DNA of 48,195 bases from Eubacteriales bacterium. Its GTDB lineage: Bacteria > Bacillota > Clostridia > Lachnospirales > Lachnospiraceae. The notes beneath the pieces were generated by a model. The model did no database searches and had not been told where the DNA came from. It was given only the letters and a program-made list of their open reading frames with translations. Shown one piece after another: positions 1-48,195 of the stretch (position 1 is its first letter; each line of letters begins with the position of its first letter). The DNA is taken from the NCBI GenBank assembly GCA_030526005.1, contig JAUNDP010000018.1, positions 1-48,195 on the forward strand. The letters are read 5' to 3'. The translations under genes and the position numbers were made by a program.

Positions 1-49
1 AAAAGTGCCACAAACCCGCATAAACGCTAGGTTTACTAAGCATTTTTGT

Positions 50-1357
50 TTATTCCCACTCGATTGTAGCGTTTGGCTTCGGACTCAAGTCATAGCACAC
101 TCTGTTTACATTTTTTACTTCTTTCATAATGCGGTCTGTAATTTTCAGCAGCACTGGCCAGTCAATCTGCTCGATCGTCGCGCTCATCGCATCTACGGTA
201 TTGACCGCGCGGATGATTACCGGATATTCAAAGCTTCTTGCATTATCTCTGACTCCAACTGATTTGAAATCCGGAACGATTGTAAAGTACTGCCATACTT
301 TCTTATCCAGTCCTGCATTTTTAAATTCTTCTCTCAAAATCGCATCAGATTCTCTGACTGCTTCCAGTCTTTCTTTTGTGATTGCTCCAAGGCAGCGCAC
401 GCCAAGTCCCGGACCTGGGAATGGCTGACGATATACCATATCATTTGGTAGTCCTAATTCGATTCCGCACTGACGCACTTCATCTTTAAACAGCTGTTTT
501 AATGGCTCTACCAGCTGGAACTGCAGATCTTCCGGCAGCCCTCCTACGTTATGATGAGATTTCACCATCTTAGCTGTCTTTGTTCCGCTCTCTACGATAT
601 CAGGATAGATGGTTCCCTGTCCCAGGAAATCAATTCCTTCCAGTTTTCTTGCTTCTTCTTCAAATACACGAATAAATTCTGCACCGATGATTTTTCTTTT
701 CTGTTCCGGATCTGCAACACCTTCCAGTTTTGTCAGGAAGCGTTCAGAAGCATCGACATAAACCAGATTTGCGTCCAGTTGATTGCGGAAGACTTCCACA
801 ACACTTTCAGATTCACCTTTTCTCATCAGCCCATGGTTTACATGAACACATGTCAGCTGTTTTCCGATTGCTTTGATTAAAAGTGCTGCAACAACAGAAC
901 TGTCCACACCGCCAGAGAGCGCCAGCAATACTTTCTTATCGCCAACCTGTTTTCTGACTAACTCTACCTGATCTTCAATGAAGTTTTTCATGTTCCAGTT
1001 CGCCTCAGCCTTGCAGTCTTCAAAGACAAACTTTTTCAAAATTTCCATGACTTTTTCTTCATCTTCTGGAAATGCTTCTAATTTCTGACTGCACAGAGCC
1101 AGTTCATGTGCCACTGCCATAACAGGATATCCACATTCATAAATCTCATGATTTACATCAATGCGCTCTCCGTCTACAATGTGGTTTGGTCCGCCGTAAA
1201 TAATAACACCTTTTACATTTGGCAGCGCTTTTAATTCTTCTGCTGTGATATCATGCGGATAAATTTCACTGTATACGCCAAGAGCTCTGATCTGTCTTGC
1301 CAACACTGTATTCTCTGTGCTTCCCAGGTCTAAAATTACAATCATGTCCTGTTTCAT
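50..1357 (-). CDS. guaA: GMP synthase with degenerate glutaminase domain
   Basis: This protein should convert XMP to GMP in purine synthesis. The ATP-pyrophosphatase half is intact: PP-loop SGGVDSS at residues 148-154, FPGPGLGVRCLG near 313, and a C-terminal dimerisation domain ending in the typical PNATIEWE. The N-terminal class I glutaminase domain is abnormal. It is only about 110 residues long, and the nucleophile motif, normally GxCxG, reads MAVAHE at 80-85, so the catalytic Cys is Ala83. The later His-Glu segment is deleted. Total length is 435 residues against about 515 for normal GuaA. The enzyme probably uses free ammonia or a separate partner (inference). The start follows GGAGG with 10-nt spacing, and the conserved fold makes random decay unlikely. 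Confidence 0.93.
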   Translation of the reverse strand: MKQDMIVILDLGSTENTVLARQIRALGVYSEIYPHDITAEELKALPNVKGVIIYGGPNHIVDGERIDVNHEIYECGYPVMAVAHELALCSQKLEAFPEDEEKVMEILKKFVFEDCKAEANWNMKNFIEDQVELVRKQVGDKKVLLALSGGVDSSVVAALLIKAIGKQLTCVHVNHGLMRKGESESVVEVFRNQLDANLVYVDASERFLTKLEGVADPEQKRKIIGAEFIRVFEEEARKLEGIDFLGQGTIYPDIVESGTKTAKMVKSHHNVGGLPEDLQFQLVEPLKQLFKDEVRQCGIELGLPNDMVYRQPFPGPGLGVRCLGAITKERLEAVRESDAILREEFKNAGLDKKVWQYFTIVPDFKSVGVRDNARSFEYPVIIRAVNTVDAMSATIEQIDWPVLLKITDRIMKEVKNVNRVCYDLSPKPNATIEWE

Positions 1358-1840
1358 CTTATTTTGTCCTCCATTTTACTGTTCTTACTATACAGTCTTC
1401 CAGTAAGTAACTTTCCTCACAGAATGCCATTTGTTCAGAAACATCCTGCCTGTTCTTACAAAGTTTTTTGTAATAGGAATTTTTTATTTTTTCAGTTTAA
1501 GAAATTTCCTATGCGCTTATTATATCATATCTTTTTCCATTAATCAGCACATACTTCACAGCTTTTTCTTAAAATTTATAGTTTTCATATACAATTCCCT
1601 TCTTTTCCTGTTTTAAAAACGACAAATTTTTCGTTTCATTTTCCCAAAATAAATCAAATATTTTATAAAATAGAGTTCAAAAAAATATTTTGCGTCTGCA
1701 TTTTTTATACCAGTCATTTTTCCTGAAAAAATCGCTTCTTTCTTCTTTACTAACTTCCTCTAATCTGCTATAGTAGCAATGCAAAACAGTTTTTTATTAT
1801 TTTCCCAAAATACAATATAAGCAAAAGGATGTTTTTGATT
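1358..1840. promoter_or_regulatory. Divergent AT-rich control region, guaA / MATE
   Basis: This 483-bp gap holds no credible gene. On the minus strand an extended -10 box TGATATAAT (plus 1519-1527) lacks a good -35 and would give guaA a leader of about 155 nt. That leader contains a weak ATAGGAA/TTCCTAT stem near its 5' end, but no riboswitch class was recognised. On the plus strand, TTTACT (1746-1751), 17 bp, then TATAGT (1769-1774) is a plausible promoter for the MATE genes. The remainder is T-rich and featureless. Confidence 0.45.
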
Positions 1841-3238
1841 ATGAAACGTGCAAATGATCTGGGGCGAGATCCGATTCCTTCTCTTGTCCTCAAACTCGCC
1901 ATCCCAACTATGATTGCCCAATTTGTCAATGTTCTTTACAGCATCATTGACCGTATGTACATTGGCAATATCAAGAGAATCGGAAATCTTGCCCTTGCCG
2001 GCGTCGGCATCTGCGGTCCGATTGTCTCTCTTTTGAGTTCTTTTGGAACACTGATTGGTCTGGGTGGCTCTATCTTAATGGCGATGAAGCTTGGAGAGGG
2101 CAACAAAAAGCGCGCCTCTCAGATTCTGTCAAATTGTTTTTTAATGCTGACGGTATTTTCTCTTTTTCTGACCGTTCTTTTTTTGATTTTAAAAGATGAT
2201 CTATTGATGTGGTTTGGAGCAAGTGAGATTACCTTTCCCTATGCAAATACATATTTGACCATCTACACTGCCGGCACTTTTTTCGCTCTGATGGCAATGG
2301 GACTGAATTATTTTATCACCTGTCAGGGCTTTTCCAATATCGGAATGGCGACTGTTGTCGTCGGCGCTGTCACAAATATTGTGCTTGACCCAATCTTTAT
2401 TTTTGGTTTTCATATGGACGTCGCCGGCGCTGCTCTTGCCACAGTAATTGCGCAGTTTGCTTCCTGTGTTTTTGCAGTTGGATTTCTGTTCAGCAAACGT
2501 GTGCCTGTCCGGATTTCTTTCGGAAATTACTCCAAAGCAATCATGAAACGTGTTCTGACACTTGGACTGTCCCCGTTTCTGATTCTTGCGACAGACAGCA
2601 TTATCATCATTGTCCTGAACACCGTACTTCAAAAATATGGCGGTCCCAGTGAAGGCGATATGCTGATCTCATGCGCTACCATCGTGCAGAGTTATCTCAT
2701 GCTCATCACCGGTCCTATGCTCGGCATCAGCGGGGGGACTCAGGCAATCATCAGTTATAATTATGGCGCCCGTGCCTCGGCAAGAGTAAAAAAGGCAGAA
2801 TGGCATATATTAAAACTCTGTCTTATCTTTACCACTATCATGTTTTTGTTTTCACGAATTTTTCCGCAGTATTTTGTCTCTGTCTTTACAAGTGATCCTG
2901 CTTATCAGGAGCTGTCTGTCTGGGGTATCAAAGTATTCACACTGGCAATCATCCCGCTCAGTTTTCAGTATGTATTTGTGGATGGGCTGACAGCGCTGGG
3001 ATGTACAAAGATCTCTTTGTATCTTTCTCTGTTTCGGAAAATTTCGTATGTGCTGTTCACCATTTTTATTCCGATGTTTTTTGCAGCTAAAGATGCTTTT
3101 TACGCACAGCCTCTCGCTGATCTTCTCAGTTCCATTCAATCAGCCATCGTATTTCTGATTGTATTGAATCCATATTTGAAGCGAAGAGAAGAAAAGATTC
3201 CTGTCTCAGAAGCAGAACAGATCTCGTCTTCTGTTTAA
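1841..3238 (+). CDS. MATE family multidrug/cation exporter, first of pair
   Basis: This is an integral membrane antiporter of the MATE family, which expels cationic drugs or other organic compounds using Na+ or H+ gradients. About 12 hydrophobic helices are visible. The first helix carries the family pattern PTMIAQFVNVLYSIIDRMYIG, including the Asp-Arg after the membrane segment, and the second half repeats it weakly, as expected for the internal MATE duplication. An upstream in-frame ATG at 1829 overlaps the AAAAGGA ribosome site, so the ATG at 1841, 11 nt after it, is preferred (465 residues). A second MATE gene follows after 29 bp, so the two are probably co-transcribed. The substrate cannot be read from sequence. 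Confidence 0.9.
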   Translation: MKRANDLGRDPIPSLVLKLAIPTMIAQFVNVLYSIIDRMYIGNIKRIGNLALAGVGICGPIVSLLSSFGTLIGLGGSILMAMKLGEGNKKRASQILSNCFLMLTVFSLFLTVLFLILKDDLLMWFGASEITFPYANTYLTIYTAGTFFALMAMGLNYFITCQGFSNIGMATVVVGAVTNIVLDPIFIFGFHMDVAGAALATVIAQFASCVFAVGFLFSKRVPVRISFGNYSKAIMKRVLTLGLSPFLILATDSIIIIVLNTVLQKYGGPSEGDMLISCATIVQSYLMLITGPMLGISGGTQAIISYNYGARASARVKKAEWHILKLCLIFTTIMFLFSRIFPQYFVSVFTSDPAYQELSVWGIKVFTLAIIPLSFQYVFVDGLTALGCTKISLYLSLFRKISYVLFTIFIPMFFAAKDAFYAQPLADLLSSIQSAIVFLIVLNPYLKRREEKIPVSEAEQISSSV

Positions 3239-3267
3239 TTTTTTTAGTAAAAGGGAGGAGAATTTAT

Positions 3268-4611
3268 ATGAGTCACACTACTTCATCCATGACAGAGGGA
3301 TCTATATGGAAAAAAATTACTTTTTTCGCTCTCCCTCTTTTCATGAGTTCTTTATTTCAACAGCTGTACAATGTAGCCGATTCCCTGATTGTGGGAAATT
3401 TTCTGGGAAGCGACGCCTTGGCTGCTGTCAGCTCCTCCGGCAGCGTCATCTTTTTGATGATCGGTTTTTTTAACGGTCTCTCTGCCGGAGCCGGCGTTGT
3501 CATTGCGCGCTATTATGGAAGTAAAAGTAAAGAGAATCTGCAGCAAGCCATTCATTCCACATTAGCGCTGGGCATTGTTTGTGCATTGTTTTTAACTGTA
3601 ATCGGATTGCTTTTGACACCGCAGATTTTAGTCTGGATGGATACGCCAGAGGATATTCTTTCAAGCTCCATTGTATATCTTCGGATTTATTTTTTGGGTT
3701 CTCTCGGCTTTGTGCTGTACAATAACTGTGTCAGTATTTTTCAGGCTGTCGGTGACAGTTATCACCCTTTGATCTACCTGATCGTTTCCTCTGTCACGAA
3801 TATTGCGCTCGATATCCTTTTTATCGCAGTGCTGAAGCTTGGAGTTGGTTCTGCCGCCTGCGCCACAATAATCTCTGAATTTATAAGCGCTTTTCTCTGC
3901 CTGCATAAACTTTCCAGAAGTCCGGAAGAATACCGCATCTCACTGAAAAAAATCCGGTTCCACGGGTCTGTTTTGAAACTGATCGTCTCAAATGGTCTGC
4001 CGGCAGCGTTTCAAAATTCCATTATTTCTTTCGCAAATGTGATTGTGCAGTCCACCATTAACAGTTTCGGAAAGATGGCTGTCGCTGGATGCGGTTCTTA
4101 TTCCAAGATTGAAGGCTTCGGTTTTCTGCCCATTACCTGTTTTTCACTTGCCCTGACTACATTTATCAGTCAGAATCTGGGAGCAAAAAAATATGACCGT
4201 GTAAAAAAAGGAGCCATGTTCGCAATCCCATGCGCCGTGCTCCTTGCCGAATTCGTCGGCATCTGTATCTATATACTTTCTCCTGTTCTGATCTCTGCAT
4301 TCAACAGCGATCCGGCCGTGGTTGCCTACGGGGTAGCACAGGCGAGAACCGTCACTCTTTTTTATTTTCTGCTCTCTTTTTCTCACTGTATTGGTGGAAT
4401 TCTCAGAGGAGCAGGCCGTTCTACTGTGCCGATGCTCGTCATGATGATCTGCTGGTGTGTCATCCGTGTCACTTATATTGTCGTGGCTGTCCGCCTGAGA
4501 CCTGTCATTGATACGGTGTTCTGGGCATATCCTCTGACCTGGGGACTGAGTTCCCTTGTCTTTTTGATCTATTTCTTAAAAGTAGACTGGATGCACGGAA
4601 AAGAATTTTAA
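3268..4611 (+). CDS. MATE family exporter, second of pair
   Basis: This is a second, clearly divergent MATE transporter of 447 residues with about 12 membrane helices. The helix 1 region reads FFALPLFMSSLFQQLYNVADS, with the family's LFQQLYNVxD signature. The ribosome site GGGAGGAG lies at a good distance from the ATG. It shares an operon with the upstream MATE gene. A long two-tier hairpin ends the unit about 20 bp after the stop. MATE proteins normally act as monomers, so the pair may simply serve different substrates. A dedicated complex is not implied by the sequence. Confidence 0.9.
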   Translation: MSHTTSSMTEGSIWKKITFFALPLFMSSLFQQLYNVADSLIVGNFLGSDALAAVSSSGSVIFLMIGFFNGLSAGAGVVIARYYGSKSKENLQQAIHSTLALGIVCALFLTVIGLLLTPQILVWMDTPEDILSSSIVYLRIYFLGSLGFVLYNNCVSIFQAVGDSYHPLIYLIVSSVTNIALDILFIAVLKLGVGSAACATIISEFISAFLCLHKLSRSPEEYRISLKKIRFHGSVLKLIVSNGLPAAFQNSIISFANVIVQSTINSFGKMAVAGCGSYSKIEGFGFLPITCFSLALTTFISQNLGAKKYDRVKKGAMFAIPCAVLLAEFVGICIYILSPVLISAFNSDPAVVAYGVAQARTVTLFYFLLSFSHCIGGILRGAGRSTVPMLVMMICWCVIRVTYIVVAVRLRPVIDTVFWAYPLTWGLSSLVFLIYFLKVDWMHGKEF

Positions 4612-4629
4612 AAATTTGATTGTAACACA

Positions 4630-4695
4630 AAAAGGATGCTGCAGGCACCTTCTCTGATGTCTCAGAGATTTTTGTCCACAGCATCCTTTTCTACT
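4630..4695. terminator. Bidirectional intrinsic terminator
   Basis: A 12-bp stem AAAGGATGCTG-type arm (4630-4641) pairs with 4679-4690. Inside it is a second stem, TCTCTGA (4651-4657) with TCAGAGA (4662-4668). T-rich sequence on the plus side and A-rich sequence on the other suit termination of both convergent genes. Confidence 0.75.
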
Positions 4696-4915
4696 TTTTT
4701 ATCGGCGTACACAGATCCATCATGACTATTTCCTGATTCTCCGGCATCATTCCATTTTGTGCCGAATGGTCAATCAAGGTTTCCGCCGTTCCAAAAATCT
4801 GTTCCTCATACTCTGATGTTTCTGATTTTTTGGCTTCTCTTTTCTTTTCCAGATACATAAAAATAATCAGCGATATAACAATAATCGCAAGTGAGATATT
4901 TTTCAGATCAATCAT
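4691..4915 (-). CDS. Small single-pass membrane protein, unknown function
   Basis: This 74-residue protein is not recognised as a family member. Residues 6-22 form one hydrophobic helix (ISLAIIVISLIIFMYLE), followed by a basic patch KKREAKK that predicts a cytoplasmic C-terminal tail, then an acidic, Met-rich tail. A GGGGGATAAGGT stretch precedes the ATG and the gene ends exactly at a bidirectional terminator, which supports a real gene. It is convergent with the MATE pair. Short length and lack of a recognised family keep confidence moderate. Confidence 0.5.
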   Translation of the reverse strand: MIDLKNISLAIIVISLIIFMYLEKKREAKKSETSEYEEQIFGTAETLIDHSAQNGMMPENQEIVMMDLCTPIKK

Positions 4916-5161
4916 ACCTTATCCCCCATTCACATTTTTAAAAACCCCCGTTTTACTGAATACTGCTTATGTCTCCACGATATGCCCGCTCTCTTTGTCT
5001 GCATCTTTATGGTTAACATAATAATTTTTATATACTTCTTTTATAATATAGATATTATCGCAATAATTCTTCTACAAATCAATATAGTTCTGTGAAATTT
5101 AAGAAAGCTAAATGATTTCCTAAAAAATATATATAAATTTTTAAGAAACGCAATGACACAT
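4916..5161. other. AT-rich intergenic region without clear genes
   Basis: Nothing coding is visible. The sequence is very AT-rich from about 5015 to 5155. Short TATAAT-like strings occur on both strands (for example around 5041-5050), but no paired -35 box convinces. It should contain the promoter for the small membrane protein on the minus strand. Confidence 0.35.
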
Positions 5162-5191
5162 TTACAAGGTATCAAAATACTCTTTCATCTC
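5162..5191 (-). pseudogene. Relic tail of a YesN-type response regulator
   Basis: Read on the minus strand these ten codons encode EMKEYFDTL and a stop, identical in protein to the last residues of the intact regulator that ends 66 bp away (5228-5257). The 31-bp copies differ at three bases, and all three changes are synonymous (GAG/GAA, ACC/ACT, TTG/CTG). Upstream of the ten codons the match is lost. This looks like the surviving 3' end of a diverged paralogue lost by deletion. Confidence 0.6.
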
Positions 5192-5227
5192 TGCGCTTCT
5201 CCTTCTGCCGGCGCCATCTCTGAAAAT

Positions 5228-6790
5228 TTACAGAGTATCAAAATATTCTTTCATCTCCCCTACGGTCATTCCTGTATTTTTCTTAAATACTTTATAAAAA
5301 TAAGTAGGATTGAGATAGCCGACTCTCTCTCCGATGTCTTTAATCCGCACATCTTTTTGTCTCAGCATTAAAATTGCCTCCCGAATTCGTATATCTGTCA
5401 GCATCTCCACAAATGTGCTGTTATTTTTTTGTTTTAACAGCCGGCTCAGATAAAAGGAACTGATGCCTGCATATTCTGCCACCTCATCAAGAGAAATATC
5501 TTTCATGTAATTCTGCTCCATATAAAGAATCGCTTTTTCTTCATAAGAAGTATGTTTTTCCTCTTTTTTTATCTTTCTCTGAAACTGTCGTATGATCTGT
5601 ACTGCCTGTGTCATCATTTCTTCTTCCTTTTGGCACTCCTGCATTTTTTTCAAAATATCCTGATAAGAGAACTGGCAGAACATATCCAGTTCATTTTTAT
5701 CATGAAGTTTTTTGTATACGTCCATCAGAAATGAAATCATTTCCATCTGTATGTTTTCTCTGTTCCAGTTCCCTCTTAAGATCTGCTCCAGTTTCTTTTT
5801 CAGCTTCCTATAAATTTCATCCATTTCATTGTCCAGAAGTTTGGATACGATTTCTTCCACAAATTCTTCCTGAAAAATCGTCTGCCTGCTGACTGCATTT
5901 CCTTTTTCATAAAAGATTACAGGCTTTGCAGACTGTGACACTGCAATTTTACTCTCCCGCAAGGCTTCCCCCAATTTTTCAAATTCATATTTCCATCTGC
6001 TCACTCCGAAGCGCATCTGTGTCTCTTCCTGCTCAAAAATCTTTTTATTTAATACCTGCAGCAGATTTTCCATCCATTCTCTGTAATTTTCTTCTGTCAT
6101 CTGATTTCCGGCAAGAAAATGGAGATATAGTACATTTTGGTATCGTCTTATCTGAAAACGGCAGAATTTTTTTAATTCTGCGCGAATGATCTGTTCTATT
6201 TTTTTCAGACGTATATGATCTCTTTTCTCTGTCATCACTGCCGTCACAAACACACTTCCTCTGTATACCATCTTTTCATTTTTTAAATAGAGTAAGAAAC
6301 TTTTTTCACTCGGTGTTCCCAGAATAATGGAAGACATCATCTCTTCTTCTATAATCTCTTTCATCTGGTCAATCATCTCCGTGGACACTTTCGTCTTCTG
6401 ATCTGCTTCTTTTTCCTGATCGATCATCTGGCACACCCTTTTGATTGTCTGACAAAATTTTTCCTGATCCGTTGGTTTTAAAATATAGTCGCACGCTCCC
6501 AGTACAATCGCTTTTTGTATCAGTGCAAAGTCGCTGTATGCCGTGTTAATAATCATTTTAACAGAAAGGGATTTCAATTTTAAAATTTCAAGCGCTTCCA
6601 GTCCATTTAATCCTGGCATGTTAATATCGACAATCGCAATATCCGGTTTATTTTCTGTGACGCTTCTGATCAAGTCTACCCCATTGTATACACTAGGCAG
6701 GATCTCAACGTCTTCAAAATAATTTCTCATCATCATTTCCAAGCCCTGACACTCAATCGGCTCATCATCTGCTATCAAAACACGATACAT
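5228..6790 (-). CDS. AraC-type response regulator (YesN-like), sensor module 1
   Basis: This is a cytoplasmic DNA-binding response regulator. The receiver domain (residues 1-120) has acidic residues ADDE at 7-10, phospho-acceptor Asp55 in IVDINMPG, and the conserved Lys in ILKPTD. A variable middle region (about 150-410) resembles the long linker of YesN proteins. The C-terminal 100 residues form an AraC-type double helix-turn-helix with SSFYLSRLLKQKN and VGYLNPTYFYKVFKKNTG. A TTG nine bases upstream is possible, but ATG at 6790 has the better spacing to AAAGGAG (520 residues). It is the last gene of a binding protein-kinase-regulator operon. Its target genes are unknown; the closest hydrolase is the secreted esterase at 9590. 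Confidence 0.9.
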   Translation of the reverse strand: MYRVLIADDEPIECQGLEMMMRNYFEDVEILPSVYNGVDLIRSVTENKPDIAIVDINMPGLNGLEALEILKLKSLSVKMIINTAYSDFALIQKAIVLGACDYILKPTDQEKFCQTIKRVCQMIDQEKEADQKTKVSTEMIDQMKEIIEEEMMSSIILGTPSEKSFLLYLKNEKMVYRGSVFVTAVMTEKRDHIRLKKIEQIIRAELKKFCRFQIRRYQNVLYLHFLAGNQMTEENYREWMENLLQVLNKKIFEQEETQMRFGVSRWKYEFEKLGEALRESKIAVSQSAKPVIFYEKGNAVSRQTIFQEEFVEEIVSKLLDNEMDEIYRKLKKKLEQILRGNWNRENIQMEMISFLMDVYKKLHDKNELDMFCQFSYQDILKKMQECQKEEEMMTQAVQIIRQFQRKIKKEEKHTSYEEKAILYMEQNYMKDISLDEVAEYAGISSFYLSRLLKQKNNSTFVEMLTDIRIREAILMLRQKDVRIKDIGERVGYLNPTYFYKVFKKNTGMTVGEMKEYFDTL

Positions 6791-6821
6791 TTTTCTCAAA
6801 ACTCCTTTCCCGCATAGATTT

Positions 6822-8345
6822 TCACCTGCTCTCCCACGGCATTCTGATCACAATTTTTGTCTTTACCATCGGAATGCTTTCCATCTCAAATGATGCCTTC
6901 TCTCCATAAAATAGTTTAATCCTCATGTATACATTTGCAAGCCCTATTTTTTCTCTCTGCATCTTTGGGCAGTCGAGGTCTTTTCTGATCTTTTCTATCT
7001 GTTCCTGTGTTATTCCATACCCATTGTCCTCCACAGAAATCTCCCCCATTTTTCTTTCCAGATCGTATTTTGTCCGTATTTTGATCTGACCGTCTTTCAG
7101 ATATCCGCCTACTCCATGTGTAATTGCATTTTCCACTAAAGGCTGAAGAATCAGACACGGTACCTGTATCTGATGAAACCGCTCGTCCAAATCAAACTCA
7201 AAAGAAATCCGATCCCCAAACCGCTGTTCCTGAAGGTAGACATAATTCCCTAGCATTTCCATCTCCCGTGCTAATGTCACAGACTTTCCCATATAATCTA
7301 AGCTGTATCGCAGAAGCTGGGCTGTCTTCTGGAGCAAAAAGACGGTCTTATCTGAATCTCCCATATATGCCGTCTTTGAAATCATATTTAAAGTATTGAA
7401 TAAAAAATGCGGATTCATCTGCATCTGAAGCGCTTTCAGCTCACTTGTCCGCAGCAGATTTGTAATCCGAAGATTCTCCAGTTCTTTTTCACGAAGCGCT
7501 ACCTTTGCACTGGCATTTTCTTCGATCTCCTGCATTTGCTGTTTGATCTTTGCAATCATAGTATTAAATGCGTGAACCATCAGCTGCATTTCTGCGTCGA
7601 TCTTCTCTCCTGTGATTTCCACACACTGAAACTGCAAAAGTTTCCCTGATAAGATCTCCCCGGATGCCTTTGTCAGCGCATCAATCGCAATATTAATCTT
7701 ATTTGCCAGTTTTCTGGCATATGCCAGTCCTATGCCAAGCAATAAAAGAAGCATCGCACTCAGCTCTATATAATAAAAATATTCTCTTTCATTCATCATT
7801 TTTTTCTCTGCGCCGATGTCTTCCATCATCTCCATCTCCAGCGTCTTAAATTCATTGTAGATTGTCTGATAAACATTCTGCATTTTTTCATATTCCTGAT
7901 TGATCTTTGAGGCAAGCTCCGGCTGCATTCTTTCCTGTTGTACCTGTCCCATATATCTGTATACGCACTCCAGTGATTCCTCATATGTTCGGATCATCCC
8001 TTTTACATCGGTTACATCCCTTTGGAATACCGTATTTTCTTTTCTGCCGCTCAATTTATTCAAAAAGTCATTCATCTTCACCCGACACGATTCCATACTC
8101 TTTTTTTCTTCTTCGCTGCCTTTCTGTGTATACGCTCTCACATATCCATTCAGCTCGTCGAGCTGGAAATAAAACTGATTCAGATTTAAAAGCTGTTCCA
8201 TGCTTCTTTCGTAGTTTTGCTTTATCGCCATATGGACCATGATTGTGACACCGTTCAGCAGGATTGCGATTCCAAGAGTAAGCGCAAAAAACTGCATCAG
8301 TCTCTGTTTCGTTGTTGTATCTGTTTTTTTTAATAAATATGCCAT
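6822..8345 (-). CDS. LytS/YesM-type sensor histidine kinase, module 1
   Basis: This is a membrane histidine kinase of the His_kinase/HATPase_c (LytS/YesM) class. It has a membrane helix near residues 18-36, an extracytoplasmic helical region (about 40-190), a second helix (about 192-210), and a HAMP-like and coiled segment. The phospho-acceptor motif MQMNPHFLFNTLN has His313. The ATP-binding domain shows LVENAITHG and VEDNGYGI. The start overlaps the binding-protein gene by 16 bp and is preceded by AGGGGGGC, so translation is coupled. The gene order matches XylFII-LytS-YesN sensors, in which a sugar-binding protein signals through the kinase ectodomain. The ligand is unknown. Confidence 0.9.
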   Translation of the reverse strand: MAYLLKKTDTTTKQRLMQFFALTLGIAILLNGVTIMVHMAIKQNYERSMEQLLNLNQFYFQLDELNGYVRAYTQKGSEEEKKSMESCRVKMNDFLNKLSGRKENTVFQRDVTDVKGMIRTYEESLECVYRYMGQVQQERMQPELASKINQEYEKMQNVYQTIYNEFKTLEMEMMEDIGAEKKMMNEREYFYYIELSAMLLLLLGIGLAYARKLANKINIAIDALTKASGEILSGKLLQFQCVEITGEKIDAEMQLMVHAFNTMIAKIKQQMQEIEENASAKVALREKELENLRITNLLRTSELKALQMQMNPHFLFNTLNMISKTAYMGDSDKTVFLLQKTAQLLRYSLDYMGKSVTLAREMEMLGNYVYLQEQRFGDRISFEFDLDERFHQIQVPCLILQPLVENAITHGVGGYLKDGQIKIRTKYDLERKMGEISVEDNGYGITQEQIEKIRKDLDCPKMQREKIGLANVYMRIKLFYGEKASFEMESIPMVKTKIVIRMPWESR

Positions 8346-9310
8346 TGCGCCCCCCTGCCTTTATTTATTTCCATCTCATCTATATTCTCTTTCTTTATAC
8401 TTTTTATTTCTGTATAATCGACAGGCAAAACTTCCTTATCTTCCATTGAATTTTTGATCGCTTTCACTGCCCGATATCCCATTTCATAAGAATTTTGATA
8501 GATAGTTGAATACAATATTCCATTTTCAATATCTTCTCTTTTTAATTCGCTGACCCCAAATCCTACTACTTTCACATCATCATACTCCCCTTCTGCATCT
8601 TTTATAATCTGTGCAATGCTTGTCGCCCCATATCCTTCCGCACAAAAAACAGCCGTCAGATCTTGTTCCTCTTCCAGCATCTGTGAGATCCTTTCATTTA
8701 GGATCCGAACATCTGAATTTCCTTCCAGTATTTTTATTATCTTTAATTCCGGATACGGTGCAATCGCTTCCTGAAACCCTTCCATCCGTTCTTTCTGATT
8801 CTGTGCCTCCATCTTTGAGACAATCACAGCCATCTTTCCTTTTCCCCCTGTGATTTCAATGATATCCTTCCCTGCCATCTTTCCCGCTTCATAGTTATCT
8901 GTTCCGATATAGCAAAGCTTCTGTACCTCTTCCATATCGCTGTCCACAAGAACAACGCGGATTCCTTCCTTATCGGCCTTTTCAAGAAGAGCCCGTACTT
9001 CATCGGATTCGCCTATTCCTGCAGTCACAATTCCATCCACTTTGGCATAGATTGCACTTTCAATCGCCTGAATCTGTTTTTCTGTCTCCATTTTTGTAAA
9101 TCCCACACATTTTGTGCTGATTCCAAGATCATTTCCTGCTTTTGTAACCCCATTTGCCATGCTTCCCCAATACGCTTCATTTGCAAACGGTGCAATCAAA
9201 GTTACTCTTGGCTTTTCTTCTTCTATTTTTATATGCTCTTCCATCGTTCCAAAGATAGCCGCATTGACTGTCAGAAAAAGAACCAGCAGGATCATAATTC
9301 CTTTTTTCAC
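8330..9310 (-). CDS. Membrane-anchored sugar-binding-protein-like sensor, module 1
   Basis: This is a type I periplasmic-binding-protein fold of the ribose/xylose family (326 residues). The N-terminal hydrophobic helix (about 5-21) lacks a lipobox Cys, so it is a signal anchor or a cleaved signal. Core motifs are APFANEAYWGSMANG, VDGIVTAG, VDSDM, IGTDNYEAGKMAG and VVGFG, typical of RbsB/XylF-like proteins. The start is a GTG 9 nt after GGAGG. No permease or ATPase gene adjoins, and the stop overlaps the kinase gene, so a sensory role like XylFII in the XylFII-LytS-YesN system is likely (inference). The bound ligand, probably a small sugar, cannot be told. Confidence 0.87.
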   Translation of the reverse strand: MKKGIMILLVLFLTVNAAIFGTMEEHIKIEEEKPRVTLIAPFANEAYWGSMANGVTKAGNDLGISTKCVGFTKMETEKQIQAIESAIYAKVDGIVTAGIGESDEVRALLEKADKEGIRVVLVDSDMEEVQKLCYIGTDNYEAGKMAGKDIIEITGGKGKMAVIVSKMEAQNQKERMEGFQEAIAPYPELKIIKILEGNSDVRILNERISQMLEEEQDLTAVFCAEGYGATSIAQIIKDAEGEYDDVKVVGFGVSELKREDIENGILYSTIYQNSYEMGYRAVKAIKNSMEDKEVLPVDYTEIKSIKKENIDEMEINKGRGAQWHIY

Positions 9311-9350
9311 CCAGATATCCTCCCTCGTTTCTGTTCTATTTTAAATTGCT

Positions 9351-9379
9351 GCAATATAAGTTCCAATGCAATCTGTCAA
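9351..9379 (-). promoter_or_regulatory. Putative promoter of sensor module 1
   Basis: On the minus strand a perfect TTGACA (plus 9374-9379) is followed after 17 bp by a weak TATTGC (9351-9356), or after 15 bp by TATATT. It lies about 40 bp before the GTG of the binding-protein gene. Confidence 0.45.
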
Positions 9380-9480
9380 ATCATATACAGTATACCATAT
9401 TGTTTTCTGGTATGCAGATCGTTTCCAACAGAAAGAAATGGGCTCTCATGCTATCTATTGCAGACTATCTGTCGAAAAAC

Positions 9481-9530
9481 TAAAAAAAGCAGAGTTGTTT
9501 TCCGCCCGATATGACAACTCTGCCTTTTTA
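9481..9530. terminator. Intrinsic terminator, bidirectional
   Basis: GCAGAGTTGT (9489-9498) pairs perfectly with ACAACTCTGC (9514-9523). Seven A residues precede it and a T-rich run follows it, so it can end the minus-strand esterase transcript, and plus-strand transcripts as well. The rest of the 279-bp gap between the neighbouring genes shows only the module 1 promoter. Confidence 0.8.
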
Positions 9531-9589
9531 TTTTTCTCTATCTTTTTACTCTTTTTCTCATTTTTTATTGTCTGGTTTTATACAGATTC

Positions 9590-10933
9590 TTATTCCGGCA
9601 TGTATGGCGTTTCCTGCTGCTGTGCGAAAAGCCAGTCGCGAATTGCATCATTTGCAAAGGATGGTCTCCATGACCAGTGGGAATTCGGAACTGTTGTTCC
9701 GGCAAGATATTCTGTATACAGGACGTTTGCGCCTGACTCCTCTGCTGCCGCAAGCTGCTCTTTTGCTTCTTCTTCAGATGCTTCTCCTCTTGCATAGCCA
9801 TTCCAGCCCTGCTCATCCATTCTGCGCTCTATCACTGCGCCCTGTGCTTCCAGATCCGCAATATTGTCTCTGAATCCTGTCACACGTTCTTCTGTGTCAT
9901 CGCTTGCCACAAGCGCCCAGATTGGTTTGTCTGCAATCGCTGCCAGTCCTTCTTCACTGTATACATCAGCAGAAGCAATATTGATCTGCGCCGCATACAA
10001 ATCTGGATATGCTGTACTCAAAGCCCACGTTCCGCGTGATCCCATGGAAAGACCTGTTCCGTATATCCTGCTTGTGTCAATGTCGTACTCTCCAATCAAT
10101 TCGTCAATCACATTCTTTACATTTTCTCCATCCTGATTTGGACCAAATTCCGGATCTTCCTCTGTTCCATTGTTCTGAGACCAGCTGTGACTAGGAGACT
10201 GCGGCGCCAGCACGAAACAAGGATGTTCTTCCTGCGCATCTTCTCTGGCAAATTCCAGCGCGCTTGGATTTCCCATGAGCTGTGTCTCATTGTTGACTCC
10301 ATTGCTTCCGGACTCTCCGGCTCCATGTAAAAATACGACGAGCGGAAGCGCCTCTTCTTCCCCTTTTTCTTCATATCCCTCCGGGATATACAAACGGTAC
10401 GGAAGCTCGCTGCCATCCTCCGGGTTTGTATAAGTCAGTTCCAGAAATTCATCCACGAGCAGATTCTGCTCCGCTGTATTTGCAAAAGAACCTGCTTCCA
10501 CGATATCTCCGGATACCAGCGTCACATTTGCTGTCTGCTGAACCGTCAGATTGATCGGCAGTCTCATATTTTCTCCGTTTGCATATAAAAGAGTTCCGCC
10601 TTCTCCTGCGCCCGGTGTCAAATCCACGCTCAGTTCCACGAAAACATATTTTCCCTTTGCTTGCGCCTCTCCTTTTACTCCGCTGTTATTTACATACACT
10701 CTGCTGATCTTTCGTCCCGGAACCTTGTAAGAAGAAAGACCGATCGTTCCAGCCGCAACCTCTCCAGGATATTCGATCATCACAGAGGTTACTGCCTGTC
10801 CGTCCTCCAGCGTCTCTGCGATCGCTGTCACCCCTGTCAGCTCCACAATATTTCCAGCGTCCTCTGCGCTGACAGAAAGTCCCATCACCATCATGCCTGC
10901 CAGTAAACCTGCTGCCGCCTTATTCCATTTCAT
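9590..10933 (-). CDS. Secreted esterase with N-terminal Ig-like domain (EstA-like)
   Basis: This is an exported alpha/beta-hydrolase of 447 residues. A signal peptide (1-23) ends near SVSAED. Residues about 28-140 form a beta-rich domain resembling the Ig-like N-terminal domain of Thermotoga EstA-type esterases. The catalytic domain follows, with oxyanion motif VVFLHGAGESG (199-209), nucleophile elbow GLSMG (Ser296 at 294-298), candidate acid Asp345 or Asp346, and His419 in NSHWSW. The family includes feruloyl/acetyl-type and PHB-depolymerase-like esterases, so it probably releases acyl or phenolic groups from sugars (inference). The ribosome site AGGAGGG is strong. An extended -10 TGATATAAT (plus 10982-10990) gives it its own promoter. 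It lies 124 bp downstream of the module 2 regulator. Confidence 0.85.
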   Translation of the reverse strand: MKWNKAAAGLLAGMMVMGLSVSAEDAGNIVELTGVTAIAETLEDGQAVTSVMIEYPGEVAAGTIGLSSYKVPGRKISRVYVNNSGVKGEAQAKGKYVFVELSVDLTPGAGEGGTLLYANGENMRLPINLTVQQTANVTLVSGDIVEAGSFANTAEQNLLVDEFLELTYTNPEDGSELPYRLYIPEGYEEKGEEEALPLVVFLHGAGESGSNGVNNETQLMGNPSALEFAREDAQEEHPCFVLAPQSPSHSWSQNNGTEEDPEFGPNQDGENVKNVIDELIGEYDIDTSRIYGTGLSMGSRGTWALSTAYPDLYAAQINIASADVYSEEGLAAIADKPIWALVASDDTEERVTGFRDNIADLEAQGAVIERRMDEQGWNGYARGEASEEEAKEQLAAAEESGANVLYTEYLAGTTVPNSHWSWRPSFANDAIRDWLFAQQQETPYMPE

Positions 10934-10981
10934 AATAAAACCCTCCTTTTTGCTGCATACTATGCTGTTTTTGATGGTCTT

Positions 10982-10990
10982 ATTATATCA
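10982..10990 (-). promoter_or_regulatory. Extended -10 promoter of the Ig-esterase gene
   Basis: TGATATAAT is seen on the minus strand about 50 bp before the ATG. No -35 consensus lies 16-18 bp upstream, so the promoter relies on the extended -10 or on an activator. Confidence 0.55.
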
Positions 10991-11057
10991 TTCTCTTTTT
11001 CCTTTTTGTGTTCTATATATTTGCTTTCTCATGTGAATGTTTGAACAAGTGACTGTA

Positions 11058-11816
11058 CTATTTTGCTGTGTTTCCACTTTTTTGCACACATTGTTTTCTG
11101 TATTCTCGCGGAGATACCCCCACTCTCTGCCTGAAAACATTTGAAAAATAGGAAAGCGTCTCATATCCGCATTCCTGACTGATCAGACTGATTGGCAGAT
11201 TTGTCTTTCTAAGTAATTTTTTTGCAACGGAAAGCCTTTTTTTCTGGATATATTCCGACAGAGTGTCTCCTGTTTCTTTTTTAAATAAAGTCGACAGATA
11301 TTCCTGATTAAAACCAGCAAATTCTGCAATCTCTTTTCTTGTAATCTCCTGTGACAGATGTTCTTCAATATATTGTTTTATTTTCTCAATCATATCAGAA
11401 CCTGTCTCGTCTGTATTCTTTTCCTGTTCCATCTCCTTTTGCTTTGCCGGGAGCTTCTGCTGTGCCTTTTTTATTGCGCGCATCAGTTCTTCATTTTCAA
11501 CCGGTTTCAGCAGGTATTCGGAAACGCCAAGGCTGATTGCCTTTTTTGCATAGTGAAAGTCAGCAAAACTGCTTAGAATAATACTGATACAGCAGATTTT
11601 CTGTTCATTTACCCATTCAATTAAGTCCAGCCCGCTGCCACCCGGCATTTCAATATCGCTGATTAAAAGATCAATCTTTTCCCTCTTCAGAATTTCCATT
11701 GCTCTGTGCATGGAAAATGCTTTAAATATACCGTCAATCGAATTTTCTTTTCGGTCAATGATATTCTCTATCCCATGTACGACTGGAACATTGTCATCCA
11801 CAATCAACAAATTCAT
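11058..11816 (-). CDS. Compact AraC-type response regulator, sensor module 2
   Basis: This DNA-binding response regulator has a receiver domain with VDDN at 6-9, phospho-acceptor Asp54 in ISDIEMPGGSG, and Lys in YLLKPVEN. It joins by a short acidic linker to a C-terminal AraC-type helix-turn-helix (NQEYLSTLFKKETG and CGYETLSYFSNVFRQRVG). At 252 residues it lacks the long middle region of regulators 1 and 3. The ATG at 11816 forms an ATGA overlap with the stop of the upstream binding-protein gene and has GAGGG before it, so it is preferred over an ATG at 11837. It is the last gene of the kinase-binding protein-regulator operon. A likely target is the adjacent esterase or the divergent esterase-MBL gene (inference). 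Confidence 0.9.
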   Translation of the reverse strand: MNLLIVDDNVPVVHGIENIIDRKENSIDGIFKAFSMHRAMEILKREKIDLLISDIEMPGGSGLDLIEWVNEQKICCISIILSSFADFHYAKKAISLGVSEYLLKPVENEELMRAIKKAQQKLPAKQKEMEQEKNTDETGSDMIEKIKQYIEEHLSQEITRKEIAEFAGFNQEYLSTLFKKETGDTLSEYIQKKRLSVAKKLLRKTNLPISLISQECGYETLSYFSNVFRQRVGVSPREYRKQCVQKSGNTAK

Positions 11817-13285
11817 TTTTCTTTCGCCCTCTTCCATTCTTTATACTGCCTCTCAATCTCACGCTTTACTTCCTCTGCGCCTGCCATCTCCATCTCAGAA
11901 AGCATTTTGGGAAGATATACCGTATCATCCAGCATTCCTGTCTCCAATCCATAAATATATTGTTCTGCAATCTCATTTAATTTTTTATTCTGCTCTCTTA
12001 CCTTTGTATCATCAAAATAAAAACCTGCCGACTCTGCCGTCTTTGCATTTTTTTGAAATTCTTCTGTCTTTTCCCATAAATTCGGATCATTTCCATGCCA
12101 TATATAAGAGAGCATCTGGTTTGGAAAACTCCATCCCATATTTGGATGATATCCGGATGTATCTGCTGTCACGCCTTCTGGAAAATCAATCGTTCCATCA
12201 TCTAAAACAGTATAATGCAATCCTTCTATTCCATAAATCAAAAGATTGACCAGTTCCGCATCACTGTACAGCAGATTCAGAAATTTCATTGCTTCTTCCG
12301 GATGTTCGCATTCTTTTGTGATCCCCCATGGAGAAATCCGCACCGAAGAGTTTGTAATATACGGTTCCAGAATAGGGATAATTACCATCTCTCGCCCGGA
12401 ACTTACGCTCTCCTCCCATTCAATCCCCGGCTTACATGCACAAAAATAAGAAAATAATTTCCCTGCCTTTACCATCTCTGATCCTTTTATATTTTGTAAA
12501 GGCAATTCTTCTGGAATATATCTCAGTTCATACCATCTGCGGATCATTCCGATCCATTCCCTGTAAGAATCGGTATCATAAAAATTGACAACCTCCCCTT
12601 CATTTTCCCAGCTGAAATCAAAAATAGAATTTGGAATGGAATCATAAAAGCGATATCGCAGCAAAAATCCATTCTGTGTCCATAGCGGGGACGTCATGAT
12701 CAGATCTGGTTCCTGTTTGCTGATAAAGGAAAATAATTGATCCACATCTTGTAATGTATGAATCTTTTCTGGATCAATCTCATATTTTTCTAAAATATCT
12801 TTTCTGAAAGCAATCCCTGCTGACGCTGCGCAGTCTGCTTTTGAAGGCAGCGTATATAAATGACCATTTTGCTTTGTATTTTGGATTTCCTCCTCAGAAA
12901 CATATCGTAAAATATCCTGTCCATACTGTTCCAGCAGCTCATCCATTTCCTGATACTCAAATTCCCCTGCGATCTCTGAGGCAACATCAATCACAATCCC
13001 TTCTTTTTCCGCCATTATTTTTTCTTCCGTCTGCGTCATGGGAAGGACAGGGATAAAATGAAGATGGACGCCAATTTTTTCCCATACCATCTGATCAGCC
13101 TTTTCAAAGACAAGCTCGCAGTCCTCTGGTATCTGAAAATCGTATCGTATCATCACATTGAGCGTAACTTCTTCCTGTGCAGCGTTGGCGCTGCCTGCCC
13201 TTACTATCCACATCAAGATTAAGATTCCTGTGCACCTCTTTATTTTCTTTTTTCGTTTCTGTTCCCGCTTTTGCGCCATCTGCAT
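11813..13285 (-). CDS. Solute-binding protein, DUF3502 type, sensor module 2
   Basis: This is an exported extracellular solute-binding protein of the LipO/YtcQ-like group. It has a very basic N-terminus, a hydrophobic segment and a signal-peptidase I-like site NAAQE near residue 36, with no lipobox Cys. The C-terminal part carries the DUF3502-like pattern YGIEGLHYTVLDDGTIDFPEG and a later LSYIWHGNDPNLW. Such proteins normally feed oligosaccharides to CUT1-type ABC permeases, but none is encoded here. The ATG directly abuts the kinase stop codon, and the gene overlaps the regulator gene by 4 bp. The tight packing between kinase and regulator points to ligand sensing (inference). It is paralogous to the binding protein at 20843. 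Confidence 0.87.
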   Translation of the reverse strand: MQMAQKREQKRKKKIKRCTGILILMWIVRAGSANAAQEEVTLNVMIRYDFQIPEDCELVFEKADQMVWEKIGVHLHFIPVLPMTQTEEKIMAEKEGIVIDVASEIAGEFEYQEMDELLEQYGQDILRYVSEEEIQNTKQNGHLYTLPSKADCAASAGIAFRKDILEKYEIDPEKIHTLQDVDQLFSFISKQEPDLIMTSPLWTQNGFLLRYRFYDSIPNSIFDFSWENEGEVVNFYDTDSYREWIGMIRRWYELRYIPEELPLQNIKGSEMVKAGKLFSYFCACKPGIEWEESVSSGREMVIIPILEPYITNSSVRISPWGITKECEHPEEAMKFLNLLYSDAELVNLLIYGIEGLHYTVLDDGTIDFPEGVTADTSGYHPNMGWSFPNQMLSYIWHGNDPNLWEKTEEFQKNAKTAESAGFYFDDTKVREQNKKLNEIAEQYIYGLETGMLDDTVYLPKMLSEMEMAGAEEVKREIERQYKEWKRAKEK

Positions 13286-14944
13286 TTACCATCCTTTCGT
13301 CTTCGGGATCTTCATTTCAACATGCGCGCCTCCCTCTTTTCTGTTTGAAAAAAGAATACTGGCTTCCCCATGATATAAAATCGCAAGTCTTTGCATGACA
13401 TTGTAAAGTCCGATTCCACCATCTTGTTTTGAAGTCGTAATCTTTTTTCCCTGATTCAGTTCCTGTAAAATATTTTCCGGAAATCCATTCCCATTGTCAT
13501 CCACTGCTAAAATAAGATCTGTTTTTCCATTCTCCTCTCTTTGAAACCCCTGAATTTTAATTTCTACGTCTTCATTCAGCGAATGTTTCATGGCATTTTC
13601 TACCAGTGTCTGAAGTGACAGGATCGGAATTTCTTCTTCATACAGTTCCTCTTCCACCTGAATTTCATACTGAAATTCGGTCTGTTTTTTTATTTTCTGA
13701 ATCTCAAAATAATTTTGAATATGTTCCAATTCTTCTTCCAGAGAGATAAATCCGCCTTTGTACAAGATATAGCGAAAATGTTTTGAAAGGCATACGGTCA
13801 TCTTCTGCACCATCTCATAATCTTTTGCCTGGGCAAATCCCATAATCGCTGTCAGCGCATTCAAAAAAAAATGAGGTTTGATCTGCATCTGTAAAAGCTG
13901 CATATTTGCCTCCTGCTTTCTCAGCTTTTCCTCATAGACATCAATTTTCAAGTGTTCAATCTCCGCCGTCATAGAATTCATTGCCTCATATACTTCGCTC
14001 AATTCCCGGTCGAGTCCTTCTGGAATCGGATGCGACGAAAAGTCTCCCTTCTTGATACGGTTCATCTGCAGCGTTAGATTTTTGACCGGCTTAATCAGTC
14101 TGACGCTCAAATAGACAAGATAAGCTGCCAAAATCAAGATCGAAAAACAGATCAGCACAATCAAAATTCTGTTTAACTCTTCAAATGACCGGAAGACTTT
14201 TTCTCTGTTTAAAAGAGCGATTATTTCAAATGAGCCGTCTGAAGACGATTGTTCTACGGGAAAAAATTGTTTCTGATCTTGTTCTGCAAATGAATTTTCC
14301 CAGATTCCTTCTTTATCTGCCAGAAAGACAGCCTCCAGCCCATCTATCTTTTGCCTTTCAATTTCTTTTAAAAAATTATCTGCTTTTATCCAGCACCCCC
14401 AGATCACATCTTCTTCTCGTATTGCCAGCAAAAAATATGGTCTTCCTCCTGCCTCAAATTTTTGATATCCCTTTTCAAATGGATTCTCTTTTTCTCCTAT
14501 CTGAGCGACCCATTTCTCCACGCCTTGCGCCGCCTCACACTGCTGACAGTAATCGCTGTTGACATTGCGGATAAATCGAAATTTCTCTTCTTTTTGCAAA
14601 AAGACAGCATCTATCATCGGATAAGTAAAGATATCTCTTGTATAATAATCATTCAGCTCTGAAAGCGCATTCAGCCTGACAGATTCAGACTCTGATTCCA
14701 GCCGTTCCAAAACTTCTGTGGGAACCTCTGTAGTTGCCACATATTTTCGGATCGTCTCCAGTGTCACTTCCATCTCGGAGATATATGGTTTTAGAATCTG
14801 TCTGTTTGTCAAAATCAGCTGTTGTTCAAAGGAGTCCATTGCCAGAGAGACGCCTCCTGCAAAAAGTCCGATAATCGGCACAATAAATGCCAGAGCCCAT
14901 ATCAGCAATTTCACATTTAAAGAATGAATGATATGTTTCTTCAT
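13286..14944 (-). CDS. YesM-type sensor histidine kinase, module 2
   Basis: This is a membrane histidine kinase of 552 residues. Two membrane helices (about 11-32 and 272-292) bracket a Cache-like extracytoplasmic domain that contains a CQQC pair, which could form a disulfide or bind metal. HAMP and coiled segments follow, then phospho-acceptor His358 in QIKPHFFLNAL, then an ATPase domain with LVENAMKHS and VDDNGNGFP and a final GGIGLYNVMQRL. The start follows GGAAGGA. It is the first gene of its operon, ahead of the DUF3502 binding protein and the AraC-type regulator, and it is divergent from the esterase-MBL gene. The closest relative in the window is the kinase at 22322. Confidence 0.9.
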   Translation of the reverse strand: MKKHIIHSLNVKLLIWALAFIVPIIGLFAGGVSLAMDSFEQQLILTNRQILKPYISEMEVTLETIRKYVATTEVPTEVLERLESESESVRLNALSELNDYYTRDIFTYPMIDAVFLQKEEKFRFIRNVNSDYCQQCEAAQGVEKWVAQIGEKENPFEKGYQKFEAGGRPYFLLAIREEDVIWGCWIKADNFLKEIERQKIDGLEAVFLADKEGIWENSFAEQDQKQFFPVEQSSSDGSFEIIALLNREKVFRSFEELNRILIVLICFSILILAAYLVYLSVRLIKPVKNLTLQMNRIKKGDFSSHPIPEGLDRELSEVYEAMNSMTAEIEHLKIDVYEEKLRKQEANMQLLQMQIKPHFFLNALTAIMGFAQAKDYEMVQKMTVCLSKHFRYILYKGGFISLEEELEHIQNYFEIQKIKKQTEFQYEIQVEEELYEEEIPILSLQTLVENAMKHSLNEDVEIKIQGFQREENGKTDLILAVDDNGNGFPENILQELNQGKKITTSKQDGGIGLYNVMQRLAILYHGEASILFSNRKEGGAHVEMKIPKTKGW

Positions 14945-15211
14945 AAATAAAATCCTTCCTTCGCTTTCTTTTGCTGTCGCATATATTTTTCATCATACCG
15001 CATTTTTCATTGAAATTCACTAGAAATTATTTAATTTCCGTTTTTTGTTTTTGCAAGTTTCACATAGAAAACTAACATTTTCTCAATTTTTTCTAATATT
15101 ATTGATAGAATTTTCTCAACAAAGCGATTATAGTATTCTTATCTGAAATGCGTCTGTACAGAACGGAAATGTACCGCACGCAAATTTTTTTTAAGAAAGG
15201 GATGTATCATT
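14945..15211. promoter_or_regulatory. Divergent control region, module 2 / esterase-MBL
   Basis: This 267-bp region lies between divergent genes. Two exact ATTTTCTCAA copies (15077-15086 and 15110-15119) are 33 bp apart, about three helical turns. They sit just upstream of a plausible -10, TATAGT (15129-15134), for the esterase-MBL gene. The second copy would overlap the -35 position, as an activator site would. A TTGATA (15102-15107) is at a poor 21-bp spacing. On the minus strand, TATGAT near plus 14993-14998 could serve the kinase operon. Confidence 0.4.
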
Positions 15212-16801
15212 ATGAAAGCAAAACTTTTAAGAGCACTTCTGGTATCAGGACTGACCGTCTCCTGTATTGCTCCTTCTCTGACAGTGGGTGCAGCAGAAGC
15301 AGATGCAGCTGATCTGTCTGTTTTTGAATCCGGCGAAACTACTGTGGATGACAAAACCATGGAATATCGCCTGTATGATCCGTCAGATAACGGATATGAC
15401 GCAGAATCTTATCCGCTCGTTTTATTCCTGCACGGGGAAGACGCAGTAGGCAATGACAATGAAGCGCAGCTGACTGCAAACCGAGGCGCTACTCTTTGGA
15501 CAGAAGACGGACTTGCAGATCAGAATCCGGTCTATGTTTTAGCTCCTCAGTGCCAGGACGGCGACTGGACGACAGAAGAAAATGTTGCTCTTGTAAAACA
15601 GGCTCTCGACGATGTGATTGCAGAAAACAAGGTAGATCCGGATCGCATCTATGTACAGGGAATGTCGATCGGCGGAACCGGCACATGGAAAATGCTCCTG
15701 GAATATCCTGACGTATTTGCAGCCGGAATGCCGATCTGCGGAAAGATTCCAGAAGAATATTATGAAAATCCGGACGTTTTCAAAGCGCTCGTAAATATGC
15801 CGATCTGGGCATTCCACACCGCTGACGACGATGTGATTCCTGCTGAGGAGACCGCAAAAGCTGTTCAGGCGTTAAAAGATGCCGGCAGCAAATGTATCAA
15901 GTATGAAGAATACTCCGCTGGCTCCATCACACCGGCACATGAAATCTGGAATCGTGTCTATGACATCGGAACACCATACAACTGGCTGATGGTTCAGTCC
16001 CGTGAGAGAACGCAGGACAACACATTAGATCCTTCTTTATTGTTCAGCAAAAAAGAAATCAGCGATACCGTCACGCGCGTCTGCGACTATGAGTTAGGAC
16101 AGATTTATGTGATCGAAAATGAAGGCGGCGTCCTTTTGATTGACAGTGGAATGGGCGGCATGGGAGAAGCTGATCTGTACGCTTATATCCGTGACGAAGT
16201 GCTGAAAAATAAAGATGCAGAGTTTGATCTTGTGCTGACACACAATCATGTCGATCATGTGCTCGGTATTCCTTCCCTTGTAAATTCAGGCAAGCTTAAA
16301 AATGTCTACATTCACGAAGCAGACAAAGCCGGTTTAGATGAATGGATGACCAATCTGAGCGTGGATCTTGGCGATTCCTTAAAATTCCTCAAGGAAGGCG
16401 ACACCGTAACTGTTGGAGACGAGACTCTCGATGTTCTGGAAGTTCCTGGCCATACGCCTGGTTCTATCGTATTCTTCTACAAGGATTATATCTTCACAGG
16501 CGATGCCATCGGTTCCGGAGACTTATGGCTGAATGGAGAATATGTGGAAAATTACCTCCCATCTATCCATCATTTCCTGGAGGAAATCAATGCAAGAGGA
16601 AATGAATTTGAAATTCTTCCAGGTCATGCGGAAAACAAAGTTCCATTCTATGTGCAGTATGTAGAAGATATTGGTTCCTGCGCAGAAGGAATCGTGGACG
16701 GAAGTCTTCCTGTCGGCGTATATACAAGAAGAGTCGGCGCATATGCAACGTACAATTCCGGAAATATTTACTTTGATTCTTCCAAAGTAAAAGCGGAATA
16801 A
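15212..16801 (+). CDS. Secreted esterase fused to metallo-beta-lactamase-fold hydrolase
   Basis: This is an exported two-enzyme protein of 529 residues. After a signal peptide (1-28) comes an alpha/beta-hydrolase domain (about 40-265): LFLHGED oxyanion loop, nucleophile Ser152 in GMSIG, acidic cluster Asp205-207, and likely His243 in PAHEIW. A metallo-beta-lactamase fold follows (about 280-475) with a full metal-site set: THNHVDH (His344, His346, Asp348, His349), PGHTPGS (His414), FTGDAIG (Asp431) and LPGHAEN (His472). Both active sites look intact. The esterase half resembles the neighbouring Ig-esterase in its HG loop and GxSxGG context. The MBL half could be a lactonase, phosphodiesterase or other hydrolase; the substrate is not readable. 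The ribosome site is AAGAAAGGGATG-like with normal spacing. Confidence 0.88.
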   Translation: MKAKLLRALLVSGLTVSCIAPSLTVGAAEADAADLSVFESGETTVDDKTMEYRLYDPSDNGYDAESYPLVLFLHGEDAVGNDNEAQLTANRGATLWTEDGLADQNPVYVLAPQCQDGDWTTEENVALVKQALDDVIAENKVDPDRIYVQGMSIGGTGTWKMLLEYPDVFAAGMPICGKIPEEYYENPDVFKALVNMPIWAFHTADDDVIPAEETAKAVQALKDAGSKCIKYEEYSAGSITPAHEIWNRVYDIGTPYNWLMVQSRERTQDNTLDPSLLFSKKEISDTVTRVCDYELGQIYVIENEGGVLLIDSGMGGMGEADLYAYIRDEVLKNKDAEFDLVLTHNHVDHVLGIPSLVNSGKLKNVYIHEADKAGLDEWMTNLSVDLGDSLKFLKEGDTVTVGDETLDVLEVPGHTPGSIVFFYKDYIFTGDAIGSGDLWLNGEYVENYLPSIHHFLEEINARGNEFEILPGHAENKVPFYVQYVEDIGSCAEGIVDGSLPVGVYTRRVGAYATYNSGNIYFDSSKVKAE

Positions 16802-16831
16802 GTTTTTCATTTTTTCCCAAATTCATAATCT

Positions 16832-16881
16832 AAAAAAGCTTCCGTGAGAGCGAATTTTCTTCGCCTCACGGAAGCTTTTTT
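16832..16881. terminator. Strong bidirectional intrinsic terminator
   Basis: A 17-bp perfect stem pairs 16832-16848 with 16865-16881 (core GCTTCCGTGAG / CTCACGGAAGC). An inner GCGAA/TTCGC stem follows after one bulged A. Six A residues on one side and six T residues on the other let it stop both convergent genes. Confidence 0.92.
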
Positions 16882-16909
16882 ATGTTTCGTTAATCGTTTT
16901 TACTGATTT

Positions 16910-19900
16910 TTATTCTACAACAAACTGGAAGTATGCGTAGCTCCATACCGGAGATCCTGCAAATTCTTCATCTACTTTAATATAGACATTGTATGTTCCC
17001 TCGCTGCCTTCTGCCGGTGTTCCGGAGATTACAGCATTTCCGTCGCTGTTAAAGCTGATTTCCAGTCCTTCTGGCAGCGCGTCGCCCAGATCGCTTACTT
17101 CAAACTGAGTCAGCACATTTGAAAATCCGTCAGAGATTGAGAAGTCCTGAGAGAATTCTTCGCCTGCTTTTAACTGGAATACGGTTCCAACCTCTGGAGT
17201 TACGGAAAGCGCGCCTTCTACATACAGTTCAAATTCTGCTGTCTTCTGGTCTTCGCCTTCTGCTGTAGCAACTGTAAAGTGATAGATACCTGAGCTTTCT
17301 GCTGCCGGCTGTCCCCACAGTTTTCCGTCTTCTTCCAGAATCATACCTGTTGGAAGTTCGCCTTCTGTGATTTCATATACTGCATTTTCTCCTGCTTCCG
17401 GAACTTCTACATAGGTTTCTTTGTAGTTGTATGTTGCTTTTGCAGGATTCAATTTGCCGTCCTGTGCAACATTTTCCTCTGTCGGAACAGATGGAGTTGC
17501 TTCCTGTGCATCTGCGTCTGTGTTTACTGTGCCTTCTTTCTGAACAGTCAGTGTCAGAGGCGCTGTAGCTGTATTTCCCTGATCGTCTGTTACTTTAAAT
17601 ACAAGTTCGTATTCTCCTGCTGTTCCTACTTCAGGTACTCCGCTTAATTTGCCGTTTGGAGCCAGTTTCATGCCTTCTGGAAGCGCTTCTGAACTTTCAT
17701 CGAGTGAGAATGTGTAGCTGACTGCGCCGAAATTGCTGTTTGCCCAGAGTGGATTTACTTTCACCAAGCTGTATTCTTCGCCTTCTGTTGCATTTACAAG
17801 TGTTGTTGTCACAATGGCAAGATCGCCTACTTCATTATGATAAGAAGGATCAACTGCCAGACTGCTGTGAAGCGCACGGTTCAAAACATTGTAAGCGTTG
17901 CGCAGCATTACGTCACGGTCAATCAGACCATCCTCCCAGCACTGTACTAATTCATCATAGATGCTGTAGCGTGTATGGGTACCGCTCATGATCATATCAT
18001 TTCCGGCAAGCATTTCATATCCGGAGATTGCAATATCATCAAAATCGCCCCAATCTGTCACAACAAATCCTTCAAATCCCCATTCTCCTCTGAGGATGTT
18101 TGTCAGAAGTTCAGGGCTTCCTGCACATGCCTGACTGTTTACGCTGTTGAAAGCAGACATTACATTATAAACGTCGCCTGTCTTGACTGCCATCTCAAAT
18201 GGTTTCAGATAAATCTCGCGCAGAACACGTTCCGGTGCGATCACGTTGATTGCTGCTTTTGATGTTCCTTCTGCCTCGCTTGTTAAAGTATACAGTCCAC
18301 GGCGGAACCATTCCTGATCGTTTGCCACAAAATGTTTCAGACATACGGATACGCCAGACTGTGCCACGCCAGAAGCCAGGGCTGCTGCGCCTTTTCCGGA
18401 CAGTACAGGGTCTTCTGACCAGTATTCCTGATTACGTCCTACGAGTGGATTACGATGTAAATTGATCGATGGAGCCAGCCAGTTGTCTACATTATTCAGA
18501 ATCATTTCTTCACCCTGGTAAACACCCATCTGGTACAGACCTTCTGTATTCCATGTACAAGCCTGCGCTGCCGGACGAATCCATCCTGTATTTGTTCTGA
18601 CACCGTCGATGGTCATTCCTGTACCGCTTCCGCCGTCTGCATATCCCTGAGAAGGAATACCTAAACGAAGGATTGCACGGGAAGTTCCAGCGCCTACATT
18701 CTGTTTTGTCGATACTTTTCCAAGACCGATGTTTGGTTCATCGGAAGCATACAAGTCGATCTCTGGATCACGGTTTCCTTCTTCGTCAAGATATGTCGCG
18801 CCTGTACCGCCGCTTAAGAAGATTGCAAGTTCTTCATCTGTCATCTGTGTCACAAACTGTTCCAGAGAAATCTTGCCCTGTACAACAGCCTGGAATGTAT
18901 AAATCGGCGCATCCTCCGGAAGTTCTTCAAATGTATAAACCGGATTTTCTTTTGCTTCTAATTTCTGATCCACATAGGAAGCGTCAATCTCAACTACTTT
19001 TGCAGATGCGATTTCTTCTGCTTCGCCTTCATAAGTGATCGGTGTTGCATCCGCATATTTCAGACGGCGGCTTTCATATAATTCTTCGTTTACTTCCTGC
19101 ATGGACAGCTGATTGCTTAACTGTTCCACAATAATTTTTTCCGGTACAGAAATCTTTCCTGCCACATGAGTATTTCTGGAAGAATTTCCTACACGGATGA
19201 TATATTCGCCTGGCTCTAAGACATAAGCTGCAAGTTCTTCGTCATAAGAAGCGATGTCATAGAAGGAAACATCCAGTTTCATCGTCTGTTCTTCTCCGCT
19301 CTTTAACTCTGCTGTCTTTCCAAATGTGACAAGGTTCTGGTATGCCTGTTCCAGTTCGCCCTGTGGTTTGGAAACATACACTTCCATAACTTCTTTTCCT
19401 GGAATCACGTCTTCAGCAGACTCATTTCTGATCGTAGCGCTTACCGTAAAATTCTTTGTCTCTTTGTTTGCGGTCACGTCCAGATCATTGAAGGAAAATT
19501 CGGAGTAGGATAGGCCATATCCGAATGGATAAGCCACTTCTTTGTTGAATGTGTCAAAGTAGCGATATCCCATGTAAATGTACTCTTCATATGCGCTGAT
19601 CGGGTCATTCTCTGAGAATTTGCGTGATCCATATTTTGACTCGTTTCCTTCCCAGTCATATCCTTTATCTGCATAGGAAGTATAGCCAAAGTTTTCTGCT
19701 GTCGGATGATCTTCATAATGATAGGTGAGCGTATCATTCAATTTTGCAGAAGGATTGACATTTCCGAATAAAATGTCAGCCATGGCAAGTCCATGGAACT
19801 GTCCTGCACCATATTCCACAAGGAAAGCGTCGATGTCATATTTCTCAAACTGCGCCAGGTCAATCGGAGCTGTTCCTATGTAGATCAGCACGACATCCTC

Positions 19901-20614
19901 AAATTTGTCTGTCACCTGCTCAAGCAAGATACGCTCAGAAGCATTCAGATACCAGTCGCCCGGCTGCGGAACAGGATTGCGGTCCATCTCCTCCACACCG
20001 GTGGAACGGGAAAGATATACGACTGCCGTGTCTGCATACTCGCTTGCCTCAGCTACCATGCCGTCGTCTTTTATTTCTCCGTCATCCAGCTTGATCTCCG
20101 GTGTCTGAACAGCTGATGTGCGGTTCCATCCGCTTCCTGAGGAAGCATTTTCTCCCCACTCATCCGGATATTCTTTTTCCTGATCCCATCCGTGGTCAAT
20201 CACGGTCTGAACCATTTTTCCCCACGGAGTTTCCACTTCTTCCTGACCGATTTTACTTGCAATATAATCTGCAAGCGGTTTGTAATAATCCGCCTTTACT
20301 TTGTTCAGACCGTCCATCAAAGTTGCGGTAAACGCGCCGGTTGCTCCGCCTGATCCTCCCCCTGTAGGCGGCTGAAGCTGACCCGTTCCAAATACTGCGA
20401 TTTTGTCTTCTTCCACATCGAGCGGCAGAAGATTGTCCTCGTTCTTTAACAGCAAGATTGCCTCGTTCTCTAACTGTCTTGCATGTTCCTGATGCGCTAC
20501 CTGCCAGTCGTATGTCGGCTGCGGCTCCACTGCTGCCATCGCTGTGCCCGGCACGATCATTGCCGCTGACATGACAGCGCACAACGCTTTGGCATACTTC
20601 TTTGTTTTTCTCAT
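16910..20614 (-). CDS. Secreted GH3 glycosidase, circularly permuted, with Ig-like tail
   Basis: This is an exported glycoside hydrolase family 3 enzyme, probably a beta-glucosidase or beta-xylosidase type. The signal peptide ends at TAMA (27). The domain order is reversed relative to most GH3 enzymes. The GH3 C-domain comes first (about 45-365, beginning ENEAILLLKNEDNLLPL), then a fibronectin-III-like domain (about 375-485, after YPFGYGLSY), then the TIM-barrel N-domain (about 580-910) with KHFVANDQE and the nucleophile Asp854 in VVTDWG. Three He_PIG-like Ig repeats end the protein (about 945-1234), each with LPxGM/L and GKLxGxP-type motifs. The ATG at 20614 follows AAAGGAGGAGT and is preferred over an ATG at 20677 (1234 residues). 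It is divergent from sensor module 3. Confidence 0.92.
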   Translation of the reverse strand: MRKTKKYAKALCAVMSAAMIVPGTAMAAVEPQPTYDWQVAHQEHARQLENEAILLLKNEDNLLPLDVEEDKIAVFGTGQLQPPTGGGSGGATGAFTATLMDGLNKVKADYYKPLADYIASKIGQEEVETPWGKMVQTVIDHGWDQEKEYPDEWGENASSGSGWNRTSAVQTPEIKLDDGEIKDDGMVAEASEYADTAVVYLSRSTGVEEMDRNPVPQPGDWYLNASERILLEQVTDKFEDVVLIYIGTAPIDLAQFEKYDIDAFLVEYGAGQFHGLAMADILFGNVNPSAKLNDTLTYHYEDHPTAENFGYTSYADKGYDWEGNESKYGSRKFSENDPISAYEEYIYMGYRYFDTFNKEVAYPFGYGLSYSEFSFNDLDVTANKETKNFTVSATIRNESAEDVIPGKEVMEVYVSKPQGELEQAYQNLVTFGKTAELKSGEEQTMKLDVSFYDIASYDEELAAYVLEPGEYIIRVGNSSRNTHVAGKISVPEKIIVEQLSNQLSMQEVNEELYESRRLKYADATPITYEGEAEEIASAKVVEIDASYVDQKLEAKENPVYTFEELPEDAPIYTFQAVVQGKISLEQFVTQMTDEELAIFLSGGTGATYLDEEGNRDPEIDLYASDEPNIGLGKVSTKQNVGAGTSRAILRLGIPSQGYADGGSGTGMTIDGVRTNTGWIRPAAQACTWNTEGLYQMGVYQGEEMILNNVDNWLAPSINLHRNPLVGRNQEYWSEDPVLSGKGAAALASGVAQSGVSVCLKHFVANDQEWFRRGLYTLTSEAEGTSKAAINVIAPERVLREIYLKPFEMAVKTGDVYNVMSAFNSVNSQACAGSPELLTNILRGEWGFEGFVVTDWGDFDDIAISGYEMLAGNDMIMSGTHTRYSIYDELVQCWEDGLIDRDVMLRNAYNVLNRALHSSLAVDPSYHNEVGDLAIVTTTLVNATEGEEYSLVKVNPLWANSNFGAVSYTFSLDESSEALPEGMKLAPNGKLSGVPEVGTAGEYELVFKVTDDQGNTATAPLTLTVQKEGTVNTDADAQEATPSVPTEENVAQDGKLNPAKATYNYKETYVEVPEAGENAVYEITEGELPTGMILEEDGKLWGQPAAESSGIYHFTVATAEGEDQKTAEFELYVEGALSVTPEVGTVFQLKAGEEFSQDFSISDGFSNVLTQFEVSDLGDALPEGLEISFNSDGNAVISGTPAEGSEGTYNVYIKVDEEFAGSPVWSYAYFQFVVE

Positions 20615-20659
20615 TTTCACTCCTCCTTTAATATTCTTGTTACCAGATGGCAAAATCTT

Positions 20660-20730
20660 ATCATAGATTTTTTTCATTCGATATAAGGATTCCGACTTCT
20701 TGATAATACAAATCCGACCTTTTATCAGAT
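20660..20730 (-). promoter_or_regulatory. Promoter with direct repeats for the permuted GH3 gene
   Basis: On the minus strand TATGAT (plus 20660-20665) is preceded after 17 bp by a poor -35, CCTTAT (20683-20688). Two bases further upstream begin direct repeats with core TCCGAC (plus 20691-20696 and 20713-20718), 22 bp apart, with further T.TT matches. A weak -35 flanked by helically phased repeats suggests activation by an AraC-type regulator, probably the product of the divergent operon (inference). Confidence 0.5.
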
Positions 20731-20783
20731 CGACCCCATTTTTTCTTCTTTTATGATATACTTTCTTCAGAAATGATTCTTTT

Positions 20784-20830
20784 TTGCACAGTCTAATTTT
20801 TACTTTTTATAATACGATCCTTTTGATCGT
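20784..20830 (+). promoter_or_regulatory. Promoter and palindrome of sensor module 3
   Basis: TTGCAC (20784-20789) and TATAAT (20808-20813) are 18 bp apart, a good housekeeping promoter. Directly downstream is a perfect inverted repeat, ACGATC-CTTTT-GATCGT (20814-20830), at the expected transcription start and just before the CGGAGG ribosome site. It could be an operator or a 5' mRNA hairpin. Confidence 0.6.
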
Positions 20831-20842
20831 GCCGGAGGATTT

Positions 20843-22300
20843 ATGAGAAAATTATTTTTTGTTCTCCCTGCTGTTCTTCTCCTTTTGACCGGCTGTCACG
20901 CTCAGGAGAAAGAACATTCCGAAGCAGCAGAGATTCCTACTATACAGATCTATACCTATAAAAAAATAGATATCGATTTTCCAGACAGTGAGATGGTGAT
21001 CGAGCAAATTAATGACTATATCGAGCCTCTGATTCACGCTCAGATCGAGGTGACATTTCTTTCTGATTCCTTTTATACAAGCCGCATCCATCAGATTCTC
21101 GACTCCAGTCAGCAGCTTGATCTGTTTCTCCTTTCCAACGGAAATGAACTTCGGCAATTATATCAGGACGGAACTCTTTCGCCCTTGAATGATCTGCTGG
21201 CCCAATATGCTCCAGATCTTGTTTCCACAGTGGGCGAGGAATATATGCAGGGAGGATATGACTCAAGTACACAGGAGTACTATGCGGTTCCCACCTGCCG
21301 CGACTACAGTCTGCGCCCAGGTCTTGAATATCGCAGTGATCTGGCTGAGCAATATCATCTCGATATGGAAAACGTCCATACGCTGTCGGATCTCACAGAA
21401 ATCTTTGCCTCTCTCAAAGAGCAGAATCCTCTCATCTATCCGCTTGCCCCAAACAGCATCTACACAAATTGGGACATGCTTGGAGATGGTCTGGGCGTTC
21501 TGATGTATGACCGGATGGATACCAAAGTTGTGAATCTTTATGAGACAGAAGAGTACCGGCAATATCTTTCCTTGCTCCGCGACTGGAATCTGAAAGGATA
21601 TCTGTACGATACCTCTGAAAATCCCGGAAGCAATGCGTATTATCTGAAATCAGGATCGGTCTTTTCCTGTTTTGCCAATGGAAAACCCGGATTTACCGTA
21701 CAGGAAAGAAGAGATTTAAATTGTCCCATAGGATTTACTGCTCTGGAAAAAGATTCCATTTCCACAGACCGCATCGCCTGTTGGATGTGGGCTGTTCCGT
21801 ACAGTTCCGAATATAAAAAAGAAGCCATTCAGTTTTTAAATTTATTATATCATGATAAAAATCTTGTCAATCTTTGGACCTATGGCATAGAAGGAGTCCA
21901 TTATCAGATTCTGGATGAAGAAAAAGACCTGATCGGTTTTCCGGAAGGCGTTGATTTTTTAAACAGCGGATATCCTTTGTTTACCGAATACGCCAGCGGC
22001 AATCAATATCTCGCCCATATATGGGAAGGGAATCCGCCTTCGATCTGGGAAGAAATGAAAGAGTTCAACGACAATGCCGTCCGTTCCAGAGCATTTGGCT
22101 TTCAATATGATGACGCTTCCGTGAAATCAGAAGTGATCGCCTGCAAAGCAGTGGTCAAAAAATATAAGAACGGTTTTCTGCATGGCATTTATGATCTGGA
22201 TACCGTTCTGCCGGAATTTATTCAAGAATTAAAAGAGGCGGGCATCGACCGGATTATCGCTGAAAAGCAGCGCCAGCTTGATGACTGGCTTGCCGGTTAG
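20843..22300 (+). CDS. Solute-binding lipoprotein, DUF3502 type, sensor module 3
   Basis: This is an exported solute-binding lipoprotein of 485 residues. The signal peptide ends in the lipobox LLTGC (Cys18), so it should be tethered to the outer face of the membrane. A typical binding-protein fold follows. The C-terminal section has the DUF3502-like YGIEGVHYQIL, FPEGVDFLNSGYP and LAHIWEGNPPSIWEE motifs, matching the module 2 protein at 11813. The kinase and regulator genes follow within 21 and 2 bp, and no permease is encoded nearby, so it probably presents a ligand to the kinase (inference). Lipid anchoring would keep it beside the sensor. Oligosaccharides are the usual ligands of this family. 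Confidence 0.88.
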   Translation: MRKLFFVLPAVLLLLTGCHAQEKEHSEAAEIPTIQIYTYKKIDIDFPDSEMVIEQINDYIEPLIHAQIEVTFLSDSFYTSRIHQILDSSQQLDLFLLSNGNELRQLYQDGTLSPLNDLLAQYAPDLVSTVGEEYMQGGYDSSTQEYYAVPTCRDYSLRPGLEYRSDLAEQYHLDMENVHTLSDLTEIFASLKEQNPLIYPLAPNSIYTNWDMLGDGLGVLMYDRMDTKVVNLYETEEYRQYLSLLRDWNLKGYLYDTSENPGSNAYYLKSGSVFSCFANGKPGFTVQERRDLNCPIGFTALEKDSISTDRIACWMWAVPYSSEYKKEAIQFLNLLYHDKNLVNLWTYGIEGVHYQILDEEKDLIGFPEGVDFLNSGYPLFTEYASGNQYLAHIWEGNPPSIWEEMKEFNDNAVRSRAFGFQYDDASVKSEVIACKAVVKKYKNGFLHGIYDLDTVLPEFIQELKEAGIDRIIAEKQRQLDDWLAG

Positions 22301-22321
22301 CGGAAAGGAAAGGGAAACATT

Positions 22322-24061
22322 ATGGCAGAGACTTCAAAATATCATTCTTTTAAATTTGTTTTATCGGCGAAACGGATTCTGATTGGGACATTGATTGTGA
22401 TTTTTTCTATGATTATTTTTGTCATATTCCGGATGCAACATCTTGCAGTATCCTTTGCATACGATCAGATTTTTTCTTCCAATCAGGCGGCGCTGAATTT
22501 CTATGCGCAGTCTTTAGATGAATCCGTCGCTCATCTCGATCAGAATTTTTATCATCTGCTGTCTGATAATCTGAATATTTCTCTTTTGGAAATTCAGGCA
22601 GAGGAATCAGAAATCTTCAATATAAAGGTGCAGCTCGATGAAGATCTGAGACGGCTGTATGCCTCAAATGATCTTTTAAACAGTGTATTTTTATATTCGC
22701 CGTCCGGAACAGGTCAGGAATTTATTTTTTACAGCACGAAACTGATGTCTGCATCGGATACGATTCCTTTTAAGGACTATGTGATTCGCACATGCGAAAC
22801 TTCCATGAAAGGCGAAAAATTTTCCAGCCCGAACTGGACCGTTCATATTATCAATGACATTCCTTATCTGATGAGAATCATCTGTATCGATCAGACATTC
22901 TGCGGCGGTTTTATCCGCCTCGATACGATTCAGCAACAAATTGATCAGATTTACCACGGCTCACTGGGTTCTTCCGTCATCCTGACAATGGACAATCAGC
23001 TTATCTCCGGCGACACTCGATTTTCCAGACTTCCTGATGACTCTGACTCTGTTGTGCAGTATCGCGGCGAGAACTATATTTTTTCCTGTGTGCACCCTGA
23101 CATCCTGGAGTTAAAAATCGGGATCGCTGTCCCTACAAAAAACATCTCCAGCCAGATGAACTCCGATCTGACAGGCTTTATCAGTATCTCTGCCATTTTG
23201 ATTCTTCTCGTTTTGTTTGTGTATATCTGCCTCTTTTTTATGTACCGTCCGTTCTTATATCTTGCAGATTCAATGAAAATTGTAGCAGATGGAAATCTCC
23301 ATTTCCGCATCACAAAACATTCCTCTGTCCACGAGACCGCTAAAATTTATCAGACCTTCAATGTGATGCTTGATGAGATGGAACATTTGAAATCGGAAGT
23401 CTATGAAAAAGAGCTGGAGAAAGAAAAAGTGACGAAACAGTTTTTAAAGATGCAGCTGAAATCTCATTTTTTCTTAAATTGCTTTAATATCATCTATTCG
23501 CTTGCCGAGACGAAGCGATATGAATTGATCCAAAAACTGACGATCTGTCTCGTCAAATATTTCCGTTATCTCTCCCTCAGCAATGAGGAACTGGTAAATT
23601 TAAAAGATGAGATTGATCATATCAAAAATTATATGGAAATCCAGATGATGCGTTTTCCCGGACAGATTGTCTTCTCCTGTGATATCGAAGAACAGCTTTA
23701 TTCCTGCAAGATACCGATGCTGATGCTTCAGACTTTTTTAGAGAACGCCGTAAAATATGGAATCGATTTTTCTGTTCCAAGCCCGATCACACTGTCTGCT
23801 GTCTCTGAAAAGCAAAACGGCGCAGACGGCATTTTGTTTACGATCACGGACTGTGGAGAAGGATTTTCGGAAGAACTTCTGGCCTTCTATAAAAAAGACG
23901 ATCTGTCCGTGCCATCCAGTCAGGAACATGGGATCGGTATTATCAATGTCAAGAAACGCCTCCGTCTGATCTACGGCGGAGCGGAAACGATTTCCATTGA
24001 AAATCATCTGCCGTCAGGCGCTCAGATTAAAATTTGGATTCCAAAAGGGGAGGAAAAGTAA
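22322..24061 (+). CDS. YesM-type sensor histidine kinase, module 3
   Basis: This is a membrane histidine kinase of 579 residues. It has a membrane helix at about 20-38, an extracytoplasmic Cache-like domain to about 275, and a second helix at about 283-308, followed by a HAMP segment and a coiled coil rich in Lys and Glu. The phospho-acceptor His382 lies in MQLKSHFFLNC, a variant of the usual QxNPHFLxN in which Asn-Pro is replaced by Lys-Ser. The ATPase domain shows FLENAVKYG, ITDCGEGFS and GIGIINVKKRL. The ribosome site GGAAAGGGAAA lies before the ATG. The kinase is paralogous to the one at 13286. Expected partners are the upstream lipoprotein and the regulator that starts 2 bp after its stop. 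Confidence 0.9.
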   Translation: MAETSKYHSFKFVLSAKRILIGTLIVIFSMIIFVIFRMQHLAVSFAYDQIFSSNQAALNFYAQSLDESVAHLDQNFYHLLSDNLNISLLEIQAEESEIFNIKVQLDEDLRRLYASNDLLNSVFLYSPSGTGQEFIFYSTKLMSASDTIPFKDYVIRTCETSMKGEKFSSPNWTVHIINDIPYLMRIICIDQTFCGGFIRLDTIQQQIDQIYHGSLGSSVILTMDNQLISGDTRFSRLPDDSDSVVQYRGENYIFSCVHPDILELKIGIAVPTKNISSQMNSDLTGFISISAILILLVLFVYICLFFMYRPFLYLADSMKIVADGNLHFRITKHSSVHETAKIYQTFNVMLDEMEHLKSEVYEKELEKEKVTKQFLKMQLKSHFFLNCFNIIYSLAETKRYELIQKLTICLVKYFRYLSLSNEELVNLKDEIDHIKNYMEIQMMRFPGQIVFSCDIEEQLYSCKIPMLMLQTFLENAVKYGIDFSVPSPITLSAVSEKQNGADGILFTITDCGEGFSEELLAFYKKDDLSVPSSQEHGIGIINVKKRLRLIYGGAETISIENHLPSGAQIKIWIPKGEEK

Positions 24062-24062
24062 A

Positions 24063-25679
24063 ATGTTTCATGTTTTAATTGTAGATGACGAGATTTTTTC
24101 TGTCGAAGCGGTTCTTTGCGCAATCGACTGGAAAGCCCTTCATGTGGACGAAGTTTTTTCCGCATACAATATGAAAATGGCAAAAAATATTTTTGCTGAG
24201 CATCAGATTGATGTCATGTTATGCGATATCGAGATGCCGCGCGGCAGCGGCATTGACCTTGCCGCATGGGTGAAAGAACATTCCCCAAAGACGGTCAATA
24301 TTTTTCTCACCTGCCACTCTGATTTTCAGTATGCAAAAGAGGCGGTTTCACTCGGCGCGTTTGAATATCTTTTAAAACCGATTGAATATCCAAAACTGCA
24401 GGAATACCTTGCGCACGCCCTTGAGGAATATCAAAAGCGCATGGATTTAAATTCTTATAAAGACAAATGGTTTTTCCATCATGAGATTGTGCAGGATAAA
24501 TTCTGGAGCGATCTTTTGCTCAGAAAATCAGACCACTCCCCTGATTTTCTGTTTCATGATGCAAAAAAGAAAGATATCTTTCTGTCCGATCAGGCAGAAT
24601 ATCTTCCTGTATTGGTCTGTATTCAAAATTATCAGGAACTGTCTGATTCCTGGTACGGAAATGATCTTGACTTTGCATTCCGCAATATCATCTATGAACT
24701 GCTGGATCTGGAAGAATGTTATACTGCTGTCGCCGCAACGTCTCTGAATGAAAGAATGGTTCTTCTCAGTCCTTCTGTGAATGATGCAGAAAATGCCAGA
24801 TCAGCCTCTGACTTTCTTTCGCTGATCAAGGCGCAGTTAATCACATTTTCCAAAGCTTTTCAGCAATATTTTCACGCAAAGCTTTCTATTGTGATAGGAA
24901 AACAAGTTCCATATTTACTTTTGCCCCAGGAATATGACCGTCTGCATGAAAAGGTCTGCTGTTCTGAAAAAGAAGAGTCCGCAGCCCAGATTCATAGTCT
25001 TCTGGACTCTTATCCAGACCTGCTTTCAAAGTTAAATGAATGGGTTGATTTTGTTTTTTCAAACCGTCCCAATCTGCTCATCGCTGAATTTGACCGCCTC
25101 TTCGGTGAAGATTTAAAAGGCGCCATCCAGTTTTACGACACGCTTGTACAGGCAGTCTTTATTGAATTGCTCAAAAAAAATATCAGCGCCTATACCATCT
25201 TTTCCGATGAGCGCCTTCGTCTTCAGAAGGACCGGGCGACACCCGAAAGCATGAAGATGCTGCTCTGCAACCTGTGTCTCGCCATTTTTGAAAAGACGCA
25301 GAAAATTTTCTCCAATGATACAGTCGTTGAACAGGTCAAATCCTATATCACCCGAAATCTGTCGGATGATCTCTCAAGAGAACGTCTTGCCAGACAGTTT
25401 TTCCTCAATCCGGATTATCTCTCCCGCCTCTTTAAAAAAGAGACCGGATATTCTCTGCAGGCATACATCGTGGAAGAACGTATCAAAAAGGCAAAATTTC
25501 TGCTTGAAACGACAGAGCTGTCGATCAGTGAGATCCATGAACAGTCTGGGTTTGCAAACAGCTCTTACTTTTCCAAAATTTTCAAAAGAGAGACTGGTCT
25601 GACCCCACAGGAATACCGTCAGCACATCCAGACAACGCAGTTGGCGACAAAACCACGCAGTTGGCGACAAAGAACTTGA
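24063..25679 (+). CDS. AraC-type response regulator (YesN-like), sensor module 3
   Basis: This DNA-binding response regulator has 538 residues. The receiver domain has VDDE (7-10), phospho-acceptor Asp55 in LCDIEMPRGSG, and Lys in YLLKPIEY. A long middle region (about 130-430) precedes the C-terminal AraC-type double helix-turn-helix (NPDYLSRLFKKETG and SGFANSSYFSKIFKRETGLTPQEYR). The ATG at 24063 is chosen because GGGGAGGAAAAG precedes it and the receiver fold begins there. The last 15 residues (TTQLATKPRSWRQRT) are not conserved-looking. They are encoded by two 17-bp repeats with a 20-bp period, which shift frame between copies. Those repeats adjoin the promoter of the next gene. The GH3 gene at 25797 is the likely target (inference). 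Confidence 0.9.
   Translation: MFHVLIVDDEIFSVEAVLCAIDWKALHVDEVFSAYNMKMAKNIFAEHQIDVMLCDIEMPRGSGIDLAAWVKEHSPKTVNIFLTCHSDFQYAKEAVSLGAFEYLLKPIEYPKLQEYLAHALEEYQKRMDLNSYKDKWFFHHEIVQDKFWSDLLLRKSDHSPDFLFHDAKKKDIFLSDQAEYLPVLVCIQNYQELSDSWYGNDLDFAFRNIIYELLDLEECYTAVAATSLNERMVLLSPSVNDAENARSASDFLSLIKAQLITFSKAFQQYFHAKLSIVIGKQVPYLLLPQEYDRLHEKVCCSEKEESAAQIHSLLDSYPDLLSKLNEWVDFVFSNRPNLLIAEFDRLFGEDLKGAIQFYDTLVQAVFIELLKKNISAYTIFSDERLRLQKDRATPESMKMLLCNLCLAIFEKTQKIFSNDTVVEQVKSYITRNLSDDLSRERLARQFFLNPDYLSRLFKKETGYSLQAYIVEERIKKAKFLLETTELSISEIHEQSGFANSSYFSKIFKRETGLTPQEYRQHIQTTQLATKPRSWRQRT
25635..25671 (+). repeat. Two 17-bp direct repeats, probable activator half-sites
   Basis: ACGCAGTTGGCGACAAA occurs exactly at 25635-25651 and 25655-25671, separated by 3 bp (20-bp period). 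The pair lies inside the end of the regulator gene and stops 4 bp before the -35 box of the GH3 promoter. Two same-facing 17-bp half-sites abutting a -35 box is the classic layout of AraC-family activator sites. Confidence 0.6.
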
Positions 25680-25704
25680 AATCGTGAAATCGTTCAATTA
25701 TAAT
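25676..25704 (+). promoter_or_regulatory. Near-consensus promoter of the secreted GH3 gene
   Basis: TTGAAA (25676-25681, overlapping the regulator's stop codon), 17 bp, then TATAAT (25699-25704). The predicted leader is about 85 nt and contains an AGAATCAC/GTGATTCT stem (25729-25736 with 25758-25765) and no T-run, so the stem is more likely an mRNA structure than a terminator. Confidence 0.7.
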
Positions 25705-25796
25705 GAGGTCATCTTGAAAAAAATGTGTAGAATCACGAATATCTTTTATGTTCTCAGGTGATTCTGTATATTTTAGGAAAATTGGAGGAAGAAAAC

Positions 25797-28214
25797 ATGA
25801 AAAGAAGCAACAAAAAGAGACTTCAAAAAGCTGCATCTGCTGCTATGGTAGTTGCAATGGCTGCATCTTCTATGTCTACTGCTTTTGCAGCAGATGCTTC
25901 TGCTGCAAAATACAGCGTGATCGAGACAGAATGGGGATTCAACAAAGTAGAACAGGACGGCGGAAAAACTTTGAGCTACTCCCCTGAATCAGGCGTTACT
26001 TTACTGGAAGACGACGGATATGCTTTCAAGGATTTAAACAAGAACGGAACACTTGATACATATGAAGACTGGCGTCTGACTACAGAAGAAAGAGCAGCAG
26101 CTCTGGCTGATATGATGGTGGCTGACGGACGTGAAGGTATCGAATCCATCGCCGGCTTGATGCTTTACAGCGCTCACACTGCTGTACAGTCTGAGACAGT
26201 TTCCGGAACAGAGATCGACTCCCGTGCGCGTACACAGGACGGAACAACTACAATGGACGCAATCACAGACAACAAACTGCGTCACGTTCTTGTTACTTCC
26301 ATCGCAAGCCCTGAAATTGGCGCTAAATGGAGCAATAACCTGCAGTCTATCGTAGAAGGTATGGAATATGGTATTCCTTGCAACAACAGTTCCGACCCTC
26401 GCCATGCTGCAAGCGCAGACTCCAGCCAGCAGTATGTTGCAGGCGAATCAGGAACCATCTCTCAGTGGCCTGGAACAGTAGGTCTTGCTGCTACTTATGA
26501 TCCGGAAATCGTAAAACAGTTTGGTAATATCGTAGGTATTGAATACCGTGCACTCGGTATCGGAACCGCTCTGTCTCCACAGATCGACCTCGCTTCTGAG
26601 CCAAGATGGAGCCGTGTAAGCGGAACATTCGGCGACAATGTAAAACTGACCGTGGATCTGTCCAGAGCCGTTGTAGACGGATATCAGTCTACTTATGACG
26701 AAGAGGGAAATGACCTTGGATGGGGTCCTGACTCTATCGTTGCAATGATCAAACACTGGCCAAGCGGCGGTCCTGAAGAAGGCGGACGCGACGGTCACTA
26801 TGGATTTGGTAAATATGCAGTATATCCAGGAAATGGATTTGAAACTCAGCTGAAAAACTTTACAGAGGGCGCTTTAAATCTGGACGGCGCTACAGAAATG
26901 GCAGCCGCAGTTATGCCATACTACACAATCAGCCACGGACAGGATCCGACTGGTGAAGACGTAGGTAATGGTTTCAGCAATTATATGATCAATGAATTAC
27001 TCCGCGGCGAATACAACTTTGACGGTGTTGCCTGCACAGACTGGATGATCACAGCAGACGCAGATAACGACGCTGTATTCCAAGGCAAATGCTGGGGTGT
27101 TGAAGATATCTCCGTCGCAGAACGTCATTATAAATGTCTGATGGCTGGTATGGATCAGTTCGGAGGAAATAACGTAATCGGACCTGTTATGGAAGCTTAC
27201 GACTTAATGGTTGAGCGTCAGGGACAGACATTCGCAGACGAAAGATTTGCTGAATCTGCAAGAAGAATCCTGACAAATATGTTCAACTTAGGATTATTTG
27301 AAGATCCATATCTGGATGTAGATGAGACAATCGCTACTGTTGGAAATCCAGAATTTATGACAGCCGGATACGAAGCACAGCTGAAATCTGTTGTCATGGT
27401 TAAGAATAAAAACAATGTCATCGCTCCATACGATGAATCTGCTGAGAAGAAGACCGTTTACGTTCCAAGCTACACATCTGTTTCTACAGATCCAGAGACA
27501 ATGGTAGTTACTACTGTTGAAAAACCAAGTATTCAGGTACAGGCTCTGTCCAAATATTTCAACGTAACTACAAATCCAGAAGAAGCCGATCTGGCTGTTA
27601 TCGGAATGGACAGCCCATCTACAGGTTCTGGATACAGCACAGAAGATCTGGAAGCCGGCGGAAACGGATACGTTCCGATCTCCCTGCAGTACAGCGATTA
27701 TACAGCTGACACAGCAAGAGAGACAGCAATCGCAAATGACCCTGGAAAGACATTCATTGATTCCGAGACAGGCGAAATGGTTTACACAGATACTGTTGAA
27801 AACCGTTCTTATAAAGGAAAGACAGTAAGCGCTTCCAATGCGTATATGCTGGATGCTCTGAAAGAGACAAAAGAAGCAATGGGCGACAAGCCTGTCATCG
27901 TTTACATGAGAGAAAGCAAACCTGTCGTATTCTCAGAAGTAGAACCTCTGGCTGACGCTATCGTGATCGGATATGGCATCAGCGATCAGGCAGCTGTTGA
28001 AATCATCGCAGGCGCAACCGAACCATCCGGATTACTTCCAATGCAGGAGCCAGCTAACATGGAAACAGTGGAAGCTCAGTTTGAAGACGTTCCTATGGAT
28101 ATGGAATGCTACGTTGACTCTGAAGGTCACACATATGATATCGCATTCGGTATGAACTGGTCTGGCGTTATCAATGATGAACGTGTAGCTACTTATGGAC
28201 CAGATGCTCAGTAA
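25797..28214 (+). CDS. Secreted GH3 glycosidase, normal domain order
   Basis: This is an exported glycoside hydrolase family 3 enzyme of 805 residues. The signal peptide ends near STAFAAD (about 33). The TIM-barrel domain has the substrate-loop pattern KHWPSGGPEEGGRDGHYGFG and the nucleophile Asp415 in ACTDWM. The C-domain follows (about 530-805) with VIVYMRES and EPSGLLPMQ. No fibronectin or Ig tail is present. The KHWPxGGPxEGG group includes exo-acting beta-glucosidase-like enzymes, so it probably trims beta-linked sugars from a glycoside outside the cell (inference). ATG 25797 follows TTGGAGGAAG and begins the signal peptide; an in-frame ATG at 25758 has no such support. It has its own promoter at the end of the module 3 regulator gene. 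Confidence 0.92.
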   Translation: MKRSNKKRLQKAASAAMVVAMAASSMSTAFAADASAAKYSVIETEWGFNKVEQDGGKTLSYSPESGVTLLEDDGYAFKDLNKNGTLDTYEDWRLTTEERAAALADMMVADGREGIESIAGLMLYSAHTAVQSETVSGTEIDSRARTQDGTTTMDAITDNKLRHVLVTSIASPEIGAKWSNNLQSIVEGMEYGIPCNNSSDPRHAASADSSQQYVAGESGTISQWPGTVGLAATYDPEIVKQFGNIVGIEYRALGIGTALSPQIDLASEPRWSRVSGTFGDNVKLTVDLSRAVVDGYQSTYDEEGNDLGWGPDSIVAMIKHWPSGGPEEGGRDGHYGFGKYAVYPGNGFETQLKNFTEGALNLDGATEMAAAVMPYYTISHGQDPTGEDVGNGFSNYMINELLRGEYNFDGVACTDWMITADADNDAVFQGKCWGVEDISVAERHYKCLMAGMDQFGGNNVIGPVMEAYDLMVERQGQTFADERFAESARRILTNMFNLGLFEDPYLDVDETIATVGNPEFMTAGYEAQLKSVVMVKNKNNVIAPYDESAEKKTVYVPSYTSVSTDPETMVVTTVEKPSIQVQALSKYFNVTTNPEEADLAVIGMDSPSTGSGYSTEDLEAGGNGYVPISLQYSDYTADTARETAIANDPGKTFIDSETGEMVYTDTVENRSYKGKTVSASNAYMLDALKETKEAMGDKPVIVYMRESKPVVFSEVEPLADAIVIGYGISDQAAVEIIAGATEPSGLLPMQEPANMETVEAQFEDVPMDMECYVDSEGHTYDIAFGMNWSGVINDERVATYGPDAQ

Positions 28215-28246
28215 TCCATCGGGCATAAAATAAGATTCTTATCAAA

Positions 28247-28302
28247 GAAGCTGTTGGTTTCGTAGATTGTTCTGCGAAACCAGCAGCTTCCGTTTTATTT
28301 TT
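28247..28302 (+). terminator. Intrinsic terminator after the GH3 gene
   Basis: The arms at 28247-28262 (GAAGCTGTTGGTTTCG) and 28275-28290 form a 16-bp stem with one G-U pair. TTTTATTTTTTTATT follows on the plus strand. It also overlaps the 3' end of the convergent minus-strand transcript. Confidence 0.88.
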
Positions 28303-28783
28303 TTATTCCATACAGCCGTTCATACAAGGCTGCAAATTCTTCATCGCACAGATCCAATTCTTTCTCCATCCGATAAGGCGTTCCATCTTTCACACCCTCG
28401 CGAACCATGCACGGTCCGTCCATATAATATCCTTCATAATGATAATCGGATGGCTTTGCATTGCAGATATACTCTGCTAATTCATCTGCCGCTTCCTTGC
28501 TTTTCTTGTCCATTCCCCCTCCGATGGAAGGTCCTGTCGCTCCGCTGTACACAGTCAGACAGATGTTGTTCCCTGTTTTGGATGTCGCTTTAATGCTGTA
28601 TTCATACTGTTTTTCTACATTTTGAGTCAAATATAAAGGCTCCCCGAATAATGTCATCATCTTTCCCAGAACCAGCACTTGTCTGTTAAAGTACTCCGGA
28701 TCTGAAAAATCCTCATAAATCCCACGAATTTTGCTCTGTTCAAAGGTATACCGTTCTTTTTCTGCTTCAAATGTAAATTCCAT
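28295..28783 (-). CDS. Unknown cytoplasmic protein in ABC/two-component cassette
   Basis: This 162-residue protein was not recognised. It is soluble, acidic, and has no signal peptide or membrane helix. It contains aromatic-rich stretches (DYHYEGYYMDGP) and a Gly-rich segment SGATGPSIGGG. It is the last gene of a minus-strand unit, 29 bp after the ABC ATPase gene, so it is probably co-transcribed with the transporter. A role linked to the transporter or to a shared stress is an inference from position only. Confidence 0.7.
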   Translation of the reverse strand: MEFTFEAEKERYTFEQSKIRGIYEDFSDPEYFNRQVLVLGKMMTLFGEPLYLTQNVEKQYEYSIKATSKTGNNICLTVYSGATGPSIGGGMDKKSKEAADELAEYICNAKPSDYHYEGYYMDGPCMVREGVKDGTPYRMEKELDLCDEEFAALYERLYGIKK

Positions 28784-28812
28784 TTTACCCGTCTCCTATT
28801 GTCTGTTTCTTT

Positions 28813-29469
28813 TTACATTGATCTGTTCTGTTTTTTCAGTTTTCCTGCATCCATCTCATAGACCTCGTCGCATAAAACTTTGATATCCTCTGCGTTATGA
28901 CTTGCCAAAATCATCGTCTTTCCTTCTTTTTTCAAATCTTTTAAAAGTTTTCGGATCTCTTCCACTCCTCTGTGATCCAATCCGTTAAATGGTTCATCCA
29001 GAACCAGAAATTCCGGATTCTCCATAATCGCCTGCGCAATGCCAAGTCTCTGCCGCATTCCAAGAGAATATTTTGAAACCTGCTTTTTCATATCCGGATC
29101 CAGCCCTACTTTTTTCATCGCTTCTTCTATTCCTTTGCGGTCAATTTTCTTTCTCAAAGCAGCTAAAATCTCCAGATTTTTTCTTCCTGTCAATCCCGAT
29201 AAAAATCCCGGCGTCTCAATGATCACACCCAGACTTTCCGGAAAATCAATCTCTTTTCCGATTTCCTTTCCCCCTACCCAGATTCTTCCGGATGTGACAG
29301 GCAAAAGACCACAGATGCACTTCATAAATACTGTTTTTCCCGACCCATTGTTTCCTGCAATCCCATAGATTTTGCCTCTCTCAAGCTGTACCGATACCTC
29401 TTTTAATGCCCATTCCTCTCCAAATTTTCTGCTGACCTGATCCAGCCGCACATATATTTCACCCTTCAT
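28813..29469 (-). CDS. ABC transporter ATPase (BcrA/CcmA-like)
   Basis: This is the cytoplasmic ATP-hydrolysing subunit of an ABC-2-type exporter. Walker A is GNNGSGKT, the signature is YSLGMRQRLG (the common form in BcrA-type proteins), Walker B is FLVLDEP, and the switch His lies in LASHN. At 218 residues it is compact and lacks the C-terminal extension often seen in drug-export ATPases. ATG 29469 is favoured because AAAGGA lies 8 nt upstream; a TTG two codons earlier is too close. It follows two permease genes. The substrate may be an antimicrobial peptide or lipid, as is usual for this cassette type (inference). Confidence 0.92.
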   Translation of the reverse strand: MKGEIYVRLDQVSRKFGEEWALKEVSVQLERGKIYGIAGNNGSGKTVFMKCICGLLPVTSGRIWVGGKEIGKEIDFPESLGVIIETPGFLSGLTGRKNLEILAALRKKIDRKGIEEAMKKVGLDPDMKKQVSKYSLGMRQRLGIAQAIMENPEFLVLDEPFNGLDHRGVEEIRKLLKDLKKEGKTMILASHNAEDIKVLCDEVYEMDAGKLKKQNRSM

Positions 29470-29565
29470 GTTCAAAATCCTTTCTGTTTTCTCGAACCCC
29501 CGCTCTTTCTCTTACAGCAGATGATTTTCGATTTTTACAGCATCTTTTATGATAGCTGCGTCTTC

Positions 29566-30288
29566 TTAACTGATTTCTCTCAGATCTCTTTTCAGCAGTT
29601 TTGCATGGATTCCTGTCACTGTCCCAAATAAAATCAGCACAATCAGCCAGCCAATCCAGCTGTTTTCGGTAATCCACATCCCTGGAGACAGCCATGGAAA
29701 CTGTTCAAAATAGCGCTCCTGGAGCAGAATTAAAAAATAATAGCATACAAGCGGAATCCCCATTGTCAGATAAAGCGATTGCGTCAAAACAGCACAGATC
29801 GCGCCCAGATTCGCAAACACAGCGCTGATCAGAGCTGCTCTCAGCCATATCCCGCATACGGCGAACCCTTCCTGAACAGGACCGTCCGGGACGACTGCCA
29901 AAATCATTTTTTTCCCTGCTGCGATTCGCAATCCCGCAGCCATCACAAAAGCTGCCGTAAAAATCACACCTGTATGATATAAGATCTGGCTTATTCGTTC
30001 TCTGCGATATCGCTTTCTGCCCTCTCTTGTGACATACATTTTTAAAAATCCGCTCTGTTTTTCACGCAGATAGAAATCTGCCCCCGAAAAGGATGCGGCG
30101 ACCGGGAGCAGAAATAGCATGATTCTGGAAGAAAATCCATCTGATACAATCTGCCATATGCTCTTTTGGCTCCAGTCTTTCATATTTCCGTCGCTTGCTA
30201 TATTTCCAGCCAATATTCCAATCAGTACGGCAGCTATTCCGATCCATACCGTCTTCTCTGAAAAAATTCTTTTTATTTGCCTTCTCAT
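29566..30288 (-). CDS. ABC-2-type permease subunit
   Basis: This integral membrane protein of 240 residues has about six hydrophobic helices. Its charged N-terminus (MRRQIKRIFSEKTVWIG) is typical of ABC-2 permeases that pair with BcrA-like ATPases. The ATG at 30288 follows GGAAGGGGAAA. A longer reading to 30408 would overlap the upstream permease gene and lacks a ribosome site. It lies between the other permease (26 bp upstream) and the ATPase (96 bp downstream). Confidence 0.8.
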   Translation of the reverse strand: MRRQIKRIFSEKTVWIGIAAVLIGILAGNIASDGNMKDWSQKSIWQIVSDGFSSRIMLFLLPVAASFSGADFYLREKQSGFLKMYVTREGRKRYRRERISQILYHTGVIFTAAFVMAAGLRIAAGKKMILAVVPDGPVQEGFAVCGIWLRAALISAVFANLGAICAVLTQSLYLTMGIPLVCYYFLILLQERYFEQFPWLSPGMWITENSWIGWLIVLILFGTVTGIHAKLLKRDLREIS

Positions 30289-30314
30289 TACTTTCCCCTT
30301 CCTGCCCCCTGTCC

Positions 30315-31202
30315 TTAGATGGATTTGCTTTTTGAGAGCGGATATCGCTTTAAAACTCGAAACGACAAAAATGCAAGAATACACAAGATCAGAAAAAATA
30401 CGAGACACGACTGTCCGACCGTCGGCAGATGGTCATATCCAAAATTATGTCTCCCATAGACTGCATGGTTTAGCGGACTGATCCATCCTGTCACTGTGCG
30501 CACTTTATACATCTCAAACGGTTCCAGCCCCATCATTTTCCCCAAAATTTCAGGGTCCATCAAAAAGCCATACAGACTGTAACACAACCCTGCCAGAATA
30601 CCGGCTTTTTTCCCAAATGCCATATTGCACAGCAAGATCAGAAATCCCATCGTCAGTGCATATCCAAATAACAGCAGGATCACCTGAATAGCGCATCCAT
30701 ACGGCTGAATGCTTTCCATCACTCGCACAGTAGAAGGAATCTGCATCTGTTTTCCCATCTCAGAATATCCCAGTAAGGCAGCCGTTTTGCTCCACATATT
30801 TCCAATAAAACTGTCTTTGGCACATAAAAGACAGGTGACGATCATCATAAATCCCATATAAATTCCTGTCACAGAAATGATATAGATCAGCTGCCCCGTA
30901 AGCCATCTCTTTTTTGTCGTTCTGACCAGATAAAACATGGAAGCATCATTTAATTTCGGCAAATCCAAAAAGAGAAAAAGCAGCAGAAGCGCGGAACAGA
31001 GCACTGCCGTTGTATCTCCAAACGTCCAGATAAATGGTTCTGCTGCCTGCATCGGCGTCTGAAAATACGTCACAATTTTCATCACTTTCTCACTCAGCAG
31101 AAAGCTTAAAACAATTCCAAGCAAAAAGGTCAGAATCACTTTTGGACTGCGAAAAAATCCAAGAAAATTAAATTTTACAACTGCAAAAATTTGTCTCATC
31201 AT
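30315..31202 (-). CDS. ABC-2-type permease subunit, second
   Basis: This integral membrane protein of about 295 residues has six or more hydrophobic helices (for example VILTFLLGIVLSFLL and LLLLFLFLDLPKL). It is the probable partner of the permease at 29566, giving a two-permease, one-ATPase exporter. The ATG at 31202 (MMRQIF) is preferred to 31268: the longer start would overlap the lipoprotein gene by 44 bp and adds a non-membrane stretch. GGTGGT precedes the chosen start. Confidence 0.8.
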   Translation of the reverse strand: MMRQIFAVVKFNFLGFFRSPKVILTFLLGIVLSFLLSEKVMKIVTYFQTPMQAAEPFIWTFGDTTAVLCSALLLLFLFLDLPKLNDASMFYLVRTTKKRWLTGQLIYIISVTGIYMGFMMIVTCLLCAKDSFIGNMWSKTAALLGYSEMGKQMQIPSTVRVMESIQPYGCAIQVILLLFGYALTMGFLILLCNMAFGKKAGILAGLCYSLYGFLMDPEILGKMMGLEPFEMYKVRTVTGWISPLNHAVYGRHNFGYDHLPTVGQSCLVFFLILCILAFLSFRVLKRYPLSKSKSI

Positions 31203-31224
31203 AGCCGTACCACCACACCATAAA

Positions 31225-32580
31225 TCAATATCCCAGACTTCTCTTGATAATCGTTCCATCAATCGCATTGATCGTCATTTTGCTGTAATATTCCAATCCT
31301 GTCTCATACTCGTACGTCTCATTTTCCCAGACCGTTGTGTTCTGCTCTCTTCCATAAAAATCCCATACCGGAACAAGCAGTCCCTGTCCATCACCGCTGA
31401 GCGGATCGTAAATTCTGGCATACCCAAGCGTCACTTTTTCAATCTGCATCTTTTTCTTGAGATATCCATCCTCTCTCATATTTGCATTTTGAATCTGAAT
31501 CATCTCTTCAAAAATCGAAGCAATCTCAGAAAATGGTTTTAATTTTACATTTTCTACGGTGCACTCTCCCACATCATATAAATTATAGCACTGTACCTGC
31601 TGTACCCCGTCTTTATTCACAACGATTTCCAGATTTTCATACGACCATGGAACTGTGACATCGTCATCCATGCTTGCATATCCTCCGCCCAGCTCTTCGT
31701 CATATGTCACAGGGAATCCATTTATTTCTCTTGTATAACAAATTTTCCATCCGCTGTCCAGGACCTCTTCCGTTTCATCCGATCCATTATCTAATCTCAC
31801 ATTTAAAATCTGCTCTCTTGCTTTCATATCTTCCAGACCAAGCGCTGCGACTTTTTCATCCGCTGTCTTCTTTGCCTCATCCGCTGTAATCCCAGCCATT
31901 TCCTCAATCATTTCTTTTGTCGTATTCTCCGGCAATTTACTGGTATCATTTACATTTGTCCACATATACGGATGACGGCTGTAACCGGCAGGATCATTTT
32001 CATCAATTCGCTGTACTTCCATGACAATCGGCATGGCTGATTCTGTTTTTAAAAAAAGCAGAAATTTTTGTCCATCCCGCTCAAAAACACCGCTAAAACG
32101 CTGATTTTCCATCTCCGTTGGAACTTTTGAAATCACAAGTTCTTTTTCTCCGGATTGTGCGTAACGATCGATATCATATACGCTGTCCGCGCCGACAAAT
32201 GTTTCTGTAAACGTATCCACAAGCGTTTGATCAAACGGTTTTTGTGACACCTGATATACATTTACAGAGGAGACGTCTGGAACATCCACTTGTGCGCTGC
32301 AGACCACTTCAAAATTTCCGTCTGCTGATGTAATCGTACTTTCATACCGTTCAGGAACGCCCAGATTTTTTCTCAGCTCATTTTCACCAGTCTCCTGATT
32401 GACCGGTTCCTCTGCGGTATCCTCCCCGTTTTCCTGTTCGGTATCCTGTTCATACTGTGCAATGCTGTCCTTCCCTTTTTCTCTTACAATCTGTTGGTCT
32501 GGCGTTTTCTGGCACCCTGTGAGACACCATGCAGTCAAAATCAGACATAAAAACAATCTTCTTTTTTTCATAATTTTCAC
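31225..32580 (-). CDS. Large lipoprotein of the ABC/two-component cassette
   Basis: This is an exported lipoprotein of 451 residues. Basic residues and a hydrophobic stretch (about 8-18) lead to the lipobox CLTGC (Cys23). An acidic, low-complexity linker rich in Glu, Asn and Gln follows (about 35-70), then a folded domain of unknown function with many aromatic and charged residues. The start is a GTG after GGAAGAGGG, or an ATG three codons later. It is the first gene of the transporter unit and lies directly downstream of the direct-repeat operator. Lipoproteins of this kind in similar cassettes could bind the inducing peptide or shield the transporter (inference). Its family was not identified with certainty. 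Confidence 0.82.
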   Translation of the reverse strand: MKIMKKRRLFLCLILTAWCLTGCQKTPDQQIVREKGKDSIAQYEQDTEQENGEDTAEEPVNQETGENELRKNLGVPERYESTITSADGNFEVVCSAQVDVPDVSSVNVYQVSQKPFDQTLVDTFTETFVGADSVYDIDRYAQSGEKELVISKVPTEMENQRFSGVFERDGQKFLLFLKTESAMPIVMEVQRIDENDPAGYSRHPYMWTNVNDTSKLPENTTKEMIEEMAGITADEAKKTADEKVAALGLEDMKAREQILNVRLDNGSDETEEVLDSGWKICYTREINGFPVTYDEELGGGYASMDDDVTVPWSYENLEIVVNKDGVQQVQCYNLYDVGECTVENVKLKPFSEIASIFEEMIQIQNANMREDGYLKKKMQIEKVTLGYARIYDPLSGDGQGLLVPVWDFYGREQNTTVWENETYEYETGLEYYSKMTINAIDGTIIKRSLGY

Positions 32581-32676
32581 GCAACCCTCTTCCTTTCTGT
32601 TACAGGAGGAGCGCCATCTCTCCTTTTTTAAATGTTTATCCTTTATCTCGGCTGAAAATTTCGTTCTTCTTTCTGT

Positions 32677-32730
32677 ATCATACTGCTTTTTGTTTTATCA
32701 AGTCTGCAACAGATTGTAATCAATTTGTAA
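32677..32730 (-). promoter_or_regulatory. OmpR-type direct repeats and promoter of the lipoprotein/ABC unit
   Basis: On the minus strand TTACAA-N5-TTACAA (plus 32714-32719 and 32725-32730) gives an 11-bp period, the usual layout for OmpR/PhoB-class dimers. A TATGAT -10 (plus 32677-32682) has no good -35 at 17 bp, which fits activator dependence. The repeats would be centred near -53. The cognate regulator is probably the product of 34156-34824 (inference). Confidence 0.55.
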
Positions 32731-32737
32731 ATTTTTC

Positions 32738-34159
32738 TCAGTCGCTTTCTTCTTTTCCTTTTTCCTCAAATACAAGCGTCACGGTGCTGCCCTTTCCTTC
32801 CTCGCTTTCAATCTCGATTCTGGCATGATGCAGCCTTGCAATCTGCTCACACAGAGCAAGACCAAGACCGGCTCCGCCTTCTTTTCTCGATCTCGACCGA
32901 TCTGCCATATAAAATGCTTCTGTCAGTTTTCCGATTTCTTCTTTTGCAATTCCAATTCCAAAATCCTGCACCCAGATTTTATTTTTTTCTGCCCCCAATA
33001 AAATGAATGAGCCCTCCTCAGAGGCACGATACGCATTTTCCATACAGTTGATCAGAAACGTAAGCAGAAGATCTTTTTCCCCTGTAATCCATATTTTTTC
33101 CAGTCCCTTTCTGATTTTTATCTCAATTTTTTTCTGTTTCGGCTGCGCTTGAAAAATCTCTTTTGCCTCCCCAAGAAGCTGCTCTGCATCATAGGTCTCA
33201 AATGTCAGCGTGCCTTCCGCATGGTACAGTCCTGTCAGTTCTAGCATCTTCTGAGACAGTCTGGAAAGACGTTTGCTCTCTGACTCTATATACTGCAGAG
33301 CTCTTACTCTTCTTTCTTCAGAAATGCGCACCCGCAAAAGGGTCTCCGCATATCCCTGAATTGCAGTCATCGGCGTTCTCAGTTCATGGGCAAGACTCCC
33401 CATCATCTGTCTTTGCGATTCATTTAAATCCGACAGCTCTTTGATATGATCCTGCACTTTTTCTGCCATTTTATTAAAACTTTCCGATACTTCTCCTATC
33501 TCATCCTTTGTACAGATTTTTGCACGCTCTTCATACTTTCCATCTGAAATAATATTGGCTGTTCTTTTCAAATCATAAAATGGCTTGAGAATTCTTTTTA
33601 CAATTCCATACAGAGCTACATTCATCACCAGAATCAAAATTCCAGACAAAAGAATGCCTTGAAGAAATAAATCTCTCAGGCGGCTGTAGATTTCTGTCAG
33701 ATCCTGATATTGAAAAATCTGATATTTTTCTCCCTGATACTCGACACTGCGCTCCATCAGAAGAAGATTTGTTTTTCCCGCTTTTGTCTGCACATATAAA
33801 ATATCGGGCATATCCGGAACTTCTTTTATGTCTGAATCCCAGAATAATTCTGTTGAAAATTCATACGGTGTCATATTCCACACTTCTTTTTCTTCCTGAT
33901 ACAGGGCAGTGCGTATCTCAAAAAATTCACGGAAACAACTGATAAATACGGACGTATTCATCTGCATTCCCATCCGTCCCGCCTTTTTTAAGAGCTCATC
34001 CAGCTGCCGATAGGAATGTTCCAGCTTTTCCCCCTCCACCTTTACTTTATTTTCCATCATCGTCTGATTGCTCTGAAATAACAGATACCATAAGATAATC
34101 TGTGAAAAAAGAAGCAGCGATACGGTCGCTGCCACTGAAATCTTTGTCACTAATTTCAT
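32738..34159 (-). CDS. HAMP-containing sensor histidine kinase
   Basis: This is a classical two-component kinase of 473 residues. A membrane helix at about 8-28, an extracytoplasmic domain of about 130 residues, and a second helix (about 163-188) lead to a HAMP domain (IKRILKPFYDLKRTAN). The dimerisation domain has phospho-acceptor His258 in SLAHELRTPMTAIQG. The ATPase domain shows NCMENAYRASEEG, VQDFGIGI and GAGLGLALC. The ATG overlaps the regulator stop codon by 4 bp. The larger sensor domain differs from the tiny loops of BceS-type kinases, so it may detect its ligand directly. It probably phosphorylates the regulator encoded upstream. Confidence 0.92.
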   Translation of the reverse strand: MKLVTKISVAATVSLLLFSQIILWYLLFQSNQTMMENKVKVEGEKLEHSYRQLDELLKKAGRMGMQMNTSVFISCFREFFEIRTALYQEEKEVWNMTPYEFSTELFWDSDIKEVPDMPDILYVQTKAGKTNLLLMERSVEYQGEKYQIFQYQDLTEIYSRLRDLFLQGILLSGILILVMNVALYGIVKRILKPFYDLKRTANIISDGKYEERAKICTKDEIGEVSESFNKMAEKVQDHIKELSDLNESQRQMMGSLAHELRTPMTAIQGYAETLLRVRISEERRVRALQYIESESKRLSRLSQKMLELTGLYHAEGTLTFETYDAEQLLGEAKEIFQAQPKQKKIEIKIRKGLEKIWITGEKDLLLTFLINCMENAYRASEEGSFILLGAEKNKIWVQDFGIGIAKEEIGKLTEAFYMADRSRSRKEGGAGLGLALCEQIARLHHARIEIESEEGKGSTVTLVFEEKGKEESD

Positions 34160-34824
34160 ATTTCTTCCCCCTCCAGTCGATATCCCACCTTCGGAATCGT
34201 CTTTATCACATCTCCAAAATCCAGTTTTTTCCGCAGCTGTGCCACATGGACATCCACGGTGCGTGTCTCTCCTTCAAACTCAACGCCCCACAGTCCTTTT
34301 AAAATCTGTTCTCTGCTCAAGGCGATGTTTTTATATTTCACAAACATCATCAGACATTCAAATTCCATTGGCTTTAAAACCACTTCTTCTCCCTCTTTCA
34401 GGACAAGATGGCGGTCTGGATAAATCGTAACTCCGTGAATCTGAATGGATTCTTCTTTTTTTGCTGTCCGTTCCAGAACTTTTTCCATGCGCACCAGCAG
34501 TTCCAGCATCTCAAACGGCTTTACAATATAGTCATCCGCACCGCCTTTTAACCCCTTTACTTTGCTTGCAATATCACCCTTTGCTGTCAGAAAAATGACC
34601 GGAATATTCTGCCTCTGAAGAAAAGGAAGCAGTTCAAACCCGTCCATTCCAGGAAGCATCACATCCAAAAGTGCAATATCATACGCCCCATTTTGTTCCA
34701 GTTCAGCCGCCGCCTCATCTCCGCGAAAAAACGGAACGGTCTCATATCCTGCCACTTCCAAATTCATACAAATCAGATCTGAAATTGCTGCCTCATCCTC
34801 AATCACAAGTACTTTTCCTTTCAT
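34156..34824 (-). CDS. OmpR/PhoB-type response regulator
   Basis: This is a DNA-binding response regulator of 222 residues. The receiver domain has IEDE at 8-11, phospho-acceptor Asp54 in LLDVMLPGMDG, Thr in FLTAKG and Lys in YIVKPFE. The winged-helix domain follows with LKPMEFECLMMF and TRTVDVHVAQLRKKL. It is the first gene of a unit that continues into the kinase by a 4-bp overlap. The likely target is the lipoprotein/ABC transporter unit, whose promoter has an 11-bp-period direct repeat. Confidence 0.94.
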   Translation of the reverse strand: MKGKVLVIEDEAAISDLICMNLEVAGYETVPFFRGDEAAAELEQNGAYDIALLDVMLPGMDGFELLPFLQRQNIPVIFLTAKGDIASKVKGLKGGADDYIVKPFEMLELLVRMEKVLERTAKKEESIQIHGVTIYPDRHLVLKEGEEVVLKPMEFECLMMFVKYKNIALSREQILKGLWGVEFEGETRTVDVHVAQLRKKLDFGDVIKTIPKVGYRLEGEEI

Positions 34825-34865
34825 TTTCTATCCCTCTCTTCTATATCAGCTTATCCTTGCAAATG

Positions 34866-35579
34866 TCAGAAATCTTTTTGTTCTTTGATATCTGCTTTGT
34901 CTTTTCGTAACACTGCAGTTTTATCTTCTCCCAGAAATGCTTCCGCTTTCTCTTTCAAAAACAAAATCAGATCTTCCAGATCAAACACCTGCAGCTCCCC
35001 TCGCTCTGTCTCTGATTCTCTCATAAACCGTTCTAAGTTTGAAAATATCCAGTCTGCGCGCTTCCTCCATTCCTTCGGTAAAGCCGCTTCATATTTCCGC
35101 TCCAGATCCAATCCAAAGCGTTCGGTCATCACATTGTTCATCTTTGTAAAGTCTCCGTAATAATACATATCAGAGAAGTATTCTTCTCTTGTCACATACA
35201 ATCCCGTTTTATGGATTTTGGCTTTTACAATCTGACAGATCTTTTCCTCTTCCTCGCCTTTTTCATTTAAAAATGTCACAATCCTTGGCATATATTCCTG
35301 AAAAAAGCAGGAATCAATATACAGATGATAATAAAATCCCCACCAGAATGGCGTTCTCTCTATTCCCTCAGAAGCGCGCAAAAAATCAGAAAGTTCCGGA
35401 TATCGCACACTGTTTCCTTCTGTCTTCGGGTCACGAAAATGTGTCGTCTCTTTATTCTCCACTGCATCTGGAAGTAAATTTCCAATCAGAAATTTCTGTC
35501 TCCATTCCTCATCATATCTTTCTTTTCTCTGCGCAAGCCACAGCTTCGCCGCAGTTAAGTGAATAATATAGCCCGGCAT
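34866..35579 (-). CDS. Zinc-dependent phospholipase C-like protein
   Basis: This 237-residue protein resembles the intracellular branch of the zinc-dependent phospholipase C / S1-P1-like fold common in Clostridia. It begins MPGYIIHLTAAKLW. Candidate metal ligands are His7, Asp38 in GNLLPDA, His47 in TTHF, and His85/Asp89 in YYHLYID, in the spacing seen in that fold. It has no signal peptide. The ATG at 35579 has AAGGAG upstream; a longer start at 35627 adds a charged, non-conserved stretch. It lies 41 bp before the OmpR-type regulator gene on the same strand and might be co-transcribed. The actual substrate is unknown. Confidence 0.7.
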   Translation of the reverse strand: MPGYIIHLTAAKLWLAQRKERYDEEWRQKFLIGNLLPDAVENKETTHFRDPKTEGNSVRYPELSDFLRASEGIERTPFWWGFYYHLYIDSCFFQEYMPRIVTFLNEKGEEEEKICQIVKAKIHKTGLYVTREEYFSDMYYYGDFTKMNNVMTERFGLDLERKYEAALPKEWRKRADWIFSNLERFMRESETERGELQVFDLEDLILFLKEKAEAFLGEDKTAVLRKDKADIKEQKDF

Positions 35580-35698
35580 ACCCCTTCTCCTTTTTTCTTC
35601 AAATGATTCTCTTTGAATCTGAGACATTCTTTTTTTCTTCTCTTTGTGAATCGCTCCGCCTTACAGAAGTCGGAGCTTCTTGCTTCAATCTTCTTTTA

Positions 35699-37750
35699 TC
35701 AGAATTCTTCTTTCTGAATCTCCAGAATATGCAGTTCATGGAGTGCGCGCGTCACCGCCACATACATCAGTTTTGCCGTCTCCGGTTTTTCGATCGCCTG
35801 ATCCAGTTTTGGATTCCACAAGATAACGGTGTCAAATTCAAGACCTTTTGTATATCTGACCGGCAGCACCATCACACCCTTTGAAAATCCGTTTTCCTCG
35901 CCGTTCGTCAGTGTAATTTTGTCTTTTAACCGTTCTTTTATTTCTTGGCTCTCCTCCTCATTGCGGCATACGATCGCCACTGTTTCATATCCCTGTTCCT
36001 TTATTTTCTGAATCAAATCCGCTGTATACTGTGCCGCTTCCTCTTCCTTTTTCACGAACTTCTTCTCTACAGGAATTCCATGCCGGATCACAGGATCAAT
36101 TTTATACTGCCCCGCTGAAGCTTTCTCCAGAATTTTTCCTGCAAACTGTGAGATTTCAATCGTATTTCGATAGCTCTTGGAAAGCAGCCGGAACTGATCT
36201 TTTGAATTTGTCAAAAAGACCTGTTTCAATTCCTCCCAGTCGTTCATTCCCGTCTCATAGTTAATATTCTGGGATACATCCCCCATAATCGTAAAATAAC
36301 ATTTCGGCAGAATCTGTCTCAGCACATAATAAACGCTGATGCCAAAATCCTGAGCCTCATCGAAAAACAACTGCCCAAATTCTTCCTCGTCTTTCTTTCT
36401 CATGATGCGGTACCAGATAAGTGCAAGCGCCGCTGTGTCATACACATCGCATTTTCCTTTTGAAACTGCCTGTATGTGCCCGTTCATCTCCACTTTATGT
36501 TCTTGTCCGTACGCAGTCAGAAAGGAGGTATAAATTGTAAAGATGGAACCGGAAGGTTTCTTTTTCTGAAATGTACCGCGATACTGCGCCTGTTTTTCTT
36601 TCATCCGCTCTTTATCTTCCTCATCCATCAAAAATGTGATCCGTTTCCTCATCCGTTCTTCCAGCAGTTTCAGCAGCTGCATCACGGAGAATCCTGGATT
36701 GTCATCCCGCAAAGAAATGCAGCTCTCCTTTGTCAGAATCACACCCAGTTCCTCGTCTCTTAATTCCTTTCCATCCACAATCTCACAGCGCAGCCGCTGC
36801 AGATACTGTTCCAGTTCCATGATAAAAGAAAAAGTGCATCTCTCCTTTGCAGTGTCGTCTGCCGGTACCATCTGATGTTTCTTTTTCCATTCTTTTCCCA
36901 GAATATGCACAAACATCTGATCCATTCTCATATGTCTGATATTCGGCACATCCAGCTCTGGCAATCCGCTTGTGATATAGTCCAGCAGCAAGTCGTTGCT
37001 TCCCACGATACAAAATTCATTCGATGTAAACCACTGCTCATAATTGTACAAAATATAGGAAATTCGGTGCATTGTCACGGTTGTCTTTCCGCTTCCTGCC
37101 ACTCCCTGCACAATCACATTTGCAAACGGCGATTCCCTGATAATTTCATTTTGTTCTTTCTGAATTGTGGCAATGATTTCCCCCAGCACTGCGTCTTTAT
37201 TTTTAGAAAGATACTGTACTAAAAGCTCATCGTTTGATGCCACATCGCTGTCATAAAATCCTTTCAGTTTTCCGTCTTCCGTGTCAAAAGTTCGTTTTAA
37301 ATGGAGATCTACCGGCATTTTTTCTCCGTCCGGAAGCCAGTAATACCCCGATCCCAGCTCATTTTCATAGTAAACGCTGGAAATCGGGGCTCTCCAATCT
37401 GCAATCATCACATCTGTTTTGTCCTTTCGGATACCATTTTTTCCGATATAGATTCTCTCCTGTGTCCCTGCTGTCTCATCTTTGTAATCAATTCGGCCAA
37501 AGTAAGGACGCGCCAGCGCCGCTTTATGCTTTCGCACCTGATTACGCGCATTTTCTTCCATACTGCTCGCTGTCATAAGCTGATCGTACAATTCCAGATC
37601 TCCTTTTTGGATCATCTGATACAGATCCTTGACTTCCTGCTGCAGTTTCTTTAAATTTCCCTTGTATTGCGTCAGATTTTCACGGATCAGGGATCTGCAT
37701 TTCTCAAAATGCTGCTGTTCTTCTTTCCATTCCTGTTCTTTTTTTGTCAT
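35699..37750 (-). CDS. helD: HelD-like superfamily I helicase, RNA polymerase recycling factor
   Basis: This 683-residue protein is related to UvrD/Rep helicases. The N-terminal 80 residues form a charged coiled coil (RENLTQYKGNLKKLQQEVKD) like the HelD arm that enters the RNA polymerase secondary channel. Helicase motifs include Walker A VAGSGKTT (near 219), motif II FDEAQDF, SKSYRNT and a C-terminal VAVTRALHEL. HelD proteins in Bacillota release stalled RNA polymerase from DNA. The ATG follows GATGAGGTG. An extended -10 TGATATAAT (plus 37786-37794) lies about 35 bp upstream. A second assignment, a DNA-repair helicase, is less likely given the N-terminal arm. Confidence 0.87.
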   Translation of the reverse strand: MTKKEQEWKEEQQHFEKCRSLIRENLTQYKGNLKKLQQEVKDLYQMIQKGDLELYDQLMTASSMEENARNQVRKHKAALARPYFGRIDYKDETAGTQERIYIGKNGIRKDKTDVMIADWRAPISSVYYENELGSGYYWLPDGEKMPVDLHLKRTFDTEDGKLKGFYDSDVASNDELLVQYLSKNKDAVLGEIIATIQKEQNEIIRESPFANVIVQGVAGSGKTTVTMHRISYILYNYEQWFTSNEFCIVGSNDLLLDYITSGLPELDVPNIRHMRMDQMFVHILGKEWKKKHQMVPADDTAKERCTFSFIMELEQYLQRLRCEIVDGKELRDEELGVILTKESCISLRDDNPGFSVMQLLKLLEERMRKRITFLMDEEDKERMKEKQAQYRGTFQKKKPSGSIFTIYTSFLTAYGQEHKVEMNGHIQAVSKGKCDVYDTAALALIWYRIMRKKDEEEFGQLFFDEAQDFGISVYYVLRQILPKCYFTIMGDVSQNINYETGMNDWEELKQVFLTNSKDQFRLLSKSYRNTIEISQFAGKILEKASAGQYKIDPVIRHGIPVEKKFVKKEEEAAQYTADLIQKIKEQGYETVAIVCRNEEESQEIKERLKDKITLTNGEENGFSKGVMVLPVRYTKGLEFDTVILWNPKLDQAIEKPETAKLMYVAVTRALHELHILEIQKEEF

Positions 37751-37785
37751 TTTTTCACCTCATCTTTCTCACCCGTCGAGGATCT

Positions 37786-37794
37786 ATTATATCA
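37786..37794 (-). promoter_or_regulatory. Extended -10 promoter of helD
   Basis: TGATATAAT on the minus strand, without a recognisable -35 box 16-18 bp upstream. Confidence 0.5.
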
Positions 37795-37909
37795 AAAAAA
37801 GTTGGGATTTCCAGTGTTTTTTTGTCCTGTTTCTCCCGGATTCCTTTTATTAACCTGAAAGCCGGCGCCGTTTCTTCTGGCAAGAGCAAGAAACTTTCTA
37901 ATAGATTGG

Positions 37910-37939
37910 AGAAAGCGCAGACTCTTTACAGTCTGCGCT
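37910..37939 (-). terminator. Hairpin overlapping the acetyltransferase stop codon
   Basis: AGCGCAGACT (37914-37923) pairs perfectly with AGTCTGCGCT (37930-37939) around a 6-nt loop. The stem includes the last codons and stop of the acetyltransferase gene. The following minus-strand tract, TTTCTCC, is a weak U-run, so termination may be partial. Confidence 0.5.
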
Positions 37940-38432
37940 CATATGCGTTTCTGGCTGTTCCATCCGATTTCAGATAAATCACGCCGCAGTATGAAAAATG
38001 ATTCTTTGCAATCCAGCTCTGCATGATATGATTGTCACGGTGTGTGTCGATCCGAATGGATAAAATTTTATTTTCATGGCACTTTTTTATGATTTCTTCC
38101 AGCATCTCTGTTGCGACACCGTTCTTCTTTTTGCTTCGATCCACTGCAATCCGATGGATCACCGCATACGGATCTTCGCTTTGCCATTTTCCGTCATAAA
38201 TATTTTCATAAGAAGGCTCTTTTTCAAAAGAAAAGACAACCGTTGCGACAATCTCTCCATTTTGTTCCATCACAAAATTTTCTCTGCGCCTGATATCCTC
38301 CTGCACAATCTCCTCGTTTGGATATCCTGCCTGCCATTGGTCGACCCCCTGCGATTTTAAGTCTTCCTGAGCCTGACAGATCATCTCCATGATTCTTTTG
38401 ATATCTCGTTCGTCCGCATTGCGAAAAATCAT
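37926..38432 (-). CDS. GNAT family N-acetyltransferase
   Basis: This 168-residue protein has a GNAT fold that transfers an acetyl group from acetyl-CoA to an amine. The acetyl-CoA-binding region appears as VIHRIAVDRSKKKNGVATEML, a variant of the RxxGxG/A loop, followed by the beta-5/alpha-4 segment ISIRIDTHRDNHIMQ. The N-terminal Trp-rich stretch (GVDQWQAGYPNEE) is common in clostridial GNATs of unknown substrate. GGAGG precedes the ATG. It starts 17 bp after the trpB stop on the same strand and so is probably co-transcribed with it. Confidence 0.85.
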   Translation of the reverse strand: MIFRNADERDIKRIMEMICQAQEDLKSQGVDQWQAGYPNEEIVQEDIRRRENFVMEQNGEIVATVVFSFEKEPSYENIYDGKWQSEDPYAVIHRIAVDRSKKKNGVATEMLEEIIKKCHENKILSIRIDTHRDNHIMQSWIAKNHFSYCGVIYLKSDGTARNAYERRL

Positions 38433-38449
38433 TCTGTTGCCTCCGCTTT

Positions 38450-39670
38450 TTATTTTTTCAGAAACTGCTCTCCGTATCCGTAATGTTCTACAACATAATC
38501 AAGGTCTTTGTCTCCACGTCCGCTTAAGCACACAAGAATAGAACCCTGTCCCATTTCCTTTGCTTTTTTCATCGCATATGCCACTGCATGAGAACTTTCA
38601 ATCGCTGGAATGATACCTTCATATCGTGATAATTTAAAGAAAGCATCCATCGCTTCTTCATCGCTGATTGTCGTGTATTGAACCCTGTTTAAATCATGTA
38701 AAAATGCGTGTTCCGGTCCTACAGAAGGATAATCCAGACCGCTTGCGATCGAATAAACCGGCGCCGGATCTCCATTTTCATCTTTCAGCATGATACTTTC
38801 AAATCCGTGCATGATACCTTTTTCACCGTATGTCATAGACGCTGCATGGTCTCCCAGTCCGCTTCCTCTTCCAAGCGGTTCCACACCGACAATCTCCACC
38901 GGATCTTCAAGGAATGGAACAAACATACCGATCGAATTACTTCCTCCTCCGACACATGCTGTCACTACATCCGGCATCAGTCCTGTCATTTCTTTAAACT
39001 GATCACGCGCCTCATATCCCACAACAGACTGGAAATCACGCACCATCAGTGGAAATGGATGCGGTCCAAGTGCAGAACCGATACAGTAAATGGAGTCCTT
39101 ATAATTCTTTGCATAGGACGCAAATGCAGAGTCTACTGCTTCTTTTAATGTCTTCAGCCCATGCGTCACAGGCACTACATTTGCTCCTAAAATTTTCATG
39201 CGTGTCACATTCGGAGCCTGTTTTGCGATATCTACTTCCCCCATATGAATCTCGCATTCCAGTCCAAAAAATGCAGCTGCCGTTGCCAGAGCAACGCCGT
39301 GCTGTCCTGCTCCTGTCTCTGCGATCAGACGTTTCTTTCCCATAAATTTTGCAAGCAGACCTTCACCCATGCAGTGATTTAATTTATGTGCCCCTGTATG
39401 GTTTAAGTCTTCTCTTTTCAGATAGATCTGACAATTTCCAACCAGTCTGGAAAGGCGTTCACAGTGGTAAACCGGTGTCGGACGCCCCTGAAATTCTCTT
39501 CTGATTCTTCGCAGTTCATTGATAAACTGAGAGGAATGGCAAATCGTCTGATATGCCTCTGAAATCTCCTCAAATGCTGGTTTTAATTCCTCTGTCAGAT
39601 ATGCCCCGCCATACGGTCCAAATCGGCCTTCTTTGTCTGGATAATTTCTCAAATACGTTCTATAATCCAT
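38450..39670 (-). CDS. trpB: Tryptophan synthase beta chain, orphan copy
   Basis: This PLP enzyme joins indole and serine to make L-tryptophan. It has 406 residues, the normal length for TrpB1-type chains. The PLP Lys lies in [14 protein letters not shown], the Gly-rich phosphate loop in [10 protein letters not shown], and the substrate loop in [11 protein letters not shown]. The gene begins [11 protein letters not shown] after GGAG. No trpA or other trp gene lies within the window. The only partner is an acetyltransferase gene 17 bp downstream. It may salvage free indole (inference), although a trp operon could exist elsewhere. An extended -10 TGATATAAT (plus 39731-39739) lies about 60 bp upstream. 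No T-box or Trp-rich leader peptide was seen. Confidence 0.95.
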
Positions 39671-39730
39671 GTTTCTTCTCCTATTCTGCTTTTCTCACGC
39701 TTCTGTTTTCTGTGCGCATACATATGTTTT

Positions 39731-39739
39731 ATTATATCA
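39731..39739 (-). promoter_or_regulatory. Extended -10 promoter of trpB
   Basis: TGATATAAT is on the minus strand, about 60 bp before the trpB ATG, with no clear -35 box. Confidence 0.5.
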
Positions 39740-39865
39740 GATCTCTCTTTCTTTTTCTACATTTTTATCGCAAATCCAAAGCAGATACACAGAAAAACAA
39801 TGGATCATTAACGTCCTTGAGCCTCTTATAATACAAGTCACTCGTGTTCCCATCTTATCAATCGG

Positions 39866-39913
39866 AAAGAAAAATCCGGATGAATGTGCGAATAAAACGT
39901 ACATTCATCCGGA
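39866..39913 (-). terminator. Intrinsic terminator after the FUSC-like gene
   Basis: TCCGGATGAATGT (39875-39887) pairs perfectly with 39901-39913 around a 13-nt loop. On the minus strand TTTTTCTTTC follows the stem. It separates this unit from trpB. Confidence 0.85.
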
Positions 39914-39968
39914 CTGATATAAACTTATATATACTGGTGTAAACTTTGCAGATACAGCTTAAAATCCC

Positions 39969-41024
39969 TTATTCAAGGCATTGTCTTCCTGACAGCCGAT
40001 CCATAGAACGACACATCAATTTTTCAAATACCTGTCCATAAAGCGCTCCGAACGCATTATTTAAAATACGGTAAAAAATCGCTCCCGGCAGTCCTAAAAT
40101 TCCCACTGCTACAGCCATAGCGCCAAGTGAATTGAACACCGCCTGCCACTGGTAACTGGCTGACAATCCGACGCCGATACCGCCCAAAATACCGATCAGC
40201 GTATAGTATGACGGCGACAGAATCAGATATAAAAGCAGAAATGCCACGCCGCCCAAAATATTTCCTGGAATTCTTCCTTTTACTCTCTCTTTAATATTTT
40301 TGCGAAACGGAAGCAGCACAGACATGGCGGCAATTCCTGCCCACATCGCTCTTGGCAAGTGCATAAGCGCCGCAAAAAACAGAACGCTTGAAACGCCCAG
40401 CGTAACGGTCAGCTGCCATCTTGTTCTGGAAGAATGGATATCAAACTCTTGAATCAGACTGTTCAGATCTCTCTTATATGTCTGGCGGCGATGATTTCTA
40501 TAATATACAATCCCCGTCAGGACAGCTCCCGTCCCGATTGCTGCCAGACGCATCAGATACGCCTGTCCTGTCACGTCATATCCATACAGTAATAAATATC
40601 CTAAGACCAGTGTGGACTGGTTTGCCATCATCACATTATGGCATCCCAGCACCATCAGCCAAAAGATACAGATGACATTTGTTGCCAATCCAAATACTGC
40701 ATTTCCTGCATTCGCAATTCTGGGACCAAATGCTAAAACTGCGAATATTACTCCAATGGCTCCCATTGCGTGAGGCACTCGAATTCCTAAGTCTGCAAAC
40801 CGAAATACCATGATGCACAGCAAGACCACAACGCCTGCAATGCTGTTATCATTTCCAAATATGGTACTGTACGCAATGACAAATGCCATACAGAAAAGCA
40901 GTGTAATCAATATTTTAAACAGATACACTACGCTATGTCTAAATTTTTCTCCAAATCCACTGGCATTCTTTATGACTGCCTTCGATCCTGCCTGATTTAA
41001 CTGTAATTCCTGATAAAATGTCAT
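39969..41024 (-). CDS. FUSC-like membrane protein
   Basis: This integral membrane protein of 351 residues has about 8-10 hydrophobic helices in two clusters split by a charged segment (RNHRRQTYKRDLNSLIQEFD). The second cluster contains LPRAMWAGIAAMSVLLPF and RIPGNILGGVAFLLL, the RxxG/W-type pattern of FUSC/aromatic acid exporter family proteins. Such proteins are linked to efflux of aromatic acids, but the substrate here is unknown. ATG 41024 is chosen because GGGGACAGG precedes it; the 41051 start would lack a ribosome site. It ends in a strong terminator and has a GH3 relic immediately upstream. Confidence 0.75.
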   Translation of the reverse strand: MTFYQELQLNQAGSKAVIKNASGFGEKFRHSVVYLFKILITLLFCMAFVIAYSTIFGNDNSIAGVVVLLCIMVFRFADLGIRVPHAMGAIGVIFAVLAFGPRIANAGNAVFGLATNVICIFWLMVLGCHNVMMANQSTLVLGYLLLYGYDVTGQAYLMRLAAIGTGAVLTGIVYYRNHRRQTYKRDLNSLIQEFDIHSSRTRWQLTVTLGVSSVLFFAALMHLPRAMWAGIAAMSVLLPFRKNIKERVKGRIPGNILGGVAFLLLYLILSPSYYTLIGILGGIGVGLSASYQWQAVFNSLGAMAVAVGILGLPGAIFYRILNNAFGALYGQVFEKLMCRSMDRLSGRQCLE

Positions 41025-41075
41025 AAATCCTGTCCCCTTTCTGCCGACCAATTCGAATACTATATGTCCGCATTC

Positions 41076-41288
41076 TCACTGGTTCTTTATTCTGTCCGAA
41101 GTTCGGGGAAGAATTATACCAGCATATGACAGCTCTGTCAATATCTGACTTTTGTCCTGAGGAAACTGCATCGGCAACAATCCATTCAGCTCTACTTTTC
41201 CTGCCAGAATGTTAAGAACTGCATTGGAACTTACTTCCAGTCCTGCTACAATCGCATCTTGTTCTCTGTTTACAAGTCTTTTTTGCAT
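41076..41288 (-). pseudogene. Relic of a GH3 C-terminal domain
   Basis: This is a 70-codon open frame without a ribosome site. Residues 11-43 align without gaps to the GH3 C-domain of the enzyme at 25797 (its residues near 719-751): 18 of 33 residues are identical, including DAIV, the IxAG core, and GLLPMQ followed by P. Upstream sequence coding for the TIM barrel is absent and downstream similarity fades after about ten residues. It is most simply the remains of a deleted GH3 gene. Confidence 0.6.
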
Positions 41289-41565
41289 GTTTTATTCATC
41301 TAAAAAATCGCATGTTTCATTTAAAATATTCAGAATAATATGCTTATAGTCTCAATATAATCTATCTATTTCATATGTTGTGGGCTGTCTTTTTCCGTCT
41401 CATCTTAAAAAATTTCTCAGTTGTATTTGAATGCAGTTACGTCGATATCATCTGTCAGAGAAAATGGTTTCTTTTATCTATCAAAATTATGCCAGAGCCC
41501 CCTCGGGTTTTTCCTATAAATAATAGAAGATACAAAACTTTTTACTCCCGGTATATGATCCCTCT
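41289..41565. other. AT-rich intergenic stretch, nothing recognised
   Basis: No coding frame, hairpin terminator or mobile-element end is convincing in these 277 bp. A minus-strand search for more GH3 coding sequence by eye was negative. A GC-rich CCCCCTCGGG patch near 41500 is too short to be a terminator. Confidence 0.3.
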
Positions 41566-44211
41566 TTAATATTCATTCAGTAGTTCAAATTGTCCCGATC
41601 CGATCTGTGTCGCATACGTTTTCATGACATCTCTCTTGTATCCCGTGCGCCATCCCACACTGCTGCTGCTGTCTTCTGTAATTTTTGTGATTGTAAAATA
41701 AGCCATATCATCTACGATGTCCAGTTCTCTCACAAATGTTTCTTCTTCTCCGGAATGTCCTCCCAGATCTGTATAGCCAAGCTGTGCGGCTTCCTCTGCG
41801 GACAGAATCTCTGTATATTCTCCACTTTCATCCAACAATGTGCTCACGCCTCCATTCATACAGACAGCATCGCCAATATTGCTCAGTGTAAACGTTTCAG
41901 GCTGGATTGTACCATCATTCAGGTGAACTCCATATACTTCTTCAGAAACCCAGGAATCCCAGAATCCGGCATTTGCATATCCATCTCCTGTATAGAAATA
42001 CAATATGTCATCTTCTCCGTTCTTTTTAAGATACAATTTCGGGAAATTCACTTCTTTCTGTCTCGGATCTACGAGTGTTTCTACTCTTCCGTCATAGTCA
42101 ATTCGATAAACTCCGCCTCCAAAAAATGTCATTCCTGTTCCGCCATAAATGCCGCAGCTGAGATATATTCCTTCTTCCTCCACCAGCGCATCTCCAATAC
42201 TGATTTCTCCCAGATCTGAATTTGGAATTTCCACTTCTCCGATCTTCTGTTCATCCAGACCATCTGTCCGAATACTGTAAAATTCCATCTTATTTTCTGC
42301 CCTGATTCCATAGTATAATTTCAATCCATGAACCCCTAAAAAGTTTGCATATACTGGAGCAAATGTAATTCTCTCTCCTTCCGGAGTGATTCCAAAGATA
42401 CCGCTCTCCTCATTGGAGCAGATTACTGTGTGACTTTCCGCATCCACATCCAGAATATTCATCCCTTCATACGAAGTCACCGGCGTTCCATCTGTTTCAC
42501 ATACGCCCCAAGAATGATTTCCTTTTTCATAAAAGATACAATCATCGCAGATAAACAGCCGTCCGCTTCCCGTATCCTCCAGAAGAACGCTCTCTTCTCC
42601 GCCAGGAGTACGGCAAATCAATTCATTTTTTACTCCTTCAACTTGATTAAATCCCCCAAGCAGTCCTGTCTGTTCCACGCTTTCCGGACGCATCTTCCAA
42701 TAATAAGTATTGTCTTTGTATTCCACAAACCTTCCGCCATTATTATGAATCCTGTTTTCTGCCTCTTCATGACAGACATAAGAATCCCATGTTGCTTTCT
42801 GCGCGAGAAGCTGTGCTGCCATAGAAAGATTATCTCCTGAAGAATATTTAAAAATATATCCTACCGGCGCTGTCGCCAACGCTTGATGATAGCCGATTCC
42901 ATAATCACATGCCGCCATCTGAATCTGTTTATAAATATTGAAAGCCTGGTCGAATTTGACAGCCGATTCAAAATCCTGATTTGACAGTAAGTTAAGTTCT
43001 GCTGATTTTAGAGAACTCCACGCATGAATTGCAAGTACTCCTGTATCAATCAACATTTCTCCATAATATGCGATGTCTTCACAGTTCAGCAACAGATTGG
43101 AAACCGTGATTCCATTTACAAGGCCCTCCCGGATTGCTTTCCCAAGACTCCACTTTTGCATGGTATCATCCCATAAATCGCTTGCAAGACTAATACCAAA
43201 CTGTATGGTATGTTCCGCTCCTGACTGGAGTCCTTTTGCCGCAAGCGCTTGCAGCATTTCTTCCTCCGCCGCTTCTATCTGAGAGAGAATACCATAGATA
43301 GACTGCGACAGTTCATTTGCCTCCTTTGAATCTGACTTTGCAGCTGAATCTGCAATCTCCTGCCATACTTCTTCCCACTGTGAAATCGTTTTCTGTCCCG
43401 CATTGTAAAACAAATAGGCATCCACCACATCATTATATGTCGATGCTCCGATCTCGTAGATTCCCTGCAAAGCTTTCAGTCCCCACATTGCCTTCATCAA
43501 CGTATCCTGCTCGCCTTCCAGCAGCTCCTCATTAATGGTTTTTTTCACCTTTTTCAGTGCGTCCTGATAGCAGGTCTGGATTTTCTCTTTTGGAACGCCT
43601 TTGAGATCCTGGATTGTAATCAATATCTGATCAATTTTATTTGCCACCTTTTCTAATTTCCCAAGTTTGGCATCTTTGATATCGCCCTCCATTTTTACCA
43701 TATCACCGATTGCCTTTTTTGTCTGCTCCAGAATTTCTTTCATTCCATCCAGGTAATTCTGCTCATAGTTTTTCTTAAATGTTTCCTCTGCCGCTGTGCT
43801 CTGCATTAAATGAGAAACAATCAAATCATATTCATTTGTCAGGTTTAAGGTATCTGAAGTTTTTCTGTCCGCCTCTCCTTTTCCGATTAAAACAGCGAAG
43901 GAAGAAATCTGTGCCCATGTCTTGTTCACTGCATTCAGGCCTGCCTCCTCATATGAAAGAGCCAGCTTTCCGGCGAGACTTCCCACCGTCTCCTGCACTG
44001 CCTGATATTCGTCGCTCTCGCAGAAATCCAGATGCTGTCTGACATACTCTTCTTCATATGTCATCTCTTCTGTTTCAGCGGTTTCGCCTGCCCAAGCCTG
44101 CTCCCCTGCCGATTCGGCAAAGACAAGGGGAAGGGTTTCTGCTCTTGAGACGGTAAATAAAACTCCTGAGACAGCCAATGCACAGATCCTTCTTTTTATC
44201 ATTTTCTTCAT
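41566..44211 (-). CDS. Large secreted protein: helical N-half, propeller-like C-half
   Basis: This exported protein of 881 residues was not assigned to a named family. The signal peptide spans about residues 1-33 (hydrophobic ALAVSGVLFTV, then LPLVFAES). Residues about 50-470 are almost entirely helical and charged, with coiled-coil-like stretches (KLGKLEKVANKIDQILITIQD). Residues about 500-880 are beta-rich, with repeated short strands such as NTYYWKM, LKLYYGIR and ILYFYTGDG, typical of a beta-propeller of the DUF5050 kind. ATG 44211 follows AAGGAGGGAG. It is transcribed divergently from a TetR gene that may control it. A surface-binding or scaffold role is possible, but nothing in the sequence proves it. 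Confidence 0.75.
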   Translation of the reverse strand: MKKMIKRRICALAVSGVLFTVSRAETLPLVFAESAGEQAWAGETAETEEMTYEEEYVRQHLDFCESDEYQAVQETVGSLAGKLALSYEEAGLNAVNKTWAQISSFAVLIGKGEADRKTSDTLNLTNEYDLIVSHLMQSTAAEETFKKNYEQNYLDGMKEILEQTKKAIGDMVKMEGDIKDAKLGKLEKVANKIDQILITIQDLKGVPKEKIQTCYQDALKKVKKTINEELLEGEQDTLMKAMWGLKALQGIYEIGASTYNDVVDAYLFYNAGQKTISQWEEVWQEIADSAAKSDSKEANELSQSIYGILSQIEAAEEEMLQALAAKGLQSGAEHTIQFGISLASDLWDDTMQKWSLGKAIREGLVNGITVSNLLLNCEDIAYYGEMLIDTGVLAIHAWSSLKSAELNLLSNQDFESAVKFDQAFNIYKQIQMAACDYGIGYHQALATAPVGYIFKYSSGDNLSMAAQLLAQKATWDSYVCHEEAENRIHNNGGRFVEYKDNTYYWKMRPESVEQTGLLGGFNQVEGVKNELICRTPGGEESVLLEDTGSGRLFICDDCIFYEKGNHSWGVCETDGTPVTSYEGMNILDVDAESHTVICSNEESGIFGITPEGERITFAPVYANFLGVHGLKLYYGIRAENKMEFYSIRTDGLDEQKIGEVEIPNSDLGEISIGDALVEEEGIYLSCGIYGGTGMTFFGGGVYRIDYDGRVETLVDPRQKEVNFPKLYLKKNGEDDILYFYTGDGYANAGFWDSWVSEEVYGVHLNDGTIQPETFTLSNIGDAVCMNGGVSTLLDESGEYTEILSAEEAAQLGYTDLGGHSGEEETFVRELDIVDDMAYFTITKITEDSSSSVGWRTGYKRDVMKTYATQIGSGQFELLNEY

Positions 44212-44516
44212 GGATTCTCCCTCCTTTTTCATATATTATTTTTTATTTTATCACTTTTTTTATAGTTTGGAAATGCTCCGCAGACAGATAAATATGCAAA
44301 TATATTTTGATTTTGTCTCCGTACGGACTTTAAAATCAGTGCAAATAAGTTCTGATCTGCCTTCTGTATTTTCTTTAAAAAACGGATTGATATGATTATT
44401 GACTCTATAGTCTATTTTAATTATAATAAAATCAGAAACTGTATTTCGGTCGGTTTCCCTGACCAGATTCAGAAGCTTTTTGAACCAGCAGTCTATTTTG
44501 ATTAAGGAGATTTTCC
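44212..44516. promoter_or_regulatory. Divergent control region with TetR promoter and repeats
   Basis: On the plus strand TTGACT (44399-44404) and TATAAT (44422-44427) are 17 bp apart, a strong promoter for the TetR gene. A 15-bp sequence AGTCTATTTTAATTA (44409-44423) lies between the two boxes. It recurs with one mismatch at 44490-44504, just before the ribosome site. GACT-N4-AGTC (44401-44412) and ATTTTA...TAAAAT near 44413-44431 give partial dyad symmetry, so this is a candidate autoregulatory operator. On the minus strand TTCCAA (44267-44272), 16 bp, and TAAAAT (44245-44250, extended TGA) can serve the large secreted protein gene. Confidence 0.55.
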
Positions 44517-45146
44517 ATGAAACAGGAAGAAAAGACAAAAATTACTTATGAAAAAATATTAAACGCCGCAATAAAAGAATTTGGAACAAACAGTTACGAA
44601 AATGCTTCTTTAAATACCATATGCAGCGAAAATCATATTGCAAAAGGGCTGTTATATCACAATTTTAAAAATAAAGACGATCTGTACCTGCAATGTGTAA
44701 AAATATGTTTTCACGCTCTGGTAGAGTATCTCCACAATGTACCTTTCTCAGAAGAAAATATAACCGATAGTTTTAAAAATCTGATTCAGCAGCGTCAGCT
44801 TTTTTTTGAACAGAATCCTTATTATGGAAATATTTTTTTCTATGCTTCATTGCTTCCACCGGCTCATCTTCAAAATGAGCTGCTACAGATTCGCCATGAA
44901 TTTGATGAGTTCTGCGTTGTGCATTACAGTAAGTTAGTAAAAAGTATAAAACTTAAAAATGGCATCACAGAGGAAACTGCCGTACAATATTTCATTTTAT
45001 TTCAGGAAATGTTCAATGGATATTTTCAGAAGAAATTACAGGAACATGGAAATTTTCATTCCGTTATCCAGCATCATGAAATGAATCTTTCGCAAATGTT
45101 CGATATTATTCTGTATGGGATTGCTTCCGAAACGGAAGCGCTCTGA
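44517..45146 (+). CDS. TetR/AcrR family transcriptional regulator
   Basis: This is a DNA-binding repressor-type protein of 209 residues. The N-terminal helix-turn-helix is clear: ILNAAIKEFGTNSYENASLN, then ICSENHIAKGLLYHNFKNKDDLY, the recognition helix pattern of the family. The C-terminal ligand and dimer domain is divergent, as usual, and rich in Phe and Tyr. AAGGAG lies before the ATG. The promoter has a repeat lying between the -35 and -10 boxes, consistent with self-repression (inference). Likely targets are its own unit, the M28 peptidase gene 105 bp downstream, and the divergent secreted protein gene. The ligand is unknown. Confidence 0.92.
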   Translation: MKQEEKTKITYEKILNAAIKEFGTNSYENASLNTICSENHIAKGLLYHNFKNKDDLYLQCVKICFHALVEYLHNVPFSEENITDSFKNLIQQRQLFFEQNPYYGNIFFYASLLPPAHLQNELLQIRHEFDEFCVVHYSKLVKSIKLKNGITEETAVQYFILFQEMFNGYFQKKLQEHGNFHSVIQHHEMNLSQMFDIILYGIASETEAL

Positions 45147-45251
45147 GTGCAGATGAATGCCTCAGGCAAGAAAATTATAAGACAGTAAATTTCTATCCAG
45201 GATGGAATACAAATAATTAGAAATATATACTGATATCGGGAGGTTTTATCT

Positions 45252-47228
45252 ATGAAAAAATCATTTTCTCTCTTTTTAACCGCCGCATTTCTCTCAGCCG
45301 GAATTTCTTCGACCAGTTTTGCTTCTGTTGAAAATACAATGTCATCAGCAACAGAACTGTCCCGTATCCAAAATGATCTTATGGCAAACGATCTGGCTGT
45401 TCTGACACAGTCCCCTCGACCAATCGGAAGTTTGGGAGAACAAAATGCGGTTCAATATTTACAGGAACGTTTTTCTGAAATGGGCTATTCTGTCATTCTT
45501 CAGCCTTACACAGACAGTCAGGGTCTGACCGGAACAAACGTAATTGCGGTAAAAGAAGCAGCAGATCCAAATGCCGACATTTTTATTTTTTCTGCCCATC
45601 ATGACAGCGTTCCCACTACATATGGCGCTAATGACAATGCTTCCGGTGTCACGGCTCTCCTTGCTGTGGCTGAAAGCCTAAAAGAGCTTCCGTCTGATAC
45701 AGAAATACGATTTATCAGTTTTACAGATGAAGAGAATGGAAAAAATGGTTCCCGTTCCTATATGGCTTCTCTTTCTTCTGAAGAAAAAGACAGAATGATC
45801 GGCGCTGTTCAGTTCGATATGCTTGGCGGTCTTGGTACTTCTTCTTCTGTTGTCTGCACGGCTGACGGTCAAAGCAACTGGGTCAGCGATCTTCTCCAAA
45901 AAAAGAATTCTGATCTCACACTGAAAGCAGAGACCGCAAGCGACCATGTCTCCATGCAGTTAAGCGGCATCCCTTCTATCCTTTTAATGCAGGACGGCCG
46001 CGGCTATCTGTATCATTCCATGGCAGACACTGCTGATACCCTTGATTTGAATGCCATAGCAGATGCCGTGGAAACAGCCGTATCTGCCGCTGAAGAAATT
46101 ATGTCTGACGATACTCCTTCCTATCAGACTATTGCATCAGAACAAGGCGATGGATATACTTACCGTCAGACACGCCAGAATGTCATCTATTTCAGCAGCT
46201 CTCTTGCTGATACAGAAGCATATATCGGCGCTTCCGGAGAACATACAGATCACTGGGAGCAATCGGGTGACGGCTGGACCGACACATACGATACCTATCG
46301 TTATTCTATGTCATGGTTCGATGCCGATTTTCCGATGAATACTTACTATGAATACCGCAATGGTTTTCTGGAACGAATAAAAATCCGTCCTGAGGAAACA
46401 GGTCATACCGATCAGGAAGTGCGCGCATTGATTGAAGCGATGTATGGCGCTCCTACCTCTGAAGACGAGAGCAGCGTCAGCTGGGCAGATCCTATTTACA
46501 GCAAATATATTACCCTTTCCCATGATGAAGAAGGATGTGTTGTCGGCGTTGGGGGATATTCTGTCGGTCTCACCAATGTCCTTTCTTCCTATCCGGTTGA
46601 AAACGGTGAGGCGAAGATTGAAAATCCAGAGGATGCCAAAGTCTGGGAATTTTTATGCTCTATTCTTCCTGTGGAATACCGCCAGAAAATCACGCAGTTT
46701 AATCTTTTCACAGATGGGTGTAGCAATGTTCTGGCTTATACATCGCCTGTCCAACAGGACGGAATCACAGACAACACTCAATTTTCTATCAACATTGATT
46801 ACTATGACGTATATGATGAAAACGGCGCGCCACGTGACTGGAGTAAGCTTACCAATACGATTATCCACGAATATGGCCATGTTCTGCTAGAAGATGACAC
46901 ACAGATTGATCTTTCAATCGGAACAAGCACGCACGACACTGCCGGTTTTATAGAAGGATCTTTCCGAAAACGTTTCTTTGACACATTCTGGTCAGATCTT
47001 GGCGATACAGGCGTACATGACTATGAGCTTCACCCGACAAACTATGTCAGCCGCTATGGCGCCAACTATTTCCATGAAGATATCGCAGACACGTTCGCCG
47101 TATTTGTTTTAGGAGATTTTCCAAAAGGCGATACCGTCGCTGAAGATAAAATCCGATTTTTCTGGGATGAGCCTGAGATGTTGAATCTGCGCGCTGCGAT
47201 TCGAAAAAATCTGGGATTGAATAACTAA
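45252..47228 (+). CDS. Secreted bifunctional peptidase: M28 plus HExxH zincin
   Basis: This exported protein of 658 residues has two metallopeptidase domains. The signal peptide ends near TSFAS (25). The M28 domain (about 40-275) has all five expected zinc ligands and the base: His116 and Asp118 in SAHHDS, Asp128 in GANDNASG, Glu160/Glu161 in DEENG, Asp189 in QFDMLG, and His255 in YHSMADT. A middle region (about 285-500) of unknown fold follows, with a PepSY-like or similar alpha/beta look. The C-terminal part has HEYGH (539-543) and a downstream FHEDIADTF (His608, Glu609), fitting a gluzincin-like active site. GGGAGG precedes the start. It lies downstream of the TetR gene, possibly in one unit. 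Confidence 0.87.
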   Translation: MKKSFSLFLTAAFLSAGISSTSFASVENTMSSATELSRIQNDLMANDLAVLTQSPRPIGSLGEQNAVQYLQERFSEMGYSVILQPYTDSQGLTGTNVIAVKEAADPNADIFIFSAHHDSVPTTYGANDNASGVTALLAVAESLKELPSDTEIRFISFTDEENGKNGSRSYMASLSSEEKDRMIGAVQFDMLGGLGTSSSVVCTADGQSNWVSDLLQKKNSDLTLKAETASDHVSMQLSGIPSILLMQDGRGYLYHSMADTADTLDLNAIADAVETAVSAAEEIMSDDTPSYQTIASEQGDGYTYRQTRQNVIYFSSSLADTEAYIGASGEHTDHWEQSGDGWTDTYDTYRYSMSWFDADFPMNTYYEYRNGFLERIKIRPEETGHTDQEVRALIEAMYGAPTSEDESSVSWADPIYSKYITLSHDEEGCVVGVGGYSVGLTNVLSSYPVENGEAKIENPEDAKVWEFLCSILPVEYRQKITQFNLFTDGCSNVLAYTSPVQQDGITDNTQFSINIDYYDVYDENGAPRDWSKLTNTIIHEYGHVLLEDDTQIDLSIGTSTHDTAGFIEGSFRKRFFDTFWSDLGDTGVHDYELHPTNYVSRYGANYFHEDIADTFAVFVLGDFPKGDTVAEDKIRFFWDEPEMLNLRAAIRKNLGLNN

Positions 47229-47336
47229 TATCTATTCTATCTAAAAACAAAAACTGAAAACTGATTTGTCTTAGAATAGAATAACGATTTTCATACAGCT
47301 TTTTATTTCAAATAAAAAGCAAATTTTCTGATAAAA

Positions 47337-47390
47337 TAAAAAAGGCGCCTCACAAATTCATTTTTCTGAACTTGTGAGACGTCTTTTCGT
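47337..47390. terminator. Bidirectional intrinsic terminator
   Basis: AAAAGGCG and CTCACAA (47340-47355) pair with TTGTGAG and CGTCTTTT (47371-47387), with one mismatch and one G-U pair. An inner TTCA/TGAA closes the loop. A-rich and T-rich flanks fit the convergent genes on either side. Confidence 0.75.
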
Positions 47391-47417
47391 CTTTATCAAA
47401 TATTTTACTGATAAATA

Positions 47418-48167
47418 TTACCATCCATCGGCTACTCTGAAGCTGGAGAGAATCGCAATTGCTTCGATTTTCTCTTCGTCTGTAAACTGTTCATTTATGC
47501 CAGGAGATGCGATAAATGCAATATTGCTGCCATAATCAAAAGCAAATTCTGCTATGTATGGTCCTCGCACATCCTCGCGCACTCCGATTTCTGATTCCGG
47601 CAAAACGGCATAGCATTCGCTCCCGTCTATGTCTGTAAATTCGGTATCATTCTGCATATCCAATTCACCTGTCTGTTTCAGCTTTGCCACCATGAACTTT
47701 CCGAGATGAGAGAGGTCGTTTGCCTGAACATATCCCGGAACAAAGCTGGATTCCGCAATCGGAGTGACCTCCACGCGCGCCATCCAGACAGCAGATCCTC
47801 CTCTAATTTCATTCATAATATGCGAATACTGAATCTGAGATCCGCTGTCACTTGTCAGAGTCACGCTTTCGCCGTATGGCGTCACCTCTTCTTGTGTAAT
47901 CGTCCATCCATCCGGATAGCCAAATGTAAATTGCGGATAGGTCACCATGTTAATATCCTGAAAACGTGTTGTATAACTGTGATTTAACTGCACATTTTTC
48001 AGTTGTTCTTTGACCTGTTTTTCTTCTTCTGTCACTTCTCTCTCCACGATTTCTGTATGGTTTCCGGAAGGAATTCCATATCCGCCATCCTGACCGGTTG
48101 CCACCAGACACTGACTTAAAAAGTCAATATTATATTTTTCTGTTGTGGTCAAGCTTTTTTGTAACAC
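47418..48167 (-). CDS. Unknown protein, probably missing its true N-terminus
   Basis: The frame opens at a GTG directly after an in-frame TAA and has no ribosome site, no signal peptide and no internal ATG until the NMVTYPQF segment. Residues about 70-249 look like a folded alpha/beta domain (TYPQFTFGYPDGWTI, EVTPIAESSFVPGYVQ, FRVADGW), similar in style to domains found in clostridial lipoproteins. The family was not identified. It may be a gene with a degraded 5' end, a frameshifted one, or one with an unusual start. The window ends 28 bp beyond, so the intact upstream part, if any, could lie outside. Confidence 0.5.
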   Translation of the reverse strand: MLQKSLTTTEKYNIDFLSQCLVATGQDGGYGIPSGNHTEIVEREVTEEEKQVKEQLKNVQLNHSYTTRFQDINMVTYPQFTFGYPDGWTITQEEVTPYGESVTLTSDSGSQIQYSHIMNEIRGGSAVWMARVEVTPIAESSFVPGYVQANDLSHLGKFMVAKLKQTGELDMQNDTEFTDIDGSECYAVLPESEIGVREDVRGPYIAEFAFDYGSNIAFIASPGINEQFTDEEKIEAIAILSSFRVADGW

Positions 48168-48195
48168 TTATGGCTAAAAAATATCATTTTATTAT

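Follow-up and report, generated by a model that had tools for sequence, protein, structure and literature searches.

DUF3502 binding proteins encoded beside two-component systems and secreted hydrolases are probably dedicated sensors in a Lachnospiraceae genus

Solute-binding proteins (SBPs) dedicated to signalling are already known, such as XylFII and CuaD. According to the accessible text of PMC10384115, the cellobiose system CuaDSR of Ruminiclostridium cellulolyticum consists of a class-I kinase, a YesN/AraC regulator and CuaD, a second, signalling-only SBP and predicted lipoprotein, which is encoded beside the complete importer operon that is the target of the system. In that text, CuaD binds the kinase ectodomain, whereas the transport SBP CuaA does not. 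The purified ectodomain bound none of three tested sugars, and overproduced CuaSR without CuaD was still responsive to cellobiose. The same source states that XylFII-LytS-YesN of Clostridium beijerinckii, a D-xylose system, manages carbohydrate import. In Clostridium cellulolyticum, the AraC-type regulator of the two-component system XydS/R switches on secreted hydrolases, and all 12 AraC-type two-component pairs adjoin ABC-transporter genes (PMC3572039, accessible part). In the NgtS-NgtP1P2/TCS07 system of Streptococcus pneumoniae, the TCS07 regulator induces both ngtS and glycosidases; NgtS is an importer subunit, and the accessible text of PMC7075642 gives no sensing role for it.

The window analyzed here is a 48,195-nucleotide stretch of a Lachnospiraceae genome (G000; 95% complete, 68 contigs). 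By Pfam, positions 5228-28214 contain three sets of SBP, kinase and AraC-type regulator (modules A, B and C), interleaved with two secreted esterases, one of which is fused to an MBL fold, and two secreted GH3 enzymes (Table 1). No importer permease or ATPase gene was found by Pfam within these positions. The coordinates and gene calls of the earlier note, with three sensor sets, four hydrolases and no importer genes, were thereby borne out by Pfam and motifs. The closest ABC ATPase is at 28813-29475 and is flanked by genes without a Pfam match. Within the modules, genes overlap or are separated by at most 22 bp. Signal-peptide-like N-termini were recognized by eye on all four hydrolases. The N- and G-boxes are present in HK_A, HK_B and HK_C; the phospho-acceptor pattern PHF[LF][LFC]N is matched by HK_A and HK_B, and HK_C has SHFFLN at this place. 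Different enzymes are linked to the modules, namely GH3 to C and esterases to B. The modules are also unlike in detail, as seen in the short RR_B and the lipobox-less SBP_B. Neither Rfam families nor tRNA genes were found in the window.

Table 1. Features of the three modules and the interleaved hydrolases.
Feature	Positions	Strand	Basis or location
RR_A: receiver and AraC-type HTH, 523 aa	5228-6799	-	Pfam Response_reg, HTH_18
HK_A: LytS/YesM-type kinase, 507 aa	6822-8345	-	His_kinase 86.2 bits, HATPase_c
SBP_A: Peripla_BP_4, XylFII-like	8330-9310	-	Peripla_BP_4 E 1.4e-52
Secreted esterase: EstA_Ig_like and alpha/beta hydrolase	9590-10933	-	Pfam; GLSMG at 294; signal-like N-terminus
RR_B: short response regulator, 259 aa	11058-11837	-	Pfam
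SBP_B: DUF3502 binding protein, no lipobox	11813-13285	-	DUF3502 E 1.1e-16
HK_B: YesM-type His_kinase with HAMP	13286-14944	-	Pfam
Candidate RR_B operator: tandem repeat, 21-bp register	15071-15100	+	between HK_B and esterase-MBL
Secreted esterase-MBL fusion	15212-16801	+	Pfam; GMSIG at 150; HNHVDH at 344
Secreted GH3, Ig-like tail	16910-20677	-	Pfam; signal-like N-terminus, TDW motif
Candidate RR_C operator: TCCGAC repeat, 22-bp register	20691-20718	+	between GH3 and SBP_C
SBP_C: DUF3502 binding protein with lipobox LLTGC	20843-22300	+	DUF3502 E 1.1e-24
HK_C: YesM-type kinase	22322-24061	+	His_kinase E 6.3e-18
RR_C: YesN-type response regulator, 560 aa	23997-25679	+	Pfam
Secreted GH3, second type	25758-28214	+	Pfam; signal-like N-terminus, TDW

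Module A is like XylFII-LytS-YesN in its Peripla_BP_4 SBP, LytS-type kinase and YesN-type regulator, and by this likeness its SBP would act as a kinase co-receptor. The top PDB match of SBP_A was 5xsj_X (E 1.6e-40); 5XSJ is a LytS-LBD/binding-protein complex (PMC6321045, accessible text). The kinase part of HK_A matched the solved chain 6swj, named GanS kinase domain. In the PDB sequence search, the HK_A ectodomain did not match the solved LytS ectodomain: its best hit was an unrelated chain (E 0.021), and none reached 0.001 outside the kinase domain. Thus, of the match between this LacI-type set and XylFII-LytS-YesN proposed in the earlier note, the operon of SBP, kinase and regulator stood, whereas the ectodomain match was not obtained. 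A further difference is that no importer genes adjoin module A. Module A is likely the same sensor device as B and C, built on a XylFII-like SBP. The esterase between modules A and B is kept in genus member G105 (L098) and is absent from this place in G200 (L197).

Modules B and C are like CuaDSR in that an SBP, a class-I kinase and an AraC-type regulator are encoded together and that the SBP stands apart from an importer role, the latter judged by gene content only. In contrast to CuaDSR, no cognate importer was found for B and C, and the candidate operators adjoin secreted hydrolases. The modules also differ from XydS/R, for which the accessible part of the report mentions no SBP. Pfam and an AF2 model of SBP_B (pLDDT 92.9) place the DUF3502 domain on an SBP fold; the closest solved structure is NgtS (5suo), an importer subunit, whereas SBP_B is proposed to be a sensor. 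The esterase-MBL is also found near module B in G105, in G200 and in G152, a member of another genus that has orthologues of SBP_B and SBP_C.

In the Ig-tailed GH3 (16910-20677), the C-terminal GH3 domain is encoded ahead of the N-terminal one. The best NCBIfam name for GH3a, exo-alpha-L-arabinopyranosidase, was rejected, since the score of 323 bits is far under the cutoff of 1300. The divergent enzyme beside SBP_C is a GH3 in G000 and G105, and the nearest in G152 is a GH2. Since the linked enzyme is not fixed, the ligand is not readable from one enzyme. The acylated glycosides named in the earlier note are at most putative ligands, with GH3 going with module C and esterases with module B.

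Each of the seven DUF3502 SBPs of G000 shares its cassette with a His_kinase and a regulator. A GH3 with a signal-like N-terminus is directly in six of the seven cassettes, and the seventh (B) lies between esterases. The genome has 28 PF00528 permeases, none of which is close to a DUF3502 SBP, the nearest being about 9.2 kb off. The permeases that elsewhere serve DUF3502 proteins are of the LplB/YtcP class, and none of this class was found in the three genus genomes G000, G105 and G200. True members of the LplB class scored at least 309 bits, whereas the best matches were 128.7 bits in G000, E 2.9e-27 in G105 and E 4.7e-27 in G200. For YtcP, the upper classes ran from 456 down to 186 bits, and the best matches were 103.7 bits in G000, 122.9 bits in G200 and E 3.5e-23 in G105. 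Since the seven SBPs stand beside kinases, regulators and exported enzymes and the matching transporter class was not found, they likely serve detection only.

To compare with the rest of the family, 200 genomes were drawn, 60 of which have DUF3502 (G000 and G105 included). Flanks were taken from 34 of the 58 other DUF3502 genomes at their strongest listed matches, a choice that under-represents weak and unlisted ones. Classes were assigned with home-made profiles, taking an SBP score of at least 200 bits and distances of up to 3.5 kb for a permease and 5 kb for a kinase; 8 of 123 rows, cut by contig ends, were set aside. None of the 21 uncensored genus SBPs had a permease within 3.5 kb, in contrast to 77 of the 94 SBPs that were sampled in the rest of the family (74/80 without the odd genome G067). 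A kinase was near 20 of the 21, and a GH3 or esterase was near 22 of 23 genus SBPs; in the fetched flanks of L097, neither enzyme was recognized. Thirteen family genomes with weak DUF3502-like matches and no LplB class were viewed in loci of about 3 kb and left uncounted. Their neighbours were mostly exporter-like or unassigned; L224 has an SBP beside a regulator, and L225 an SBP beside second-class permeases.

The DUF3502 proteins might instead be importer subunits that share permeases in trans, the two-component genes merely regulating the locus. G067 gives this explanation some ground: of the loci read for its 28 DUF3502 matches, many lack adjoining permeases or kinases, yet LplB-class permeases are present. 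Three CUT1 permease pairs also exist in G000. However, each of these pairs has its own SBP next door and scores at most 142 bits against the LplB profile, whose own members score 405-482. With the LplB/YtcP class missing from the genus genomes and about half of the sensor SBPs without a clear lipid anchor (see below), we regard sharing in trans as unlikely. Permeases elsewhere in the genome had been named in the earlier note as what could overturn its reading of the SBPs as dedicated sensors; the genome-wide searches spoke against transport and support that reading, as does the family survey. We therefore consider it probable that modules B and C, together with the five further DUF3502 cassettes of G000, are dedicated three-component sensors controlling extracellular digestion. 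If so, the label "putative aldouronate transport system substrate-binding protein", which DUF3502 proteins carry in several source records, would be wrong for whole DUF3502 clades, and SBP counts would overestimate the transport capacity of such genomes.

In the proposed mechanism, a glycan-like molecule would be bound extracellularly by the DUF3502 protein, which, when loaded, would contact and activate the adjoining YesM-type kinase. The AraC-type regulator, once phosphorylated, would bind tandem repeats beside the neighbouring hydrolase gene, a GH3 or an esterase, and turn on this gene instead of an importer. Such a system would offer a handle on the extracellular compounds monitored by a Lachnospiraceae genus. 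The natural variant sets of SBP, kinase and operator would also make kinase-SBP recognition and AraC-type operator specificity testable.

After five long or partial rows were dropped, 25 sensor SBPs (23 from the genus and two from G152) formed one clade with SH-aLRT 99. In a broader, faster FastTree of 155 rows, they were not recovered as one clade; thus, how often permeases were lost is uncertain. A strict lipobox pattern was matched by 71 of 74 permease-linked SBPs, in contrast to 7 of the 24 sensor-clade rows (these 24 include one fragment whose true N-terminus is missing); three of the 77 permease-linked rows and L195 were omitted as incomplete. Of the three permease-linked failures, two have lipobox-like sites by eye and one has a misplaced start. 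A looser reading gave 11 of 24 in the sensor clade, so about half have no clear lipid-anchor site. In the window, SBP_C has a lipobox and SBP_B does not.

The YesM-YesN-LplB-YtcP-LplA (DUF3502) operons of Paenibacillus and family relatives encode homologous SBPs, kinases and regulators; the Paenibacillus relatives L209-L211 have the order HK-RR-LplB-YtcP-SBP. Unlike these operons, the genus loci lack both permeases, and neither was found in the genus genomes. It is likely that the permeases were lost from an operon of this type, in which the SBP was retained as a sensor. Such a loss, and the in-frame stop in one SBP copy (G105:C55), would also be expected if the loci were degenerate operons, that is, relics without a coherent function. 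We judge this very improbable, since the genes of the window are open with catalytic motifs present, orthologous cassettes persist in three members of the genus and, in part, in G152, and the promoter repeats are conserved. A permease-less HK-RR-SBP-triple esterase-MBL locus was also found in each of G364 and G479, two genomes of another Clostridia family (99% complete; each has two DUF3502 loci, of which this one was read), and the LplB class was not found in either. These observations suggest, tentatively and at somewhat less than even chance, a genus-wide conversion of importer SBPs into signalling-only co-receptors, partly freed from the lipid anchor, to give a multi-copy network for sensing and digestion outside the cell in which each copy would have its own compound, enzyme and 21-bp operator, uncoupled from uptake; the second family would have arrived separately at the same design, with the same esterase-MBL.

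The claim of an "undescribed system" in the earlier note was too strong, given XylFII and CuaD. The novelty lies in a signalling role for the DUF3502 family, in the missing transporter class and in an apparent output that consists of secreted enzymes. A search of titles and abstract starts, from which most subscription papers are absent, brought up no paper describing DUF3502 sensors without permeases.

SBP and kinase genes remain paired despite a varying gene order. Among the G000 paralogues, SBP divergence correlated with that of the kinase ectodomain (r 0.83, 6/5040 permutations), as it did in G105 (0.91) and G200 (0.95), whereas no correlation was seen between SBP and GH3 (r 0.32, 118/720 permutations). 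Sensors are not alone in showing the SBP-kinase correlation, which is also present where permeases are linked to the cassette (r 0.60, n=37). This pairing bears on whether the YesM kinase senses the ligand directly by its own ectodomain, the SBP only raising sensitivity. The response of CuaSR without CuaD would agree with direct sensing, and so would the HK_B ectodomain, roughly 220 residues that are folded in the predicted model; the Foldseek and VIA-align rows mainly concern the kinase domain, not the ectodomain fold. However, the persistent pairing, the divergences that track each other and the sugar-binding result for the CuaDSR ectodomain argue against it, and direct sensing seems improbable to us.

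Tandem repeats were found in promoter regions beside hydrolases, and 21 bp was the top register in five of nine orthologous cassette groups at all half-site widths of 7-10, against a simulated expectation of 0.0385 per group. These repeats are likely the regulator sites. Together with the conserved linkage, they favour the view of the earlier note that the modules control the adjoining hydrolases. Candidate operator B is conserved in the window, L098 and L197 and has one exact match in the window, where a second exact copy was sought and not found. The repeat region of groups B, F and I is shared with a divergent kinase operon; thus, the repeat could serve that operon instead. Candidate operator C, common to the orthologue L095, is weaker than B: group C gave 22 bp with orthologues only, and registers of 18, 21 and 31 bp tied at the top once the paralogue L096 was added. 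This group was reduced to two orthologues between the first and the final test. The 21-bp top register was absent in groups G and Est and appeared in group H at some widths only; the score of group E at 21 bp was matched by 4 of 200 simulations. At the level of single promoters, the enrichment was modest (9/40 versus 5/70, p 0.034). The promoter regions were hand-picked, and group B had been spotted by eye ahead of the test; with that group left out, four of eight are at 21 bp (binomial 1.4e-4).

Gene and Pfam reading of the island bore out the earlier description of it as three modules (A, B and C) of a solute-binding protein (SBP), a kinase and a regulator, together with four secreted hydrolases. 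The scan detected neither an importer permease nor an importer ATPase within it. Catalytic motifs were seen in both esterases and both GH3 enzymes as well as in the MBL domain. The SBP of module A is a Peripla_BP_4 protein, and its best solved relative in the PDB match is the SBP chain of 5xsj, an entry identified, in connection with XylFII-LytS, as the ligand-binding domain of LytS together with its binding protein (PMC6321045). Both modules B and C carry DUF3502 SBPs. Since the genes within a module overlap or nearly abut, each module is probably co-transcribed.

Features of the window and their coordinates
Feature	Position	Remark
GMP-synthase-like gene	50-1357	
Island	5228-28214	modules A, B and C
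Esterase	9590-10933	
Short response regulator	11058-11837	
Esterase-MBL	15212-16801	esterase joined to an MBL fold
GH3	16910-20677	C-terminal domain precedes N-terminal catalytic domain
GH3	25758-28214	
Adjoining cluster	28295-34824	includes genes without a Pfam match
ABC ATPase	28813-29475	in adjoining cluster
DUF6034 protein	31225-32580	in adjoining cluster
OmpR-type two-component pair	32738-34824	in adjoining cluster

The source genome, G000 (2.51 Mb, 68 contigs, 95% complete), encodes 7 DUF3502 proteins, 14 LytS/YesM-type kinases and 28 PF00528 permeases. Each of the seven DUF3502 proteins shares its cassette with a kinase and a regulator. Six of these cassettes stand directly with a large GH3 gene whose product begins with a signal-like sequence; the seventh, module B, lies between the esterase and the esterase-MBL. 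The sole permease found across the window and five other loci (14.7-20 kb) is about 9.2 kb from its SBP. The partners of the kinases are DUF3502 proteins (seven), Peripla_BP_4 proteins (four) and another SBP_bac_1 protein (one); one kinase belongs to a cluster that also encodes an ABC ATPase (two ABC domains) and three Peripla_BP_4 proteins. The last one adjoins a carboxylesterase, and a scan of four neighbours showed no SBP. Three further Peripla_BP_4 modules lie beyond the window; a Pfam scan of ten of their neighbours found two esterases, one GH3 and no importer gene.

Of 200 genomes sampled from the family, 60 have DUF3502. Flanks were read in 34 of the DUF3502 genomes outside the genus and in three genus members, and 123 SBPs were classed. 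Outside the genus, a permease lies within 3.5 kb of 77 of the 94 uncensored SBPs (74/80 without G067, a genome rich in DUF3502). Within the genus, no permease was found within 3.5 kb of the 21 uncensored SBPs, and a kinase lies within 5 kb of 20 of them. Of the 23 genus SBPs, 18 have a GH3 gene no more than 5 kb away. Esterases accompany four of the remaining five, and for the fifth, L097, neither enzyme was recognised in the flanks.

LplB and YtcP are the permeases that partner DUF3502 SBPs elsewhere. Matches to the LplB profile fell into three groups: an LplB class scoring at least 309 bits, a second class between about 187 and 285, and others at 152 or less. G000, the two other genus members (G105 and G200), G152 of another genus and G164 contain only the lowest group. 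With the YtcP profile, the upper classes merge into a range from 456 to 186 bits; the top match reached 103.7 bits in G000, 122.9 bits in G200 and E 3.5e-23 in G105. The survey was extended to 76 more genomes of Clostridia whose DUF3502 matches were strong, picked from 110 with a match. Just six had no LplB match below E 1e-90: G330 and G540 are 65-71% complete, G234 and G532 have matches of second-class strength, and G364 and G479 (99% complete) are clear cases. Thus, DUF3502-bearing genomes without the LplB class are uncommon. These genome-wide tests strengthened the earlier proposal that the SBPs are dedicated sensors, a role predicted from gene content and comparison.

G067 has 28 DUF3502 matches, and many of those read (L135-L145) have no permease or kinase nearby. 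Several adjoin AraC genes, and the genome has LplB-class permeases, which these SBPs possibly share in trans. Weak DUF3502-like SBPs in genomes without LplB-class permeases (L214, L227, L230, L233, L235, L236 and L239) have, by eye, either small genes that look like lipoprotein genes next to them, or genes for membrane and ABC-ATPase-like proteins.

In the seven G000 cassettes, SBP divergence correlated with that of the kinase ectodomain (r 0.83, 6/5040 permutations) and of the regulator (r 0.73, 6/5040), whereas for the six GH3 enzymes no correlation with the SBP was detected (r 0.32, 118/720). Therefore, the unit is likely the SBP, kinase and regulator, with exchangeable enzymes. The SBP-kinase correlations in G105 (0.91) and G200 (0.95) come largely from orthologues of the G000 cassettes and are not independent tests. 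Permease-linked cassettes likewise correlate (0.60, n=37).

Outside Lachnospiraceae-type records, three named relatives of the module B SBP were found, all of them from Paenibacillus (34-35% identity). Because these sit in operons of the order HK-RR-LplB-YtcP-SBP (HK, kinase; RR, regulator), it is suggested that permeases were lost from the sensor cassettes. In an IQ-TREE analysis of 118 rows, with five long or partial rows omitted, all 23 SBPs of the genus joined two from G152 in one clade (SH-aLRT 99); with all 123 rows its support was 96, one long-branch row included. Since these SBPs did not stay together in a FastTree built from 155 rows, metagenomic relatives included, the permeases may have been lost once or several times. 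Further SBPs linked to a kinase but to no permease (L152/L187, L167 and L240/L241) were placed elsewhere in the trees and look independent. Among metagenome relatives of the module B SBP, its kinase and the esterase-MBL, the longest contigs are equal in size for P0029 and P0269 (87509) and for P0007, P0126 and P0242 (24771), suggesting that the linkage seen in the window also exists in further lineages.

A strict lipobox pattern was found in 71/74 permease-linked SBPs versus 7/24 sensor-clade SBPs; the latter count rises to 11/24 if CTxC sites are counted, and it includes one fragment (L101) among the 24. Because the rows are mutually related, Fisher values for this contrast exaggerate their independence. 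In the 155-row tree, the module B SBP falls in a 69-row clade in which 55 lack a somewhat looser pattern, and several of these end, by eye, in signal-peptidase-I-like sites. SBPs without a lipobox may be shed, or retained by the kinase alone.

G364 and G479, from another Clostridia family, each have two DUF3502 matches, and the single locus read in each encodes, in this order, a kinase, a regulator, a DUF3502 SBP and a giant protein; no permease was found at that locus. The giant proteins (2,528 and 2,484 aa as read, cut at the stretch end) contain a carboxylesterase and three stretches each of EstA_Ig_like and MBL, with alpha/beta-hydrolase domains, the combination of the window's two esterases. 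Because these SBPs fall apart from that of module B in the 155-row tree, the association of DUF3502 cassettes with esterase-MBL looks to have arisen repeatedly. The MBL part of the window enzyme resembles hydroxyacylglutathione hydrolases and B3 lactamases, below NCBI cutoffs only.

Module B is near an esterase-MBL gene in G105, G200 and G152, in the last about 3 kb apart with intervening genes. Module C keeps its divergent GH3 in G105; the divergent enzyme in G152 is a GH2. The G152 esterase-MBL (L181, 2128-6805) has, by eye, a twin-arginine-like N-terminus and lies near TatC- and TatA-looking genes.

For AraC-family regulators, the usual layout is a pair of direct repeats in tandem, spaced by about two turns of the helix. 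Hydrolase-side promoter regions were compared in nine orthologous groups (B to I and Est). In groups B, D, E, F and I, 21 bp was the top register for tandem repeats whichever half-site width (7-10) was used; this held for group H at some widths only, and not for G or Est. Group C gave 22 bp with orthologues only, and a tie at 18, 21 and 31 when a paralogue was added (width 9). With a simulated chance of 0.0385 per group, the binomial probability of 5/9 is 9.4e-6, or 1.4e-4 leaving out group B, which was noticed before the test. The 21-bp score was reached in 0/200 simulated runs for B, D, F and I and in 4/200 for E. The repeat region serves GH3 alone in D and E; since it is common to a divergent kinase operon in B, F and I, the repeat there could serve either side. 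Half-sites differ from group to group, as expected if every regulator has its own operator. In single promoters, at least 9/10 identical bases at 21 bp occurred in 9/40 cassette versus 5/70 other promoters (p 0.034), a weaker result than the group test.

In layout, module A is like XylFII-LytS, and modules B and C are like CuaDSR, in which CuaD is described as a signalling SBP bound to the kinase CuaS (PMC10384115). Unlike both systems, the window modules have no cognate importer that we found, and have candidate operators beside secreted hydrolases. Their predicted output resembles that of XydS/R of C. cellulolyticum, which switches on secreted enzymes; in contrast, ABC-transporter genes adjoin each of the 12 AraC-type two-component pairs in C. 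cellulolyticum, as the authors of that work state (PMC3572039). The nearest solved SBP to the module B model is the N-glycan binder NgtS, and the enzymes linked to the cassettes are GH3, GH2 and esterases. Ligand classes, 'acylated glycoside' included, are guesses.

The domain order of the first GH3 in the table also occurs in the large GH3 genes of L053, L054, L187 and L199. Short response regulators (about 240-260 aa), with the receiver joined to the AraC-type domain without the usual middle region, are encoded in the window and at L051, L053, L197, L198 and L199. The cluster adjoining the island might be of exporter type. As the glutaminase domain match in the GMP-synthase-like gene covers just positions 1-78 of 190 (Pfam), this gene seems shortened.
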